DNA of 64,000 nucleotides, taken from positions 558,001-622,000 of the forward strand of contig JAIXUN010000002.1 in NCBI GenBank assembly GCA_027483535.1, read 5' to 3'. Each line of letters starts with the position of its first letter. Position 1 is the stretch's first letter. The stretch comes from a bacterium. Lineage in GTDB: Bacteria > Armatimonadota > Fimbriimonadia > Fimbriimonadales > Fimbriimonadaceae. The notes under the pieces were generated by a model. That model ran no database searches and was not told the DNA's origin. It saw only the letters and a program-made list of their open reading frames with translations. The position numbers and the translations under genes were made by a program. Below, piece by piece: positions 1 through 64,000 of this stretch.

Positions 1-821
1 ATCCAAACCCCGCCGAAGACTTCTTCGGCAAACCCGCGTTCCTCACCGTTTCTGGTCAACTCGAGGCGGAGACTCTGGCCATGGGTCTCACCAACGTTTA
101 CACCTTTGGACCCACCTTCCGAGCCGAGAACTCCAGCACATCGCGACACCTTGCCGAGTTCTGGATGATCGAGCCCGAAATGGCGTTCTGCTCGCTGGAA
201 GGCGACATGAACCTTGCCGAAGAGTTCCTGAAGGAAGTCATCAACGACGCACTGGAGAACTGCGGAGCCGATCTCGACTTCTTCAACAAGCGAATCGAAC
301 CGACGTTGCTGGAGACGCTCACCCACGTCGTCAACTCGCCTTTCGAGCGATTGACCTACACCGAGGCGATCAAGATTCTGGAGAACTCCGGAGAGAACTT
401 TGAGTATCCCGTGGCATGGGGAACCGACCTTCAGTCGGAGCACGAGCGATGGCTGACCGAGGTGAAAGTGGGTCGACCCGTGATCCTCACCGACTACCCG
501 AAGGAGATCAAAGCGTTCTACATGCGCCAAAACGAGGACGGGAAGACCGTTCGAGCAATGGACGTGCTTGCCCCCCGAATCGGCGAAATCATCGGCGGAT
601 CTCAGCGTGAAGAGCGACTCGACGTTCTAGAAGCGCGGATCGAAGAAATGGGTCTTCCAAAGGAAGCTTACTGGTGGTACCTCGACCTTCGAAGGTTTGG
701 TTCGGCCCCGCACGCGGGCTTTGGTCTGGGCTTTGAACGACTGATCATGTACGTCACGGGCATGAAGAACATTCGAGACGTCATCCCCTACTACCGAGTA
801 CCCGGAAACGCCGATTTCTAA
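1..821 (+). CDS. asnS: Asparaginyl-tRNA synthetase, C-terminal part (5' truncated by window)
   Basis: This charges tRNA-Asn with asparagine in the cytoplasm. The reading frame is open from base 3, so the gene begins upstream of the window. About 273 residues are visible. The class II core is clear: a motif 2 region with [20 protein letters not shown], then WMIEPEMAF, and a C-terminal motif 3 with [15 protein letters not shown]. The ending [16 protein letters not shown] is close to the usual AsnRS end (IRDVIPFPRTP...). The combination of [12 protein letters not shown] and IRDVIP favours AsnRS over AspRS or LysRS. The next gene starts 21 bases downstream on the same strand, so they may be cotranscribed. 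Confidence 0.95.
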
Positions 822-842
822 ACGCCTTCTGGTACCTCTCTG

Positions 843-2645
843 ATGAAGCGCTCGCCATACAAGCTAGACCCTCGGATTCTGCACGAACTGAGGGGTCAGA
901 AGCGCTTCATCACCTTGGGGCTCGCCTGCACCGTCGTAACCGCCTCGTTGTACGGCGCCACCATCACCCTGCTCAAGAAGTGCGTGGAGCAGATCGAAGC
1001 GATAGCTCGGGAAGCGGGTCTTGGACCCAAAGGCAATCCGCTGGTTCAAGCCGAGAATCTTCAAGTTCTAGCCTGGGTCTGCGTGGCGGTGGTAATCAAC
1101 TTCTTCCTCCGCTACTTCTTCACGCGCGGTTCGGTGCTGTACTTGAACATCGCGAGCAACCGTCTCACCTCCGATCTGCGACGGCGCCTTTTGAATCGCC
1201 TATTACGACTGCCTATCGGTTATTTCAGCGATAAGCGGGTAGGCGCAGTGCAGAGCGTTGTCTCGAACGATGTCAATGTCTTTCAGATGGCGATCGGCAT
1301 CATTCGAGAGTCGATAGAGGCCCCGCTAAAGGCGACCGTTGCCCTCATCGCCATCTTCTTCATCAAGTGGCAATTGGCGCTGATCACCCTGTTGATGGTC
1401 CCCATCCTCGCGGTCGTGATTCAGCGAAACAACTCCCGGATGAAGTCGGCGACCCACCAGGTGCAAGAGAACCTTGCCGAAGTGGGTGCAACGACCACTG
1501 AACTTCTGCAAGGAGTTCGAGTCGTCAAAGCGTTCGGAGCCGAGGAGCGCACCGCCGAGGAGTACGCAACCCTCAATGAGCGATTGTTTGACGCTCAATT
1601 GAGGTCGGCGAAGATCACCGCCTCCCTGCGACCGATGGTGGAACTCATCGGCGCCTCGGCGCTGGCGCTGGTCTTCTACATCAGCGGAGTCCTCGCTTCG
1701 AAAGGACAGCTCCAGTTCGCCGATGTCGCGGCTTTGGCGTTTGCCATGGATACGGTGAACCAAGGTTTCCGTAGCCTCGGCAGCCTCTCAAATACGTCCG
1801 CCCAGGTTCAAACCGCCGTCGATCGTTTGTACTCCAACGTCTTCGACCTTCCCGAAGAATCCTCTCTGTCAGGTTCTCAAACGCTTTCCAACGTTGCCGG
1901 GCGATTGGAATTCAAAGAAGTCTCGTTCACCTATCCAGACGGCACAACCGCTCTGGAGAGTGTCTCGTTCGTGATCGAGCCGGGGGAGTCTTTGGCGCTC
2001 GTCGGTCCTAGCGGTTCCGGCAAGAGCACCGTCGCCGACCTCGTCCAGCGATTCTATGAGCCTTCCTCTGGTCAAATCCTGCTCGATGGAGTCGATATCC
2101 GAGAACTGGACGTTGAGTTCCTCCGGGGCCTTGTGGGAGTCGTTCCGCAGCACACGTTCCTCTTTGCCGGAAGCATTGAAGACAACGTTCGGCTCGGATC
2201 GCCCAAGGCGACCGACAGCGAGGTCCACGATGCCCTGGCGAAGGCGAACGCGCTTGAATTCACCCTCAGCATGAACGACCGCGAGTCGAGCAGCCTAGGT
2301 GAAAGGGGCACCAAGCTAAGCGGCGGCCAGATGCAACGCGTGGCGATCGCGCGGGCGATTCTGCGACAGCCCAAGCTCTTGCTCCTTGACGAAGCCACCA
2401 GCGCGCTCGATGCCACCTCTGAAAAGTTGGTCACCGAAGCACTAGAAGAAGTGATGCACAACCGCACCACGCTCTTCATCGCGCACCGCCTCACCACCGC
2501 CGCCCGAGCCGATAAGATTGTCCTGCTCAACCGGGGGATGGTTGTCGAACAGGGCTCGCACCAGGAACTCATGGCAAAGAATGGCGAGTACGCCGCGCTT
2601 TTCCGAGTGTTCTCATCTGGGCTTTTTGAGACGGAGGCATCGTGA
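843..2645 (+). CDS. ABC transporter, fused permease and ATPase (MsbA/LmrA type exporter)
   Basis: This is a 600-residue half-transporter with an N-terminal transmembrane domain of about six helices (clear ones near residues 21-43, 75-93, 160-195 and 268-286) and a C-terminal nucleotide-binding domain. The ATPase motifs are intact: Walker A GPSGSGKST near 388, signature LSGGQMQRVAIARAIL near 492, Walker B LLLLDEATSALD near 512, and the IAHR switch histidine near 546. Length and order fit the homodimeric lipid or multidrug exporters (MsbA, LmrA, BmrA). The substrate cannot be read from sequence. Its stop overlaps the GTG start of the next ABC ATPase by four bases (GTGA), so the two are translationally coupled. 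Confidence 0.93.
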   Translation: MKRSPYKLDPRILHELRGQKRFITLGLACTVVTASLYGATITLLKKCVEQIEAIAREAGLGPKGNPLVQAENLQVLAWVCVAVVINFFLRYFFTRGSVLYLNIASNRLTSDLRRRLLNRLLRLPIGYFSDKRVGAVQSVVSNDVNVFQMAIGIIRESIEAPLKATVALIAIFFIKWQLALITLLMVPILAVVIQRNNSRMKSATHQVQENLAEVGATTTELLQGVRVVKAFGAEERTAEEYATLNERLFDAQLRSAKITASLRPMVELIGASALALVFYISGVLASKGQLQFADVAALAFAMDTVNQGFRSLGSLSNTSAQVQTAVDRLYSNVFDLPEESSLSGSQTLSNVAGRLEFKEVSFTYPDGTTALESVSFVIEPGESLALVGPSGSGKSTVADLVQRFYEPSSGQILLDGVDIRELDVEFLRGLVGVVPQHTFLFAGSIEDNVRLGSPKATDSEVHDALAKANALEFTLSMNDRESSSLGERGTKLSGGQMQRVAIARAILRQPKLLLLDEATSALDATSEKLVTEALEEVMHNRTTLFIAHRLTTAARADKIVLLNRGMVVEQGSHQELMAKNGEYAALFRVFSSGLFETEAS

Positions 2646-3475
2646 ACAACGTGATCGCAAGGGCGGAGTCCCTTGCCGTTGGTTATGGCGGAAAGTCTCT
2701 CTTTCAGATTCCCTCACTAGAAATCACATCCGGCCAATTGATGCTCGTAGTCGGGCCAAATGGAGCCGGAAAATCCGCCTTCTTGCGAACACTTGTGGGA
2801 GTCGAAAGGCCATGCGGTGGCGAGTTACAGTTCCACGTCAATCAAGGGTGGACTTCGCTTTCCAAGCTCGCGGGAAGGGCAAGGGTAGAGACCGTCGCGT
2901 GGTGTCCGCAAAGCGAAGCCCCAGAATTTGGATTCACGGTTGAAAAATACGTCGCGATGGCGTGCCTCGCCCGTACCGATTCTATGTTTGAAACCGCCAC
3001 CGATTGGGAAACGGTCGAACGGGTTTTGGAGCAAACAAGGTCAACTCACCTCGCAAAAAGAGCCGTTTCAGAGCTCAGCGGCGGCGAACAGCGCCGCGTC
3101 ATGATCGCCCGATCCCTCGCTCAAGACGCCAGGCTCATTGCCCTCGACGAGCCGTTCACCTTTGTGGATGCCCGTTCTCAGGACGCAATCTTTGGACTTT
3201 TGGTAGAGATCGCTCAATCCGGCAAGGCGGTCGTAGCCACCATTCACGACCTCACCCTCGTGTCTGAACTCAGCGTTGCCTGCGATGCGAGCCTCCTTGC
3301 GATTGGGAGGAATGGCGTTGTTCCCGCCCAAGAATCAACGCTTTGGAAGGTCGATGAGTACCTGAACGGAAACGCCCTTGAAGAGACGTTTGATCACGTA
3401 TTCGAACGGGTCCCACTAGCCGGGGGCGTGATCGGGATCTTCTCGCGGACCCTCGCGCAAAAAAACGGCTCCTGA
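2642..3475 (+). CDS. ABC transporter ATP-binding protein
   Basis: This is a stand-alone ATPase subunit of 277 residues. It has Walker A VGPNGAGKSAF near 38, signature LSGGEQRRVMIARSLA near 144, Walker B LIALDEPF near 165 and the switch region ATIHDLTL near 199. The overall shape resembles the metal/siderophore import ATPases (ZnuC/FecE-like). No permease or binding protein lies beside it, so its transporter partner is unknown. Translation starts at a GTG inside the stop of the preceding exporter gene. The C-terminal 60 residues after the switch region are unremarkable. Its stop codon lies inside a hairpin that appears to terminate the convergent gene. Confidence 0.85.
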   Translation: MNNVIARAESLAVGYGGKSLFQIPSLEITSGQLMLVVGPNGAGKSAFLRTLVGVERPCGGELQFHVNQGWTSLSKLAGRARVETVAWCPQSEAPEFGFTVEKYVAMACLARTDSMFETATDWETVERVLEQTRSTHLAKRAVSELSGGEQRRVMIARSLAQDARLIALDEPFTFVDARSQDAIFGLLVEIAQSGKAVVATIHDLTLVSELSVACDASLLAIGRNGVVPAQESTLWKVDEYLNGNALEETFDHVFERVPLAGGVIGIFSRTLAQKNGS

Positions 3476-3492
3476 GAATTCCTCAGAAGCCG
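3459..3492 (-). terminator. Intrinsic terminator for the minus-strand gene, overlapping the convergent stop codon
   Basis: Bases 3466-3476 and 3482-3492 form an 11-bp stem with one G-T pair and a 5-base loop. On the minus strand the stem is followed by seven T (A7 at 3459-3465). The position, just past the end of the minus-strand gene, fits rho-independent termination. The stem also covers the stop codon of the plus-strand ABC ATPase. Confidence 0.8.
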
Positions 3493-3513
3493 CTTTCGAT
3501 GTGACGGTTCGAC

Positions 3514-3906
3514 TTACTTGCCGTACCACTGAGAAGACGTTGCGGAGTCGTTCGGCGTCGGTTTGACAGGCGCGGAAGTTTGGTTTTGAAGGACGACTCG
3601 GCTTGCTCCGCCCATTTGACCTGCCATCTCCTCCTCTGGAGACGTCGACATCTTGATCGGGTTTCCGCCACCCTTGTTGCCTTTGATGGCAGCTTTCAAA
3701 GCGTCGCCGGAGCCAGATGGGTTTTGCGCAGGCTTCTTATCCTTAGCCATCTTCTCCATTTGCTCTTGCTGCATCTTCTGCATTTCCTCCTGCATTTCCT
3801 CAGGAGTCTTCACTTCGTTTTTGAAGTTCTTGTTCATCACAAACGCGCCGAAGAGGAGAACCACTAGGACGCTGATGAGGACGATGGGAGATGATTGCTT
3901 TTTCAT
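3514..3906 (-). CDS. Small single-pass membrane protein of unknown function
   Basis: I do not recognise a family. The chosen start (MKKQSSPIVLIS) gives 131 residues; a longer frame opens at 3954 but adds 16 residues of no obvious character. One hydrophobic segment at about residues 7-22 (SPIVLISVLVVLLFGAFV) is followed by a short charged Met/Gln/Glu/Lys-rich stretch (about 30-55) that may form a coiled coil. The rest is a low-complexity polar tail ending SSQWYGK. The topology suggests an N-terminal anchor with a periplasmic or extracellular tail. The gene is monocistronic, convergent with the ABC gene and divergent from the glycosyltransferase, and it ends in a clear intrinsic terminator. Confidence 0.6.
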   Translation of the reverse strand: MKKQSSPIVLISVLVVLLFGAFVMNKNFKNEVKTPEEMQEEMQKMQQEQMEKMAKDKKPAQNPSGSGDALKAAIKGNKGGGNPIKMSTSPEEEMAGQMGGASRVVLQNQTSAPVKPTPNDSATSSQWYGK

Positions 3907-3964
3907 GATGCGCTTCGCGACAGAATAATTGTATTCCAATCGGCTACAGTTCAAGATCTGTGCC

Positions 3965-3998
3965 GGTTGAAAGCCTAAAGGTTCAACCCAAAGGTTGA
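3965..3998 (+). repeat. Alternating inverted repeats just upstream of the glycosyltransferase start
   Basis: GGTTGAA (3965-3971), TTCAACC (3982-3988) and GGTTGA (3993-3998) occur in a row. The middle copy can pair with either flank, giving two mutually exclusive short hairpins. The third copy ends about ten bases before the ATG at 4008. This could be a translational leader structure; it could also be chance. Confidence 0.35.
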
Positions 3999-4007
3999 GG
4001 GCGAAAA

Positions 4008-5081
4008 ATGCGAGTTGCGATCGACGCTAGGTTGATAGGGGGGACCAATACGGGGGACAGCACTTACTGGACCTGCATGGTGGACGCCTTCTCGCGCCTA
4101 AACACTCCGATCGAACTCCTACTCTTTTCGAACTCGCCTCGACCGCCAAAAGTTCCAACCGGAATCACCAACTACCGCTGGATGCACGTCCCTGCCGCAA
4201 AATCCCGGTGGTGGAGCCTGGTTAAGTTCCCCCTTGCGGTTCGAAAAATGAAGCTTGCGGGCGCTCACACGCAGTATTCGGTGAGCCCTCTGCTTGGATC
4301 GAAGTGCGTTTCCACCATTCACGACATGTCTGTTTTCGTCGGGCCGGAATGGTTCCCGCAACGAGACCGAGAAATCCTGACTCGAACCATCCCGGTGGCT
4401 TGTCAGCAAGCCAAACGCATCATCACCGTCAGTGAAACCTCGGCGGCAGAGATCGTTCGGTACGTCCCCGATGCGGCGGGCAAAGTTCGAGTCACTCCCA
4501 ACGCTTGTCCTCCGTGGATTCGTCCGATCGACCCAGTACGGGCCGCCGCGCGACGGTTAGAACTCGGTGTTCCAGAACATTACGTCCTCACCGTCGGAAC
4601 GCGGTGGGCGCGGAAGAACATGGACCTGGCGGTCCAAGCCGCCGATCTACTTCCCAAGTCTCTTCCGCATCGACTGGTGATCACAGGCAAACCCGGCGAG
4701 GGTCGCGCCGCCCTGGGGGCACGGGGCCTTGCCACGGGCTACGTGGATGAAGGGGCGCTCTGTGCGCTTTACATGGGTGCTTCCGCCTATCTTGCCCCTT
4801 CAAGACACGAGGGATTCGGCATTCCCGCCCTAGAAGCCATGAAGTGCGGAACGCCCGTCATGGTGGGTCTCGGCGGAGCGTTTCCGGAGGTGGTTGCTCA
4901 AGCGGGGATCGTCATGAAAACGTTTGACCCCGCAGATTGGGCGACCAAATTGACCGATTTGCTCGGCGATCCCGGAGAACAATCCCGGCTGATCGAAGCT
5001 GGATATAAGAGAGAAGCCGCTTTTACTTGGGACGCGTCCGCCAAACTTACCGAAGAAGTTTATCGAGAGGCTTTTCAATGA
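4008..5081 (+). CDS. Glycosyltransferase family 4 (GT-B fold)
   Basis: This retaining glycosyltransferase has 357 residues. It probably transfers a nucleotide-sugar-derived hexose to a glycan or lipid acceptor at the cytoplasmic face of the membrane. The N-terminal domain starts MRVAIDARLIGG, typical of GT4 enzymes such as mannosyltransferases. The donor-binding domain has the GTRWARKN segment near 197 and the E-x7-E type motif EGFGIPALE near 268, followed by KCGTPVMV. The acceptor cannot be predicted, and no other polysaccharide gene is adjacent. Its stop overlaps the start of the Trm112-like gene (ATGA). Confidence 0.88.
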   Translation: MRVAIDARLIGGTNTGDSTYWTCMVDAFSRLNTPIELLLFSNSPRPPKVPTGITNYRWMHVPAAKSRWWSLVKFPLAVRKMKLAGAHTQYSVSPLLGSKCVSTIHDMSVFVGPEWFPQRDREILTRTIPVACQQAKRIITVSETSAAEIVRYVPDAAGKVRVTPNACPPWIRPIDPVRAAARRLELGVPEHYVLTVGTRWARKNMDLAVQAADLLPKSLPHRLVITGKPGEGRAALGARGLATGYVDEGALCALYMGASAYLAPSRHEGFGIPALEAMKCGTPVMVGLGGAFPEVVAQAGIVMKTFDPADWATKLTDLLGDPGEQSRLIEAGYKREAAFTWDASAKLTEEVYREAFQ

Positions 5082-5290
5082 TCGACCCGAAACTGCTTTC
5101 CGTATTGGCAAATCCAAATCACCCAGACCGTCCGCCTCTGAAGCAAGTAGGGAACTATCTGGTCTGCACGATCACGGGCGCTGGGTTCCCGATTGTCCAG
5201 GGGATCCCTCACCTCCTTCCAGAAAACGAAATCTCCCCCGAAGAGATGAAGAAGCTGCTCGCCGAATCCACCGATTCGGGAACCATGTAA
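5078..5290 (+). CDS. Trm112/YcaR-like small protein
   Basis: The product is about 70 residues. The start at 5078 overlaps the glycosyltransferase stop (ATGA) and gives MIDPKLLSVLANP, matching the family start (M..LLDILACP). The C-terminal half, AGFPIVQGIPHLLPENE, matches the conserved (A)YPI.DGIP..L...E of UPF0434/Trm112 proteins. The usual CPxC zinc ligands are replaced (NPNH at the first site), and only the cysteine in YLVC remains, so it may not bind zinc the usual way. In other bacteria such proteins often sit near cell-envelope genes. A role as a methyltransferase activator is known for eukaryotic and archaeal relatives and is not shown here. Confidence 0.72.
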   Translation: MIDPKLLSVLANPNHPDRPPLKQVGNYLVCTITGAGFPIVQGIPHLLPENEISPEEMKKLLAESTDSGTM

Positions 5291-5338
5291 ACTCGTAACC
5301 GGTAAGCGAGGCGAGCCCTTGTTTGCGGCGAGAAACCT

Positions 5339-5794
5339 ATGGAGAACACAGACCTCAAAGTATTGGTCTTGCACGGCCCCAACCTGAACATGACTGGATT
5401 CCGGGAGCCGGACGTGTACGGAAAGAAGCCGCTCCAAGAGATCGACGAAGAGATTCGCGAGTCGGCAAAATCGCTCGGTATTGAGGTGCGCATCCTTCAA
5501 TCCAACAGCGAGGGCATCCTCATCGACACCATTCAAGAGCACCGGAAGTGGGCCGATGGGATCGTCATTAACCCCGGCGGTTTGACCCACTACTCCATCT
5601 CACTGCGAGACGCCCTGATGTCCGTTCGACTTCCGGTGGTGGAAGTGCACCTGAGCAACATTCACGCGCGAGAAGAGTTTCGACGTCACAGCGTGATTAG
5701 CCCAATCACGGTTGGGCAAATCGTTGGTTTTGGTGGAACGGGCTACCGACTCGCACTCCAAGCATTGCTGAACCTCAATAAGGAAGTCGTATGA
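5339..5794 (+). CDS. aroQ: 3-dehydroquinate dehydratase, type II
   Basis: This dehydrates 3-dehydroquinate to 3-dehydroshikimate, the third step of the shikimate pathway, as a cytoplasmic dodecamer. At 151 residues it is the standard type II size. The motifs are complete: [18 protein letters not shown] holds the catalytic tyrosine region, [11 protein letters not shown] follows, [17 protein letters not shown] is the substrate-binding segment, and [18 protein letters not shown] carries the active-site histidine. The start ATG lies 48 bases after the Trm112-like gene. The stop overlaps the next start by four bases (ATGA). aroK and aroB, other shikimate genes, are at the far end of this window. 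Confidence 0.96.
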
Positions 5795-6873
5795 CAAAAC
5801 TGGAACGCTTGCAACAAGTCGCCCGAGAAGCGGGCCTGGAATGGGTGATGGTGAGCGAAGCCATTAACGTGCGATGGCTCACGGGTTTCACCGGATCGTT
5901 TGGTTACGCCATTGTGCGCGCCGAGCCCAAAGAAGGACACAACGGATTCTTTGTCACCGATAGCCGCTACACCATCCAAGCCAAACAGCAAATTCAAGAC
6001 TTGGAGACCCTCTGGTTCGCCTCTCCGGTTCGGCTAGAAGGCTTTCTTGCCGACCTTTTTGCGGAGCACAAAATTGGGCGAATTGGGTTCGAAAGCACCG
6101 TCTCCTTCGCCACACATCAGGCATGGAAAGCAAAGTTTTCCGTGAGCGAGCTGGTTCCCCTGGGGTCGAAGGTCACCGACCTTCGCATGATCAAGTCGGA
6201 GGAGGAAATTCAGAAGATTCACGAAGCGTGCAAACTCACCGACGCCTGCTTCGATCGTCTGACCCAACTCATCCAGCCGGGGATGACCGAGTTTGACCTC
6301 CAACTCGAACTTGAGTTCTTCATTCGGCGGCACCGAGCCGAGCTAGCCTTTGAACCGATTGTTGTCTCCGGCGCAAACAGCGCTCGGCCCCATGGAAAGG
6401 CAACCGACAAGCCGCTCGAATCCGGTGATTTCCTCACCCTCGATTTCGGTGCGAAGGTCGATGGCTACTGCGCCGATCTCACTCGAACCGTCGTTGTCGG
6501 AGCATCCACCGATCGGCACGAGGAAATCTACAACCAAGTGCTCAAAGCACAACTCGCGTCGATTGATGCGATCAAGCCAGGGGCCCACGGAAAAGATATC
6601 GATGCACTGGCTCGCGAAGTCCTGAACCAGAAAGATCTCGCCCGATTCTTCGGTCACGGGCTTGGCCACGGGTTAGGCGTATACGTTCACGACCCGGGTT
6701 CGCTCAGCACCGCTAGCACAACCGTCCTCGAACCGATGATGGTGTTCACGGTGGAACCCGGTGTTTACATCGACGGGTTCGGCGGTGTGCGAATCGAGGA
6801 CGACATCGTGGTTCGGCCCGAAGGTCCGCAAATCTTGAACACCTCGCCAAAAGAGCTGCTCGTTCTCCCCTAA
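5791..6873 (+). CDS. M24 family metallopeptidase (Xaa-Pro aminopeptidase/dipeptidase)
   Basis: This 360-residue cytoplasmic enzyme cleaves peptides next to proline using two divalent metals. An N-terminal creatinase-like domain (about 1-130, with [10 protein letters not shown] and [10 protein letters not shown]) precedes the pita-bread catalytic domain. All five metal ligands can be placed: D218 and D229 in [18 protein letters not shown]289 in [19 protein letters not shown]322 in FTVEPGVY, and the last Glu in [10 protein letters not shown]. The size and N-terminal domain fit the short PepP/PepQ-like proteins often found beside aroQ and efp. Translation is coupled to aroQ. No efp follows here. 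Confidence 0.93.
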
Positions 6874-6897
6874 CTCAGTTCTGATCTGAGAGCTTGA

Positions 6898-7890
6898 ATG
6901 CCGTACGAGATTCGCCTCGAGCACGTCGGTCTACTCCCGCAGGGGGGAAGTGTGACGTGCTCGCTTGGCGAGACGGATAAATGGGTGGTTGTTGGCAGAT
7001 CCGGGTCGGGGAAGTCCCGGTTCCTCCAGATCCTCAGCCAAGAAGTGGATGCGCCGCAGGGTGCGGTGAGCTACTCGAAAGATCCGCAAGAGCCGGAAGG
7101 TGATTGGACCGTTGTTCGCCTAACCGATCCAAGTGCGAACCCGAAAGCAAAGGTCATCGGTCTTACCAAGACGCTTCTGGAATGGGTCTTGGTAAGACCC
7201 TCTCGTTCGGCCAAAGGTAGCAAGCGGAGCGCCCCTCAAAGAATGGCCGAAGGTCGGCTGAGCGCCCCCTCGCCCAGCGTCGCCACCGAAATCCTCGTCG
7301 CCCTGGGACTCTGGGAGGTGCGAAACGAGCTTGTTGGAAATCTCACCCCCGGTCAGCGGGCCGCACTCACCGCACTGCCGCTGCTGTTGCTGGCTCGCAA
7401 GGATAGGAACCAAACGTCCGACACTCTCGCCGACCGCCTTCGTCCGCTGCGAGGTGTTCTCCTAGTCATCGACGAGGTTTGCGATCGGACCGATCGCTGG
7501 ACAAGGGAAGTCATCCTCGACGCCCTCGATTCCATCGCCGAGCAGGGCGCGACCTTGGTCGTCGTTTCTCAACTCACGGAGGTCGCTTCCCGTTGTGGAT
7601 CGATCATCGCCATGCGCGAGGGGAAGCCCGTGTTTGTGGGCTCGATCGCCCAGTTTGTGAAAAGATCCAGACCTGTGTCGTTCGAAGTGTGCGGAGAGCG
7701 GATGACTGGATTGAGGGCAATGGTCGAGCCGTTTGCAGTCAAAGTCGAGGAGATTCCCGGCGGAATTCGATTCGAGGCGTACGAGGGTCAGGAACTAGCG
7801 GCGAAGCTGCTCTTGGAGGGTTACGGCGACGTGAAATACGTGGTCATGAATTCTCCGCGACTCTCGGACGCGCTTTCCGACCTCGCGTAA
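6898..7890 (+). CDS. Divergent ABC-type ATPase with an internal insertion
   Basis: This is a 330-residue protein with an ABC nucleotide-binding fold. The Walker A (VGRSGSGKS, near 33) and Walker B (LLVIDEV, near 188) are good. The signature loop is LTPGQRAAL (near 149) instead of LSGGQ, and the switch position reads VVSQ instead of a histidine. Between the first beta sheet region and the signature, about 40 residues (88-131) rich in Ser, Arg and Pro are inserted. The DNA there carries a perfect inverted repeat and an imperfect direct repeat. A C-terminal domain of about 90 residues follows. The protein may be a regulatory or weakly active ATPase; no permease is adjacent. It ends 8 bases from a convergent gene. 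Confidence 0.7.
   Translation: MPYEIRLEHVGLLPQGGSVTCSLGETDKWVVVGRSGSGKSRFLQILSQEVDAPQGAVSYSKDPQEPEGDWTVVRLTDPSANPKAKVIGLTKTLLEWVLVRPSRSAKGSKRSAPQRMAEGRLSAPSPSVATEILVALGLWEVRNELVGNLTPGQRAALTALPLLLLARKDRNQTSDTLADRLRPLRGVLLVIDEVCDRTDRWTREVILDALDSIAEQGATLVVVSQLTEVASRCGSIIAMREGKPVFVGSIAQFVKRSRPVSFEVCGERMTGLRAMVEPFAVKVEEIPGGIRFEAYEGQELAAKLLLEGYGDVKYVVMNSPRLSDALSDLA
7159..7199. repeat. Perfect 14-bp inverted repeat inside the divergent ABC ATPase gene
   Basis: GGTCTTACCAAGAC at 7159-7172 is matched exactly by its reverse complement at 7186-7199, with a 13-base spacer. It lies in the coding part of the insertion that interrupts the ABC fold. Confidence 0.85.
7209..7271. repeat. Imperfect tandem direct repeat (two copies) in the same insertion
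   Basis: Copy 1 at 7209-7237 and copy 2 at 7245-7271 share GGCCRAAGGT and GCKGAGCGCCCC blocks, with a three-base length difference. Both stay in frame, so the insertion grew without breaking the gene. Confidence 0.55.
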
Positions 7891-7897
7891 GCGAACG

Positions 7898-10756
7898 TTA
7901 CTCGTCGCCCGTCTTTCGACGTTTCTTTGCCGCTAGAAGAGCACCCGCGGTGCTGGATTCTGTTGGCTCGACAGTTGCCGTTGAGGACGGTTCGACCGCT
8001 GCTCCAAAGGACGAGGCGGGGGTCTCCACCGGCTTCTTTTCCGAGGTGATCGGCGTTGCCGACGGGGTTGCCCGTTGCGTCTGTTTGCTGCGAGACCGAT
8101 CTTTGGCAGCGGAGAGCGTTGCAATCGGTGCCGCAGTGGCCGCGACGGATTGCCCCTTCTTCTCTCGAATGTCCTGCCGAAGTTTGGCAAACAGTTCAGG
8201 GATGGGCACCGCGATTCGGCGAAGAGCGATATCGACTAGGAAGAGCCCGCACGCAATAGCGATCAGGATCGGCCAAAGCTCGGAGATCGACACCCCGGGG
8301 TTGTTCAGCGGTCTTGCCGCTTGCTTTGGTTCCTTCAGCTCTTCACCCTTCGTGACCTTGGCGACCTGCTCGAGCAAAGGTCGATTGGGGCGAGTCATGC
8401 GGTATTCGGGGGGATAGGGAACGCTGAAACCGGAGCTTTGAACCAAGCTCTTGCCGTCTGGAGCCTTTTCTGCCACCGTCACAATGTAAGACCCAAGTTT
8501 TTCCGCATCGAAACTGGCTTGATATTCGCCGGGCCCAACCTGATTAGGCGTCAATTCCACGCTCTCGCCATTAGGAAGCGCCACCCGCAGAGTCGCACCG
8601 GAAGCATCGATGGGGTTTCCAAGAGAATCGGCCGCGCGAACCGTTACCAAGCCTTTTCCTTGGTTCTGAGCGACCCTCACTTGGTAGGAGTTTCGCGTCA
8701 CCCGGCGGGAGATCGAGCGAACCGCTTGAGCCCAGAAATCAGAATATCCCGACCATCCGACCCATTCCGAAGCCCATCGCGGGTGGGAATCGGACATGAA
8801 AGCCAGGGTGGAAGCCAGTCCGGTTTGGCCCGTAACCAGTAGCACGTCGTCTTTCTGGGTCTTCAGAATGGTCCGGGTAAGCGGTCTTGCCTCAACCAAA
8901 CAGTACGCCAGAAGCGGAGGAGAGCCGGAAGCAACGTTCCCGGAGATGATCTCATCGTCCATCGTGATCTTCGGCAAGAAAGCTCCGTCTTCGATGGCGC
9001 TTCGGGCCATCATCGAGGTGTCCTGAGTGAAGATCGCGGGAAGCTTCGAAACGCGCTCCGCCAAGTAGAACCGACCCCCGCCAACGGCGGCTAATCGTTT
9101 TAGGTACTCCGTATCCTTGCCGCGCCCAATCGAGACGACGGATGTGGTGATCTTGTTGCCACGCATTCTGGCGGCGGTCACGTACGCGGTGTCCCAGTCG
9201 GTGGAGTCGCCCCCGTCGGCAAGAAGAATGAAGTGCCGGACTTTGCTTGGCTCCCCGTTCAGAACCTCTTCGGCTCGTTTGATCGTCGGGCGAATGTAGA
9301 TTCCACCGCCTGTCACATCCAGTTTCCGAGCGGCCGCGATGACCGCGCTCTTGTTGTCGAGCGACTGCATGGGAGCGACAAACTCAATCCCATCTGATGA
9401 GCCCGCTACGCCCACCCGGTCCATGGGGGCGAGCATCTTGATGGTCTCTTCGGCTGCTTTGGCGGCCATTCGAATCTTGGTGACCCCATCCTCGACCGCG
9501 CCCATCGAACCCGAAGCGTCGGCGATGATACACACCGAAACCGCCGCCATGGACTTGCGCTGCCGAATATTGAGATCCACCGGGAGCGCATCGGCAACCG
9601 GCGATCCGTACCACCCGCCCGGCAAGAACGAGTTTTCACCCCCCACCATCGCCAATCCAATGCCCGCATCCTTTGCCGCAGAGACCAGGAGGCGCATCTG
9701 CTGGGGCGTGAAGCTCATTGCATTGACGTCGTTCAGAACCACCGCCTCGTAAGACTGCAGCGATTCGGCACGGGTAGGAATTCCGGTGGGTCCGACCACA
9801 TCCGGGGCGATCGACTTCGCCTGAAGGGCCTTTGCAAGCGTGAGTTCGCTTGGATCTTGTTGGATCAACAAGACACGTGGCTTGCCATCAACGCGCACAA
9901 AGGTCGAACCAAGGTTGTTGCGAACGTCGGTGTCTTTCCCTGCTTCCAAAGAGGCTCGGTAACGGGCGAATCCGGCGCGCGAGAGTTTGTCGGAGAAGAC
10001 GAACGCATTCGAACCCTCGCGTAGGTTCACGGCTCGCCGTTGAACAACCACGCCGTCTCGTTCTAACTGAAGGATGCCCGCCATGGTCGAGTTGGAGTCG
10101 ACCAAAACGCGAACGTCGATGGGCTGACCTTCGCGAGCAGAATCGGGGGCTTCGATCCCCGCCACAAGGGCCTCGCCCTGCCCTGATTTCTCACCCAGAG
10201 AAACCGTGTCGATTTGGACCCCGTCTACGCTTGCCGCCTCGGCTGCCCCGAGCGCATCACCAGAAGTTTCGTTTCCGTCAGAGAGAAGAACGATCCGTTT
10301 GCCCTTGCCGGGTGGAAAAGTAGCCGAAGCGAGTCGCAACGCTCCCGCCAAATTGGAGGCAGACCCTTCGATCTTTGCCAGCAACCGAGGAAACTCTTTG
10401 CCTCCGCCCGGAAGCGTTTCGATGGCCGCCGAGCCGCCGAACGTAACCACTGCCGCCTCGTCCTCCAGGCTCATCGACTTCAGAGCATTCCGAACAAATT
10501 CCTCTTGTCGCTTTCGGTCCGACTCTTTGATAGAGTCCGAGCGATCCAAGACGAACACCGTGCAAAGGCCAACGTTCGGTTTCCGAATCTCCGTCCCGGC
10601 TAGCGAGAGCACCAAAAGCAAACCAACGAAAGCTCTCGCCCCGATCGCCAAGCGCTTTCTTGCCACCGTCATTCCGTGAAGGTGGCGCCATGAATACGCG
10701 AGCGCTCCGAACACGGGCAGCAATAAAAGGAGCATCCAGGGCTGGGTAAATCGCAT
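7898..10756 (-). CDS. Large membrane protein with two vWA domains and an amidotransferase-like segment
   Basis: The product is 952 residues. Two N-terminal helices (about 6-23 and 42-55) are followed by a first von Willebrand A domain with the metal site DRSDS at 71-75. A Gly/Asn-rich segment (VAMVGGEN-type, around 340-380) resembles the class I glutamine-amidotransferase fold seen in COG5426-like proteins. A second vWA domain has DASGS near 412. An Ig-like segment follows, then a last helix near 822-845 and a charged Ser/Thr/Pro tail inside the cell. It is the last gene of the MoxR/DUF58/BatA block, with 3 bases between it and the preceding gene. It is likely a membrane-anchored metal-dependent binding partner of the MoxR chaperone system; the client is unknown. 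Confidence 0.8.
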   Translation of the reverse strand: MRFTQPWMLLLLLPVFGALAYSWRHLHGMTVARKRLAIGARAFVGLLLVLSLAGTEIRKPNVGLCTVFVLDRSDSIKESDRKRQEEFVRNALKSMSLEDEAAVVTFGGSAAIETLPGGGKEFPRLLAKIEGSASNLAGALRLASATFPPGKGKRIVLLSDGNETSGDALGAAEAASVDGVQIDTVSLGEKSGQGEALVAGIEAPDSAREGQPIDVRVLVDSNSTMAGILQLERDGVVVQRRAVNLREGSNAFVFSDKLSRAGFARYRASLEAGKDTDVRNNLGSTFVRVDGKPRVLLIQQDPSELTLAKALQAKSIAPDVVGPTGIPTRAESLQSYEAVVLNDVNAMSFTPQQMRLLVSAAKDAGIGLAMVGGENSFLPGGWYGSPVADALPVDLNIRQRKSMAAVSVCIIADASGSMGAVEDGVTKIRMAAKAAEETIKMLAPMDRVGVAGSSDGIEFVAPMQSLDNKSAVIAAARKLDVTGGGIYIRPTIKRAEEVLNGEPSKVRHFILLADGGDSTDWDTAYVTAARMRGNKITTSVVSIGRGKDTEYLKRLAAVGGGRFYLAERVSKLPAIFTQDTSMMARSAIEDGAFLPKITMDDEIISGNVASGSPPLLAYCLVEARPLTRTILKTQKDDVLLVTGQTGLASTLAFMSDSHPRWASEWVGWSGYSDFWAQAVRSISRRVTRNSYQVRVAQNQGKGLVTVRAADSLGNPIDASGATLRVALPNGESVELTPNQVGPGEYQASFDAEKLGSYIVTVAEKAPDGKSLVQSSGFSVPYPPEYRMTRPNRPLLEQVAKVTKGEELKEPKQAARPLNNPGVSISELWPILIAIACGLFLVDIALRRIAVPIPELFAKLRQDIREKKGQSVAATAAPIATLSAAKDRSRSKQTQRATPSATPITSEKKPVETPASSFGAAVEPSSTATVEPTESSTAGALLAAKKRRKTGDE

Positions 10757-10759
10757 CCC

Positions 10760-12634
10760 TTAGCTCCTCCTCGCAAACATCCACCACTCCACCGCGAGTA
10801 ATAGGAGTAGGGCTAACAAGATGGGGCGATGCGCGTCAGAAAGCCGAAGCGGGCTTGCCGTTGCGGCGACCTGTCCGCTCCCGAGATTCACGTTCGACCT
10901 CGGTCGGATATTCGACTCGACCTCTGAATTCAGCGTGACCAAAACCTGCTTCTTGCTTCCCCCGATCGCGAGCGAGTACCCACCGATTCGTCGGTGATCG
11001 CGCAGGGTCACCGAACTGTTAACGGGGGTGATCACCTTCGCGCCAGGCACGGGTCCGGTCCATTCCTTCGGGAGTCCAAACCCTAGCCCCTTAGACTCGC
11101 CAGAGAAGGTCACCGCTTCATCGGTTGGAAATCCAAAGGGAATGTTTGGCCTCACGAAGAGACTGTCCTTGCCCGCTTCGCCCGCTAAGAAATCGAGGGA
11201 GTTGGCAATCAGAATCGGGAAGCCGACTTGAAGCGGGAAGTCGCTCTTGAGCAGGCCGAAGGGCAAACAGACTTCGCGCTGAGTGCCATCTTTGACCAGA
11301 ACGAGAGGTCCGGCACTGCTTTCGACAAGCTCCTTGGCACCTGCGCCCGGCGTGACCTTTGCAAGCGACTCGATGGCAACACCCGCAAAGTCGACCCCTC
11401 GAACCACCGGATGCTCCTGAGCGGATCGGTAGACGGGGCGCGGTTCGCTGCCCAAAATTCGCCCCGATCGAATAACCCCCTGGGTGCCAAAGACCAGGAC
11501 TCCCCGAGCACTCACCGACTCGGCGGCGATGTCGTCGAAGATCACAACGTCGTACTTCGACTCCGGATTCTTCGCCTCCGCCGGGAGTGAGGAAGTGCGA
11601 TCCAAGATCACGCGCGGGTCCAGCAAAAGCGCTCGTTCTAGGAATGGGTTCCCGTTCGAAACAAGCAGCACGTTCAGAGCCGCGTTCGGGTCTCCCGAGG
11701 TCGCCCCGAAGTTGTCCGCCGCAAGGGCGTCTTCCGCCTTGACCTCCGCGGTGAGCAACTTCGCGTTCGTTGGGAGCCGAGGAGTGAAGCCAACGGTTTT
11801 GCCACCCGCTACGCTCGTCTTCTGAGAATCGACCAGTTCGCCATCGGCATAGACGTTCACCGTTGCCGGAATCGCCGAGTCGCCATAGTTCCGCAGGCTC
11901 AAGTAAGCCTCATTCCCACGAGTGGTCTTTCCTGCCTGAAACGCCGTGATCGCGAGATTGTCCGCCCGCTTGCCAATGGCGCGGAACACGACTTTTGAGT
12001 TCCCCGCCGAAAAGTTCTCGACATCCGGAAAGCATCCGTCGGAGAGCAGGAGAATGCGCGCCCCCGCATCGTTTGATCCCTTTCCGAGGGAAGTCGCCAG
12101 GGCGGAGGCGAGGCGAAGGGCCTCTCCTACGTCCGATTCGCCATCGCTTGGCTTCACCGTTTCAAGGGCGAGCTTCGCTCGCGAAGGATCGTTGGTGAGT
12201 GGTGACACGACGCGCGGAATAGTCCCTGCTTCGATGATGGCAATGCGATCCCCTGGCTTGGCGGAGGCGATCGCCTCTGCCGCCACACGAAGACCTTCCT
12301 CGAACCTTGTCGAGCCTGATTCGCGGGTGTTCATGCTCGCCGAAACATCGATGACCAGCACCGTTGTTTCGCCGATCAACCCGTCCTGTGCGCACTGAGG
12401 TCGGGCGAGTAGCAGCACCAAGACCATCGCCGCGAGCATCTGAACGAACATCAGAGGATTAGGTCGAAGGCGTTGGAAGAGTGAGTTCGCACGAATCTCT
12501 TCCGGCTGAGCCTGCCACAAAAACGACGCGGGGATTCGGACGTCGCGTCGCCTCATTCGCAGCAGGTAAAGCACGAGGATCGCTCCCAAAACCGGGATCG
12601 CCCACAGAAGCCCCGCTGGATTCTGCAGACTCAC
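10760..12634 (-). CDS. BatA-like N-terminal helices plus vWA domain membrane protein
   Basis: The product is 624 residues. The N-terminus (MSLQNPAGLLWAIPVLGAIL) with helices near 8-26 and 60-79 matches the aerotolerance-regulator N-terminal domain of BatA-type proteins. A vWA domain follows with an intact MIDAS, DVSAS at 96-100, then an Ig-like region, an amidotransferase-like region, and a last helix at about 603-620 ending in a short basic tail. It overlaps the upstream DUF58 gene by four bases (ATGA). Bat proteins in Bacteroides and Leptospira affect stress tolerance. The role here is inferred to be envelope-linked binding under MoxR control. Confidence 0.85.
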   Translation of the reverse strand: MSLQNPAGLLWAIPVLGAILVLYLLRMRRRDVRIPASFLWQAQPEEIRANSLFQRLRPNPLMFVQMLAAMVLVLLLARPQCAQDGLIGETTVLVIDVSASMNTRESGSTRFEEGLRVAAEAIASAKPGDRIAIIEAGTIPRVVSPLTNDPSRAKLALETVKPSDGESDVGEALRLASALATSLGKGSNDAGARILLLSDGCFPDVENFSAGNSKVVFRAIGKRADNLAITAFQAGKTTRGNEAYLSLRNYGDSAIPATVNVYADGELVDSQKTSVAGGKTVGFTPRLPTNAKLLTAEVKAEDALAADNFGATSGDPNAALNVLLVSNGNPFLERALLLDPRVILDRTSSLPAEAKNPESKYDVVIFDDIAAESVSARGVLVFGTQGVIRSGRILGSEPRPVYRSAQEHPVVRGVDFAGVAIESLAKVTPGAGAKELVESSAGPLVLVKDGTQREVCLPFGLLKSDFPLQVGFPILIANSLDFLAGEAGKDSLFVRPNIPFGFPTDEAVTFSGESKGLGFGLPKEWTGPVPGAKVITPVNSSVTLRDHRRIGGYSLAIGGSKKQVLVTLNSEVESNIRPRSNVNLGSGQVAATASPLRLSDAHRPILLALLLLLAVEWWMFARRS

Positions 12635-13515
12635 TGGAACCAGCCCCCTTTTGCCAATTCTCGGGCGAGAAACTCTCCCGGATTCTCCTCGGCCAGAAAC
12701 AGCCCGTACCGACCCCGTAGCCGAATGAGCGCCGATTCGAGGGCGCGATTGTGCTCGTCTAAAGCCTGCTTATAGGCGTCTAACGTCCCGCGATTGGCGG
12801 TGATCTCCACCGCGGTCCCAGCTTCGGCATCCAGAAGCCGAAGGTCGCCTTCCAGATCTGGGTTCAGCTCGCCAGAGGTCAAAACTTGAACCATCGCGGG
12901 CTCAAATCCTCGTGAGCCAAGAAGGTTCAACGCGTTCGGTAGCTCCGGGTCGAGTCCGTCGCTGATAACGATCGCGAGCCCCGGCCTTGCCGAAGAGTGC
13001 ACCAGCCGGCGAATCGCCTCGCTCGGCGAGGACCCACCCACCGAACCTCCTTCTATGACACGGTCAAGGGCGTGACTCAGCCTAACGGTTGCGGCTCGAC
13101 CTCGCATCGCGGGCAAGGGAGCCATCTTGGGCCCGATGGGGAGAAGATGAACCGCGTCGCCGCCTGCCAGACCGATGAGACCCATCGCCAAGCCCATCGA
13201 GCCGGCGACTCTCAGCTTTGTCGGCTCGCCGAAGTCCATGCTCGGGGAAAGGTCGACCAAGAGGTAGACGTGAAGGTCCTCTTCGTCCTGATAAGTGCGA
13301 ATGACGGGCGTATCCAGGCGTGCAAAAACGTTCCAGTCCAGGTGGCGCAGGTCGTCTCCGTCCGAGTAATTCCGGTAGTCGGCGAACTCAATAGAGATGC
13401 CCTTTTTCTTGCTCAGTCGCTCGCCACGCTGCGCTCCGCGATACATCCGAGAGGTGCGAAAACGAAACCCCTCGATCAGTCGCAAAGACCGCGAATCCAG
13501 CAGCGAAGTGAGCAT
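12631..13515 (-). CDS. DUF58 domain protein (vWA-like, MoxR partner)
   Basis: The product is 294 residues and soluble. It has the DUF58 hallmark RNYSDGDDLRHLDW at about 48-61, followed by RTYQDEEDLHVYLLVDLSPS, where DLSPS (88-92) is the metal-binding MIDAS-like site. The family nearly always sits beside moxR, as here (31 bases from the MoxR gene). It may bridge the AAA+ ATPase and the membrane vWA proteins. Its stop overlaps the start of the BatA-like gene, so the two are coupled. No transmembrane segment is seen, unlike longer DUF58 proteins that start with two helices. Confidence 0.9.
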   Translation of the reverse strand: MLTSLLDSRSLRLIEGFRFRTSRMYRGAQRGERLSKKKGISIEFADYRNYSDGDDLRHLDWNVFARLDTPVIRTYQDEEDLHVYLLVDLSPSMDFGEPTKLRVAGSMGLAMGLIGLAGGDAVHLLPIGPKMAPLPAMRGRAATVRLSHALDRVIEGGSVGGSSPSEAIRRLVHSSARPGLAIVISDGLDPELPNALNLLGSRGFEPAMVQVLTSGELNPDLEGDLRLLDAEAGTAVEITANRGTLDAYKQALDEHNRALESALIRLRGRYGLFLAEENPGEFLARELAKGGWFQ

Positions 13516-13545
13516 AAACAGACCCCTTGTATCGCTTGCGAGACG

Positions 13546-14535
13546 TTAAACACGAACCGGGTCTCGATCGCCCGCTTTCACGTGTTGAATCAGATCGTCC
13601 AAGATTCGATCCGCCGTAATCGCATCCGCTTCCGCTTCGAAGTTGAGCAGAATTCGGTGCCGAAGCACGGGTTTGGCGACCTCGATGAGGTCTTCGCGGG
13701 AAACATTGAATCGCTCGGAGAGGAGGGCGCGAACCTTCGCCGCCATCACCATCGACTGCGCGCCTCGAGGCGAAGCTCCGTACCGAATGTAGCGCTTCAC
13801 TAGCGGAGAGGCTTCCGGAGAGTCGGGGTGAGTTCCAACCACCATCGAAAGCCCAAACTCCAACACGTTCGGAGCCAGCACAACCTCCTTGGCGATATCC
13901 CGCATCCGAATCACGTCGGCTTGAGAGGCAACCGCTTTCACCGATTCGGTCTGGCTGCCCGTGGTTCGTGCAATGACCTCCGCAAGGTCTTCCTTGGTCG
14001 GATAGGGAACCAATACTTTCACGAAGAATCGGTCCAACTGAGCTTCGGGCAGGGGATAAGTGCCTTCCTGCTCCACCGGGTTCTGCGTCGCCATCACGAG
14101 GAAGGGCTCGACCAAGGTGTGCTTCTTTCCTCCAACGGTGACGGATCGCTCTTGCATGGCCTCAAGCAGTGCCGACTGCGTTTTTGGCGTCGCCCGGTTG
14201 ATCTCGTCGGCCAGAACGATATTCGCAAAGATCGGACCCCTTCGAAACTCAAAAGTTCGATGCTCGGTCAGAACGTTGGTGCCTGTCACGTCGGCAGGCA
14301 TCATGTCGGGCGTGAACTGAATCCGACTGAAATCAAGCGAGAGCGCCTCCGCAAGTGAGCGGACGAGCAGGGTCTTCCCGAGTCCGGGCATACCTTCTAG
14401 CAAGACGTGCCCGTTGCAGGCGAGTCCCATCAGGGTGAGGTCCACAACCTCTTCCTGACCAACAATCACCTTCCGAACTTCGGAGCGAATGGACTCAAAC
14501 GTTTGACGAAACCAGGTGGCGTGTTCGGCGGACAT
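13546..14535 (-). CDS. MoxR family AAA+ ATPase
   Basis: The product is 329 residues, the standard size. Walker A is GMPGLGKT at 48-55, Walker B is NIVLADEINR with D110 and E111, and the sensor region ATQNPVEQEGTYPLPEAQLD lies near 150. These are diagnostic of MoxR ATPases, which act as chaperones that insert metal cofactors or remodel vWA-domain partners. Three vWA/DUF58 genes directly downstream are the natural partners. The gene follows the coiled-coil membrane protein gene at 43 bases. Confidence 0.95.
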   Translation of the reverse strand: MSAEHATWFRQTFESIRSEVRKVIVGQEEVVDLTLMGLACNGHVLLEGMPGLGKTLLVRSLAEALSLDFSRIQFTPDMMPADVTGTNVLTEHRTFEFRRGPIFANIVLADEINRATPKTQSALLEAMQERSVTVGGKKHTLVEPFLVMATQNPVEQEGTYPLPEAQLDRFFVKVLVPYPTKEDLAEVIARTTGSQTESVKAVASQADVIRMRDIAKEVVLAPNVLEFGLSMVVGTHPDSPEASPLVKRYIRYGASPRGAQSMVMAAKVRALLSERFNVSREDLIEVAKPVLRHRILLNFEAEADAITADRILDDLIQHVKAGDRDPVRV

Positions 14536-14578
14536 AGCGATAGTTGGTCGGAAGGCGGTTGGTAGAGGAGAAAGGCGA

Positions 14579-16294
14579 TTACTTGCCCAGAGAGTCGAAA
14601 TACTTCTTCACGCGGGCTTGGTGCTCTTTAGGAATCTGAGACTTGCGAACGGCGGATTCGGCCTTTTCCTTGTACTTGGGCAGAACCTTTCGGTAGGGAA
14701 CCGAACTCATGGTGCCCAGGGTGGTCGGCGCCTTGATCTCGATGTAAGTCTCTTGTCCCATCCGGGCGTCGTCTCGCTCGGTGGCGACAAACTCGGCCTG
14801 ACCCTTGCCCTTGGTTTCCACGGGTTTATCTAGCTTGTTCACCCGTCCAGTGTCGAGCAACATCGTATCGTTATCCGGCCCGGGCCCAGGACCTCCCGGA
14901 AGCAATCCTAGCCCAGGAAGCATGCAAACTCCGTTGCAGTTTCCAAGCTTTTTGGCTTTCTTAATCGCCTCTAAGAGCTGCTTCAGATACTCCTTGCGGG
15001 CATCTTCATCCTTCATCTTTTCAAGAAACTCTTCGAGCTTCTTTTTGATCTCATCCAACTGTTCTTTGGTGAGTTCCGGTCGATTCCCTTTCTTGGCCTG
15101 GCTGGCCTCCCGTTGAAGTTTCGAGGCAAGTTCTCGGATCTCCTTCATCATGGGATCGTTGCGAAGCTTGTCCAAGATTTCTCGCTGCTCGGCGGTTAGT
15201 TCAAGCCCTTTGAGCCCCTGCTTAGCGATCTCGGCCTTTTTGAGCTGCTCGGCTAGCTCCTTGCTCAGAGCTTCCTTCTCCTTTTCGAGTGCCTTGCGCT
15301 GTTCGTCGGTGAGATTGCGATTCTGGAGTTTCTTGTTGAGCTCAGAGAGGGCGCTGTTCAGCGCGGTTGCCTTTTGCTCCGCCGAGCGCAGTTCTGATTC
15401 CAACTGATCTTTCATGGCCTGGCGCTCAGCCGCAGAAAGAGAGGCATTTTGCAACTGCTCTTGAGAAAGGGATTCTTTCCCAAGCTGCTTATCTAGCTCC
15501 TGCTTCTGCCACTGCTCCAGAGCCGACTCCGCCTTGGCGAGTTCTTTCTCCAGGTTCTCTGTCTGCAGGCTCTTGAGCTCGTTTGCCTTCTTGAGAATCT
15601 CGTTCGCCTTTTGCAGCATCTCTTCTTTGCTCAGTCGAGACTTTTCAAGATCCTTTTGAAGCTTCTGAAGCTCTTTGCTCAGCGCCTTCAATTCTGGATC
15701 GTCTTGATTCTCTTCCGGCTCGTCCAGATTCTCCTTTCGGAGTCGCTCCAGAGTCTTCGCCTTCTCCGCAATCGTCTCCCGAGCCGCTCGCTCGGACGGA
15801 GAGAGCAAGAGACCCGCGTTGCCCGCGAGGAACAGGGCAGATGCCGCAACGGCTGTGACAAGGCCAGAAGAGTGGGCTCTTCCGAACTTCGCCGGATACA
15901 ACCGCCTGGGGTCGAGTGCCTTAGCGCGAGTCCCCGCATCGGTTCGAACCGCTTCCTCAAACTCCCCGGCAGCTGAGCCCTCCGTAGAGAACTGCGCCGT
16001 GACCAATCGATCCTCAAGACCTGCCCGACGATCGATACTGCGCGCGAGTCCTTCCGAAGAAATGCGTCGAGCAGCACCGATCACGGCGCCAAGAATGGCA
16101 CCCGATCCGAGCGTGAGAGCCAACGTTACCGGCTCCATTTCGATCACGCGAAGACGATCGAGAACAACACCGAGCGAAGCAACCACGCCGCCTGCGCACA
16201 ATCCCCAACCCAAACCTTGCCAGGCATAAACGGTTCTAATCCGTTTTGAAAACGGCTTAAGGTCAAGGTCCAAATTATTCTGTTCTTCGGTCAT
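14579..16294 (-). CDS. Membrane-anchored long coiled-coil protein
   Basis: The product is 571 residues. Two or three hydrophobic segments lie in the first 170 residues (WQGLGWGLCAGGVVASLGVV, then LALTLGSGAILGAVIG, then LVTAVAASALFLAGNAGLLL). A roughly 250-residue run of Lys, Glu, Leu and Gln heptads follows (about 185-430), for example LSKELQKLQKDLEKSRLSKE. A Pro/Gly linker (LLPGGPGPGPDND) and a C-terminal basic domain complete it. I know no named family, although similar DUF4175-like proteins occur in such operons. It overlaps the upstream permease by four bases, so it probably works with the exporter or the MoxR system as a structural or sensing element. Confidence 0.75.
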   Translation of the reverse strand: MTEEQNNLDLDLKPFSKRIRTVYAWQGLGWGLCAGGVVASLGVVLDRLRVIEMEPVTLALTLGSGAILGAVIGAARRISSEGLARSIDRRAGLEDRLVTAQFSTEGSAAGEFEEAVRTDAGTRAKALDPRRLYPAKFGRAHSSGLVTAVAASALFLAGNAGLLLSPSERAARETIAEKAKTLERLRKENLDEPEENQDDPELKALSKELQKLQKDLEKSRLSKEEMLQKANEILKKANELKSLQTENLEKELAKAESALEQWQKQELDKQLGKESLSQEQLQNASLSAAERQAMKDQLESELRSAEQKATALNSALSELNKKLQNRNLTDEQRKALEKEKEALSKELAEQLKKAEIAKQGLKGLELTAEQREILDKLRNDPMMKEIRELASKLQREASQAKKGNRPELTKEQLDEIKKKLEEFLEKMKDEDARKEYLKQLLEAIKKAKKLGNCNGVCMLPGLGLLPGGPGPGPDNDTMLLDTGRVNKLDKPVETKGKGQAEFVATERDDARMGQETYIEIKAPTTLGTMSSVPYRKVLPKYKEKAESAVRKSQIPKEHQARVKKYFDSLGK

Positions 16295-17856
16295 GCGCGC
16301 TCATCCTCAACATACAAACGAAATCGGGGTTGTTGTAAGTTCGCTTTTAATCGTTTTTCGCCGAAGAATGCCAGCCAGGCACCCCCGACCGCAAACACCC
16401 CGCCCCAAAAGAATCCGATCGGGAGTTGCTCGTCCGGACCAAAAATACTTCGGAAGGGGTAGAGCATCCACGAAACCGCTGCGGGTTCAGAGAAGCTCTG
16501 ACCATCCACTGTGGAAAGAAGAAGCGCGGGGAGAGCAACCAGCCCAATCGCCACGATGGTCGAGAGCAGCTTCGCCGATCGAATGGTCGTCAATCCTGCC
16601 GAGACCGCCCGACCGTAACCCCACAAAAAGATAGCGAAGCCAAAGGTCAAGACCAGATTCGGCAGAGTCGATTCCACATCGGAGACGCTGAGAGAGAAAA
16701 GCTTCGGGAAGAGAAGAACGCTCACCATCGCCGCGCCAAGAAGGGCAATCAAGAAGGGAAGTGCCCCTGCGGGTGTTCCCGACAGCAACTCCTTAGGTCG
16801 AAACCATCCGTTCGGGCGTCTCTTTCGAACCTCATCGAAGCCGAACGCGGTGATGGTCGGGACGGCCATTGCCACGATCAGGCATCCCAAGAACCCAAAG
16901 AAGTGGCTGAGAACTTTTCCGCTTGGAGAAGGGGTGAGCCACAACAATCCGGGGAGCAGGAAGGAATAGAACAGAGCCGCAATTCTCAGGGCGCGCACCG
17001 TTTTTGTCGCAAGACCCGAAAGCAGCGATTCGGCCCCCAGAAGCAGCATGTGAACGATCATCAACGCCACGACCGTAAACGGAATCCAGTTCTGGACCTG
17101 CACTCCCCAAAGAGATGAAGAGGAAGTCGCGACCTGAAAAATGGTGAAAGGCGAAAAGAGGGTTCCGAAGGCAACGTCACGAGTACCCCTCAATCCGAAG
17201 AAAATTGAAGTGCCACCGAAAGCCGATGCAAAGATCGTCAGCAGTATCGCGACCAGTAACGAAAGTGACAAAGCTCCCGTCGGCTTGGTGGCGAGGGTCG
17301 AACATACGACGCCCACTGCCGCGAAAATGAGGCCGTGCATCGAGAGAATCCAAAGTCCGGTGAACGCTTCGCCCCAGGTTGCACCACCCAACATGATGCA
17401 CGTGGCTAAGACCGGAGCCGCGAGCACCAGGACCAGCAGAATGAATCGATAGATTCCGATGAGCTTTCCAACCAGGAAGTACCGAGGATGCACCGGGGCG
17501 GAAAAAACCAGCTCGAGCGATCGACGTTGCTTCTCCATCACCACGGCAAAGCTGCCGAGCGAGGTTGCGATAGTGATGACCGCAAAAACGAGTGTGCCGG
17601 TGATGGTGCCGTAAAAACTCTGAAGTCTGCTTTGAGCTTCGACCAGGTTTACGGTCGAACGGGCAAGACCGCTATCGTAGCTGATCACGGCAAAGAGCGA
17701 GAGGATGCCGAGATACACCGTGAACAGGACCACGGCTCGATTCCCGCGTAGCTGAATCCGGAAGTCCCGCCGCGCGGTGGCGTTGTTGAACAGTTGATCG
17801 AACAGCGTGCGCATCGATCCCCAAACGTCCAGTCCAGCCCGCGACTTCGTTGCCAC
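16291..17856 (-). CDS. ABC-2 type multi-spanning permease
   Basis: The product is 521 residues with about 12 hydrophobic segments. The N-terminal portion, including NATARRDFRIQLRGNR, the first helix, a cytosolic VVMEKQRRSLELVFSAPVHP loop and the next helices, follows the ABC-2 (NatB/YhgE-like) permease pattern; the loop sequence E..R....L..aP.... is typical. The start may be internal at residue 15 (17814, MRTLFDQLF). It lies one base after the ATPase gene and overlaps the coiled-coil gene by four bases. Together with 18788-19726 it likely forms the exporter's membrane part. The substrate is unknown. Confidence 0.82.
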   Translation of the reverse strand: MATKSRAGLDVWGSMRTLFDQLFNNATARRDFRIQLRGNRAVVLFTVYLGILSLFAVISYDSGLARSTVNLVEAQSRLQSFYGTITGTLVFAVITIATSLGSFAVVMEKQRRSLELVFSAPVHPRYFLVGKLIGIYRFILLVLVLAAPVLATCIMLGGATWGEAFTGLWILSMHGLIFAAVGVVCSTLATKPTGALSLSLLVAILLTIFASAFGGTSIFFGLRGTRDVAFGTLFSPFTIFQVATSSSSLWGVQVQNWIPFTVVALMIVHMLLLGAESLLSGLATKTVRALRIAALFYSFLLPGLLWLTPSPSGKVLSHFFGFLGCLIVAMAVPTITAFGFDEVRKRRPNGWFRPKELLSGTPAGALPFLIALLGAAMVSVLLFPKLFSLSVSDVESTLPNLVLTFGFAIFLWGYGRAVSAGLTTIRSAKLLSTIVAIGLVALPALLLSTVDGQSFSEPAAVSWMLYPFRSIFGPDEQLPIGFFWGGVFAVGGAWLAFFGEKRLKANLQQPRFRLYVEDERA

Positions 17857-17857
17857 C

Positions 17858-18781
17858 TCAGTTCACCGCACCCGTCGTGAGTTTCAAGAACACGTCTTCA
17901 AGGTCGGCGTCTTCCTCCCGGAAGGTGAGCACGGGTACGCCTGCCGCGACCATCGCCGCCAGCAACTGTTGCTGATCCCCATCGTCCCCGTGAAGGTGGA
18001 AGGAAACCGTTTCCGAATCGCGGGCCTCGATAGAGTCGATCCCGGTTTTTGAGCCGAGCCACTCAACCACCGAACCGGACTCTCCAAGCACTTTGACCTC
18101 CAACTTCTTGGCAGGCTGCATTTGCCGAACGATGTCTTTGACCGCGCCAAATGCGAGCAGCTCTCCCCGTTCGATGATGCCCACGCAGTTACAGAAGTCG
18201 GCAAGCTCTGGCAAGATGTGCGAGGAGACGATAACGATCTTTCCCATCCGACCCAACTCCGCTATGAGCTCCTTGAGGTCGGCCCGGGCGCGAGGGTCGA
18301 GACCCGAAGCGGGTTCGTCTAGAAGCAGCAGTTTAGGGTCGTGAACCAAGCAGCGGGCAAGGCAGAGGCGCTGTTGCATGCCTCGCGAGAGAGACTGAAC
18401 AAAAGCATCCTTCTTCACTGTAAGGTCGGTGAGTTCTAAGACCTCGTCAATCACCTGCGGGCGACGTTCGACTCCGTAAATCGCTGCAAAAAAGTCGAGA
18501 TACTCCCAGACCTTGACGTCGTCGTACAGACCAAAGAAGTCCGGCATGTAGCCGATCATCCTTCGAATCTCCATCGGCTGCTCGATCACATCGATTCCGT
18601 GAAGAGTCGCCGATCCCGACGTTGGCTCCAGGAGGGTGGCGAGCATCCGGATCGTTGTGGTCTTACCCGCGCCGTTACTGCCGATAAACCCGAAAACATC
18701 TCCCGGCTTAAGCTGGAACGAGATGCCTTTCACGGCGAGAAACCCACCGTAGTCCTTGCGAAGATTCTTGACCTCTAACAT
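17858..18781 (-). CDS. ABC exporter ATP-binding protein (ABC-2 type)
   Basis: The product is 307 residues. Walker A is GSNGAGKTT at about 34-42, the Q-loop region is IGYMPDFFGLYDD, the signature is LSRGMQQRLCLARCLV near 131, and Walker B is LLLLDEPASGLD near 151. The Gly of the signature is partly changed (SRGM) in the way common to NatA/CcmA-like exporters. A C-terminal extension of about 85 residues is typical of ABC-2 exporters. It sits between two permease genes (gaps of 1 and 6 bases), so the three make a full exporter with two different membrane subunits. Confidence 0.93.
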   Translation of the reverse strand: MLEVKNLRKDYGGFLAVKGISFQLKPGDVFGFIGSNGAGKTTTIRMLATLLEPTSGSATLHGIDVIEQPMEIRRMIGYMPDFFGLYDDVKVWEYLDFFAAIYGVERRPQVIDEVLELTDLTVKKDAFVQSLSRGMQQRLCLARCLVHDPKLLLLDEPASGLDPRARADLKELIAELGRMGKIVIVSSHILPELADFCNCVGIIERGELLAFGAVKDIVRQMQPAKKLEVKVLGESGSVVEWLGSKTGIDSIEARDSETVSFHLHGDDGDQQQLLAAMVAAGVPVLTFREEDADLEDVFLKLTTGAVN

Positions 18782-18787
18782 ATGGAA

Positions 18788-19726
18788 TCACTGAGGGTCG
18801 GAGACCGCTCCCTTGGGACCTCGCCCGATAAACCGGACCTCGTTGTCCGCAAAGACTAGGGTCTTGATCGACCAAACGGCCAAGACCAACGCTAAGAAAA
18901 GATGAAACGCGATGGCTGTCACTGCTGACAACAGCAGGGTTCCGATCCACATTGCTTCAGGTTGGTCCACCCCGAACCGCTGAAAACCAATAGATTCGAT
19001 TCGCGAGTACTGGTCGAACAATGTGAATGGGTGCCAAACAAACAAGAACTGGCTGGTATCGCCGTACATCCCCCCTATGCTCGCAGTCAGTGAGGGAACC
19101 AGGAGGTACACGATCAGAACCATCCCGAGTGACGTTCCAAGCGACACCAGGGGTCTCTTTGCACGGGCGGAAAGAAGAACCGTCCCCGCCGCGCAAGAGA
19201 GCATTGCCGAAAGGCAAGCCAGCGTCATCACAATCAAGCCGGCCCAGTGCGTTCTCTCGTAAGTGATCGCCGCGATGAACATGGGTAAGGAGAGAAGCAG
19301 AAGCACGCCTACGTTCAGCATGAACCCGGCCAAGATTTTGCCAACCACGATTTGCCCGTGCGTCACGGGCGCGACGAGCAGCATGTCCCAAGATCGCCTC
19401 TCCCGTTCTCCCGCGATGGTGCTGTGGAAAAGGATCGGGTTCAGCAAGAACATGATCACCGTGTAGAGCCCCAGAACGATCATCGGGCTCACGTTGCCGC
19501 GAGCATTCACGATGGAGACCATCAAGATTCCGAAAATGAGCAGAAGCAACCCGAATACGGCTGCGTTCCCCTGGTTGCCACCGCCGAAGGTGAAGAACCT
19601 GCGAATGATCCTCTGAATCTCGATTTTCATCGGATTCTCGCTCACATAGAATGTCCACCATTGCTTGAGCGGCGCTTCCTTGGTAGTCAGCGGGCGATGC
19701 TTTGGCGACTTCGTTTTAGTGGACAT
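18788..19726 (-). CDS. ABC-2 type permease (second membrane subunit)
   Basis: The product is 312 residues with about six hydrophobic segments. A cytosolic loop reading STIAGERERRSWDMLLVAPV (after helix 2) is the typical ABC-2 permease loop that contacts the ATPase. The N-terminus is polar (about 45 residues before the first helix). It starts with a one-base overlap (TGATG) with the upstream gene for a secreted protein and lies 6 bases before the ATPase gene. The arrangement predicts a heteromeric exporter that moves an envelope component. Confidence 0.88.
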   Translation of the reverse strand: MSTKTKSPKHRPLTTKEAPLKQWWTFYVSENPMKIEIQRIIRRFFTFGGGNQGNAAVFGLLLLIFGILMVSIVNARGNVSPMIVLGLYTVIMFLLNPILFHSTIAGERERRSWDMLLVAPVTHGQIVVGKILAGFMLNVGVLLLLSLPMFIAAITYERTHWAGLIVMTLACLSAMLSCAAGTVLLSARAKRPLVSLGTSLGMVLIVYLLVPSLTASIGGMYGDTSQFLFVWHPFTLFDQYSRIESIGFQRFGVDQPEAMWIGTLLLSAVTAIAFHLFLALVLAVWSIKTLVFADNEVRFIGRGPKGAVSDPQ

Positions 19727-21666
19727 CAGCGCCAGACCTCTCGCGGAGCCAACTCTTTGCCCAGATCGGCCGAGGCAATGATGCGAATGCTGCTCGGGAG
19801 TGCCTTACCCGCTTGGAGCGGTGCGGAGAACTGCATCAGGTTCCCGGCAAAGAACGCGGTTCGATCCTCTGAGCTCGTCGGCGCGAGGCCGGAATAGAGC
19901 GGATCAGCGGATCGGTACCAACTGTCGCGCTCCTTTTGACTCACGGGCCGTCGCTCAACCTTCAAAACTCTTGAGTCACCGGGATTGATTTTAGGAGTGG
20001 GGATCACCTGTCCGAACGCGAGCAGGAAGTTGTTCTCGAGCACCTGGTTGGTCCGATTGGTCACTCGATAAGACGCCGAGCTCGGGCTGAGCGATAAGGT
20101 CTCCAGGCTCACTCCTGTCTGCGAATCTAACGAGCACCTGTACTGGAACTGCTTGAATTCGAGCGGTTTTGTCTGCACCTGATTCGCAACGATCGTCCCC
20201 GTGTCCAAGAAGCGATCCCCCGACAAACTCCCCAGATCATAAGAATTCGGGGTGGTCATCCAGTCCACGTTGTTCAACTTCAGATCTTGCGACCCTGCCT
20301 CGCGAAAGAACGCCTGCGAATAGCCCGAAAAAACGAGATTCTGGCCCGAGGGGGCCCCAACAATCAGTCCTTGAGTCCAGTTCGAGGATTCCGCCTTGTA
20401 AAGACTGCTGCCTTGTTGAACAAAAGCAAGGGCGAACACTCCGCTAATGACCGGACTAGTAAACCACGCCCACTCCAGCTTCTTGAGCTTTCTTAGAACC
20501 AAGAAGTTCACCGGGAGGACCATGATCAGGTACACGAACAGGAGCGTCGCTACCTGAGAGGTCGGCGGAAGAGTCACTGAGAACGCAGACCCGGAGAACG
20601 GATCGCTCGACATCGGCGATGAGAAGCTCGACGAGTACGAGCTTGAAGTGGTCGAGTACGAGGCGTAACTGCCGTTACCGAAGCCTTGGCTCCGATTGAG
20701 CACGCCGTTCACCCGCTCAAATCGCGAAATGCGAAGCGCCTGAGAAAGCGACCTTCGCCCTGGCCAAGCCTGAAAGACCGGGTCCGCAACATTCGCGTTC
20801 ACGTAAACCACCGACCCCAGTCCGTATGCTCTCGAAAAAGCGTTGATCCCATCCGTGTTGAACACTTCGCGTGCCCCAAGGTAAGGCTGACCGGGCCGAA
20901 TCGTCACTTCCAAGTTGTTTGCTAGCCGGATGTTCGTGGGCTCACCCACCTTTGCCGGAAGTAATTCGGCAAGACCAGGGAGCGAGAGGACCGATTTCGA
21001 GGGTCCGCCCAGAATCACAAGGTTTCCGCCAAGCTGAATCCAGTTCTGAAGCGCTTTGACGCTTTCGCCGCTCATGCGCTCCGAACCGTCGCCAAGGACG
21101 ATCGCAGTGAGGCCGACCAGCATGGAGAAGCGCGTTGGCATGTCCTCCGGCGACCCATAGCAAACGTCGGCAAGGCTCCCTTCTGAATTGGTGCCTCTTT
21201 CTCGAGACTTGCTTGTGGGGACCAAGAAGCCAAGGTCGCCCGGATTGTCGCCAACGGCCAAGATGGTCTGTGGCGCGCCGCTCTGATTCGAGGGGACCTC
21301 TTTCGACCGGACCAGAACGCCCGGCCCTTGGAAGGTGGCGCTCAACAGATACGATTGTTGCCCGGGAAAGGTGATCAACTCTTTGGTGACACCCGTCGGT
21401 AACTCTACAGGCACCAAAAATGGACTCTCGTTTACCTGGACGACGCCAGACACGGGTCGCCCGTCGTTGAAGATTCGAACTCGAACGGGTGCCGAGTAGT
21501 TCGTCCCGATTTTTCCGACGAACAGGGGAGCAACTTCGATCCGGATCGCCGCCTGAGCCCCCGAAACGGCCAAGGCAAAGCCGAGAAGTGACAATGACCG
21601 AATCGCCCGACGAGCGAGTTTCAATCCCGGCGTACTTTGGCGAGCCCGCTCCTTAACTGTCTTCAA
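19726..21666 (-). CDS. Exported membrane-anchored protein with an amidotransferase-like fold
   Basis: About 646 residues from a TTG start at 21666. The frame is open to 21861, but the extra 65 residues look unlike a protein N-terminus. The chosen start has a Shine-Dalgarno sequence (21677-21685) and yields MKTVKERARQ, a signal-like segment with the core LSLLGFALAVSGAQA. The middle has IVLGDG...LQNWIQLGGNLVILGGP, resembling the GATase/DUF4350 fold. A helix near VATLLFVYLIMVLPVNFLVL is followed by a second one. Translation is coupled to the permease gene by a one-base overlap. It may be the periplasmic part of the ABC exporter or of the MoxR system. A precise function is not known. Confidence 0.72.
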   Translation of the reverse strand: MKTVKERARQSTPGLKLARRAIRSLSLLGFALAVSGAQAAIRIEVAPLFVGKIGTNYSAPVRVRIFNDGRPVSGVVQVNESPFLVPVELPTGVTKELITFPGQQSYLLSATFQGPGVLVRSKEVPSNQSGAPQTILAVGDNPGDLGFLVPTSKSRERGTNSEGSLADVCYGSPEDMPTRFSMLVGLTAIVLGDGSERMSGESVKALQNWIQLGGNLVILGGPSKSVLSLPGLAELLPAKVGEPTNIRLANNLEVTIRPGQPYLGAREVFNTDGINAFSRAYGLGSVVYVNANVADPVFQAWPGRRSLSQALRISRFERVNGVLNRSQGFGNGSYASYSTTSSSYSSSFSSPMSSDPFSGSAFSVTLPPTSQVATLLFVYLIMVLPVNFLVLRKLKKLEWAWFTSPVISGVFALAFVQQGSSLYKAESSNWTQGLIVGAPSGQNLVFSGYSQAFFREAGSQDLKLNNVDWMTTPNSYDLGSLSGDRFLDTGTIVANQVQTKPLEFKQFQYRCSLDSQTGVSLETLSLSPSSASYRVTNRTNQVLENNFLLAFGQVIPTPKINPGDSRVLKVERRPVSQKERDSWYRSADPLYSGLAPTSSEDRTAFFAGNLMQFSAPLQAGKALPSSIRIIASADLGKELAPREVWR

Positions 21667-21915
21667 AATTCCCAATCCTCTCCCCGAAACGTGTGATCCG
21701 CCAAGATTTTTGAATGAGACGCCTGTAAGACAACCGCCCTTGAACGAGTTGTCTGGAACGAACCCACTTCCCCAGCAATTCGGACGTCCCAAAGTGTTGC
21801 AAAAGTTTGGAGCTTTTACAACCATTACCTGCTCTGCCCTTGGACGCCCATGACAAAGCAAACTCTAGGCAGGCAGATTTAGTTCGTCCGATTTCTCGGA
21901 AGCCCTGGGAAACGG
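21667..21915. other. Intergenic region between crcB and the exporter/MoxR block
   Basis: This 249-base stretch holds the 5' leader of the large minus-strand block. A minus-strand frame runs through part of it in phase with the downstream gene, but its translation is not protein-like. I see no convincing promoter or hairpin. Confidence 0.4.
21677..21685 (-). promoter_or_regulatory. Shine-Dalgarno deciding the TTG start at 21666
   Basis: On the minus strand GGGGAGAGG lies 10 bases before the TTG at 21664-21666. It would lie within one base of the alternative TTG at 21675, which favours the downstream codon. Confidence 0.55.
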
Positions 21916-22317
21916 CTACCGATTGCTCTCCACGATCTTGGTCGCCAGAACCCACCCGATCGCAGCGAGCAACCCACCCAGAACGTACGTGAGTCCCAGG
22001 TAACTCCAAGCGACCCTGGGCGCGGATCGTAGCAGGGTCACGAATTCAAGTTGGATCGCCGAAAAAGTGGTGAATCCGCCCAGGAATCCAGTCAGAACCG
22101 CTATGCGCACCACTTCGGACTGTCGACCGGAAGCCATTGGGATCAGAGTCCCGATGAACGTGATCAAGAAAGCCCCCGCTAGATTCACCGTGAGGGTTCC
22201 CCACGGGAAGCCGCCCTCCGCACTGGACCGGTTGAGCGCCAACCCAATGACGTAGCGAGTGACGGAGCCGACCCCGCCCGTGACGAAAACCAACAACCCT
22301 AGGACCGCAGAATTCAC
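21916..22317 (-). CDS. crcB: CrcB/Fluc fluoride channel
   Basis: This 133-residue four-helix inner-membrane protein exports fluoride as a dual-topology dimer. Family motifs are present: GGVGSVTRYVIG at the N-terminus, GTLTVNLAGAFLITFIGTL in helix 2, and GFLGGFTTFSAIQLE in helix 3, which holds the TTFS pore-lining residues. Length and topology are standard. It lies 15 bases after the nitroreductase on the same strand and upstream of the exporter/MoxR block, with 249 bases before the next start. No fluoride riboswitch could be placed directly before it, because the nitroreductase gene occupies that stretch. Confidence 0.95.
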   Translation of the reverse strand: MNSAVLGLLVFVTGGVGSVTRYVIGLALNRSSAEGGFPWGTLTVNLAGAFLITFIGTLIPMASGRQSEVVRIAVLTGFLGGFTTFSAIQLEFVTLLRSAPRVAWSYLGLTYVLGGLLAAIGWVLATKIVESNR

Positions 22318-22332
22318 GTGACTGAAACTCGT

Positions 22333-22956
22333 TTACCAGCGGTCGACATGGACGATCTCGGTTGCCGGGAGCCGATACCCGCGAGGGTAGAGCGCCACTT
22401 CGGGATTTCGCTTCCCGATCGCGATCAAAAGAATGGGCAGAACGGATTCGGGCAGACCGAAAGCTTCGGCAACTTTTTCCGGTTCAAAGCCGCCCATCGG
22501 CGCCGTATCCCAACCTGCTTCGGTTGCGGCGAGCATGAACGCCATCGACCAGAGTGATCCACCGCGAAAGACTTCGTCTCGTTGCTTTTGAAGGTCGGAT
22601 TCGTAGGCCCCGATCGCCATCGCTATAGTTCGAGACCGCCGCTCTTCGGTCGAGACACCTTGGGCAACCGCGTCGGCAGTGATTTGCTCAACCTGTCGAA
22701 AGTGCTGAAGATCGCCGCAAACCACGATCACCGCCGATGCTTCGGTCACCTTTGCTTGGTTGTAAGACACCGCCTTGAGCGTCTCTTTGGCCTCGGCGGA
22801 GTGCGCCACAAGGATCTTCCAGGGTTGAAGGTTCATTGAACTTGGAGCAAGGTTTGCCTTGTCCACAATCCGGGAGACTTCCTCAACCGTAATCGAGACG
22901 GAAGGGTCAAAGGAAGGAACGGCTCGGCGAGCCTCTAATGCGGCGGTGACATCCAC
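22333..22956 (-). CDS. Nitroreductase family FMN enzyme
   Basis: The product is 207 residues. The N-terminus MDVTAALEARRAVPSFDPS matches the FMN-binding R-(R/S)-x-R pattern of the family. It is followed by LAPSSMNLQPWKILV, the usual APS..N.QPW motif, and near the C-terminus PMGGFEPEKVAEAFGLPE and LLIAIGKRNP. These mark NfsB/YdgI-type oxidoreductases that use NAD(P)H and FMN to reduce nitroaromatics, quinones or related electrophiles. It faces the GNAT gene across a 326-base divergent region and is followed closely by crcB. The physiological substrate is unknown. Confidence 0.9.
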   Translation of the reverse strand: MDVTAALEARRAVPSFDPSVSITVEEVSRIVDKANLAPSSMNLQPWKILVAHSAEAKETLKAVSYNQAKVTEASAVIVVCGDLQHFRQVEQITADAVAQGVSTEERRSRTIAMAIGAYESDLQKQRDEVFRGGSLWSMAFMLAATEAGWDTAPMGGFEPEKVAEAFGLPESVLPILLIAIGKRNPEVALYPRGYRLPATEIVHVDRW

Positions 22957-23282
22957 ACTGCCAGTCTATCGCCAACAACCCCGTAAAGCGCCAAGAACGG
23001 CGAAAGGGAAGGAAGGCTCATTAGGAGTCCCAAAGACCGGATCGAACGGAAATTCCGACTCGGAATCGATGGGTGCTGTGGGGATTTGGGTGCTATTGGG
23101 AGGGCGACTCCTTCGCCGACCTCCGTTTCCACCGGTCCTTGGTGACTCCCATCTATCTCAACGTTTCCTAGCCAAAAGCGTTCCTTCAAATGGCGTTGCT
23201 CAGCAGAAATCCTTAACGAAATCTTCAAGTTGGAAACCTGCTGAATCTAAGTTGCACATGTAAAGGATGTTAAGCTCTCGCG
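22957..23282. other. Divergent intergenic region, nitroreductase (-) / acetyltransferase (+)
   Basis: This is 326 bases without a supported gene. It must hold promoters for both flanking genes. I notice a short imperfect direct repeat (TGGGTGCT twice, about 23067-23095), but no clear -35/-10 pair or hairpin. A 97-codon minus frame here has no protein-like features. Confidence 0.5.
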
Positions 23283-23804
23283 ATGGGTCCCATTTTCGTC
23301 CGATCGGCGGTACCCGAGGATAAACCCGAACGGGTCCGGGTGACCCAAGAGGCGTGGCGCGTAGCCTACGCGCAATTTATTCCCTCGGAGTTAATGGAAG
23401 CGCTTTTCCGAGGCGAGGTGGAGGAATCAAACAGCTATTCCGCAGCTAGAAGCGGGAACCCTGTTCGATGGCTCGCCGAAACCGACGGCCGGATCATTGC
23501 GCATATCGGTTTTGTCTATCGAAAGGAGGAGATCGGTGAGGTCGGGGAGATTTCGCCGCTTTACGTCTCACCCGACTATCAGGGTCGAGGTGTTGGCAAA
23601 ACGCTCATTGATGTACTCGAGGTTTACGTTCGCGAGCTCAAGTTGCCTGAACTTTGGGTTTTTGGTCTCGTCCAGGGTCCCGCCATCGGTTTCTACAAGA
23701 GGCACGGGTTCGAACATATGCGGTCGGAGTCGCTCCGAGTGGGCGAAACCGAGTTTGAAGTGAGCGCAATGCGCAAGATTCTCCTTTACGAACCGACTCT
23801 TTAG
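23283..23804 (+). CDS. GNAT family N-acetyltransferase
   Basis: The product is 173 residues, the usual single-domain size. The acetyl-CoA-binding motif A is clear: ISPLYVSPDYQGRGVGKTL (the Q/R-x-x-G-x-G loop is QGRGVG). Motif B follows with LWVFGLVQGPAIGFYKRHGF. The N-terminus IFVRSAVPEDKPE is typical of the family (I.IR.A...D...). Acceptors of GNATs vary from proteins and ribosomal subunits to amino acids and drugs, so the substrate is unknown. It is monocistronic as far as I can see, with a 10-bp palindrome CGAACGTTCG at 23821-23830 after the stop that lacks a T-run. Confidence 0.9.
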   Translation: MGPIFVRSAVPEDKPERVRVTQEAWRVAYAQFIPSELMEALFRGEVEESNSYSAARSGNPVRWLAETDGRIIAHIGFVYRKEEIGEVGEISPLYVSPDYQGRGVGKTLIDVLEVYVRELKLPELWVFGLVQGPAIGFYKRHGFEHMRSESLRVGETEFEVSAMRKILLYEPTL

Positions 23805-24080
23805 AATCTTTCAAAACCTTCGAACGTTCGGTTAAAGAACCTCGTCTCAGGTTCATTCACTGCATTCGGTGACCCAATCCATAGACAATTCCCCATACAA
23901 CTGCGGGGATTTCCATACGGAAAGAGCACTGAACAGCGTTAAGAGGGGATGCAATCTTTGCGCGACCGGTTTAAACTGCATCGCACGGGGAATAGCGAGT
24001 CGATCGTCGAGCTGTCGGCGGTCGGAAGGGTGCGTGTAAAACACGGCCTCGTAATCCATCCCGGATCGGACTGACGATAT
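23805..24080. other. Leader region of the type IV pilus operon
   Basis: These 276 bases separate the GNAT gene from pilB. They contain a perfect 10-bp palindrome at 23821-23830 and a small GAACCT/AGGTTC hairpin just after it. A 41-codon plus frame starting at 23949 ends just before pilB but has no usable ribosome site. No consensus sigma70 or sigma54 promoter is convincing. Confidence 0.4.
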
Positions 24081-25853
24081 ATGGCACTACCGCGCGTGAG
24101 CATGATTCAGTTCCTGTTGCAGAAAGGGCTGCTAACTCAGGACAAACTCGATGAGGCGACGAAGGTATCGCAACAAACGGGCACGCCTATTGATAGGGTT
24201 CTCGTTCAGTTGAACTTCGTGGCTGAGAAAGACGTGCTTAATGCGAAGGCCGCCGAGATGGGCATCGGCTTCGCGAATCTGGACGGCATTACCATTGAGT
24301 CCAGTGCCCTTAACGTCGTTCCCGAACGAATCGTCAAGAACCACTCCGTCATCCCGGTTCGAAAAGACGGTCAAACGCTTTATCTGGCGATGGGCAACCC
24401 CAATAACATTGGCGCCCTCGACGATGTTCGACTTGCCTCCGGTTGCCGAGTCATTCCGGTTCTAGCCGTGCCGGGCGCTATCGAAGACGCGATTCGCAAG
24501 TATTACGGTGGCGGCCAAGCCACTCCCGAACCTGCAAACGCCGCCGCTGCCGCAGCCGCCGCAACGACGAACCAGCGAACCTCCGCAGGCGACCTCGCTG
24601 CAATCATGGCCCAAGCCGCCGTTGGTCGGGGTCGAGACGATGAGGAGCAGGGCCTAGAAGATGCCGAGAAGATGGCGGAGCAAGCTCCGATCATCAAACT
24701 GGCAAACGCCGTTATCCAAACCGCTATTGCCGACCGAGCTTCGGACATTCACATTGAGCCGCAGGTGAAAGGCGTCCGCGTCCGGTACCGAATCGACGGT
24801 GTTTTGATGGAAGCAATGACCGTTCCACGGTCGCTGATGGCTCCGCTCATCAGCCGCTTCAAGATCATGGCCGACATGAACATTGCCGAACGGCGTGTTC
24901 CGCAAGACGGTCGTATCGAAGTTCGACACAACAATAAAGAGATCGACCTTCGGGTGAGCTCGATCCCGACGCCGTTTGGAGAGAAGATCGTTATGCGGAT
25001 CCTCGACAAGACCAGCGTTATGATCGGTCTTGAGAAGATCGGTTTCACCGAGATGCACCAGCTGAAGATCGAGGAACTCGTCAGTCAGCCGAACGGAATG
25101 TTCCTCTGCACGGGTCCTACGGGTTCCGGAAAGACCACCACGCAGTACTCGGTTCTTAACAAGCTCAACACGGTTGGCGTCAACATCATCACTGCTGAAG
25201 ACCCGATCGAGTACCAGCTCAACGGTATCGCCCAGGTTCAGATGAACCGAAAGGCGGGTCTGACGTTCGCTACCGCGCTTCGTGCCTACCTCCGACAAGA
25301 CCCCGACATCATCATGGTCGGAGAAATGCGGGACCTTGAAACGGCTGAAATCGCGATTGAAGCGGCGCTTACGGGACACTTGGTCTTGTCCACGCTGCAC
25401 ACGAACGACGCGCCGTCCGCTACCCTTCGTATGATCGACATGGGCGTCGAGCCCTACTTGATCGCAGCGACGGTCATCGGTGTTCTTGCCCAACGTCTCG
25501 GACGACGAATCGACCCGGAAAACAAGGAGCCGTACGAGGTATCGCAGATGGACCTTCGGCGCTTTGGCTTCAAAGTCACTGATCCGGAAGCACTCGTGAC
25601 GCTCTATCGAGGAATTCCGGCGGAGAATAACCGTATGACGGGCTACCGAGGCCGAACCGGTTTCCACGAGCTGATGACAATGAACGCAGAAATTGCGGAA
25701 CTTGTTGTTCGCCGGGCTCCTCTAAACGATATTAAAGAAGCCTCCAAAGCGGGCGGCATGATGGAACTTCGGGAAGACGGTCTCGTGAAGGTTCTTCAAG
25801 GCATTACAACCCCAGAAGAAGTTATGCGCGTTGTCTTTACCGCAGGTTTCTAA
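24081..25853 (+). CDS. pilB: Type IV pilus assembly ATPase
   Basis: This cytoplasmic hexameric motor powers pilus extension. At 590 residues it has the usual size: an N-terminal MshEN/GspE-N domain (MALPRVSMIQFLLQKGLL), an Ala-rich linker (about 150-165), and the C-terminal ATPase. The latter has DIHIEPQ, Walker A GPTGSGKTTTQY (near 347), the Asp box region with EDPIEYQLNGIAQVQ, and Walker B DIIMVGEMRD (near 412). It opens the pilus locus and is followed by pilT. The tetracysteine zinc motif usual in PilB/GspE is absent: the two segments read IDPENKEPY and IPAENNRMTGYRGRTG with no Cys. PilB is favoured over GspE because pilT and pilC follow. Confidence 0.95.
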   Translation: MALPRVSMIQFLLQKGLLTQDKLDEATKVSQQTGTPIDRVLVQLNFVAEKDVLNAKAAEMGIGFANLDGITIESSALNVVPERIVKNHSVIPVRKDGQTLYLAMGNPNNIGALDDVRLASGCRVIPVLAVPGAIEDAIRKYYGGGQATPEPANAAAAAAAATTNQRTSAGDLAAIMAQAAVGRGRDDEEQGLEDAEKMAEQAPIIKLANAVIQTAIADRASDIHIEPQVKGVRVRYRIDGVLMEAMTVPRSLMAPLISRFKIMADMNIAERRVPQDGRIEVRHNNKEIDLRVSSIPTPFGEKIVMRILDKTSVMIGLEKIGFTEMHQLKIEELVSQPNGMFLCTGPTGSGKTTTQYSVLNKLNTVGVNIITAEDPIEYQLNGIAQVQMNRKAGLTFATALRAYLRQDPDIIMVGEMRDLETAEIAIEAALTGHLVLSTLHTNDAPSATLRMIDMGVEPYLIAATVIGVLAQRLGRRIDPENKEPYEVSQMDLRRFGFKVTDPEALVTLYRGIPAENNRMTGYRGRTGFHELMTMNAEIAELVVRRAPLNDIKEASKAGGMMELREDGLVKVLQGITTPEEVMRVVFTAGF

Positions 25854-25893
25854 CACTCGTAAATCAGAAAACCAAACGTACACTGAACCATCC

Positions 25894-27207
25894 ATGCAAA
25901 ACGATCCGATGCAGCGTTATCAGCCTGGGCAGCAACCCGGAATGCCCGGCCAGCAGCCAGGCTACACCCCGCCCGCCAACGAGCCTCCGAAGGTGATCGT
26001 GATCAGTGGGAAGCCTGGGGATGAAGGTCCTCTCGGTCCTCCTGAAGAGGTCATGGACCTTCACATCGACGAGTTGCTGAACATCATGGTCGACCTCAAC
26101 GCGTCTGACCTGCACATCTCGCAAAACAGCCCTCCCGTTGTGCGACACGACGGTAAGTTGAAGCGGCTCAACTACGAAGCGCTCTTCCCCGAAGTGATTC
26201 AGCGGATGATGTACGACATCATCTCGGACGACAACATTCAGAAGTTTGAGACCACTTACGAACTCGACTTCTCTTACGCTCTGCCGATTCCGTTCGAGCA
26301 GCGCGTTCCGGGTGGACCTACTTCCCGAGCACGATTCCGGGTCAACCTTTATCGAGAAATGGGATCGACCGCAGCGGCGTTCCGATTGATCGCCTCCAAG
26401 ATTCCGACCATTGAAGAGCTCAGCCTTCCGCACATTCTTAAGCGAATCTGCGAAAAGCCTCGTGGACTGATCATCGTCACCGGACCAACGGGTTCGGGCA
26501 AGTCGACTTCGCTCGCGGCGATGATCAACCACATCAACATGAACCACGCGCACCACATCATTACGATCGAGGACCCGATCGAATATGTGCACCAACACAA
26601 ACTGTCGGTGATCAACCAGCGTGAATTGGGTCAAGACACGAAGTCGTTCTTGAACGCGCTGCGTGCATCTCTTCGGGAAGACCCGGACATCTTGCTCGTT
26701 GGTGAAATGCGCGACATGGAAACCATCTCGCTCGCGGTTACCGCAGCGGAAACGGGCCACTTGGTCTTTGCCACTCTGCACACCAACAACGCTGCTGAGT
26801 CGGTCGACCGAATGATCGACGTTTTCCCTCCCGGACAGCAGGAGCAAATCCGTGTTCAGCTCTCCAACAACCTTGTCGCGATCATCTCGCAGCAATTGTT
26901 GCCTAGGGCTGGCGGAAAGGGTCGGGTGCCTGCCAACGAGATCATGCTCGCCTCGCCCGCTATTCGAAACCTGGTTCGCGAAGCGAAATCGCACCAGATC
27001 ACTTCAATGATCCAAACGTCCGGTGCGATGGGAATGACCACCATGGACCAGTGCCTCCGCGACCTCTTCCTGAAGGGACTGGTTACGTTGGACGAAATCA
27101 TGGCTCGCTGCCAAAACCCAGAAGAACTTAAGAAGATGCTCGCCACTGCCGCCGTTGGCGGTCAAGGTGGTCCCCCTGGCCCCGGAGGACAACCTCCTCG
27201 CCGATAA
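25894..27207 (+). CDS. pilT: Type IV pilus retraction ATPase
   Basis: The product is 437 residues from the ATG at 25894; the frame opens 21 codons earlier, but that segment is not conserved-looking. It disassembles pili and drives twitching. The conserved parts are MVDLNASDLHISQNSPPVVR, Walker A GPTGSGKST, EDPIEYVHQHK, Walker B DILLVGEMRD, TLHTNNAAESVDRMIDVFPP, and the PilT-specific AIRNLVREAKSHQI. An N-terminal Gln/Pro/Gly-rich extension of about 40 residues and a C-terminal GGQGGPPGPGGQPPRR tail are additions not usual in PilT (about 345 aa). The gene follows pilB by 40 bases and precedes pilC. Confidence 0.95.
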   Translation: MQNDPMQRYQPGQQPGMPGQQPGYTPPANEPPKVIVISGKPGDEGPLGPPEEVMDLHIDELLNIMVDLNASDLHISQNSPPVVRHDGKLKRLNYEALFPEVIQRMMYDIISDDNIQKFETTYELDFSYALPIPFEQRVPGGPTSRARFRVNLYREMGSTAAAFRLIASKIPTIEELSLPHILKRICEKPRGLIIVTGPTGSGKSTSLAAMINHINMNHAHHIITIEDPIEYVHQHKLSVINQRELGQDTKSFLNALRASLREDPDILLVGEMRDMETISLAVTAAETGHLVFATLHTNNAAESVDRMIDVFPPGQQEQIRVQLSNNLVAIISQQLLPRAGGKGRVPANEIMLASPAIRNLVREAKSHQITSMIQTSGAMGMTTMDQCLRDLFLKGLVTLDEIMARCQNPEELKKMLATAAVGGQGGPPGPGGQPPRR

Positions 27208-27266
27208 AGCTCCTCCCTGAAAAAGGGTGAACGACCGACAATCTTTCAGTAGTCTAGGAAAACAAC

Positions 27267-28496
27267 ATGCCTGTCTATAACTACACCTTCCGAGACGCCA
27301 TGGGCGGTCTTCAAAAGGGAACTGCCGACGCAGAGAGCGAAGAATTTCTGCGTGGCAAATTCCGTGATCAAGGGCTCGAAATCATCGAGCTCACGATGAT
27401 CAAGGCGAAGAGCCCGAAGACGAAACAGTACGGAAAAATCAAACTTGCGAACTTGTCGGTCTTCTGCCGACAGTTCTCGACGATGGTTGACGCGGGCGTA
27501 TCGCTCGTTCGCTGCTTGGACGTTTTGAGCACGCAAACTCAAGACCCCAGGCTGAAAAAGGTTCTCATCGACCTTTCCACACGGGTTGAGGGAGGCGAAT
27601 CGCTCTCCCGAGCCATGCAACGCCACCCGAAGTCGTTCTCCTCGCTCTTCATCGGTTTGATCAAGGCGGGTGAAGTTGGTGGTGTTCTCGAAGAATCCCT
27701 CCAGCGACTCAGCCAGTTCTTGGAAGCGGACGTTGCACTGCGACGGAAAGTTAAGTCGGCTCTGACCTATCCGGTTCTGGTTATGGTCATGTCGGCGGGT
27801 ATCACCTTCTTCCTCGTCTACTGGTTCGTTCCGCAGTGGGCAGCCATTCTCACCGACTTGGGACTGAAGGCAGACGACCTGCCCGCACCGACTCAGTTCC
27901 TAATCGACATTTCGAACATCCTTCTCCACAAGGGTTGGATCATTCTTCTCTCCACCGCGATCATCATGATCGCGCACCGGCTTTTCGTCTCCACGCGATT
28001 TGGACGTCGGGTGATGGATCGTATCAAGTTGAAGGTTCCGGTTTTCGGAAAACTTCACCACAAGATCTGTCTGGCCCGATTCAGCCGAACGATGGGTACG
28101 TTGCTCACCTCCGGTGTTCCGATCCTTCAGGCGATGGAAACGGTTGCAGGCACGATCGGAAACACGATCATGTCCGACTCCATCCTTGAGGCACGAGCCC
28201 GGATCCGAGAAGGAGACCGAATTGGCGACCCGCTTGAAGCATCCAAGCTCTTCCCGCCGATGGTTGTTCACATGATCGGCGTCGGTGAAGAGTCCGGTTC
28301 GCTCGACTTCATGCTCCAAAAGATCGCTGACTTCTACGAGGCAGAAGTGGAAGCCGCCCTGGCTTCGCTCACTGCGGCGCTGGAACCGATCATGATCGTC
28401 AGCCTCGGCTTTATCGTCGGCTTCATCGTTATCTCGATGTTCTTGCCGCTCGTTAAAGTTATCAGCTCGCTGTCTTCTGGCGGCGGCGAAGAGTAA
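27267..28496 (+). CDS. pilC: Type IV pilus inner-membrane platform protein
   Basis: This 409-residue protein of the GspF/PilC family forms the inner-membrane platform contacted by PilB and PilT. The N-terminus is YNYTFRDAMGGLQKGTADAE. There are two repeated GspF domains, the first with FCRQFSTMVDAGVSLVRCLD and the second with FSRTMGTLLTSGVPILQAME, and three hydrophobic helices (near 165-190, 215-235 and 375-400). The C-terminus VGFIVISMFLPLVKVIS is standard. AGGAAA before the ATG could serve as a weak ribosome site. It is followed by a hairpin at 28518-28553. Confidence 0.96.
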   Translation: MPVYNYTFRDAMGGLQKGTADAESEEFLRGKFRDQGLEIIELTMIKAKSPKTKQYGKIKLANLSVFCRQFSTMVDAGVSLVRCLDVLSTQTQDPRLKKVLIDLSTRVEGGESLSRAMQRHPKSFSSLFIGLIKAGEVGGVLEESLQRLSQFLEADVALRRKVKSALTYPVLVMVMSAGITFFLVYWFVPQWAAILTDLGLKADDLPAPTQFLIDISNILLHKGWIILLSTAIIMIAHRLFVSTRFGRRVMDRIKLKVPVFGKLHHKICLARFSRTMGTLLTSGVPILQAMETVAGTIGNTIMSDSILEARARIREGDRIGDPLEASKLFPPMVVHMIGVGEESGSLDFMLQKIADFYEAEVEAALASLTAALEPIMIVSLGFIVGFIVISMFLPLVKVISSLSSGGGEE

Positions 28497-28517
28497 GCGG
28501 CTCAAATCGCTCATCAA

Positions 28518-28553
28518 AAGGGACTCTCGGCAGACAGGCGTCGAGGGTCCCTT
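28518..28553 (+). terminator. Hairpin after pilC (partial terminator or processing site)
   Basis: A 12-bp stem with one mismatch (28518-28529 with 28542-28553) and a 12-base loop follows the pilC stop. The downstream bases (CTGATTTC) are only weakly T-rich, so termination would be leaky. It may separate expression of pilBTC from pilD and the pilins. Confidence 0.55.
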
Positions 28554-28653
28554 CTGATTTCAGGTACCGTTTTTAACTTAGAAGGGGTAGTATGCCCCTG
28601 CAGATTTCGCGGCAAAGAGTGTCGCCATCGGAGCAAGGAGGACCGACGAACAG

Positions 28654-29745
28654 ATGTTTCCAGAATGGACTTGGATCGTTGGCTTTTTCCTTGGGGCGAC
28701 CATTGGAAGCTTCCTAAACGTCGTCATTTACCGTCTGCCTCGCAAGATTTCACTCGCGAATCCCAGCAAGAGTTTCTGCCCCAACTGCAAGCACCCTCTG
28801 GATATGCCAGACCTCGTGCCGCTGTTCAGTTGGCTGGCTTCGAAAGGGAAGTGCCGATACTGTCAAGTCAAAATTGCTCCCCGCTATTTCTTTGTCGAGG
28901 TTGTCACGGGAACCCTTTGGGCCGGAATTTGGTGGCGCTACTTTGTGGATGGCGGACCCAATAGCGATTGGATCAGAGGCTGTATCTATCTGGCAACGGC
29001 CGCCACGTTGGTTGCCATCATCTTCATCGACTGGGAGCTGTACATCATCCCAGACGAGATCAACGCTTTTCTTCTCTTCTTAGGAATCCTCTTCGCTTCC
29101 GTTACCGGACGTTGGACCGAGTTCGCCTGGGGCTATTTGGTCGGCTGGGGAGTTCTGTGGGGCATCGCGTTCCTTGGTCGAGTCGCTTTTGGAAAGGATG
29201 CGATGGGTCACGGCGATATCAAGATGATGCGCGGTATTGGAGCCGTCATCGGCGCCGGATTCGTTCTTGGATCGATCGCAATCGCGGTGGTTGCGGGCCT
29301 GGTGATTCCGCTTCTTCTTCTTGCCGCACGTAGTCTGAAGGGCAAAACGGCGACCGAGGATGGGGCAGCCGAAACTGAAGAGAGTCTAGAGGAATACAAG
29401 CCGGAACCGATCAAAGACCTCGTGGTGCTAGGAGCTTGTTACCTTGTCTCGCTCGATGTGGTCGGAATTTTCTGGCCGGAGCTCTGGAAAAAACTCGGCT
29501 ACGATCCGGAGTCGGAGAGCATCGAGGAAGACGATTGGAAGCCATCGGTGACCACGATTCCGTTCGGTCCCTACTTGGCAATTGGCGCAATCACCTGTAT
29601 GGTATTTCCTGGGTTGGTGTCGGGTCTCTGGGATTCGTATTGGAAGCGAATGACGGGTGAGTCTGAATCTGGAAAAGAAGCGTCTGTACACCAGGTGGAA
29701 TGGCAACCTAAAAGCCCGGGATCGGAAAAGTTTGCAAATTTATGA
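28654..29745 (+). CDS. pilD: Prepilin peptidase/N-methyltransferase
   Basis: This integral membrane aspartic protease removes prepilin leaders and methylates the new N-terminus. Its 363 residues exceed the usual 260-290. The N-terminal cytosolic domain has two zinc Cys pairs (C42/C45 and C67/C70). The catalytic aspartates are in FIDWELYIIPDE and the GxGD motif AMGHGDIKMM. An acidic loop (ATEDGAAETEESLEEY) and a further helix-containing C-terminal segment are extra. AAGGAGG lies about 12 bases before the ATG. The gene stands just before three large prepilin genes, its likely substrates. Confidence 0.95.
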   Translation: MFPEWTWIVGFFLGATIGSFLNVVIYRLPRKISLANPSKSFCPNCKHPLDMPDLVPLFSWLASKGKCRYCQVKIAPRYFFVEVVTGTLWAGIWWRYFVDGGPNSDWIRGCIYLATAATLVAIIFIDWELYIIPDEINAFLLFLGILFASVTGRWTEFAWGYLVGWGVLWGIAFLGRVAFGKDAMGHGDIKMMRGIGAVIGAGFVLGSIAIAVVAGLVIPLLLLAARSLKGKTATEDGAAETEESLEEYKPEPIKDLVVLGACYLVSLDVVGIFWPELWKKLGYDPESESIEEDDWKPSVTTIPFGPYLAIGAITCMVFPGLVSGLWDSYWKRMTGESESGKEASVHQVEWQPKSPGSEKFANL

Positions 29746-29820
29746 CGGCTATTCGCGGAACAGGTTTCTAGATCGGGTAGTCAGACCAATGAGGGGATTT
29801 CTATAAAGGAAGGTACAAGA

Positions 29821-30762
29821 ATGATGGGTAGCACCGCGACAACGCAAAATGCATCCGCCGCTAGGGCAAATCGCCGGTGGCGCGCCTTTACGATGGTCGA
29901 GTTGTTGACCGTGATTGCGATCATCGCCATCCTGGCGGCGATCACCTTCCCGGTTTACGCTCGCGTGAAAGACAGCGCTTTTAAGAGCAGCGACATCAGC
30001 AACATGAATGCGATTCGCGTAGCTCTTCAGCAGTATCGCGCAGACCAAGGCGGATATCCTCCCGCGCTGCTGGGCTACATCACGCCCTACCAGTTCCAAT
30101 CGGGAACGGCTGAAGTGATTCCCGCCAACCTTGTTGTCGGCGCCCTGTATCCAAAACGAATTGAGAGCCTAGACACTCTTCGCCCGAACTATGCGCGAGT
30201 GCCGAAGGACCTCTTAGTGGCAGGTGTCTGGCCCGCAGGCGATAACCGAGCCGTAGGATCGGCCCCCTTCATCGACTTGAACGGAGACGGTGTCATCAGC
30301 GCCCTCGACGACACGGCCCAGGCACGCCAAGCGTTTTCTTCCGACGTCTCGAACGTTGCAGGCCTTAGCTACTTCGCTTACGACCTCACCGGAGCCGGCG
30401 AGTATGCGCAATCTTCCAGCCCTGCGGCAAACGATGCCGGTCGGTTCTGGGCGATCAGCGGTTACGACGTCGCCCCGATTCGACTCGGCGACGGAGCGTC
30501 GGCTTACGAAGTTCACTACACCCGGTTCTGGTCGGGATTTGGTGTCGCGGCGGGAAGCGCGCAAGACGACCCACGGCAGCTTGGCTACACCGAGCCGCCA
30601 GAGTCGACGGTGATCACCTGGAACACCTACTTTAGAAGCTACTCGGGAACGAACACTCTCGCCAACGGTGCCAGCAAGGACATTGTCCTCTTCCTGGGCG
30701 GTTCAGCTAAGGCCGTTGATTCGCGCCTGATGTCCGAAAGAGCCTGGCGACTGGAGCCCTAA
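29821..30762 (+). CDS. Type IV prepilin (candidate major or minor pilin)
   Basis: The product is 313 residues. A 23-residue leader ending RRWRA precedes FTMVELLTVIAIIAILAAIT, the class III prepilin N-terminus with the conserved Glu at +5. The residue before the cleavage site is Ala instead of Gly. After the helix, NMNAIRVALQQYRADQGGYPPALL is the familiar pseudopilin start. The C-terminal part has an Asp/Asn-rich loop (DLNGDGVISALDD), which could bind calcium as in GspG-type pseudopilins. A good ribosome site (AAAGGAAGG) precedes the ATGATG pair. It is larger than a typical PilA (about 150) and is the smallest prepilin in this locus. Confidence 0.9.
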   Translation: MMGSTATTQNASAARANRRWRAFTMVELLTVIAIIAILAAITFPVYARVKDSAFKSSDISNMNAIRVALQQYRADQGGYPPALLGYITPYQFQSGTAEVIPANLVVGALYPKRIESLDTLRPNYARVPKDLLVAGVWPAGDNRAVGSAPFIDLNGDGVISALDDTAQARQAFSSDVSNVAGLSYFAYDLTGAGEYAQSSSPAANDAGRFWAISGYDVAPIRLGDGASAYEVHYTRFWSGFGVAAGSAQDDPRQLGYTEPPESTVITWNTYFRSYSGTNTLANGASKDIVLFLGGSAKAVDSRLMSERAWRLEP

Positions 30763-30824
30763 CGGAGGCTCTTGCCTCCCCTGACCTTCCTTGCACTGAA
30801 ATGCTAGGGCAGAGAATTCTCACC

Positions 30825-32879
30825 ATGAATCAGAATCAAGCGCCGTATCGCAACCAACAGCGTGGCACCACCCTTGTTGAGGTGCTGGTTGTCATTGTTG
30901 TCTTCCTGGTTGGCATATTGGCCGTTGCGCAGATTTTCCCTGGTGGATTCCGAATTCTGGACCGCACCCGTGACGCCGCGATGGCATCGGCCCTGCTCGA
31001 TTCTGAGTTGGAGAGACTCAAGGCGAAGGGCGGAAGCGTTCCTAACTACATCGCCGCGGTTCAGCCACTCGGAAACGGCCTTTATAGCATCGACATCACG
31101 CGCTCGCCCCAAGATTACGCACCGAACGCCACGGGCATTCGGAATGATGGAGTCGCGATGGTTGGAGCAAATCCGACTGAGCCCTGGACCCTTGTTTCCG
31201 GTGCAAACCATTTTCGCAGAATCGTTGGCGAGGGCCATCGACTCTCTGCTCCCAGATTCTTGAGCGGAGCGGCAAACTCCGGTGCGCCGTTCGGATCGGT
31301 CGTGAACGTCGATTTTGCGCCTCTGGAAGTTCCTCGGGACGCCTCGCAACCGCTGGATCTCGCCATCTACGGTCGAGAGTACATGGTGCGCCGTGGAGAT
31401 CGTCCGACGGGAGACCTTGCCGAATACGAAGTCTCGCTGCAAGATGCAGAAGGACAGAACGCACGGATTCACTTCCCGAACCTCGCCGGTGGAGCACCTG
31501 CGCTTTATCGAGTATCGGCCACCGTCAACGCTCTCCTAGGGGGCAACCTTGTCCAGTACGCTTTGGTCGCCCAGGTGCCTACTGCTGGAGTCGATCCGGT
31601 CGTAGCGGCAAGCGCAGTCTTCGCACCGCTTCCAGCTGGAGCGACCTTCGTGAGCCTCGACCCCAGTTCGCTGCGGGTGAACCGGCTTTATGAGGAAGTT
31701 CCGTTCAACCTTCCCATCGCGTTTACGCCGGGCAATGCGTTCCAATACACGGTTTTGAACCGCCAACTTGGCATCTTGATGTTCAATCCGGCCGCATACA
31801 GTCAATTCGATCAGCGCCCGGGTAGCTCGCGCGAGCCGAATCGAGTATTCCTTGATTACACGGTTAAAGACTGGCGAGCATTGCGAGAGGATTTCCGACT
31901 ATCGGCGACCAGCGTCAACGTTGACCAACCTAACGGAACGACGGACGTCTTCCCGGTCGCGAACAACGTCTACCGAGTGGCTATTCCGAGCATGCGAACC
32001 GTTGACGATCGCGCTCCTGACAACACCGTTGAGCAGCAACTTGAACTCAGCGCGCTGTTCGAGCTCGTTCCCCCGGCTTCACGACTCACGATTGACCTCT
32101 CGCCCACTCAAGGAGCCGGGACCGACAACCTGTACGTCGTCGATCTCGACACGGGCGGCGTTCTGTTCGAATCCTTCAACGGTGTGCAAACCCTGCGCGT
32201 GAACAAAGGTCTGGGTGAACTTCAGTTCTTTGATGCCGATGCCAACCCGGTGAACGGCGTGACTGGAGCGCTGCTCTTGCCCACGGGCGCCACCGACGTT
32301 GTTAGGCTGGACGATCGCTCCCTGCGGGTGGTCTACTCGGCCAAAAAGAACTGGGCCCTTCACATCTTCAAAGCGGCGAACCGCTACTCGGTCTCGCCGA
32401 CCGCGACCGGGCTTCTCGCTCCGACCTTTGTCTACCCTGGCGGTGCCAACCCGACCTTGGCCGGACTCAACCGACGCATCTACTTCCCGCGAATGGACGC
32501 CGGACAGACGGTAAGCATCGGCCGGCTTCACTACATTGACTCGAACGGTGTTCCTCGAACTCTTGAGGGCGTCCAAGGTGTGGTTCGCTTCTACACCCGA
32601 AACGAGTCGATCGCGATTCCAATGCCCGCCATCGACCTTGAGGAGATCGTGCCCGACGCCAACCCCGTCAACTGCCGACTCAACCTGACTCGACCTGGTG
32701 GACCGCTCGAAGGCGTACGCGGAGCAAGCATCAAGGCTCGCGCCTTTTGGAACCCTAACTTCTTTGCCCTCACCAACGACCAAGTGCAGAACTTGAACTT
32801 CGGCTACTCGCGATGGGCCAGGCAATGGAACATTCGCACGAAGGAAACCTTTATCGACCGAAACGAGTCTGCGGAATGA
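30825..32879 (+). CDS. Large PilV-like prepilin
   Basis: About 684 residues from the ATG at 30825 (an in-frame ATG at 30801 is an alternative). The leader ends QQRG and is followed by TTLVEVLVVIVVFLVGILAV, a class III prepilin signature with Gly at -1 and Glu at +5. The next stretch, RDAAMASALLDSELERLKAK, resembles PilV/GspI minor pilins. The remaining 600 or so residues are Asn/Thr/Val-rich beta-type sequence of no family I know. PilV proteins are usually about 150-200 residues, so this is an outsized one. It shares a short overlap (ATGA) with the next prepilin gene. Confidence 0.88.
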   Translation: MNQNQAPYRNQQRGTTLVEVLVVIVVFLVGILAVAQIFPGGFRILDRTRDAAMASALLDSELERLKAKGGSVPNYIAAVQPLGNGLYSIDITRSPQDYAPNATGIRNDGVAMVGANPTEPWTLVSGANHFRRIVGEGHRLSAPRFLSGAANSGAPFGSVVNVDFAPLEVPRDASQPLDLAIYGREYMVRRGDRPTGDLAEYEVSLQDAEGQNARIHFPNLAGGAPALYRVSATVNALLGGNLVQYALVAQVPTAGVDPVVAASAVFAPLPAGATFVSLDPSSLRVNRLYEEVPFNLPIAFTPGNAFQYTVLNRQLGILMFNPAAYSQFDQRPGSSREPNRVFLDYTVKDWRALREDFRLSATSVNVDQPNGTTDVFPVANNVYRVAIPSMRTVDDRAPDNTVEQQLELSALFELVPPASRLTIDLSPTQGAGTDNLYVVDLDTGGVLFESFNGVQTLRVNKGLGELQFFDADANPVNGVTGALLLPTGATDVVRLDDRSLRVVYSAKKNWALHIFKAANRYSVSPTATGLLAPTFVYPGGANPTLAGLNRRIYFPRMDAGQTVSIGRLHYIDSNGVPRTLEGVQGVVRFYTRNESIAIPMPAIDLEEIVPDANPVNCRLNLTRPGGPLEGVRGASIKARAFWNPNFFALTNDQVQNLNFGYSRWARQWNIRTKETFIDRNESAE

Positions 32880-35218
32880 GGGCGATCATGACTGAGAAAC
32901 AATCCACCGTGGAAACGAAAGTGAAGACGCTAAAAAACGGTCGTAGGGCATTTACGCTCGTCGAACTCATTACCGTTATCGCCATCACGGGTGTCCTGCT
33001 GAGCATCATCATCGTGCCGCTCTTCCAGGGTTTTAACTTCACTCGAACGGCTCAGGCATACGGAGACGCTCAAGATAGAGCGCGCGTCCTGGTCGACAAA
33101 CTGACCACCGAAATCGGCTCTGCAAGTTTGGTCCGAGACCCGAACGGCGTTGGCGGACTGGTCAACATTGAAGTGCCTGTCCCGGCTCAGGGCAAAGCTC
33201 CAGACGGAACGCGAGTGACCCCGACCAATGCAGGCGCGATCGTGCTTGTGGGTCTTCCTTTTGCGAAACTCGATATCGTGATGCCTTCCAAAGAAGGACG
33301 CGACCCTGCCGCCCCCGGAACCTACATCGATCCCGCAACCGGAAAGATCGACCCTACGTTGAGTGCTCCGAAAGGGCAAGTCACCCTCCCGATGGCCCCG
33401 GGTCAAACGATCCGCCGCTACTGGATCGGTCGCCGAGATCCGTTCCAAGAGTATGCCAACCCCTACGATGGACTCCTTGTTCGAACCGCAGGTGGACGAG
33501 ACAACCTTTACGTCCTCTATTCGGCTGAAGTCGAACCTTACATTCCCGTAAACACCGGAGCCGGCACGGTGATGTCGACCAACCCACGGTTCTTCAATGT
33601 CGACCCTCGTACCGTGAACGGCGTAGTATCGCAGCCTCTGCTCGATGACCCCAACTTCTTCTTGCCAGACCGAGATGGGGCAGGGAATATCATTGCGAAC
33701 AACGCGAAGGCGGTTCGGATTCGAAACTGGATCCGACGCGCGACGATTCTCACTGAAGTCTCCCGGTACGACATGGTTCTTCCCGCTTACGAGCGAAGCA
33801 CCAGGCTCGTCAACCTCGATGCCATCGCCGGAGCACCCGGGCAATACACGCCGCGAATGGTTCCGCTGATGCAACTGAAGCCGTCGCGAGTCAGCAACGA
33901 CCCCACCACCGGGCAAACTGCGTCGCGCTTGGGCGAAGAGTCGGACAACGGTCCCGAAATCGGACCGGAAGTCTTCCGCGGTCAGTACGGTCAGTGGAGC
34001 AACCTGCGGGTGCGGATCTATCCCTCCGGCTTCACGACGGGCAACTTCTACGTTGTCGGACGAAAGCGCTCGGCCCAGTTAGTTCCGGGCAACTATCCGA
34101 GCAGCAACCTCAACGATTTCTCGGTCTATCTGATGGACCCCGTCGACGTCGCGCCGGACACGGACGACTCTGTAGGACTTGAAGTTTTCAACGCCTCGGT
34201 CTTTGCTCGAAGCGTATCAACGGGTCGGCGATATCCTTTCTCCGACGCGATCAGTGCTGCAAACACGGTATCGGGATGGCTGAGTTCCACGAATACCGAC
34301 TATCGCGACAACTTCATGCCGTTCGTTGTGAACAGCTCAACCGGAGCCGTTGTTACCGGATTCCCGATTGGGTCGGTAGGCAATCCGACGGCCGCATTCC
34401 CTCCGGTAGGCGTACAAAACCTTCCGGAGCGACCTGCGGGCGATTCCTTCACGCCAACGAACGACCCGGCGGTTGGAACGGGTACGTTCTCAGACGCTCA
34501 GTTCGCCTCGATCAATCGACAGTTCAATAAGATCTGGGCCGATGCTCGCAACAACCAAAACGGAGTTCCGGCTTGGCTGGGTGAAGTCGGTGGAGCCCAT
34601 CGCTTTATCGACCTTCGAGTAACGCCGCAACTAGATGGCACTCTCGGACCGTTGCACCCGACCTCGCCGCTGGGTGGAGCCGCAGGAGCTCCGCTACGTC
34701 GATGCCGCGTGGTGCCGGGTAGCGAGGAAGTCTTCGGTCCGGATCAGAATCCGGGACCGAACTACGGAACCCTCATCCGATATCGCCGAGTCACGCGAGA
34801 GCCGGGTCCCAACGAGTATCGAATCAACTACGGAGATCTTCCGGAGCCGGATTACGCTGCGCTGGGCCTTGCCGTCCCGCCTGCTGGCTACACTCCCGGC
34901 AACTTCGTCAGCGCTGTTATTCAGCCCCGGTTCAGAGCGGGCTACATCCAGCTCTGCAGCCAACCGGAGGTTCCGATCCCGGCTCAGATGACCGAAGTCG
35001 ACCCCATCACGGGCAACACGGTCTCTGGTCCCGGAGAGGTCCGTGTGGCGTACCGTTTCCAATTCACAGGGAACAACGACATCGTCGCTGTCGACTATGA
35101 CACTAGGGATCTGATCTCCATCCTGCTGACCATCCGGAACTATCCGCAATCCACGGTTCCGAATCCGCAGACCGTTACGTTGAAGGCAACCGCTGCTGTA
35201 CGCAATTTCACTCGATAA
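32876..35218 (+). CDS. Large PilW/GspJ-like prepilin
   Basis: About 780 residues from the ATG at 32876, which overlaps the preceding stop; ATG 32888 is an alternative. A basic leader ends NGRRA, followed by FTLVELITVIAITGVLLSII: the class III helix with Glu at +5 but Ala at -1. The following region (FTRTAQAYGDAQDRARVLVDKL) resembles PilW/GspJ minor pilins. The large C-terminal domain is rich in Pro, Gly and Asp, has no Cys pair apparent in its conserved core, and matches no family I can name. It sits between the PilV-like and PilX-like genes, the order usual for minor pilin operons. Confidence 0.87.
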   Translation: MRAIMTEKQSTVETKVKTLKNGRRAFTLVELITVIAITGVLLSIIIVPLFQGFNFTRTAQAYGDAQDRARVLVDKLTTEIGSASLVRDPNGVGGLVNIEVPVPAQGKAPDGTRVTPTNAGAIVLVGLPFAKLDIVMPSKEGRDPAAPGTYIDPATGKIDPTLSAPKGQVTLPMAPGQTIRRYWIGRRDPFQEYANPYDGLLVRTAGGRDNLYVLYSAEVEPYIPVNTGAGTVMSTNPRFFNVDPRTVNGVVSQPLLDDPNFFLPDRDGAGNIIANNAKAVRIRNWIRRATILTEVSRYDMVLPAYERSTRLVNLDAIAGAPGQYTPRMVPLMQLKPSRVSNDPTTGQTASRLGEESDNGPEIGPEVFRGQYGQWSNLRVRIYPSGFTTGNFYVVGRKRSAQLVPGNYPSSNLNDFSVYLMDPVDVAPDTDDSVGLEVFNASVFARSVSTGRRYPFSDAISAANTVSGWLSSTNTDYRDNFMPFVVNSSTGAVVTGFPIGSVGNPTAAFPPVGVQNLPERPAGDSFTPTNDPAVGTGTFSDAQFASINRQFNKIWADARNNQNGVPAWLGEVGGAHRFIDLRVTPQLDGTLGPLHPTSPLGGAAGAPLRRCRVVPGSEEVFGPDQNPGPNYGTLIRYRRVTREPGPNEYRINYGDLPEPDYAALGLAVPPAGYTPGNFVSAVIQPRFRAGYIQLCSQPEVPIPAQMTEVDPITGNTVSGPGEVRVAYRFQFTGNNDIVAVDYDTRDLISILLTIRNYPQSTVPNPQTVTLKATAAVRNFTR

Positions 35219-35222
35219 GGCT

Positions 35223-38200
35223 ATGAACAACACGCAAATTCGAAAGTCCAGGCAGGAGAAGGGTCAAACCCTAATCATCGCGCTGATCATTCTGGGCGTG
35301 CTGCTTGTGCTCGGCGCGGTCTACGCCGGAATCCTCAGCCGAACGATTAAGTCGACCGAACGAAGTGCGGAAGCAGATCGAGCGAACGACTTTGCCGAAG
35401 CAGGAATCCGCTACGCCCACGAGCAACTCATGAATTCGGAGATGGGTGCGGACTGGCGAGGTCAGCCCTCGCTTCCGTTGACCGCTGAGTTCACGACCGA
35501 TCCCGATGCCTACTACCTTCGACCCGCGCCGCGTGTCAGTGGCAACCCGGTTCGTTTCCCTGGCCTCAACTTCCAAGATCAGGGCGGTCCGGATGGTCTA
35601 GGACCGTTCCACCGAGTGGCTTTCAACAACGGTCGAGCCCTTGTACGGGTGCGATACGCCCCAGGCGATGCCGCCATCTTCACCGGACGCACGACGGTCG
35701 ATGTCCGAGTGAGCCCTGTAGGTGGACTTCAAGAGCCCGGCAAAGCTCGAAACTACTTGGTCATCGAATCGGTAGGACGGCCTGGCGCCATTTCCAACCC
35801 GAACGACCCGACGCTCAGCTCGCGACGTGGCCGAGTCCGCATTCGAAACTTTACGGCCGACGCTCAAGTCGCAACTGAACTCAGCAAGATGAGGTCGTTC
35901 GATGAGAAACTCGTCACGGGTCGAAAGCTGTTCGCCTTTGCGCAGATTGGAATCACCGATTACTCGCGGTTCATCCATAACAAGTACCGAGTAACGCGAC
36001 CTGCCGAAATCGGCGTTCCCACCGAGCTTGGAGCTCGAATGGTAGACGCCTCAGGTGCCGATGTTCCGGTGCAGCCCGTTCAAATTTTGGGCTCCAGAGA
36101 AGTTCCTCTGTTCAACTTAGCTGTGGGTGGAACGAATGGGACTGAAACTCTCGGACTCCCGGTTAACTCTGCCTTCGGTGGCATTCGCGTCAATGGCGAC
36201 CTCCGCGTTCACGGGGGAGTCAATACAAACCTGAATCCTGCGTTCGGAGACGTTTTCGCGGTAAGCGGCAGAATCGGCGGGGCAGATCGGCTCTCTCGAC
36301 TCTTTGTGCGATCCACCATCTGGAACGGTGTGAACTGGCAGACCAACGGCGCGATCCTGAACAACAACTCCGGTCTTGACTCCAATGCCGATAACTTCAG
36401 CACGCTCGGTGGAATCATTCGAGACGGTGAAGCGACGATGGACGCGTCGGGTGCTCCTCGCGGTGTTGGTTACCTTCGCGCTCCTACGGTTTTGCCGAAT
36501 GACGATACTGACGGCGTGAGTCGCTACGTCACGCTCACTCGTGATAGCGGATTCCCGATCAATCGAACGGGTCCTGGCGGTGAAGAGGCCGCAAACACGG
36601 GTCGATACGGTCACGGACAAGGCGTCTACGTCGATAACGCCAGCGACTTCCAAGTGCCGAGTGACGAGCGAGGACGACAGCTTGCGGGTGGAAGCGTATC
36701 CCAAGTGCAAGACTGGCTCAACCCCTACGGACAAGGAACCGCATTCCGATCTGGATGGAAGGGACCGTTCTACATTCCCGTTGGGGCATCGCTTCGATTA
36801 ACATTTGACGGCTTTTACGTCACCCGGAACGCCTTCCCAGACCAAGATGCGCAAGAACGCACTTGGAAGGGACCGAACGGCGCGGATTCGGGGCAAACCA
36901 CTCTGCGATACCGCGTTGGCCGAGGCTCAGATGGTCGAGTTCGAATCATCAACGCCCTCACGCCAGGGCTGAGCGCAAGCATCGAAGCTCCGGGCCTCAC
37001 GCCCGCCGACTACGATCAGGGCCCTGCGTTCAACGGCGTCCTTTACTTTGAAGGAAACGTCCGAGTTCGAGGAATCATCCCGACCGACGTCCAGATGACC
37101 GTCGTCTCCAACCGAACTGTCTACATTGAGGGCAGCCTCCTCAAGGGACAGGTTGGAAACGATGTGACCGAAGCCGGTCCAGTCGCGCCCATCGCCTATG
37201 GTGTCCCGTTCAACCGCGCCACCCGATTCAGCCGATCGACCCTGATGTTGATGGCAAAAGACTACGTGGCTTTGAACCCGACGATGTTTGTGGGTCCGGC
37301 TGCAGAGCGAAACACGCAAACTCTTGCGGGCGGGCAGGGCAACGGCGGATTCAACGCGCTTCGCCTTCAGGCTCCAGATGGTGGATTATCGCTCGACTTT
37401 GAATTGGGTTACGACGAGAGAACGGGTCAGCCGAGCTTTATCGACTATGTGACCACCAGTGATAATGGAGTTTCGCTTCTAGTCACCCAGGCGCTCGAAT
37501 ACTCGAACCCCGGTCCAACCAGCGCGTTCTACACGCTGAATGTCAATACGATCTTAGGCTCGACGCCGTACGGCTTCGAAACGAGCGGATCTGCAACCAA
37601 CGGAGCGATTCCGCACTACCTGGCCCTTCAAGCAGCGGTTCCGGCGTATGGTCCGATCTACGGACTGGGTGCAAACGACTGGCAACGTTCGCCTAAGTTC
37701 GAAACCGTCGCTCATCAATTGGTCGGTCCAGCAGCAGTGCCAACGGCCACGGGCGATACGCTGGCGTTCAACTCGGTTCACGGAGTTCAGTCGTACCGGT
37801 TCCAAGGATCAAACCGAATCGAACTCGACACGTCCTCGTTTGGCAACGTCCCAACGGGCAATATGCTCTTGGCTCGCACCGCCATCGTGCCGGCCGACGT
37901 TCGAATCGAAGCTTCGATCTTCGCCGAAGAGGGCTCGTTCTTCGTCATTCCCGGTGACTGGTTCAACCCCAACTCAGCCGACACGCGACAGGGCTACATT
38001 GCCAGCCTCAACGCATTTCTCGCTCAACCTGCTGTTGGCGGAGATCGCAACGTAGCGTTCCGATTGGCGAACGAAGAGCGGCTGAAGAACTACGGTTCTA
38101 CGCCCCAAACTCCGTTCTACGGAGAGCCGCTTGACATCAAGATCAAGGTCATCGGTTCGATCGCCGAGAACATGCCGCCTCCTATGGCTCAACAAGCCGA

Positions 38201-38552
38201 GTGGCTTCGCAAGTGGGGCTGGATTCCAGGAACGTCGGGTGCAACCGGCTTCTTGACCGGATCGAATGTCCCGACCATCCCGAATGCCCACCGCTTCAAC
38301 GCCATCGACTTCGGCACGGGCAACCCCATCGCGGGCGACTCGCTGTACTACCCGAACCTCGAGATCAGATACGATCCGATTCTGGCGACCGGGCGAGCCC
38401 GTGGACAGTATTCGTCCTCTAGACTGCCGTTTGATGCCGACAATCCCGTCGTCCGATACGACGTGGGAGCCGATGGCGAGGTAGTGACTCTGCCGCCAAT
38501 GCCTCGACTTCCCGTTAGCCCGACCCTTGCATACTTTGGAGAATTGAAATGA
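35223..38552 (+). CDS. Giant PilX-like minor pilin
   Basis: The product is 1109 residues. The N-terminus KGQTLIIALIILGVLLVLGA, followed by STERSAEADRANDFAEAGIRYA, is the PilX pattern (no Glu at +5, Gly at -1). PilX in Pseudomonas is about 195 residues, so this carries a roughly 1000-residue extension of Asn/Gly/Thr-rich sequence, probably beta-structured. The start follows the prepilin stop by 4 bases. The stop overlaps the next secreted protein's start (ATGA), implying coupled synthesis of a tip complex. The extension has no family I recognise. Confidence 0.85.
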   Translation: MNNTQIRKSRQEKGQTLIIALIILGVLLVLGAVYAGILSRTIKSTERSAEADRANDFAEAGIRYAHEQLMNSEMGADWRGQPSLPLTAEFTTDPDAYYLRPAPRVSGNPVRFPGLNFQDQGGPDGLGPFHRVAFNNGRALVRVRYAPGDAAIFTGRTTVDVRVSPVGGLQEPGKARNYLVIESVGRPGAISNPNDPTLSSRRGRVRIRNFTADAQVATELSKMRSFDEKLVTGRKLFAFAQIGITDYSRFIHNKYRVTRPAEIGVPTELGARMVDASGADVPVQPVQILGSREVPLFNLAVGGTNGTETLGLPVNSAFGGIRVNGDLRVHGGVNTNLNPAFGDVFAVSGRIGGADRLSRLFVRSTIWNGVNWQTNGAILNNNSGLDSNADNFSTLGGIIRDGEATMDASGAPRGVGYLRAPTVLPNDDTDGVSRYVTLTRDSGFPINRTGPGGEEAANTGRYGHGQGVYVDNASDFQVPSDERGRQLAGGSVSQVQDWLNPYGQGTAFRSGWKGPFYIPVGASLRLTFDGFYVTRNAFPDQDAQERTWKGPNGADSGQTTLRYRVGRGSDGRVRIINALTPGLSASIEAPGLTPADYDQGPAFNGVLYFEGNVRVRGIIPTDVQMTVVSNRTVYIEGSLLKGQVGNDVTEAGPVAPIAYGVPFNRATRFSRSTLMLMAKDYVALNPTMFVGPAAERNTQTLAGGQGNGGFNALRLQAPDGGLSLDFELGYDERTGQPSFIDYVTTSDNGVSLLVTQALEYSNPGPTSAFYTLNVNTILGSTPYGFETSGSATNGAIPHYLALQAAVPAYGPIYGLGANDWQRSPKFETVAHQLVGPAAVPTATGDTLAFNSVHGVQSYRFQGSNRIELDTSSFGNVPTGNMLLARTAIVPADVRIEASIFAEEGSFFVIPGDWFNPNSADTRQGYIASLNAFLAQPAVGGDRNVAFRLANEERLKNYGSTPQTPFYGEPLDIKIKVIGSIAENMPPPMAQQAEWLRKWGWIPGTSGATGFLTGSNVPTIPNAHRFNAIDFGTGNPIAGDSLYYPNLEIRYDPILATGRARGQYSSSRLPFDADNPVVRYDVGADGEVVTLPPMPRLPVSPTLAYFGELK

Positions 38553-41500
38553 TGTACCGCCTCGGTCTAGTCGCTTCGCTGGTCGCTCTAACAGGGGCGG
38601 CTTCGGCGCAACAGACGTTTAGTACGCGCAAGACGGACGTTCGAGCGGGAGTCATTCTTCCGCTGCGCCGAGGTGTGGGCGTTTCGGCAGTCAACCGCTA
38701 CGTGCAGTCGGCTGCTCCTCACGCCTTCTACAACTTAGATTCGGTCAACTCCATCAAGCCTGCAGGCTGGAACTTCGTGAACCCGCTCGGCGCGGGATTC
38801 CTTAGCACGGACGACTATGCTCGTTGGGGAGCTTTCGATACTTCGATCAACAACCCGACCTTTGCGGGCCGAGTGAATGCTGGATTGCGGCTCCAAAAGA
38901 GCCATGCAGCGTACTGGGAAGTGAAGCTAGACGAGGCGACCGATTCCGACCTGTCTGAGTACGACATTCTCCTTCTCGCCCCCGCATCGGCTGCCCCCAT
39001 TCAGTTCAATCCTGAGGATCGAGAGAAGCTCCGAAAGTTTGTCGATAAGGGCGGCACGCTTTGGATTGAGGCGATCACCGCTGACGCAGGTAGCGGCACG
39101 CTTCAAAACCCGGTCGACCCGACAAACGGATATCCGTACACCTTCGACACCTTCAATGCTGGATCCAACTGGGTTGCCGACTTGACGCACCCGCTGATGC
39201 AGCGACCGAACGAGATGACCCTCCGAGATATCGGATGGCTACAAAACGCAACCAACTTCGGGATCTCGCCCGCTGTTCCCGGTACGTGGGCGCCAGGAAT
39301 GGACCTACTCCAAAACAGCATGGTTGCCGAGTTCGCCAAGCTCACCGGAGTGTCTTTTGCATCCAACCGACCAACCATCGCAACCGCAAAGATTGGCGAT
39401 GGCTTCGTCGTGGTGACTTCGCGGATCATTGCGCAGAAGGTCAACCGAACGCAAAACGATCCGAACTACGTTTCCAACGTTCTCTTCAATGCACGCCCGG
39501 CCCAACTCTCGGCCGAAGGTGTTGCGGCTGCCAAGTTCGGAATGAACCTGGCTTACCTCTCCGCCGAGTCCGCTCAGACCGGTTCGGGAAGCCGAAAGAA
39601 CTTTTCTAACGCAGCCGACCTCGGCGCGCCGCTCCTTCGAGCGTTCGCGGACCCGTTCCCAACGCCGAAGCCGAGCTTTAGCACCGTCGATTACAACCCG
39701 CCCGTGGTCTTCAAGGGCATGGTGTTCGTTAGCACGGCCAATCAGGTCATCGCTTACGACGCCGAACCCTCCTCGGATATCGACCAAGACGGCAATCCCG
39801 ATGACGGTTTCCAAGACCTCAGCGACGGCGAGGATCGGGACATCATCTTCCGCACCGCCCCGATCGCGGGAGGTATTTCTGCCCCGGTCTGTGCAGAGAT
39901 TCCTGACGCCCAAGGTGGCGCGCCGACAAACATCGTTGCGGTCACGGACTCCCAGGGTCGCCTACACGTTTACCAAATCTTCAGCACACCGAACGGACGT
40001 ACGCTCAGAGTTGGACCGGCCGCGGATAACCTCGCTCCGGCCACCGCGCCCCTCACGCCTGGTGTAGGCGCCGCGAACGCGACGGGCACCCCAATCGCTC
40101 CGACCATCGTCGATGGTCTGGCGTTCGTATTCGACTCTGCACCGCCCGTAGCGGGTACCAACGGTGGACGAGTTTGGGTGGCGGACATGCGAACCCTCAC
40201 CGTTCTTCAGTCCCCGCTGAACGCACCCGGACAAAGCTTTGAAGTTGGACTCACGGCGCAATACAACGTGCCGCGATGGTGTGGATTTGGCGCGGTAGGT
40301 GAAATTCCTGTCGCCGACTCCTCTGGTGGATACGACAAGGTCGTCTACGTTCCGTTCCAGTCTTCAACCACGCCAACCCAGCAAAACACGGGAATCGTCA
40401 GCTATTGGTTCAGTGCCAAGGGCGAGCGCCCCTTCCGCGTCGAGCGTGACGGAACTGATCTCGTCATCACAACCCGAGCGAACCAAGCAGGTCTGCCCAT
40501 CTTCCTTAGCGATGCCCAGCACCCTCTGGGAATCAAAGTTTCGGCACTGGATGATAACGGTCGAGCCTTGAATGGTAACGATTTGGCCAACCTGTTCACA
40601 GGTGCTCGATCACAATCCTCTCCCGGGCAACTTCGACTCGGTCTCACCTCCACCGGTCAAGCGCTGACCACCGACGACTGGTCGGGACGAGTGCGAATCG
40701 ACTACACCATCGACTGGGCGGCTGTGAACTCGGGCCAGAAAGGTGCGATTGAGCGCGGTCGAGTCAACTTCCCAGATGTTGCTGGAGCAAGGCAAGTTCT
40801 TGGCGGCGTCGCCCTTAGCCCGAACGGAAATCTGTTCTGCACGGTTGGCCGACCCATCGGATTCGGTCCGAACGGGGTACCGGTCACGCAGGTCAACACG
40901 AATGACGCGGGTGGATCGCTGTTCGGCATCAAAGAAGAAGGGCGCGGAAACTTCCGGCTCGTTCTCCGATGGGACCTTCACGCGAGCGGCCTGAACTGGC
41001 GATACAACGGAGGAAGTGCTCGGATCAACGACCTACTTCCCGACCATGACCCGCTGCAATACCTCGATCTGGGCGGCTTCTCGGTAGGTTCGCTCCTCGG
41101 CGGACCCCTTCGACGAGTTTGCTTCGTAAGTCCGCCAAGCATTCGAAACGGCACGGTTTACGTGACGGGTATCGCTCAAAAGGGTCCGATTCCGTTCTTG
41201 AACGTGGGCGTCTTGATGGCGTTCAACGAGAACCCGCCGACACCGGAGATCGCTCTCCCCGTCGATGTCGGCACGAACTTCACCATCGCCCAGCCCGACC
41301 CGGCAAGAAGCACCAACGCGCTCAGTCCGGAGGTTCCTTCTCGTCTCACGAGCAACTTCGTTTCGGTTGAGCGAGGCGCAAATGGAGCGGGTTCGTTGAT
41401 CCGTCTCGATAACATGATGACCGCCACCCGCGGAGCCATCACCGATTCGATCAACCTCAGTCTCCCGGTCAACATCCAACGGCAAGGTCAGCCTGATCTG

Positions 41501-43600
41501 TTCATCGACCCCAGCGCTAACCGCGACCGATGGAGTCCGCTCCGCTGGTACACGATCATGCACGGCGTGATCCCTGCAGGTGCGCCCGTGGTGACCGGAA
41601 ACACCGTGTTCGTGGCCGGCACCTCTTACGTCCCGGATGTCCTAGATGGAAACGCTTCGATCGCAGCCCCTCCTCGTCCGTTTGGATACGTGACCGCGAT
41701 TCGAACCGATATCGACATCACGTCCGCGGTTCGGGTCACCGATAACGATGCCGCACGGTTCTATCCGAACCTTGCCGCTTACACGCCCACCGCTTTTGAA
41801 GCGAGGACCGTGGTTGCAGACGGGCTCCGGCCGTACCTCCGACAAGTCATCTCGATGGACTTCCCACGAGATGGATCGGCGGTTGCTGGTGTGCCTTGGC
41901 AAACCCGACAGTTGAGCCTTTCTGCCATCGTTCCTAACCCGAACTATGTATGGCCTCAGGCTCCGCAAAACAGCGCCGAGCGTGGACGGGTCTCGTTCGA
42001 CGACTTCAAACTTCGAATTGCCCAAGCCATCGTGCCCGGTGCAACCACCGCTCTCGGAGCCGTGCCTGGTGCTGGAACGCTTGTCGCGTGGAACGCGGCA
42101 GGGCTGACCGGCTTCCGGAAGATCGATCTCTGGGTGGCCGACGAGGGTCGAATCACCAAGGTCGATAGCTCCGGCAATACCTTGTTCGATAGCACAGCAA
42201 GCATTCGCTTCGGCGAAGGCGTTCTGAGCTCAGCAGGGAACTCGGGCAAGCTTTCTCGACCAACTCGCGTGAAGCAAATCCCGGGATCGCAAGACATCGT
42301 CGTGGTCGAATCGGGAGCAAACCGTGTTCTGCGAATGCAGCCCACGGGCTTGGTACGACGAAGCATCTCCGAGTTGAGCATTGATCCCGCCTCGCTCCCG
42401 GTCAACTTCCGGAACGGTGAGTCGATCACGCTCAACAATCCGCGAGACGTGGTGGTCTACCAGACCTACGTTCCTGCGGCGCAAAACCGATTCTCGAATC
42501 CTCGGCCTCTTGAGCAGTGGACCCACTATCTGATTGCAGATGCGGGCAACCGCCGATTGGTCGATGTCGTCGACCGAGTTGAGATCGACTCGGGTGGAAA
42601 CGTGATCGCTCAGGCGGGCCCCCTCGGCACCTTGGCATGGGTTTCCCCCGCGCCGATCTCCGGTGGCGACTACAGTTACGTCAGCGTCAATCGATTCCAA
42701 CTCACCCCCACTCGAGGCGTGATCGTCGCGGGTGTCGGTTCGAATCTGCCCGGCCGAAACAAGGCTGGCGATTTGATCCCGAGTGCGCCTGCGCCCAACG
42801 ATCCGAACAATCGACAGTCGAACGGTGGAATCGTCATCATCGATCCCGCCGCTCCGAACGGATATGTCGTGTACAACGGCATCGGAGTTCTTGGAGTTGA
42901 CGCGATCAACCGTTGGAACGACCGGACCGCAAATTGGACGGACACCGGAGATCCCGAAGCCTCCCAGGTTTCGCTCCTGGCGCCCGGCACCAACATCCCG
43001 CCACAACCGAACAAGCCGTTCGTTGGAGTTCAGTCGGTCACGGCAAGCCTCCGAAGGATTCCGCTTTCCGGTGGTGGAACCGCCGCGAGAATCCTGATCA
43101 TGGTCGCGGATGCAAGCGGTGTGTACGAAGTTGCGTGGGATCCCACGCAGGCTCCGGCAAACCTCGGCGGACAAGCCTTGACCACGCGATGGATGATCAC
43201 GTCCGATGCGTATCGAAACGTCCGTCGCGCCCTTGGCCAAACGCCAAGCGGTGAGAACGCCGACGCTTTGTATGCCACCTATGCCCGCCGAATCGACGAC
43301 GATAACGTCCTTATCGTCAACGGATACGTGGGCTGGACCAGAGGGGTATTCACCCTTGACGGCAGCGGTAACCGCATCTACACGGTTGCTCCGCAAAGGT
43401 TCAGTGGGGAAATCGTCCAACTTGACGGGCGAATATCCCCGCTCGACCAAACCACTACCGTGCCTCGATTGGTAGACCCGAACGGGTTCCACATCAAGGC
43501 AGACAACCTTGGATTTAACGCGCGAAGCATCCGGCTTCGCCTTGGCCCCATCGAAGGTGGAAGGGAACTTATTCTCCCCGTCTTCGCCGATAGAAGTTAG
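38549..43600 (+). CDS. Giant secreted beta-propeller-like protein 1 (PilY1-like position)
   Basis: The product is 1683 residues. A signal peptide (MMYRLGLVASLVALTGAASA, about 20 aa) exports it. Residues about 130-300 contain YDILLLAPASAAPIQF and REKLRKFVDKGGTLWIE, resembling the DUF4159/amidotransferase-like fold. Near 410-431 an Asp-rich loop (DIDQDGNPDDG) looks like a calcium site. Later parts have propeller-type repeats (ANRVLRMQ, NRRLVDVVDRV), similar to NHL or PQQ blades. Its place directly after the PilX-like gene is where pilY1 sits in minor pilin operons. No clear PilY1 homology was recognised otherwise. Confidence 0.7.
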   Translation: MMYRLGLVASLVALTGAASAQQTFSTRKTDVRAGVILPLRRGVGVSAVNRYVQSAAPHAFYNLDSVNSIKPAGWNFVNPLGAGFLSTDDYARWGAFDTSINNPTFAGRVNAGLRLQKSHAAYWEVKLDEATDSDLSEYDILLLAPASAAPIQFNPEDREKLRKFVDKGGTLWIEAITADAGSGTLQNPVDPTNGYPYTFDTFNAGSNWVADLTHPLMQRPNEMTLRDIGWLQNATNFGISPAVPGTWAPGMDLLQNSMVAEFAKLTGVSFASNRPTIATAKIGDGFVVVTSRIIAQKVNRTQNDPNYVSNVLFNARPAQLSAEGVAAAKFGMNLAYLSAESAQTGSGSRKNFSNAADLGAPLLRAFADPFPTPKPSFSTVDYNPPVVFKGMVFVSTANQVIAYDAEPSSDIDQDGNPDDGFQDLSDGEDRDIIFRTAPIAGGISAPVCAEIPDAQGGAPTNIVAVTDSQGRLHVYQIFSTPNGRTLRVGPAADNLAPATAPLTPGVGAANATGTPIAPTIVDGLAFVFDSAPPVAGTNGGRVWVADMRTLTVLQSPLNAPGQSFEVGLTAQYNVPRWCGFGAVGEIPVADSSGGYDKVVYVPFQSSTTPTQQNTGIVSYWFSAKGERPFRVERDGTDLVITTRANQAGLPIFLSDAQHPLGIKVSALDDNGRALNGNDLANLFTGARSQSSPGQLRLGLTSTGQALTTDDWSGRVRIDYTIDWAAVNSGQKGAIERGRVNFPDVAGARQVLGGVALSPNGNLFCTVGRPIGFGPNGVPVTQVNTNDAGGSLFGIKEEGRGNFRLVLRWDLHASGLNWRYNGGSARINDLLPDHDPLQYLDLGGFSVGSLLGGPLRRVCFVSPPSIRNGTVYVTGIAQKGPIPFLNVGVLMAFNENPPTPEIALPVDVGTNFTIAQPDPARSTNALSPEVPSRLTSNFVSVERGANGAGSLIRLDNMMTATRGAITDSINLSLPVNIQRQGQPDLFIDPSANRDRWSPLRWYTIMHGVIPAGAPVVTGNTVFVAGTSYVPDVLDGNASIAAPPRPFGYVTAIRTDIDITSAVRVTDNDAARFYPNLAAYTPTAFEARTVVADGLRPYLRQVISMDFPRDGSAVAGVPWQTRQLSLSAIVPNPNYVWPQAPQNSAERGRVSFDDFKLRIAQAIVPGATTALGAVPGAGTLVAWNAAGLTGFRKIDLWVADEGRITKVDSSGNTLFDSTASIRFGEGVLSSAGNSGKLSRPTRVKQIPGSQDIVVVESGANRVLRMQPTGLVRRSISELSIDPASLPVNFRNGESITLNNPRDVVVYQTYVPAAQNRFSNPRPLEQWTHYLIADAGNRRLVDVVDRVEIDSGGNVIAQAGPLGTLAWVSPAPISGGDYSYVSVNRFQLTPTRGVIVAGVGSNLPGRNKAGDLIPSAPAPNDPNNRQSNGGIVIIDPAAPNGYVVYNGIGVLGVDAINRWNDRTANWTDTGDPEASQVSLLAPGTNIPPQPNKPFVGVQSVTASLRRIPLSGGGTAARILIMVADASGVYEVAWDPTQAPANLGGQALTTRWMITSDAYRNVRRALGQTPSGENADALYATYARRIDDDNVLIVNGYVGWTRGVFTLDGSGNRIYTVAPQRFSGEIVQLDGRISPLDQTTTVPRLVDPNGFHIKADNLGFNARSIRLRLGPIEGGRELILPVFADRS

Positions 43601-43603
43601 GAG
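43597..43603 (+). promoter_or_regulatory. Shine-Dalgarno deciding the TTG start at 43612
   Basis: TTAGGAG lies 8 bases before the TTG at 43612 and 20 before the ATG at 43624. This supports the TTG start for the 2428-residue protein. Confidence 0.6.
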
Positions 43604-43611
43604 TATCCGCT

Positions 43612-46600
43612 TTGAAGCAATACATGACGTTGAAAAAGCGTTTCGCAGTCGCCGCCCTCGCCCTTTTAACAGGTGCGCTTGCGGTTGGACAGTCCGTGAA
43701 CGACCATGCGAACCTCAAGGCGAATAATGCCCGAACAGGTGTTAACGGAAATCCGGCGACATCTACCCCTGGGTATTTGTCCACCTCTGCGCGAGTCGCA
43801 GGAGTTGATCGGCCCTCGGCCCTTCGCTGGTGGTATCCGTTCATCAACTTCGCTCGGGAAACTCAACTTGAGCTCAACCAGGTGAGCCCGTACACCACGA
43901 CCATCGACGACACCGATCTTGGCCTTGCGTCCAACGTTGATGCGACCGGGAACAACGTCGGACCGTACGAGCCTTTGCCGAACGGTTTTGCGACCCAAAC
44001 CGGAGCTTGGTTCACTCCTAACGAGACCCAGGAAGCGTTCAACCCGTTCCGACTCCCGGTTCGTTGGAACAACAACCCCAACAACTCAAGTCCTTTCGAC
44101 GCAGTTAACTTTTCCGATCGTCACCCGTCGCACCACTGGGCGTTTACCGTGCCTCAGTCGTCTTCGACAACCGATCCTCGCGTTCCAGACCCCTCTCTCC
44201 CAACGAACTTCCGGGCGTACACCTGGACGTTCTCCCCTCGGCAGTCGACCTTCGACACGCTGAGCGGTGAGTGGGTCGTGACCCCAGACGCGACGATCAA
44301 GAACTACGCCGTTAGCGTTTACATCCCCGAAGGCCCCATGGTGAGCCCGAGCGGGCAAACCGTGTTTCGTCAGCGCTATCACGTTTATGAAATCGTTTAC
44401 GGTACGGGTCGACGATTCGTCGATGTGGTCGATACCTGGGCAACAGGTAGCGGCTGGGTTCGACTCGGAAATGGTGGCGCACCCACCAACCAAGTCTTCC
44501 CGTATGCCGGTCTTGACGGTGTGGGCAACCCCTACCCGCTCCAAGTTCGACTGCTGAACACCATGCCGCGAAACGCGGATGGCACTTTCCGTGAGCCCCT
44601 TCGAGATGGCGAAACCTCTACCGGTTTTGCCGTTGTCGCCGATGCTGTCCGCTTCGACGACAAGTCGACCATCGGAACGCAAGTTGCGACTCCGACCTCG
44701 GCAGGTTTTGGAACTCCGAATATTCGTGTCACCGCCTCAACGAACTTCACTCAAATTGATCCGACGGTCGCGACCAACGACTTCCGCGCCCCTGGAACGT
44801 TCGAGATCGGCGAAGTTGCGAGCCTAACGTACAACTTCGGCACCAGCAATTGGACTTATCGACCGAACGCTGCGGGCGGAGAATCGCGACAGTTCGACAA
44901 CACCAGCACTGCGATCACGAGTGCGAACTTCACTGTCGAAACCACGATCCCAACTCGAGTTGGCGCTGACTACCTCCAATCCACCGTCACCGGCGCGACG
45001 TCGACCGGACAAGTAACGGTGAATCCGGATGACGCTCTTGCCAACGGTTCGTATGAGATTTTCACCTTCCTTTCGGGTGACGAATCCGGCGTGAATCACG
45101 CCACCGAAGTCACTTACGAAATTTACGAAGGCGCAACGCTTGCCGAGACGGTCCGAGTCAACCAAGCCACCGCACGCGGATGGGTTCGCCTTGGCACCCG
45201 ACGGTTTGTCCACGAGAGAGAAGAGCCAAGCATTCCTGGGTCCGGCAATCGACTCCGGGTTGTTATGCTCAACTCGAGTTCCGTGGCGGGCGATGTTGGC
45301 CGAGTCGTGCGCGCAGACGCGTTCCGGTTCGACGAGAGTGCCGGAAACGCGGTGATCTCAACGCCGGTGCATGTCACCGCGCTCATCCGACCTTCTTCCG
45401 GCGCCGCTCCGGTGGATACGAACGTTGTTCTGATCCTGGACGAGCGTGGACGCATCCACTGCGTTGACGCCGAAGGTCGAACCGATGGCACCACGCGGGT
45501 CTACTGGACCTACCCAAGCATTCGAACCAGCACGTCCGACCCGAACCTCAACGTCGGGCTGGATCCCACCGACCCATCCGGTCAAGTGTTCGACGGTCAG
45601 GACGGAGCTTTGGGTGCAGAACTTCCGCTTGAATTCGACCTGAGCACCGCGATCGTCAAGAGGATTGACGAAGTGGACGCAGTCGGGACTCCGATTCAGC
45701 GCGACGTCCTTTACGTCGGTGCTCGAAACGGACGCATCTACGCAATCGACATGACGGGTCGAGGCGACTTTGACGATGTCAATCGAGTCCCCGGTACCAC
45801 GTTCCGACGCTGGACCTATCCCGCAACCTACTACCGCCCAGATGTGACGTCGTCGACGCGAACGGACGAAGCGACGAACCTTGGGTCGATCGCGAGCGTT
45901 ACGCAAGGCACCATCACCGTCTCGGGCAACCCAGTCGATGTCATTTACGCCGCAACCGAGCAAGGTCGCGTGTACTGCCTCGATGCGAAGGGCAACTTTG
46001 CCTACACGGGTACGCCGGAACTCATTACGAGTGTTCGGTGGGCATATCCCCCGGTGGATCGACCGAACCTGACGCCGATCATCGCTGCTCCTACCCTGGA
46101 CCAGACGGGCAACCGCTTCTTCTTTGGAACTCTGGACGACGGAAGTCGTGCGGGTGAATTCCACTGTATCAACGCCACCACGGGCGAGTACATCTGGCGA
46201 TTCCCGCCGGCACCAGGCGGTTGGACCCCAACGACAAACGAGCCCACGCCTCCGGCCGTGAACAAGTCCTCGTTCAATGTCTTCGCCTTCGCGGGCGGTC
46301 CGGCTTATGTTCCTGCCACGGAACTTAACTCGACGGACTTTGGCATTCAGCCAGGAACGATGCCCGATACCGTGTTCGCTCACAACTCGAATCACTTTGT
46401 TTATGCCTTCGACGCGGCTACCGGAGCGATTCAATGGCAAACCGATGAGCTTCAGTCTGGTTCGGTGGCTTCGCTCATCTACGGCCGAGTGACCGCTCAG
46501 AGTCAAACGGGCGGGCTGATCAATTACCCAATGGTGATGGCCCCAACGGCATCAGGCCGATTCGTCGGACTGTTCGCTCGATCATGGGACACGAACCGTT

Positions 46601-49600
46601 CCGGTGGAAAGCGCGGATGGGAAGACGGTACGGGCATTCCGGCGGCAAACACCGCTTCGATGACCATCTCGAACCGATGGCTCTACGGAGCATCCGAAAG
46701 CGGCTTCCTCTATGCTTGGTCCGATGTCGCCAACGGTGGTGGCTTTGCCCCTCCCGGCTTCTTCCCGCCAAATGATGAGACCGTCGTTGAGAACGACACT
46801 GCGGCGGACGTGTTCCGTGGCGCCGAGATGGCGCTCATCAGCCGAGTCGGCTTTGAAAACCTTCGAAGGCAGGCAACGGACGGCGTTCGTGGCGTGATCA
46901 ACATCGGCGACGTCGTCGATCTCTCGGGAACCTACACTCGTCCAAACGGTCGCATCCTCGGTGCTTACCGATCGGGTCGACCCGACAACACCACACCCGC
47001 ATTTGAGTGGGGTGAGACGATGTACATTCTCATCTACAACTTCCCGTACCTCAACCAAAATCCGAGTGGACGGCAAGTGGTTCCTCCTCGAGCGCGAGTT
47101 CAGCACGCGACACCGGGTAGGACAACCGTCGCGTCGTCTGGTCAGGCAAAGTGCTGGGCAGACCGAGCTCCGGGCGATCCCGACTCCGGCTACGTCGTTG
47201 TCGCGGTGCCGCTGACGTCAGCGGGTGCAACTTCCGTTCCTCCTGGAGACGGTTTCTTAACCGCCCAACTGGATTCGGCTGCGCTCACCAACACGCTTCG
47301 AAACCAAACAATCACGCTGGACCCGAACCTGGCGCGCATCCCCTACCGAGTGGCGAACCCGCTTGGTGTGAGAATGTATCGCTACAACCCGGCAACGGCT
47401 AAGTTCGAGCCAACCACGGCTGACCAATTTGGAGTCACCAGCGTTGCCACCGACCCAGAAACGCAAAACGGCAACTACACGGTTGGACCCAAAGTGGGTG
47501 AAAACCTCCGTACGGATACGCTGCGCTTGGGTCACGGACAAAGCGGCCGAACGGGTATCGATGTCTTCGACCGATCGCTCATGACGCTCTTGCGCGGTGA
47601 AAACCGAGGTCTAGAGAACGTCCGAATCGCTCGTCGCGATCTTCAATGGCTCGGCGGTACGTCCACCATCTTCCGACCGTTCAGCACGCTCGGCGCGCTG
47701 TTCAGCGGATTTGAAGATGCCCCGACGAACTTCCCGAACAACTCGCTCGACTATCCCGACATTCGTCGAGAGCAAGTTCGTGTCCGAAAGGATCCGAACG
47801 GCAACGCTCAAGATCCGATCTTGACTCGGGTAGACCTGACGCCTCCGCGGGGCCCGGGTAACACTCCGGTCACCCCGGCGAACGCTCCGGACCGAGTGTT
47901 GCGAGGAACTCCGTTCCAATTCCAAGTCGATGTTCCGCGCTACCAACCGTTCAATACGGGTATCGCAAGAACCGACTCGGGTGGCAACAACCCGCTCTTC
48001 AACCCGGGCTACGAAGGTCGATTCACGGTGCTCGTAGAGCAAGACGGTAACGTTCGGCAACGAGCGGGTGTGAACACTTCGGCATTCCGAGAATTCAACC
48101 TTGGCTCCTCGTTGGGACCCGATCAGCGGCTCGTTGTGACGACCCCGACGCTCGATCTCGGTTCCTTGCCGATGGGCTTTGGCTACGGACCGGGCGTTGT
48201 CAGCAACCCCGGACTCCAATATCAACGAACGCTCGGACCGACCTCTGCGTTCAATCCGTACGGAGGCTATGCCACAACCGGGTTCCGAACCTTCCAAGTT
48301 CTGAACGAGGGCAACATCAACCTGCTCAACGTCCGTCTAGCGAAGGGAACCGCTGATCCTACGGGAACCATCTTCCCCTGGCAGTTCTTCAGCCCGACGA
48401 ACGAAGACACGGGATACGTCAGTGGTCTCACCGACCTCTGGAGTGACATCGATGACGTCTTCGCTCCGCGCCTCAACGGAAACCCCGTGCCGATCGTGCT
48501 GCAAAAGCCGCGTGTGGGAGACGTTCAAGGGAGACAACTTCGAGTGAAGCCGCGACCTCGCGTCAACCCGAATATTGCTCCGTCCGTTATCAGCCCGCTT
48601 TGGGCCGGGAACGGTTGGAACACTGCAACCGGGTTCTTGACGTCCGAGTTCGAACGAGATCCTCGAGTAGGCGTTTCGGTGCCGCTTGGTACTCCGGTTG
48701 GTAAGTACAGCCAAACCCTTCGGTTGATCGAAGACTCGATCAACCTTACGGGCAACCCGGCAGGAGACCAACTGCTCAGCCTTTCTACGAACGCAAACGG
48801 TTCGCTAGATGGACTGGAGGCTTATTCCGATCCCGGTTTCAGGCTCGACTTCACCGTCCGTGAAGCCAAGCTCACCGGCACGGCGCCACGAGCCAACAGT
48901 GCCAACCCTGGCTTGACGGCGGAAAACTTCGTCGACAACTTGCCGTTCCTCGCGGGTGCAGGAACCTTAACTGGCTACAACAACCTGCAGCCGACGGGCA
49001 TGCACTTGCCAAACGGCGATCTCTGGATGGCTTGGTCGAGCGATCGACAAGCAGCGCGAGTCAGCACGGTTCGAACGCCTGGAGAAAAACTGGCGCACAA
49101 CATCTGGCTGACAAGGCTTGCATCGGGTGCGCCAAGAAGTAGCGGAGACACGACCAGCGACCTCATTCGATTCCGCTGGAACGATGCGAACAACTGGTCG
49201 ACTGAACCGCTTCAAGTCACCAATCTGCCCGTCGCCACGATGTTTGGTCCGACCCTTCGAGTCAATGGTCAAACCATTGGGCAGCGACTCGGAACCGTCG
49301 ATCCGTTCACCGTTCGATACGGCTACCCATCGTTCCCGAACCGAGGTTCGGAAAATGGTCTGCTCAACGCCGGTGCAGTCGATACCAATCGAACGTACCT
49401 TGCCTTCGTCGGTTCGGCTTTCCGAAACGATGGCGGTGCAAGAACGGTTGATAGCCGTATCTTCCTTGCGGAGTTCAACGTGGCGGCAGGTGCCCTCACT
49501 TCGTTGCCAACGCGAATCGTGTCTCTGGACTACGATACGTTCTCCATCAAGTCGAAGCCGACCGTGACGCTGTTGCCAAACGGTGCGATGGTCACTTACA

Positions 49601-50898
49601 CCGGACTGTCGAACAACCAGCAAACCACCTATCTGGCGCGGTTCGATGCGAGCACGGGTCAGTTTGCAGAGCCGATCCCGCTGACCTTTGGCAGTGGATT
49701 CGCTTCTGTGACCTCGCCAAGCATCGTTGCGCGATTCGCACCAAACGGTCCGTTCGCCCAGGGGCCCAACACGGTCGTCTACGACGTGATGTTCTCTGGT
49801 CAGCTTCGAGATCGCCGAGCAGGTGGCCTGTTCTTCGGACGAATCGAGGCTGCGCCGACGGGTGATCCGTTCGTTCCGGCAACGCGACCGAAAACCTGGC
49901 CCTGGACGCCGTTCGCCGATGTCTACGAGCGACCGGTCTTCAGTGCCCAGAACGGCAACTACACGTTGCGAGGCGCTGGTCTTGTCGGTGTCACGAACCC
50001 AGCTCTGTTCCGTGTCGAGCGCGTCGTGGGTGGTGTCGCAACCGCCATCGTCGATCCGACCACGGCCAGAGTCGAGCGAGACACTGGTCTGGTCACCATG
50101 CAGACGACCCTCGGTGGTCGACTGATCCTAGATCCATCGGCAGGAAGCTTCCGAATGGTTGGTGGCAACGTCCCCAGCGCGACGGATCTGCGCGTCCTGT
50201 ATAGTGCGAACTTCATTCGGGTCACGGACAGCGAAGTCGCCGGATATACGTCGACCAACCTGATGTTCGATAACCGATTGGCTCGGGCGAACTTCTCGAA
50301 CGGTTCAGCGACCTTCCCGGATGCGTTCTGGTTCAGCAACCAGAATACGATTCTCGCACCGGGCACGCAGGAAATCGCTTCGCGGTACATCGTTGGTGGA
50401 GTCCGATCTGGTCTGGGTGGTGGCACCACGACTCGACCGTTCTTCATGACCCTGCGATACGGCGTGCGCCTCGGCTTCCCGCTAGCGACGAACTCGGATG
50501 GAGCCCTTCTGGATTCCGTAACGGTGACGACCCAAACGGGTAACCCCATCAATGGAGCCTATCAAGTCGATCCTGCCGCCGGCCGAATCTACTTCACGCT
50601 CAATGATGAGAACACACCTGTTCGCATCTCCGTGAACCGGATCAGCGCGGGAACGAACGTGGTGATCAACGCTCGCCCAACCCTGGTTGGCGAACGATCG
50701 GAAGAGCCGGTGGTGCTTGAACGAGCCATCAACGAATCGGACGTGAGTATGTTCTTCGACCCGACGGTGCTGGATTTGGCCTACTCTGGTCGACGCTCGC
50801 TCATCTGGATGCTCTGGTCCTCAACCAGAAACGGATCGCCCGATGTGTACATGCAGACGATCTCGCCGAAGCTCCGACCGATCATTCCGAATCCGTAA
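43612..50898 (+). CDS. Giant secreted protein with golvesin-like and PQQ-like propeller regions
   Basis: The product is 2428 residues from a TTG start. The signal peptide region is KRFAVAALALLTGALAVGQS. Two segments (about 230-351 and 453-578) end with GWVRLG...VADAVRFDD and GWVRLGTRRF...VRADAFRFDE, the pattern of the golvesin/Xly carbohydrate-binding-like domain. Residues about 586-956 hold PQQ-like propeller blades (GRIYAIDM, GRVYCLDAKGN, YAFDAATGAIQWQ). The remaining 1400 residues are Asn/Thr/Pro-rich and end SPKLRPIIPNP. A surface or pilus-tip adhesin is plausible. Most of it is without a family that I know. The transcription unit ends in a very strong terminator after this gene. Confidence 0.75.
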   Translation: MKQYMTLKKRFAVAALALLTGALAVGQSVNDHANLKANNARTGVNGNPATSTPGYLSTSARVAGVDRPSALRWWYPFINFARETQLELNQVSPYTTTIDDTDLGLASNVDATGNNVGPYEPLPNGFATQTGAWFTPNETQEAFNPFRLPVRWNNNPNNSSPFDAVNFSDRHPSHHWAFTVPQSSSTTDPRVPDPSLPTNFRAYTWTFSPRQSTFDTLSGEWVVTPDATIKNYAVSVYIPEGPMVSPSGQTVFRQRYHVYEIVYGTGRRFVDVVDTWATGSGWVRLGNGGAPTNQVFPYAGLDGVGNPYPLQVRLLNTMPRNADGTFREPLRDGETSTGFAVVADAVRFDDKSTIGTQVATPTSAGFGTPNIRVTASTNFTQIDPTVATNDFRAPGTFEIGEVASLTYNFGTSNWTYRPNAAGGESRQFDNTSTAITSANFTVETTIPTRVGADYLQSTVTGATSTGQVTVNPDDALANGSYEIFTFLSGDESGVNHATEVTYEIYEGATLAETVRVNQATARGWVRLGTRRFVHEREEPSIPGSGNRLRVVMLNSSSVAGDVGRVVRADAFRFDESAGNAVISTPVHVTALIRPSSGAAPVDTNVVLILDERGRIHCVDAEGRTDGTTRVYWTYPSIRTSTSDPNLNVGLDPTDPSGQVFDGQDGALGAELPLEFDLSTAIVKRIDEVDAVGTPIQRDVLYVGARNGRIYAIDMTGRGDFDDVNRVPGTTFRRWTYPATYYRPDVTSSTRTDEATNLGSIASVTQGTITVSGNPVDVIYAATEQGRVYCLDAKGNFAYTGTPELITSVRWAYPPVDRPNLTPIIAAPTLDQTGNRFFFGTLDDGSRAGEFHCINATTGEYIWRFPPAPGGWTPTTNEPTPPAVNKSSFNVFAFAGGPAYVPATELNSTDFGIQPGTMPDTVFAHNSNHFVYAFDAATGAIQWQTDELQSGSVASLIYGRVTAQSQTGGLINYPMVMAPTASGRFVGLFARSWDTNRSGGKRGWEDGTGIPAANTASMTISNRWLYGASESGFLYAWSDVANGGGFAPPGFFPPNDETVVENDTAADVFRGAEMALISRVGFENLRRQATDGVRGVINIGDVVDLSGTYTRPNGRILGAYRSGRPDNTTPAFEWGETMYILIYNFPYLNQNPSGRQVVPPRARVQHATPGRTTVASSGQAKCWADRAPGDPDSGYVVVAVPLTSAGATSVPPGDGFLTAQLDSAALTNTLRNQTITLDPNLARIPYRVANPLGVRMYRYNPATAKFEPTTADQFGVTSVATDPETQNGNYTVGPKVGENLRTDTLRLGHGQSGRTGIDVFDRSLMTLLRGENRGLENVRIARRDLQWLGGTSTIFRPFSTLGALFSGFEDAPTNFPNNSLDYPDIRREQVRVRKDPNGNAQDPILTRVDLTPPRGPGNTPVTPANAPDRVLRGTPFQFQVDVPRYQPFNTGIARTDSGGNNPLFNPGYEGRFTVLVEQDGNVRQRAGVNTSAFREFNLGSSLGPDQRLVVTTPTLDLGSLPMGFGYGPGVVSNPGLQYQRTLGPTSAFNPYGGYATTGFRTFQVLNEGNINLLNVRLAKGTADPTGTIFPWQFFSPTNEDTGYVSGLTDLWSDIDDVFAPRLNGNPVPIVLQKPRVGDVQGRQLRVKPRPRVNPNIAPSVISPLWAGNGWNTATGFLTSEFERDPRVGVSVPLGTPVGKYSQTLRLIEDSINLTGNPAGDQLLSLSTNANGSLDGLEAYSDPGFRLDFTVREAKLTGTAPRANSANPGLTAENFVDNLPFLAGAGTLTGYNNLQPTGMHLPNGDLWMAWSSDRQAARVSTVRTPGEKLAHNIWLTRLASGAPRSSGDTTSDLIRFRWNDANNWSTEPLQVTNLPVATMFGPTLRVNGQTIGQRLGTVDPFTVRYGYPSFPNRGSENGLLNAGAVDTNRTYLAFVGSAFRNDGGARTVDSRIFLAEFNVAAGALTSLPTRIVSLDYDTFSIKSKPTVTLLPNGAMVTYTGLSNNQQTTYLARFDASTGQFAEPIPLTFGSGFASVTSPSIVARFAPNGPFAQGPNTVVYDVMFSGQLRDRRAGGLFFGRIEAAPTGDPFVPATRPKTWPWTPFADVYERPVFSAQNGNYTLRGAGLVGVTNPALFRVERVVGGVATAIVDPTTARVERDTGLVTMQTTLGGRLILDPSAGSFRMVGGNVPSATDLRVLYSANFIRVTDSEVAGYTSTNLMFDNRLARANFSNGSATFPDAFWFSNQNTILAPGTQEIASRYIVGGVRSGLGGGTTTRPFFMTLRYGVRLGFPLATNSDGALLDSVTVTTQTGNPINGAYQVDPAAGRIYFTLNDENTPVRISVNRISAGTNVVINARPTLVGERSEEPVVLERAINESDVSMFFDPTVLDLAYSGRRSLIWMLWSSTRNGSPDVYMQTISPKLRPIIPNP

Positions 50899-50918
50899 GG
50901 GCAAAGCGCTCCATCAGA

Positions 50919-50961
50919 ATCAGGGCTCAACTCTACAAAGAGTTGAGCCCTGATCGTTTTT
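50919..50961 (+). terminator. Strong intrinsic terminator after the giant gene
   Basis: A perfect 16-bp stem (50919-50934 with 50939-50954) with a 4-base loop ACAA is followed by CG and five T (50957-50961). It separates the pilB-to-giants unit from the pilM-to-pilQ unit. Confidence 0.93.
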
Positions 50962-51071
50962 GCTAGCGCAGTCGCCCCCTCCACTCGCCCCCTGCACTCG
51001 ACCCGGCAACTCCCCCGGTCCGCCCAGAAAAGAAATACCGTTGGAACATCGTCAAGAAGGGCGATTCTTGG

Positions 51072-51101
51072 TTGACAGTCCATCCGAGTGGGTGATAAGA
51101 T
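51072..51101 (+). promoter_or_regulatory. Sigma70-type promoter for pilM
   Basis: TTGACA at 51072-51077 (perfect -35) and TAAGAT at 51096-51101 are spaced by 18 bases, with a TG one base before the -10 (extended -10). Transcription would start near 51108. A longer pilM frame with a GTG at 51088 would start inside this promoter, so it is unlikely to be used. Confidence 0.75.
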
Positions 51102-51132
51102 GAGTCGCCTCGTACGGGTAGGTTACTCACTC

Positions 51133-52449
51133 ATGGCCAAGAAGTTGAGCAGTGTTCTGGGTGTCGATATCGGCAGCCATAGCATCAAAGTATGTGAAGT
51201 TAAAGCGCAAGGCAAGAAGGCGGTTGTAACCGCCCTTGGTACCGCGCCCACACCCGAAGGGGCTGTTGATCACACGGGCGTTTATAACCCCGAAGCGGTT
51301 GGTGCCGCGATCAAGCAGGCCATTCAGCAGTGCGGTGCAAAGTCCCCAAGCATTGTTCTTTCGGTCGCGGGTCTGCAATCCGTCCTCGTTCGCAAGTTAG
51401 ATGTTCCTCGAATGGATCCTAACCAAGAGCTGAAGTCCCACATGGAGTGGGAGATCAACCGCAGCATTCCGTTTGCAGAAACGACCATCCAAAGCGACTA
51501 CAAGGTGATTGCGGATACCGATCCCAGCAGCCCGAACATGGAAGTCGTGATGGCGATGGCTACTCAGACCGCTGTGGACACGTTGGTCGACTGCGTGAAG
51601 AAAGCCGGTCGCAAGCCCGCCGCTATCGATGTCCAGCCTCTCGGCATCGCTCGAACCCTGAGCGAGAACTACGAGGACATGTACGGTGGAGAATCGGTTT
51701 GCGTCGTCGACTTCGGTCACGTGAGCACGAACATCAATATCTACCGAGGATCGAGCCTCATGCTCCCCAGGCCCGTGCCGCTCGGTGGTGAAATGATCAC
51801 CCGAGCTGTGTGCGATGCGCTTGGTCTCGCTTCGGATGAAGGTGAGCGAGTGAAGTCGGAAGAGCTAACGATCCCGGCGACGGCTCAAGCATCGATGGGT
51901 GGCTTTGGTATGGACTTCGGTGGCGGAACAACCACCTCCTTTGATGCGGGTGCGGCGAATCCGTTCATGGATGCGTCTCCCACTCAAGCATTCCAGCCTG
52001 CCGGATACGAGATCAACCCGATCACCGGCTTGCCGGAAGATTTACCTGCGGCGAACCCGTTCGCCGATCCGGCGGAAGTGCCGTTCGATGCTCCGGTAGC
52101 TCCAGTTGCTCCGGCGCCGGTGGAAGCACCTCTCCCGGTTGCCCAAGATCCTCGCACGACGCAAATCCTGAACGCCGTCTCGCCTATTCTCGAAGAGTTG
52201 GTTTCGGAGATTCGACGCTCGATCGACTACTACTCCAGTCAAGGTGGAACGGTGAACCGGATTCTTCTTTGCGGCGGAAGCTCGAAGCTGAAAGGATTGG
52301 CGGGTTACGTCTCTCGTTCGATTTCGATTCCGGCCGAGGTTCTGGATTCGACCAAAAATATTTCTGTGAGTGCAAAGAACGCTGCGGGCGATTCTCATCC
52401 AGAATTTGCTGTCGCGATCGGAAACGGTCTTCACATCCTGTTCGATTAA
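51133..52449 (+). CDS. pilM: Type IV pilus assembly protein PilM (actin-like ATPase)
   Basis: The product is 438 residues from the ATG at 51133, giving MAKKLSSVLGVDIGSHSIKV, the canonical PilM start. The actin-fold features are GVDIGSHSIK, CVVDFGHVSTNINI, and LLCGGSSKLKGLAGYVSR. PilM binds ATP and the PilN N-terminus at the cytoplasmic face. A Pro/Ala/Gly-rich insertion (about residues 239-336, e.g. APVAPVAPAPVEAPLPVAQD) is not seen in usual PilM (about 350 aa). The gene begins a pilMNOP-secretin operon driven by the promoter at 51072-51101. Confidence 0.95.
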   Translation: MAKKLSSVLGVDIGSHSIKVCEVKAQGKKAVVTALGTAPTPEGAVDHTGVYNPEAVGAAIKQAIQQCGAKSPSIVLSVAGLQSVLVRKLDVPRMDPNQELKSHMEWEINRSIPFAETTIQSDYKVIADTDPSSPNMEVVMAMATQTAVDTLVDCVKKAGRKPAAIDVQPLGIARTLSENYEDMYGGESVCVVDFGHVSTNINIYRGSSLMLPRPVPLGGEMITRAVCDALGLASDEGERVKSEELTIPATAQASMGGFGMDFGGGTTTSFDAGAANPFMDASPTQAFQPAGYEINPITGLPEDLPAANPFADPAEVPFDAPVAPVAPAPVEAPLPVAQDPRTTQILNAVSPILEELVSEIRRSIDYYSSQGGTVNRILLCGGSSKLKGLAGYVSRSISIPAEVLDSTKNISVSAKNAAGDSHPEFAVAIGNGLHILFD

Positions 52450-52458
52450 TCGCTACCC

Positions 52459-53346
52459 ATGAAGCTAAATCTCCTACCAAAAACAGTCGGGACGGAATTC
52501 CGGTCTCGTAACGCGGCGATTCTAGGGTTTCTCCTCTTTGCAGGAGTGACCGCTGCTTCGGTGGTGCTGGTCTCTACCTCGCGCGCACGGCTCGATCGCT
52601 CCTACAAACTCGTAGAAGAGGCCAAGCCTGCTTCGGACCGAGTGATTGCAGCCGGAAAGATCGGTGACGATGCCATGGCTCAGCCAGGTGTGCGAACAAT
52701 GGCCGTGAACACCTCTCTTGCGGAAGCGATGCTGAAGCACAACGCGGTGTATCCGAACTTCTACAACAAGGTCATCCCGTTCATTCCAAAGTGGTTCCGA
52801 ATCACGAACCTCACCGCGACCCCGATCGATGGTACGACCTGTACTCTCAGCATGACCGGTTACGTGAAAACCTACCAAGAATATGCTGACCTGATGCTCG
52901 CTTTGCTCAGAATGCCAGGCGCGCAACGAGTCAACCGGGCAGGTTGGAACCAAGAGGATGCCGTTGTTCCGGCGCTAACCACGGTCGACCAAAATGGTCG
53001 TCCACGGCGCCTGAGCGAGGGTCCGATTCCGGACGACGCTCTCGACCGACTCGCGTACTTCGAGCAGCGACAAGAGCCGTCTGGCTACCTGCAGATGAAT
53101 GGGTTTGGAATCGAAGATCCCAACTCTGCAAAGGGAGCACCTCTGGGCTCGTCGGAAATCAATGTCACCGTTGTCATCACCGAGAACCTAACGACACCGA
53201 ACCCGAGAGCTACTCTGGCTGCTATCGGCGCCGCCCCCGCACCGGGTGCTCCGGCCGCCGGTGGAGCAGTGGCAGGAACCGCCGCTGCGGCTGGAACGCC
53301 GACGGGAAGCCCGGATGTCGATGGTCAGGGTCAGGAGGACCGCTAA
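52459..53346 (+). CDS. pilN: PilN-like alignment complex protein
   Basis: The product is 295 residues. The N-terminus MKLNLLPKTVGTEF matches the PilN motif (I.NLLPW-like) that binds PilM. One helix lies near 19-41, then a periplasmic ferredoxin-like region with YVKTYQEYADLMLALLRMPG. The C-terminus is a Pro/Ala/Gly tail. PilN is normally about 200 residues and forms the PilMNOP bridge between motor and secretin. The gene is 9 bases after pilM and 12 bases before pilO, with a typical order. The sequence is diverged, so the assignment rests on N-terminal motif, topology and position. Confidence 0.88.
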   Translation: MKLNLLPKTVGTEFRSRNAAILGFLLFAGVTAASVVLVSTSRARLDRSYKLVEEAKPASDRVIAAGKIGDDAMAQPGVRTMAVNTSLAEAMLKHNAVYPNFYNKVIPFIPKWFRITNLTATPIDGTTCTLSMTGYVKTYQEYADLMLALLRMPGAQRVNRAGWNQEDAVVPALTTVDQNGRPRRLSEGPIPDDALDRLAYFEQRQEPSGYLQMNGFGIEDPNSAKGAPLGSSEINVTVVITENLTTPNPRATLAAIGAAPAPGAPAAGGAVAGTAAAAGTPTGSPDVDGQGQEDR

Positions 53347-53358
53347 AAGGGAAGCGAT

Positions 53359-54198
53359 ATGAAGTTTCTAATTCCAAGAACAATCTGGCTGATCGCAATC
53401 TCGTTTAGCCTCGTGGTGATCTCTTACGCGCTCTTCTTCGAGTGGATGCCAAAGTCCAAAGAAGCGGAGCTTTGGGAAGAGAACGCCAAGCAACTTCGAG
53501 AACAAGCGGCGAAGCACCCTCAGGCAAAGCGGAAGATCGAAAAGGCCAACGCCCAAATTCGAGCCGTGGAAGCCAAGTGGAATGCCATCCTCGCAGAGAA
53601 AACTCCGGAAGCGGACGTTAGCCGAGGCGGTATCAATCTCAACGTCAATGCGTTCCAGTTGATCATCGATACCAAGCGATTCCGAAACAACGTCCAACGA
53701 GCACTCAACAAACAGTTGCTTGCCGGTGGAGTGAAGGTTGTCGGACCGTACGTCCCAGGTGTGGGCGACAACGACGATCCTAACTCGCTGCTCGCTTCGT
53801 ACTACAACTACCCAGCGATCGCGTTCCCGGTGGTTATCTACGATCTCGGGCAAGTCACGGTTCAGGGCACGTACGAGCAGATCATGAACCACGTTCGAGC
53901 GTGGTCGAAAATGCCCCGATACTTGGCAGTTGCGGACGGACTTCGCTTGAGCGGAACCGCGCCAATCCTTACGGGAACCTACAACTTGAGCGTAGTCGGC
54001 TTTATCCGAGACACGGGTATCTATCCTCCGGTGCCGTTTGGTAGCGGCGGAGCGGCTGCTCCTGCCGGTGGCGTTGCGGCCGCAGGCGGAGGCGGAGCAC
54101 CGTTCGGCGGACGAGGTCCCGGAGCGGGTGCGTTCGGCGGACCCGGTGGACCGGGCGGATCTCCTTTTGGCGCACCAGGTGGGCAAGACGGGAAGTAA
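53359..54198 (+). CDS. pilO: PilO-like alignment complex protein
   Basis: The product is 279 residues. A single helix near 8-28 (IWLIAISFSLVVISYALFF) is followed by a Lys/Glu/Ala coiled coil (about 33-75) and a periplasmic alpha/beta domain that includes VVIYDLGQVTVQGTYEQIMN, typical of PilO. A roughly 55-residue Gly/Ala/Pro-rich tail (from GSGGAAAPAGG) ends the protein; it is not part of known PilO. It lies between pilN and the PilP-like lipoprotein. Size without the tail fits PilO (about 200-220 aa). Confidence 0.88.
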   Translation: MKFLIPRTIWLIAISFSLVVISYALFFEWMPKSKEAELWEENAKQLREQAAKHPQAKRKIEKANAQIRAVEAKWNAILAEKTPEADVSRGGINLNVNAFQLIIDTKRFRNNVQRALNKQLLAGGVKVVGPYVPGVGDNDDPNSLLASYYNYPAIAFPVVIYDLGQVTVQGTYEQIMNHVRAWSKMPRYLAVADGLRLSGTAPILTGTYNLSVVGFIRDTGIYPPVPFGSGGAAAPAGGVAAAGGGGAPFGGRGPGAGAFGGPGGPGGSPFGAPGGQDGK

Positions 54199-54210
54199 AA
54201 GAGGCGACCG

Positions 54211-54939
54211 ATGATGAACAAACGAAACTTTCACCAACTAACGTTCCTCGCGGGAATCGTCGCTCTCGCAGGTTGCGGTTTGCCGGATCCTGGCGATACT
54301 TCAGTGCCAAACGTGCCGAAAATGCCGGATGCGTATGCGCCGAAGGCAAAGGCTGGTATTCCGGTTGCACAAGCTCCCGACACCGGTCAGCTCAAGCCGC
54401 TGATCGCAGCAACTTCACGCTTTGGATCCAGGCCTAATCCGTTCTTGCTCCAAGCAAGCGACATCAAGTTTGATCAAGCTCAGGCGGCCGAACGGTTGTT
54501 CCTCCAAGAGGGAACCTTCAGCCTGAACTACACCGAGCCGGAGTTCCGCGAACCAGAGTTGCTTCCTGAAGAGCCACAGCCTTACCGAAGGCTAATGGGC
54601 GTCGTTATCGGCGACGCGATCGTGGCGATTCTGGAAACCGATGGACAAGCTCCGCTCTTGATCCGACCGGGCATGCGCATTCCCGATACGGACTGGGTAG
54701 TGGCCTCGATTGACGAAGAGAAGGCTGTTCTACGCCGGACCACCAATCAGCGCCCGAAGGAAGTTATTGTTCGACTTGAACAACCTCGACCCGGTTTTGG
54801 AGCCGGAGCGGGCGGTGGTCAAGGTGCCCCCGGTGGTGGCTCGTTCGGACCGAACGGTCCAGGCGCAGGTGCTTTCGGTCCTGGTGGGCCGGGTGGACCT
54901 GGTGGACGCATGGGCGGTCCAGGCGGAGAACCGAAGTAA
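54211..54939 (+). CDS. pilP: PilP-like lipoprotein
   Basis: The product is 242 residues. A lipobox VALAGC places the lipidated Cys at residue 22, as in PilP. The central segment (GVVIGDAIVAILETDGQAP, then IRPGMRIPDTDWVVASIDEEKAVLRR) matches the beta-domain of PilP/GspC, which binds the secretin N0/N1. A Gly/Pro-rich tail (GGGSFGPNGPGAGAFGPGG) follows. It sits in the expected position, after pilO and before the secretin genes. Confidence 0.78.
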   Translation: MMNKRNFHQLTFLAGIVALAGCGLPDPGDTSVPNVPKMPDAYAPKAKAGIPVAQAPDTGQLKPLIAATSRFGSRPNPFLLQASDIKFDQAQAAERLFLQEGTFSLNYTEPEFREPELLPEEPQPYRRLMGVVIGDAIVAILETDGQAPLLIRPGMRIPDTDWVVASIDEEKAVLRRTTNQRPKEVIVRLEQPRPGFGAGAGGGQGAPGGGSFGPNGPGAGAFGPGGPGGPGGRMGGPGGEPK

Positions 54940-55054
54940 CTTAGAGCTTAATGCTCCCATACGGAACAATTCTAACAAGACAGGTATTGCGAAAGAAGGG
55001 CGTTGCCGGTAACGTTTCAGTAGCCGGCTCGTCAAGAAGACGAGGTTGAACAAC
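54940..55054 (+). other. Short gap between pilP and the short secretin-like gene
   Basis: These 115 bases hold a short GCCGG/CCGGC pairing (about 55004-55036) and no clear promoter. The ribosome site GAGG (55042-55045) lies 9 bases before the ATG at 55055. Confidence 0.35.
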
Positions 55055-55795
55055 ATGAACCATCGAATGAGAAAGTTAGTCGCTGGACTCGCTATCGTTG
55101 CGGGTGCAATGAGCGTGCCGTCAATGGCGTTTGCTCAGGAGGACATCCTTACAAAGAAGATTCCTTCGCTTGAGTATCAACAAGCAGATGTGCGAGAGGC
55201 GTTGAAGGCGTTGTTCAAGCAGGTCGATGCCAGTTACTCGCTCGCGCCGGACATCGTGGGCTACGTCACGGTTACCCTAAAGGACGTTAGCTTCGAGATC
55301 GCGCTGACGAACCTTCTGAACCAAGTCGATGCTACCTATCGATATGAGGCAGGAGTTTTCGTGATCGTTCGACGAGAAGCTCCGCTTCCGGTGGGTGACA
55401 ATACTCGAGACGGCAACGAAGCAGCACCGACGGCTAAGAAGATTTTCCGACGACACCGAATCCGATCCGCAGATCCAATGCTGATCGCAATGCTCATCGG
55501 TACTAACCAAGGCAGCCAACAGTGGTTCGGCAACCCCTACCCCTCCATCATTAACATGGGCGGCGGCATGATGGGTGGCATGGGCGGCATGGGCGGCGGC
55601 ATGGGCGGCATGGGCGGCGGCATGATGGGCGGCATGGGCGGCATGGGCGGCGGCATGATGGGCGGCGGCATGGGCGGCATGGGCGGCGGCATGATGGGCG
55701 GCGGCATGATGGGCGGCGGCATGGGCGGCGGCATGATGGGCGGCGGCATGGGCGGCGGCATGATGGGCGGCGGCATGGGCATGGGCGGCTTCTAA
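55055..55795 (+). CDS. Short secretin-like protein with a Gly/Met-rich repeat tail
   Basis: The product is 246 residues from ATG 55055, which is preferred to the TTG at 55046 because GAGG is spaced correctly. A signal peptide (LVAGLAIVAGAMSVPSMAFA) is followed by an STN/N0-type domain: IPSLEYQQADVREALKALF, then VTVTLKDVSFEIALTNLL, with VFVIVRRE closing it. Next, KKIFRRHRIRSADPMLIAML looks like the start of a secretin N1 domain, and then the sequence becomes 80 residues of Gly and Met (MGGMGGGMMGG units). The pore-forming secretin domain is absent. It parallels the N-terminal part of the secretin that follows 30 bases later and may be an accessory periplasmic ring component. The function is inferred. 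Confidence 0.8.
   Translation: MNHRMRKLVAGLAIVAGAMSVPSMAFAQEDILTKKIPSLEYQQADVREALKALFKQVDASYSLAPDIVGYVTVTLKDVSFEIALTNLLNQVDATYRYEAGVFVIVRREAPLPVGDNTRDGNEAAPTAKKIFRRHRIRSADPMLIAMLIGTNQGSQQWFGNPYPSIINMGGGMMGGMGGMGGGMGGMGGGMMGGMGGMGGGMMGGGMGGMGGGMMGGGMMGGGMGGGMMGGGMGGGMMGGGMGMGGF
55556..55792 (+). repeat. GGCGGCATG low-complexity tandem repeat (coding)
   Basis: About 237 bases consist of ATGGGCGGC and ATGATGGGCGGC units in frame, encoding Gly/Met repeats. Unit order varies. Such repeats are prone to slippage, so copy number may vary between strains. Confidence 0.9.
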
Positions 55796-55825
55796 CAGCC
55801 CAGCGTTTTTGAATCTGGAGAACTA

Positions 55826-57439
55826 ATGCGTTTCAACCTCAAGAAATCAATGACTTCGATGGTGCTTGCCGCAGGCTTGGCGACTGCGGCATTCGCCATC
55901 GATACCCCTCGGTACATCGACATCAAACTGGACGACGCCGACCTGGTGAAGGCCACTGAGACCCTTTACCGAATGACGGGCATCCAGTTCGTCGTTCAAC
56001 CCAGTGCAAAGGGTTTTGATCGAGTCACCCTCGCTCTGAAGCAAGCAACTCCTGAAGATGCCATTAAGTACATGTGCGTCGCAGCGAAGGCTTACTTCAA
56101 GAGAGAGGAATCTGGCGTCTATGTCATCTCATCAGAGCCATTCCCTGAAGCAGCACCTAAGTCGGCTGAAGCAAAGAAGGCGAGGAAGCAATTCCGAAAG
56201 GTTTTGTTGATGCACCAAGACCCCAAAGCGATTTACGACCAAATGATGTTCGCTCGGATCGAAGATCCGACGGCAAAGATGGCCGATCTCCGACGTCTGC
56301 AGCAAGTCGTCTCGCCGAACCTTAGAGCCGGCAACAGCTTCTGGGACAACGCGACCTCGAACCCGCTGAGCGTTCCGCCTTCAACGCAGAACGTGAACAG
56401 CCAGTACTCTAACCAGGTACGCCTCCCCGGTGATACCGCAGGTCAAGGTATGGCCGGTGGTGGCATGATGGGCGGCGGTATGGCTGGTGGAGGTCTTGGC
56501 GGCGGTGGCGGTCTTGGCGGTGGCGGTCTCGGTGGCGGCGGTCAGCTCGGTGGAGCAGGCGGCGGTGGACAGCTCACCTCCGGCCAAGGACTTGTTCCTT
56601 CCTCGATCGAGTTCATCTCCTACGACCCAACCGACAACAGCCTCATCATCGTTGGAACCAACGAAGACGACATCAACGAGCTGATCAACTACATCAACTC
56701 GCTGGACGTCAAAGCTAAGCAAGTTTCGATCAAGGTTGAGTTCATCACCACCAGTGAGACCCTCGACAAGTCGATCGGCTTCGCATTCCAGTTCCAACGC
56801 GGATCGGTTCTGCTCGGCCAAAACCCGGCTGAGTTCCTCCGAGTTCCGGACCCGGTCTTCTTGACCTACGCCTCGGGCAACGCGGTCATGCGACTTCGAA
56901 CGCGACTTTCGGAAGGAAACGGCAAGCTGGTCACGGCCCCGATCATCCGAACGTTGAACAACACTCCGGCATTCGTGTCGGCGTTCACCACAACGTACAT
57001 CCTGTCGACGTTCCAAACTCTGCAACCTGGCGGCAACGTCATCTCGCAGATCCAACCGCAACCTATCCAAGCGGGTACGTCCCTTGCGGTTACTCCGCGA
57101 ATCAACAACGATGGCGATGTCGTCATGGCGCTCGCACCAACCGTTGGTGGTATCACCGGACAGCAAACCATTCCCGGCCTGGGTCAGTTGCCGATCATTC
57201 AGCAACAGTTCCTCTCCGTAACGGCACGAGTGAAGGATGGCGAGACCATCGTTCTAGGCGGCCTTAACACCGAGAACCAGAGCTTCAACGTGGAAAAGGT
57301 GCCGATCCTGGCAGACCTGCCTATCATCGGGCAGTTCTTCCAACGACGACTTACGACGAAGAGCAACAGCGAACTCCTCGTATTCGTCACCCCGAAGATC
57401 ATCGAGGACGACAGCCAAGGCGGACTCGGACCGATCTAA
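55826..57439 (+). CDS. pilQ: Type IV pilus secretin
   Basis: This 537-residue outer-membrane pore-forming protein carries a signal peptide (about 1-24). An STN/N0-like domain (IDIKLDDADLVKATETLYRM, VTLALKQATPEDAIKYM) and an N1-like region follow, then a Gly-rich linker (about 205-255, GGGLGGGGGLGGGGLGG). The secretin domain (about 260-530) includes VPILADLPIIGQFF and SELLVFVTPKIIED, the family's C-terminal signature. PilQ is usually longer (about 700), with AMIN domains that are missing here. It is the last gene of the pilM operon and is followed by a terminator hairpin. Confidence 0.93.
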   Translation: MRFNLKKSMTSMVLAAGLATAAFAIDTPRYIDIKLDDADLVKATETLYRMTGIQFVVQPSAKGFDRVTLALKQATPEDAIKYMCVAAKAYFKREESGVYVISSEPFPEAAPKSAEAKKARKQFRKVLLMHQDPKAIYDQMMFARIEDPTAKMADLRRLQQVVSPNLRAGNSFWDNATSNPLSVPPSTQNVNSQYSNQVRLPGDTAGQGMAGGGMMGGGMAGGGLGGGGGLGGGGLGGGGQLGGAGGGGQLTSGQGLVPSSIEFISYDPTDNSLIIVGTNEDDINELINYINSLDVKAKQVSIKVEFITTSETLDKSIGFAFQFQRGSVLLGQNPAEFLRVPDPVFLTYASGNAVMRLRTRLSEGNGKLVTAPIIRTLNNTPAFVSAFTTTYILSTFQTLQPGGNVISQIQPQPIQAGTSLAVTPRINNDGDVVMALAPTVGGITGQQTIPGLGQLPIIQQQFLSVTARVKDGETIVLGGLNTENQSFNVEKVPILADLPIIGQFFQRRLTTKSNSELLVFVTPKIIEDDSQGGLGPI

Positions 57440-57461
57440 CGATCCTCTCCAGGTTCAAACG

Positions 57462-57498
57462 AAGCGACCGGTGTCACAATGACACTGGTCGCTTTTTT
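57462..57498 (+). terminator. Intrinsic terminator after pilQ, abutting the aroK start codon
   Basis: A 15-bp stem with one mismatch (57462-57476 with 57480-57494), a 3-base loop CAA and six T (57493-57498) end the pilus operon. The aroK ATG starts at the next base, 57499. Confidence 0.88.
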
Positions 57499-58017
57499 AT
57501 GTCGCAGTCGTGGATCTTGGTTGGAATGATGGGAGCCGGAAAAACGTCCGTAGGAAGACGTCTGGCTGAACTTTCCGATCGCGACTTCCTCGACACCGAT
57601 CGGATGATTCAAGCTCGCCTGGGTCGACCCATTCCGCAAATCTTCTCTCTGTACGGAGAAGCAGCCTTCAGAGACCACGAGACCGCAGTCATAAGGTCGC
57701 TCACTTCCGGAGCAAACGTGGTGTCCACAGGCGGCGGAGTGATTCTTCGCGAGGAAAATCGAGCCCTGCTCAAGGCGCTCGGCACCACGGTTTATCTCAA
57801 GTCGTCCGCTGCAAACATCAAAGCAAGGCTTCAGGCCAGCAAGAAGAAACGACCTCTTCTCGACCGCGAAGACTGGGAAGAGACCTTTGATGAAATCCTT
57901 GCCTCTCGCGAGCCTATCTATGCGCAGTCGGACCACATTGTGGACGTCGATTCGATGGAAGTGGAGGACGCCGCCGACTTCCTACTCAAACTGCTCACTC
58001 AGGAGTCGGCATCGTGA
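57499..58017 (+). CDS. aroK: Shikimate kinase
   Basis: The product is 172 residues. It phosphorylates shikimate with ATP. Walker A is GMMGAGKTSVGRRLAE, DTDRMIQARLGRPIPQIF includes the shikimate-binding Asp, FRDHETAV holds the conserved Arg, and VSTGGGVILREENR is the GGG motif. The lid RPLLDRE is also present. The start is unusual: the ATG directly follows the T-run of the pilQ terminator, so no separate ribosome site is visible outside the hairpin. The stop overlaps the aroB start (GTGA). Confidence 0.95.
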   Translation: MSQSWILVGMMGAGKTSVGRRLAELSDRDFLDTDRMIQARLGRPIPQIFSLYGEAAFRDHETAVIRSLTSGANVVSTGGGVILREENRALLKALGTTVYLKSSAANIKARLQASKKKRPLLDREDWEETFDEILASREPIYAQSDHIVDVDSMEVEDAADFLLKLLTQESAS

Positions 58018-59066
58018 TCGTCCACCATCGCAACGGGTCTTACAACATCCACTTCCAGGCTTTTGAAGCGCCGCAAGGGCACCACGTGATCGTCTCCGAT
58101 ACCAACGTTGCCTCAGTCTTCCAAAACAGAGGCTACGACACTGCGGATTGGATCACCCTCCCCCCCGGGGAAGCGAGCAAGAACCTACAGGAGCTCGCCA
58201 AGGTTTGGTCGCAACTTGCGGCCAGACGGGTGAACCGAAAGACCAAGATCGTCGCCGTCGGCGGGGGAGTTGTCGGAGACCTTGTTGGCTATGCTGCCGC
58301 CTCTTTCTTAAGAGGAGTCCCCTTCATCCAGGTACCAACAACCCTCCTCGCTCAGGTGGATAGTAGCGTGGGAGGCAAGGTTGCTATCGACCTTCCCGAA
58401 GGCAAAAACCTTGTCGGAGCGTTCTATCCCCCTAGCGAGGTCTGGATCGATCCAACCATCCTCACCACCCTCCCAGATCGCGAATTCCGATCCGGCATGG
58501 CCGAGGTACTCAAATACGGCTGGATATTGGACGCAGTGCTACTGACTAAGCTGAATGAGACAGACCTCACGCCGGCTCACCCCGAGCTCGCCCAAGTCAT
58601 CGAGCGATGCGTGGACCTTAAGCGTCAGGTAGTGGAGGCAGACGAGTTTGAAACGCTCGGCATTCGCGCAAAACTCAACTTCGGACACACCGTTGGGCAC
58701 GCTATCGAGCAAGTCACTCAATACCAAGTCTTCACTCACGGAGAGGCTATCTCGATCGGAATGGTAGCCGAGGCGATCATTGCCGAAAAGCTCGGTCTCG
58801 CCCAATCCAGCCTGGCACAACAAGTGGAATCCAGCCTGGCAAAGGTGGGCCTTCCAACCCGACTCCCGAGTTCGCTCAAAGGCTCCCTATCGGCAGAATC
58901 GCTTGTCCATGCAATGCGGCTAGATAAAAAGGCGGATAATGCGGGTATCCACATGGCGCTCGTCTTTCAACCTGGCGAAAGTGGTCTGGTCCACTCCGTA
59001 TCTGAATCGCTCATAAAAGAGGTATTAACGCAACTGTGGAACGAATTCGAACACTATTCGCCGTAA
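58014..59066 (+). CDS. aroB: 3-dehydroquinate synthase
   Basis: The product is 350 residues from a GTG overlapping the aroK stop. It converts DAHP to 3-dehydroquinate with NAD and a divalent metal (zinc or cobalt). Key segments: VGGGVVGDLVGYAAASFLRG (NAD binding), PTTLLAQVDSSVGGKVAID, KNLVGAFYPP, and RSGMAEVLKYG. Metal ligands are E in MAEVLKYG and H in NFGHTVGHAIE, with a second H in FTHGEAISIGM. Its 3' end overlaps the next gene by 31 bases. aroQ, aroK and aroB give three of the seven shikimate steps in the window. Confidence 0.96.
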   Translation: MIVHHRNGSYNIHFQAFEAPQGHHVIVSDTNVASVFQNRGYDTADWITLPPGEASKNLQELAKVWSQLAARRVNRKTKIVAVGGGVVGDLVGYAAASFLRGVPFIQVPTTLLAQVDSSVGGKVAIDLPEGKNLVGAFYPPSEVWIDPTILTTLPDREFRSGMAEVLKYGWILDAVLLTKLNETDLTPAHPELAQVIERCVDLKRQVVEADEFETLGIRAKLNFGHTVGHAIEQVTQYQVFTHGEAISIGMVAEAIIAEKLGLAQSSLAQQVESSLAKVGLPTRLPSSLKGSLSAESLVHAMRLDKKADNAGIHMALVFQPGESGLVHSVSESLIKEVLTQLWNEFEHYSP

Positions 59067-59365
59067 TAGTCTCCGCCGTTCTCACGCTTGGCTTCGTGGG
59101 ATGTGCCTACTTGACCCTTCAAGGAAAGGGTCCTGCTTACTATCAAGGCATTGTCACTCCCGCGACTACAATGCTCTTCTTATTCCTCACGCTGGGCATC
59201 ATTGTTTTGGCCGCTCTACCGGATAAGAAGACCGAGATCGACCAAGACCCTCCCGCCGACCATGAATCGATTCCTGTTGGAGCCGCACCGGTGGGGTCAG
59301 GGCCGATGGGTTCCGGGCCTGCTCAGTTTCGAGCCGTTGTCGAACTTCCCGTAGAGGAGGAATAG
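59036..59365 (+). CDS. Small membrane protein of unknown function
   Basis: The product is 109 residues from a GTG start that overlaps aroB by 31 bases; AGAGGT lies 12 bases before it. Two hydrophobic segments (about 6-28, TLFAVIVSAVLTLGFVGCAY, and about 42-60, TTMLFLFLTLGIIVLAALP) are followed by a Pro/Gly/Glu tail. The first may be a signal anchor or a lipoprotein leader (GFVGC is a weak lipobox). I know no family. The stop is 1 base before the PASTA gene's start, so it probably functions with that membrane protein. Confidence 0.62.
   Translation: MERIRTLFAVIVSAVLTLGFVGCAYLTLQGKGPAYYQGIVTPATTMLFLFLTLGIIVLAALPDKKTEIDQDPPADHESIPVGAAPVGSGPMGSGPAQFRAVVELPVEEE
59355..59360 (+). promoter_or_regulatory. 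Shine-Dalgarno deciding the TTG start at 59367
   Basis: A perfect AGGAGG lies 6 bases before the TTG at 59367, which fixes the start of the PASTA protein. Confidence 0.8.
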
Positions 59366-59366
59366 C

Positions 59367-61157
59367 TTGGTCGGAAGAACCATCGCCGTCCGCTACGAAC
59401 TCACTGCCTCCATCGCAGATGGACCGATCTTTGATTTTTATGCGGCGAAGGATCGCCTAACCGGACGGGTCTATGGCATACGCCTCATCAAGGAGCCGTT
59501 CAACAGTCAAGGTCCTTTCATCTCAGCTCTAGCCAAACAGATCGCACCTCTCGCCGAGAATAGCCCGTACATCGAGCGGATCGACGAGCTCATCGAGTCC
59601 GACGGCACCCACGCGCTCATCGGCGAGCTTCCGAAAGGGTCGCTTCTCCAAGAACGCATCAAAAGGTTTGCCCCGTTCTCGGTTGCGGTTGCCCTTTCTA
59701 CGGCCGTTGCAGTTTGCGAAGGTCTCGTGCATCTTCACCGAAGCGGACTTGTCCACGGCGATGTCGGAGCGCACAACGTGGTCGCCACCCATGAAGGCGG
59801 AGCAAAGCTCCAACTCGCGGGAGTCTGGCGCACCTATGCCACCAGCGATCGCGCGGGACTGGCGGTACTGCCACAAATGGCTCCCTATCTGGCCCCAGAA
59901 GTGGGTGCCGGAGCCGCCCCTTCGGTGCAGTCCGATCTGTACAGCCTAGGTGTCATACTCTTCCAACTTCTCACCGGAAGGTTGCCGTACCAAGGCGAAA
60001 CGCCCATTGCGACCATCCAAAAGCACACCCACTCCCCCGTTCCAAGCGCAAGAGGACTGAATCCTTCGGTCCCGGCCGGGGTAGATAAGCTGATCCAAAC
60101 TCTCCTGGCGAAGAAACCCTCGGAGCGGCCCGTGACCTCCGAAGACTGTTTGGGAGAGCTCCGAAAAATGGAAGACGCTCTTCGTTTTGGGCGATCGATC
60201 CCCACCAAAAGCGACGCACCAAAAGGAACCCCGGCGCCACCCGCTCCCGAGCCCAAGCCCGTTTCTAAGCGACTCAAAGGTCAGGATCAGGCACCCAAGG
60301 ATGTCGCACCGAAGATGTCTGCCATCCGAGACGCCAAGGAGGATCGCAAACGCCGCACAAAAGAGCGAGATGTCCCCGTTTGGTTCTTGGGTTTCGCGCT
60401 CTTTATGGTCGTTGCCGGTGTTGGAGCGGTGATGGCTTGGTGGCTGTACACCATCCAAAAGCCCCGCCTCGTAGAGGTGCCATCCTTCACCAACCAGTCG
60501 TATGAAGAGGCAAAGGCGACAGGGAAGAAACTCGGCTTCCAGGTACGCATTCTCAGCAAAGAACCAAACGACAAAGTCGAGATCGAAAAAATCGTTCGCT
60601 CCCTGCCTGCTGCAGGGGAGGAAGTAAGAGAAGGCGGCAACGTGGGCTTGGTGCTCAGTACGGGGCCAAGAATCGTCACTATGCCCAATCTCAAGGGCCT
60701 CACGATGGATCAAGCACGCATCGTCCTTAGCCGGCTGAACATCACCCTCTCGGATAGCCCCGTTCGAGCCATCGACAACGTCAATCCTCCGGGTTCCATT
60801 GTCAAGCAGTTACCAGAAGCGACCAAAAGAATCGATCGCGCGGTGCAAGTGCGGCTTTGGATCGCCGCTCCCCCGGGGGCAGGCAACGAGTTACTGCCCG
60901 GCGAGAGTTCCGAAGGTCCGAAGGCGTTTGCCTACGCGCCCGTCTTCCAAGTGGATGGCACCACCAAAAACGTTCGCGTCAAAATCATGGTCCTGGACGA
61001 AAAGGATCCACGCACCATCTTCGATGAGCGTCGAGGCCCCGGAGAGAAGATTCCGCTTCGCTTTGTTGGCTTCGGTGAAAAGGTAACCTGCCGAGTCTAT
61101 TACGATGAGGAATTCGTGTTCGAGAAGGAGATCGAACCGAACTATCAACCCCAATGA
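59367..61157 (+). CDS. PASTA-domain protein with a degenerate (pseudo)kinase domain
   Basis: The product is 596 residues from TTG. Domain order is Ser/Thr kinase-like (about 1-275), polar linker, one helix near 335-360 (WFLGFALFMVVAGVGAVMAW), two PASTA domains (VEVPSFTNQSYEEAKATGKK near 368, VTMPNLKGLTMDQARIVLSR near 432), and a C-terminal domain. It resembles PrkC/PknB, but the kinase motifs are changed: the glycine loop reads IADGPIFDFY, the VAIK lysine is Arg (YGIRLIK), the catalytic loop is HGDVGAHNVV, and DFG is replaced by LAGVWR. The Asp of HGD is retained. Later motifs (APE, DLYSLGVILFQLLTG) are intact. A binding or scaffold role is likelier than phosphorylation. Confidence 0.85.
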   Translation: MVGRTIAVRYELTASIADGPIFDFYAAKDRLTGRVYGIRLIKEPFNSQGPFISALAKQIAPLAENSPYIERIDELIESDGTHALIGELPKGSLLQERIKRFAPFSVAVALSTAVAVCEGLVHLHRSGLVHGDVGAHNVVATHEGGAKLQLAGVWRTYATSDRAGLAVLPQMAPYLAPEVGAGAAPSVQSDLYSLGVILFQLLTGRLPYQGETPIATIQKHTHSPVPSARGLNPSVPAGVDKLIQTLLAKKPSERPVTSEDCLGELRKMEDALRFGRSIPTKSDAPKGTPAPPAPEPKPVSKRLKGQDQAPKDVAPKMSAIRDAKEDRKRRTKERDVPVWFLGFALFMVVAGVGAVMAWWLYTIQKPRLVEVPSFTNQSYEEAKATGKKLGFQVRILSKEPNDKVEIEKIVRSLPAAGEEVREGGNVGLVLSTGPRIVTMPNLKGLTMDQARIVLSRLNITLSDSPVRAIDNVNPPGSIVKQLPEATKRIDRAVQVRLWIAAPPGAGNELLPGESSEGPKAFAYAPVFQVDGTTKNVRVKIMVLDEKDPRTIFDERRGPGEKIPLRFVGFGEKVTCRVYYDEEFVFEKEIEPNYQPQ

Positions 61158-61813
61158 CCTACTCGTTAGCTCCTTCCATCCTCAGCTTTGATCTGACTTC
61201 GCTCTCGACGGTTGTTCCGCAAATGGTCGAAGCCGGAGCGGGGTGGATTCACCTCGACGTCATGGATGGACAATTTGTGCCTCCCATCACGTTCGGAGAC
61301 GCGATCGCCAAATCTTTGCGACTCCATACCGATGCTCCCATGGAAGCGCACCTCATGACCCTCCATCCAGATGCCCAGTTCAAGGCGTTTGTCGAGGCAG
61401 GGGTGGGTCGAATCATCTTCCACGCCGAGGCAACCGCCCATTCGCATCGGCTCATTCAGCAGCTCAAAGGGATGGGAGTTCAAGCGGGTATCGCCATCAA
61501 TCCGGCAACTCCGGTTTCTGCCATTAAACCTGTCCTTGCCGACTGTGATCTGGCCCTAGTCATGACCGTGAACCCCGGTTGGGGCGGCCAGAAGTTCATC
61601 GAATCAACGCTCGACAAAATCAAAGAGATTCGCGACTCGTCCCCAGAGATCGATATCGAGGTGGATGGCGGCATCGACCCTTCAACAATCGGAAGCGTCA
61701 TCGAAGCGGGCGCAAACGTGTTCGTGGTCGGGAGCTACCTGCTCAAAGAGCCAACTCTGGAGAAGGGGGTTCAAAAGATTCTCTCCGCCTTTCCTACGGG
61801 TAAGTCCGTATAG
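61154..61813 (+). CDS. rpe: Ribulose-phosphate 3-epimerase
   Basis: The product is 219 residues. It interconverts ribulose 5-phosphate and xylulose 5-phosphate in the pentose phosphate pathway. The TIM-barrel signatures are LAPSILSFDLTSLSTVV, WIHLDVMDGQFVPPITFG (a metal-binding segment), MTVNPGWGGQKFI, and DIEVDGGIDPSTI, with the phosphate-binding GANVFVVGSYL. The start overlaps the PASTA gene stop (ATGA). rpe commonly sits beside a PASTA kinase and a small GTPase gene in other phyla, so the linkage is familiar although the GTPase is absent. Confidence 0.97.
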   Translation: MTYSLAPSILSFDLTSLSTVVPQMVEAGAGWIHLDVMDGQFVPPITFGDAIAKSLRLHTDAPMEAHLMTLHPDAQFKAFVEAGVGRIIFHAEATAHSHRLIQQLKGMGVQAGIAINPATPVSAIKPVLADCDLALVMTVNPGWGGQKFIESTLDKIKEIRDSSPEIDIEVDGGIDPSTIGSVIEAGANVFVVGSYLLKEPTLEKGVQKILSAFPTGKSV

Positions 61814-61819
61814 GCATTC

Positions 61820-62146
61820 ATGAAGCTGCGAATACTCACCATCAGTTTGGTAGTGTTCACGCTGCTCACCTTCGCCATTGGGGCGCAGTGGGTCGGCAAG
61901 GCTCCCCCTAAAACGGCTCCCAAGCAAGAGCTCAAGGCTTATGTTTCTCGGTCAAGCACGTTCATTGGGCTGATTGTCCTTGGGATCGTGGGGTCCGGAG
62001 TGGCGAGTCTGCTGGAGGTGCGTCGATCCCGCGAAGAATATCGAAGGGCCGCTACCGAAAACCTTGAGCAACTGGTTCTTGGCGTTTCTAAAGCGAAGCC
62101 CCAAGATCGCGTCGAGCCGTCTACAGGTTCGCAGGAGCCGACTTGA
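61820..62146 (+). CDS. Small membrane protein of unknown function
   Basis: The product is 108 residues. Two hydrophobic segments (about 5-22, ILTISLVVFTLLTFAIGAQW, and about 48-66, TFIGLIVLGIVGSGVASLL) flank a Lys/Pro-rich loop; a charged helix (EVRRSREEYRRAATENLEQL) and a polar tail follow. I do not recognise a family. It lies 6 bases after rpe, and its stop overlaps the ribD start (TTGA), so it is part of the operon. The topology suggests a hairpin anchor with a cytoplasmic or periplasmic tail. Confidence 0.62.
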   Translation: MKLRILTISLVVFTLLTFAIGAQWVGKAPPKTAPKQELKAYVSRSSTFIGLIVLGIVGSGVASLLEVRRSREEYRRAATENLEQLVLGVSKAKPQDRVEPSTGSQEPT

Positions 62147-63252
62147 GCTTTTCTGAGAGCGACAAAGCTTTCATGCGCCGGGCCGTTGAACTGGCCGCCG
62201 GAGGATTTCCTGCACCGAATCCTCACGTAGGTTGCGTCATCGTCTCGAAAGACGGAGAGATCGTTGGGGAAGGTTTCCACGAATACGCGGGTGGACCTCA
62301 CGCGGAGGTCAACGCTCTCACCTACGCCGGCGATCGCGCAGAGGGTGGAACGGCTTACGTCACGCTCGAACCGTGCAATTCTCACGGGCGCACGCCTCCC
62401 TGCGTCGATGCACTCCTCGCGGCAAAGGTCAGCCGAGTGGTGGTCTCCGTTCGAGATCCGAACCCCAAGATGGAGGGTGGCATCGAACGACTCGAAAGCA
62501 AAGGAGTGGTCGTCCAACAGGGTTTGCTTTCCGAGGAAGGAGAATCTGTCAACAAGGCCTGGCTTACCGCCACACGATCGGGAAAGACCTACATGGTCGG
62601 CAAAGCGGCAATGACCCTTGACGGCAAAGTTGCCCTCCCGAACGGAGCGAGCAAATGGATCACCGGAGAACTCGCCAGAACCCATGGACAAAGGCTTCGT
62701 GCCGAGTGTGGGTCGGTCTTGGTGGGTGTGGGGACGGCAATCGCCGACAACCCGTTCCTGAACGTTCGCGACTTCCCAGTGGTCAATCAGCCCGTCAAGA
62801 TGGTGCTCGACCCGAACGGTCGACTTTCAAGCCGGGTCCGAGGCGAAAACTTGCCGTACTTTGCTCAAGAGGGAAGGTGGATTCATTGGACCGCCCAAAC
62901 CGAAGAGGGTAGGCAATCCATCGACAACTCGGGCAATATCCTCCCTCCAATCCCCCTTCAAAAAGACAAAACCGTGGATTGGGAAACGTTTCGCGCAATT
63001 CTATTTCAACAAGGGATAAATTCTTGCCTTCTTGAGGGCGGAAGTGTAACCCTGACGTCTGCAATCCGTCAAAGTAGCATAAGCAGATTGGAACTGTTTA
63101 TCGCACCGAAGCTTTTTGGCAACGGAGCGGACTGGTTCCGATTGGATGAGGATTTAGCCCCAACGATGATGAGCCAAGTGATGAGCCATCAAGTGGTAAG
63201 CGTATCCACCATTGGAGAAGATGTTTGGTTAACGATTCGACTCCAAAATTGA
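62143..63252 (+). CDS. ribD: Bifunctional riboflavin biosynthesis deaminase/reductase
   Basis: The product is 369 residues from a TTG overlapping the preceding stop; AGGAG lies about 6 bases before it. It deaminates the pyrimidine intermediate of riboflavin synthesis and then reduces the ribosyl chain with NADPH. The N-terminal deaminase has HVGCVIVSKDG, GGPHAEVNAL (zinc His and catalytic Glu) and YVTLEPCNSHGRTPPCVDAL (two zinc Cys). The reductase half has KAAMTLDGKVAL, CLLEGGSVTLTSAI and ELFIAPKLFG. No other rib gene is in the window. A terminator follows. Confidence 0.96.
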   Translation: MSFSESDKAFMRRAVELAAGGFPAPNPHVGCVIVSKDGEIVGEGFHEYAGGPHAEVNALTYAGDRAEGGTAYVTLEPCNSHGRTPPCVDALLAAKVSRVVVSVRDPNPKMEGGIERLESKGVVVQQGLLSEEGESVNKAWLTATRSGKTYMVGKAAMTLDGKVALPNGASKWITGELARTHGQRLRAECGSVLVGVGTAIADNPFLNVRDFPVVNQPVKMVLDPNGRLSSRVRGENLPYFAQEGRWIHWTAQTEEGRQSIDNSGNILPPIPLQKDKTVDWETFRAILFQQGINSCLLEGGSVTLTSAIRQSSISRLELFIAPKLFGNGADWFRLDEDLAPTMMSQVMSHQVVSVSTIGEDVWLTIRLQN

Positions 63253-63378
63253 ATCCCGACAATCCTCAAAGCTAAAGAATGTTGAGAGATTTTTGGAACC
63301 GGTAAAAGCCTCGTAAAGTCGAATAAATCGAAAGCACAACAAACGAGAGTTAGTTTTCTTTCCTCCTCCCTCCCCCAA

Positions 63379-63417
63379 GCCCCGCGCCTTTCCCCAAGGC
63401 CGGGGCCCTTAATTTTT
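63379..63417 (+). terminator. Intrinsic terminator after ribD
   Basis: GCCCCG(C)GCCTT at 63379-63390 pairs with AAGGCCGGGGC at 63396-63406 with one bulged C and a 5-base loop, followed by CCCTTAA and five T (63413-63417). It ends the aroK-ribD operon before the convergent pdxT. Confidence 0.75.
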
Positions 63418-63435
63418 GGCTAGCGATTTTTCGCT

Positions 63436-64000
63436 TTACAGGTCCAAAAACGCTTCGTGGAATCGAACGTCTTCGGTTAACTCGGGGTGGAACGACGTGC
63501 CTAGAAGTCGCCCTTGTCGGACCGCGACAACCTTCTCTTCGTAGTGAGAGATCGCCTCAACCCCTTCGCCCAGACGAGTCACGATCGGGGCGCGGATGAA
63601 CACGCCCATCGAGGCGAAATCCTCGGAGCCATCCTTGAGCGACTTCACCGAGACTTCGTCCTCAAAAGAGTGAACTTGGGCTCCAAAAGCGTTGCGGCGA
63701 ACGGTGACGTCCAGGATTCCCAGCGAGTATTGATCCGGGCGACCCTCGATCTCCTTCGCCATCAGAATCATGCCCATGCAGGTCCCCCAAACGGGCATCC
63801 CCTCCGAGGCGGCCTGGCGAAGAGCGTCGCCGAGCCCGAACCGTTGCATCAACAACCCAACCGTGGTCGATTCGCCCCCGGGAAGGATCACGCGCTCGAC
63901 GCTTGCGAGCTCTTCCGGAGTTCGGACTTCGGTGAGATTCAGTCCCTCTCGTCCGGTGGCGCGAAGAGAATTTAGATGCTTCTCAAAGTCGCCTTGCACC
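63436..64000 (-). CDS. pdxT: Pyridoxal 5'-phosphate synthase glutaminase subunit (5' end beyond window)
   Basis: This is the glutaminase that supplies ammonia to PdxS for PLP synthesis. At least 188 residues are visible. The N-terminal 5-10 residues are missing because the gene runs off the window; the first readable residues, VQGDFEKHL, correspond to the family's (V)QG.(F/V).EH segment near residue 9. Key motifs: LPGGESTTVGLLMQRFG (phosphate/glutamine-binding loop), WGTCMGMILMA with the nucleophile Cys, and FHPELTED with the His and Glu of the triad. No pdxS is visible; it may lie just beyond the window edge. Confidence 0.95.
   Translation of the reverse strand, partial: VQGDFEKHLNSLRATGREGLNLTEVRTPEELASVERVILPGGESTTVGLLMQRFGLGDALRQAASEGMPVWGTCMGMILMAKEIEGRPDQYSLGILDVTVRRNAFGAQVHSFEDEVSVKSLKDGSEDFASMGVFIRAPIVTRLGEGVEAISHYEEKVVAVRQGRLLGTSFHPELTEDVRFHEAFLDL

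Follow-up and report, generated by a model that had tools for sequence, protein, structure and literature searches.

PilY1 is widely regarded as the conserved head of type IVa pili (T4aP). In Myxococcus, Pseudomonas and Neisseria it forms a priming and tip complex with the minor pilins FimU, PilV, PilW and PilX, and a calcium consensus, Dx[DN]xDGxxD, has been published for it (PMC8833165). PilX and GspK are reported to be without Glu5 (PMC7541494), and the most extreme member named in a survey of modular pilins has 860 residues (PMC8179133). The locus described here belongs to a genome of Fimbriimonadia (Armatimonadota), and the gene place of the tip adhesin PilY1 in other bacteria is occupied in it by two giant proteins, designated G1 and G2, which follow four pilin-like genes designated pA, pV, pW and pX.

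The pilus locus and its four pilins

The window, i.e., the whole stretch of 64,000 nucleotides that was analysed, carries a complete type IVa pilus locus, with PilB, PilT, PilC, PilD, PilM and a secretin all encoded together. The region 29821-50898 lies inside it, and all genes named below are on the plus strand. Upstream are pilB (24081..25853), pilT (25831..27207), pilC (27267..28496) and pilD (28654..29745). The PilB extension ATPase has MshEN and T2SSE domains (PF05157, PF00437) and is above the Pfam cut-off for T2SSE, but its best NCBIfam model, TIGR02538 pilB, scored 603.7 bits, below the equivalog cut-off of 675.65. The PilT retraction ATPase reached 475 bits with TIGR01420 (cut-off 319.1). 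The platform protein PilC is above the Pfam cut-off for PF00482, with NF052607 PilC as the best NCBIfam model, below cut-off, and the prepilin peptidase PilD is above the Pfam cut-offs for PF06750 and PF01478. Downstream are pilM (51088..52449; TIGR01175, 181.6 bits, cut-off 133) and three genes in the places expected for PilN (52459..53346), PilO (53359..54198) and PilP (54211..54939). None of these three has a family match in Pfam or NCBIfam; the first two are conserved across the class, and the third was assigned by position only. A separate short protein (55046..55795), product of a conserved gene, has weak similarity to the PilQ N-domain (TIGR02515, E=0.0013 over residues 41-108), and the secretin PilQ follows at 55826..57439 (PF00263, 3.6e-38).

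The open reading frames given in the sequence-only reading, four pilin-like proteins of 313, 684, 780 and 1109 aa followed by the two giants, were all found in place, as were both four-base overlaps (ATGA at 32876-32879 between pV and pW, and at 38549-38552 between pX and G1). pA (29821..30762, 313 aa) has a GspG/PilA-like N-terminus with Glu5 and matches TIGR01710 at the N-terminus only. pV (30825..32879, 684 aa, or 692 aa from 30801) is a PilV/GspI-type minor pilin with a large extension and matches TIGR02523 PilV at the N-terminus, below cut-off (6e-5). pW (32876..35218, 780 aa, or 801 aa from 32813) is in the PilW/GspJ position, also has a large extension, and its N-terminus matches solved type IV pilins in profile search. 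The same reading assigned minor-pilin N-termini to the set. This holds for pA, pV and pW, where the prepilin motif PF07963 scored 25.2, 24.3 and 23.8 bits, respectively (cut-off 21.2), and where Glu5 was kept by 189 of 190 relatives combined (pA 64/65, pV 62/62, pW 63/63). pX has neither a Pfam match nor Glu5. Three of the four pilins are oversized, the minor pilins here being three to six times the usual size. Matches of the pV profile to OXA beta-lactamases (E 0.24 and worse) were set aside as chance.

pX (35223..38552, 1109 aa) is in the PilX/GspK position and has a class III-like leader, KG|QTLIIALIILG. Glu5 was present in 0 of 72 pX relatives with a recognisable leader; its absence is the hallmark of the PilX/GspK tip pilins. 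The GspK model NF037980 gave E=0.11 and 12 bits against a cut-off of 130. Because the curated PilX and GspK models gave no match above cut-off, pX is called PilX-like here and not a member of PF14341. A profile search of the PDB with pX returned nothing at E<=10. Among 30 pX members compared with Pfam, FapA was the only match, found once (E 0.006), and no claim of a beta-solenoid is made from it. The AlphaFold2 model of pX (pLDDT 79.8, pTM 0.85) predicts a long N-terminal helix at residues 16-71 followed by strands. The fold search with this model covered mainly residues 515-892, and Foldseek gave weak matches to carbohydrate-binding jelly-rolls only (best E 1.1e-3). Residues of about 690-890 are modelled as a CBM35/CBM6-like jelly-roll (VIA Z 8.7), and since this Z is near what unrelated beta folds reach, sugar binding by pX is only a hint.

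The two giant proteins

The name propeller, given to both giants in the sequence-only reading, was borne out for G1 by predicted structure and for G2 by PF13360. G1 (38549..43600, 1683 aa) begins with a Sec-type leader, judged by eye, and a DUF4159/GATase-like N-domain. Residues of about 348-1192 are predicted to form a BamB-type, 8-blade PQQ-like propeller with insertions (VIA against BamB: Z 19.6, rmsd 2.9, 354 aligned), and the C-terminal third contains an NHL-like region. BamB and other exported PQQ-like propellers are the best structural relatives. A PDB profile search gave marginal NHL matches only (best E 0.019). In Foldseek, eukaryotic WD propellers dominated, with poor superposition, and VIA resolved the fold as BamB-type. 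The best 50 VIA rows consist of propellers of BamB and WD type, and the PilY1 structure 3HX6 is not among them, although such a list excludes nothing. No match of G1 to plasmids was found by tblastn. G2 is 2428 aa long from TTG at 43612 (43612..50898) or 2424 aa from ATG at 43624. It has a Sec-type leader, again judged by eye, a Golvesin_C domain and a PQQ_2 propeller (PF13360), while its C-terminal half is without Pfam match; BamB profiles matched as well.

By sequence, G1 is not PilY1. The PilY1 family PF05567 was absent from the 29 G1 and 16 G2 proteins tested, and the earlier statement that no PilY1 homologue could be recognised now extends to 251 genomes of the phylum (0/251). As positive control served an Aeromonas record, located via PilM, in which PF05567 was detected at E=1.2e-10. 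Alignment to one Aeromonas PilY1 in hhalign gave probabilities of 0.1 for G1 and 1.8 for G2, with the low power of a single-sequence template. The context of G1 is nevertheless of PilY1 type, as it is encoded together with FimU/PilV/PilW/PilX-type minor pilins. Its residues D410-D418 (DIDQDGNPD, codons 39776..39802) form an EF-hand-like loop that fits the published PilY1 calcium consensus. The exact consensus was present in 93 of 112 G1 members and in 0.3% of shuffled sequences; because G1 sequences are related, this count is one conserved feature and not 93 events. EF-hand-like loops are common among exported proteins.

Distribution across Armatimonadota

The pilin array with the two giants was found in pilus loci of most of the phylum. 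Among the 146 genera sampled, pX was present in 142, G1 in 118 and G2 in 117. G1 stands directly after pX in all named loci that extend far enough downstream (71/71), and the order pA-pV-pW-pX-G1 was seen in 30 genomes of the class and in 20 loci of 15 other families. Relatives thus keep these genes inside the pilus locus, where placement outside it would have spoken against the sequence-only reading, and the resemblance of the gene order to the minor-pilin/PilY1 arrangement was recovered in named loci across the phylum. About 100 genomes share the order, which puts the array far beyond chance, with the qualification that loci related to each other do not count as independent trials of evolution. 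It is intact also where neighbouring pil genes have moved off (loci L029-L032). Within the class, pilM follows G2 in almost every locus; in two loci outside the class (L075 and L085), G2 is not directly after G1 and is located elsewhere. One assembly (G016) has a G2 stretch and no pX or G1, which is taken as an assembly gap. No description of the array was found in open-licence PMC papers.

The pilin array also occurs without the giants in several lineages, among them two reduced genomes from this family; therefore, the giants are a usual but not obligatory partner, and the array can persist in their absence. In loci with giants, the median lengths of pV, pW and pX are 661, 736 and 1045 aa, compared with 318/262, 538/492 and 685/599 aa in the two reduced genomes. 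The trend in pW has exceptions, as genome G091, without giants, has a pW of 618 aa. The pX motifs FFVIPG and WGW were present in 102 and 103, respectively, of 119 pX from giant-bearing lineages, but in 0 of 10 from giant-less ones.

Proposed working and comparison with known systems

We consider it fairly probable that a type IVa pilus has here a PilY1-independent priming and tip complex, made up of the four minor pilins, of which three have very large bodies, together with the two giant exported propellers in place of PilY1. The location of the giants at the tip is inferred; because they are found where other bacteria keep PilY1, after the minor pilins, they are probably a separate, much larger answer to what occupies the pilus tip. 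PilD would process the pilins pA, pV, pW and pX, which would be inserted into the inner membrane, and pX, whose missing Glu5 and gene position are observed, would cap the pilin bundle like PilX/GspK. G1 would be exported via Sec to the periplasm and dock on pX, where the C-terminal part is the probable site, and G2 may join G1, possibly via its Golvesin-like and propeller domains. The complex would prime filament assembly by PilB, be carried through the secretin to the surface as the tip, and may serve there as a contact and adhesion head. By analogy with PilY1, calcium in the G1 loop could stabilise or switch it. PilT, the gene of which is present, would retract the filament.

Other explanations differ in where the giants end up. 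They could be substrates pushed to the surface or medium by a filament that is partly a pseudopilus of type II secretion (T2SS), with the large pilins as substrate receptors and no lasting tip. The set pX/pW/pV/pA also fits GspK/J/I/H logic (N-terminal GspG, GspI and GspK matches below cut-off), a survey assigned T2SS to Armatimonadetes (PMC6668835), and GspK was proposed to contact T2SS substrates, of which PilY1 was termed an analogue (PMC7541494). PilT and PilM in this locus are, however, above their cut-offs and are hallmarks of T4aP, and it would be unusual for a general secretion system to have one and the same pair of cargo genes in its machine locus across a phylum, so this explanation is held unlikely. 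It is still less likely that G1 and G2 stay behind in the periplasm or beneath the outer membrane and aid, BamB-like, the assembly of secretin, platform or filament base. The structures closest to G1, the BamB-profile matches of G2 and the position of pilM after G2 agree with such a role, but the propeller similarity is of fold only, the size, Golvesin-like and calcium-loop features suggest surface proteins, and two loci without giants (L203 and L204) keep pilins, pilM and secretin. A further explanation, that G1 and G2 are surface or stalk proteins which share transcription with the pilus genes but do not touch the pilus itself, as the displaced G2 in L075 and L085 could suggest, is very improbable given the strict adjacency of pX and G1 across the phylum, their ATGA overlap in the window and the joint absence of giants and pX motifs.

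Beyond the tip complex that we favour, it is put forward tentatively that the phylum as a whole has a PilY1-independent pilus head, an oversize bundle of minor pilins bearing the two giant propellers. In this reading, a propeller of BamB type, and not of PF05567, would have convergently gained the PilY1-type calcium loop and the priming and capping job, and the extensions of the pilins would have evolved to let the giants dock. Here is a phylum that has T4aP genes, shows no PilY1 and retains instead six genes in a fixed array, with far larger parts. If the proposal is true, a propeller on minor pilins is a design that originated, or was built anew, outside the PilY1 family, and the lineages with and without giants are a natural set for testing tip function. 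A physical question is also raised, namely how tip complexes of almost 7,000 residues pass the secretin, or stay outside. The question is testable, as the soil bacterium Fimbriimonas ginsengisoli (Gsoil 348) is in culture and its fimbriae are visible.

The locus resembles the Verru_Chthon cassette proteins A-D (NCBIfam TIGR02596-TIGR02600) in being a cassette of several pilin-like genes; the N-termini of pA and pW match TIGR02596 weakly, but all matches are N-terminal only and far below cut-off, and no paper on this cassette was found in open-licence PMC papers. The T2SS pseudopilus tip of GspK, GspI and GspJ is similar in the position of pX, the missing Glu5 and the logic of a tip heterotrimer, but here PilT and PilM are present and no GspK model matched above cut-off. 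CofB with CofJ and the modular pilins share a modular tip pilin that is the adapter of another, secreted protein, and the grafting of modules on pilins, whereas CofB is a trimer of a T4bP with the secreted partner CofJ (PMC8179133). ComZ of Thermus thermophilus is likewise a tip pilin of very large size, in which a beta-rich domain is added to a GspK-like pilin part and in which PilFind did not find the canonical pilin signature, but it is a single oversize pilin with DNA binding and a solved beta-solenoid (PMC6561018). pX has about 1,100 aa, is accompanied by two more oversize pilins and has giant exported proteins as partners. The complex of FimU/PilV/PilW/PilX with PilY1 has in common with this locus that an exported propeller protein comes after the same kind of pilin set, that the tip pilin is without Glu5 and that the propeller protein contains an EF-hand-like Dx[DN]xDGxxD loop. 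It differs in that PF05567 is missing here, G1 has an 8-blade BamB-type propeller, the two giants have about 4,100 aa together, and the minor pilins are three to six times larger. We regard the locus as a variant of the minor-pilin/PilY1 arrangement and not as a system of a wholly new kind.

The six-gene array and its conservation

The array of six ORFs described in the sequence-only reading is real, with some starts corrected, and conserved. Four pilin-like proteins designated as pA, pV, pW and pX (313, 684, 780 and 1109 aa; window 29821-38552) are followed by two exported giants, G1 (1683 aa) and G2. In this genome of 3.77 Mb, the array lies in a type IVa pilus locus. It is preceded by pilB, pilT, pilC and pilD, and followed by pilM, three genes at PilN/PilO/PilP positions (52459-54939) having no match to any Pfam or NCBIfam model, a small protein resembling the PilQ N-domain, and a secretin; aroK, aroB and a PASTA-domain kinase lie beyond. 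PilQ is seemingly split into the small separate N-domain-like protein (55046-55795) and the secretin (55826-57439), and this side-by-side pair is conserved in the class (Fimbriimonadia). Coded on the minus strand at 7898-19726 are vWA-GATase1_like, BatA/vWA, DUF58, MoxR AAA, coiled-coil and ABC-2 exporter proteins; at 14-18 kb, within this vWA/MoxR/ABC-2 block, AT skew rises from -0.19 to +0.25. Outside the window, the source genome has a tandem of three PilT-family genes (L094, G000:C1:1530780-1534059) and several further T2SSE-type ATPases.

The pA-pV-pW-pX-G1-G2 array was found again in about 30 Fimbriimonadia genomes, with similar gene sizes and pilM nearly always next. Among 20 loci picked by their G1 in 15 other Armatimonadota families, G1 is immediately preceded by pX in all 20, usually with pA-pV-pW ahead. 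pX was also used for an independent pattern scan of 84,980 species, each represented by one genome. The 80 loci kept have Armatimonadota titles or are bins, some mis-titled, with the same array; G1 is directly after pX in 71/71 having room downstream. The gene order noted earlier holds in relatives within and beyond the class. In 251 sampled phylum genomes, pX, G1 and G2 were found in 142, 118 and 117 of 146 genera, respectively; the conservation counts share genomes and are not independent trials. In family f2 (L029-L032), the array is intact while pilBTCD is located elsewhere, as is pilM at one of these loci. The array is apparently undescribed within the literature searched.

A public contig deposited as 'Methanoregulaceae archaeon isolate SJ84' (L117) contains the Fimbriimonadaceae pilus array, and its title looks wrong. 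Armatimonadetes bacterium Uphvl-Ar2 (L056 8086-12823 and L142) has its G1 disrupted into three reading frames, which could be sequencing error or decay.

Minor pilins and giants

The Pfam prepilin motif is matched above cut-off by pA, pV and pW, and among the pX-scan loci their mature proteins carry Glu5 in 64/65, 62/62 and 63/63, respectively. pX is without Glu5 in 72/72, a lack that marks PilX and GspK (PMC7541494). No curated PilX or GspK model matched pX, which is therefore PilX-like in signature and position only. The predicted structure of pX (pLDDT 79.8, pTM 0.85) has a helix at 16-71, then beta-rich domains. Residues 690-890 resemble jelly rolls of the CBM35/CBM6 type (Z 8.7, rmsd 3.0, 119 aligned), at most a hint of carbohydrate binding.

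G1 members match DUF4159 N-domain (21/29), NHL (5/29) and PQQ_2 (1/29). In the G1 model of residues 21-1215 (pLDDT 80.0, pTM 0.80), model residues 328-1172 align with whole BamB/Rv3035-type propellers (Z 19.6, rmsd 2.9, 354 aligned), and a single 8-blade propeller with long insertions is therefore predicted. G2 members match PQQ_2 (14/16), Golvesin_C (11/16) and Beta-prop_ACSF4 (11/16); the second half of G2, searched as two fragments, had no Pfam match. A weakly similar propeller stretch is common to both giants (hhalign probability 49%).

Lineages without giants

G1 and G2 were searched for and are both absent from two genomes of 1.5 Mb in the same family as the window, G050 and G051, probably through one loss. 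The pilB/pilT pair is kept there, together with a shrunken four-pilin array (L196 5990-11413 and L197 12609-17449; pV 318/262, pW 538/492, pX 685/599 aa). By search, G1 is also absent from several further families. In f23 and f32, pilM directly follows pX (L204, L203). Elsewhere, different exported proteins occupy this slot (L200 11105-12784; L201 11169-12659; L205 2754-6056), with 497-560 aa and PD40 propeller repeats in f25, and an unrelated protein of 1101 aa in f27.

The pX motifs FFVIPG and WGW occur in 102/119 and 103/119 pX proteins from loci with giants and in 0/10 from loci without. Since both were derived from lineages with giants, and those lacking giants are mostly distant, the same-family pair G050/G051 is the most telling, a natural test case for the role of giants and pilin extensions. 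pW has 508-831 aa with giants (median 736, n=104) and 315-618 aa without.

PilY1 and the putative tip complex

The earlier failure to recognise a PilY1 homologue was borne out, as the PilY1/PilC model PF05567 matched no G1 or G2 member and none of 251 phylum genomes; the negative is meaningful because an Aeromonas record gives a PilY1 match in the same search (E=1.2e-10). Even so, the calcium consensus published for PilY1, Dx[DN]xDGxxD (PMC8833165), occurs in G1 exactly in 93/112 and in relaxed form in 107/112, at a median 25% of length, against 0.3% and 7% of composition-preserving shuffles; the G1 of the window has it as DIDQDGNPD at D410-D418. Since exported proteins often have such loops, this one supports similar working of G1 and PilY1 rather than common descent.

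Type IVa pilus assembly is primed by a minor-pilin/PilY1 complex riding at the tip (PMC7541494). With this complex, ComZ (PMC6561018) and CofB-CofJ (PMC8179133) as analogues, the best-supported reading is a bundle of large minor pilins capped by pX, which would carry G1, with G2 carried along, the pair being a putative PilY1 substitute. Support comes from gene order, leader signatures, PilY1 absence, predicted propeller fold, calcium-type loop sequence and partial co-loss. Of the earlier proposal of giants as pilus-tip partners, gene order, leaders and predicted fold stand, while we infer contact and tip location, as well as priming and adhesion. Fimbriae, non-motility and attachment probably by pili, as reported for Fimbriimonas ginsengisoli (PMC4072686), fit an adhesion head. 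By family test the array is not a PilY1 member, and it is a variant of the minor-pilin and propeller tip system.
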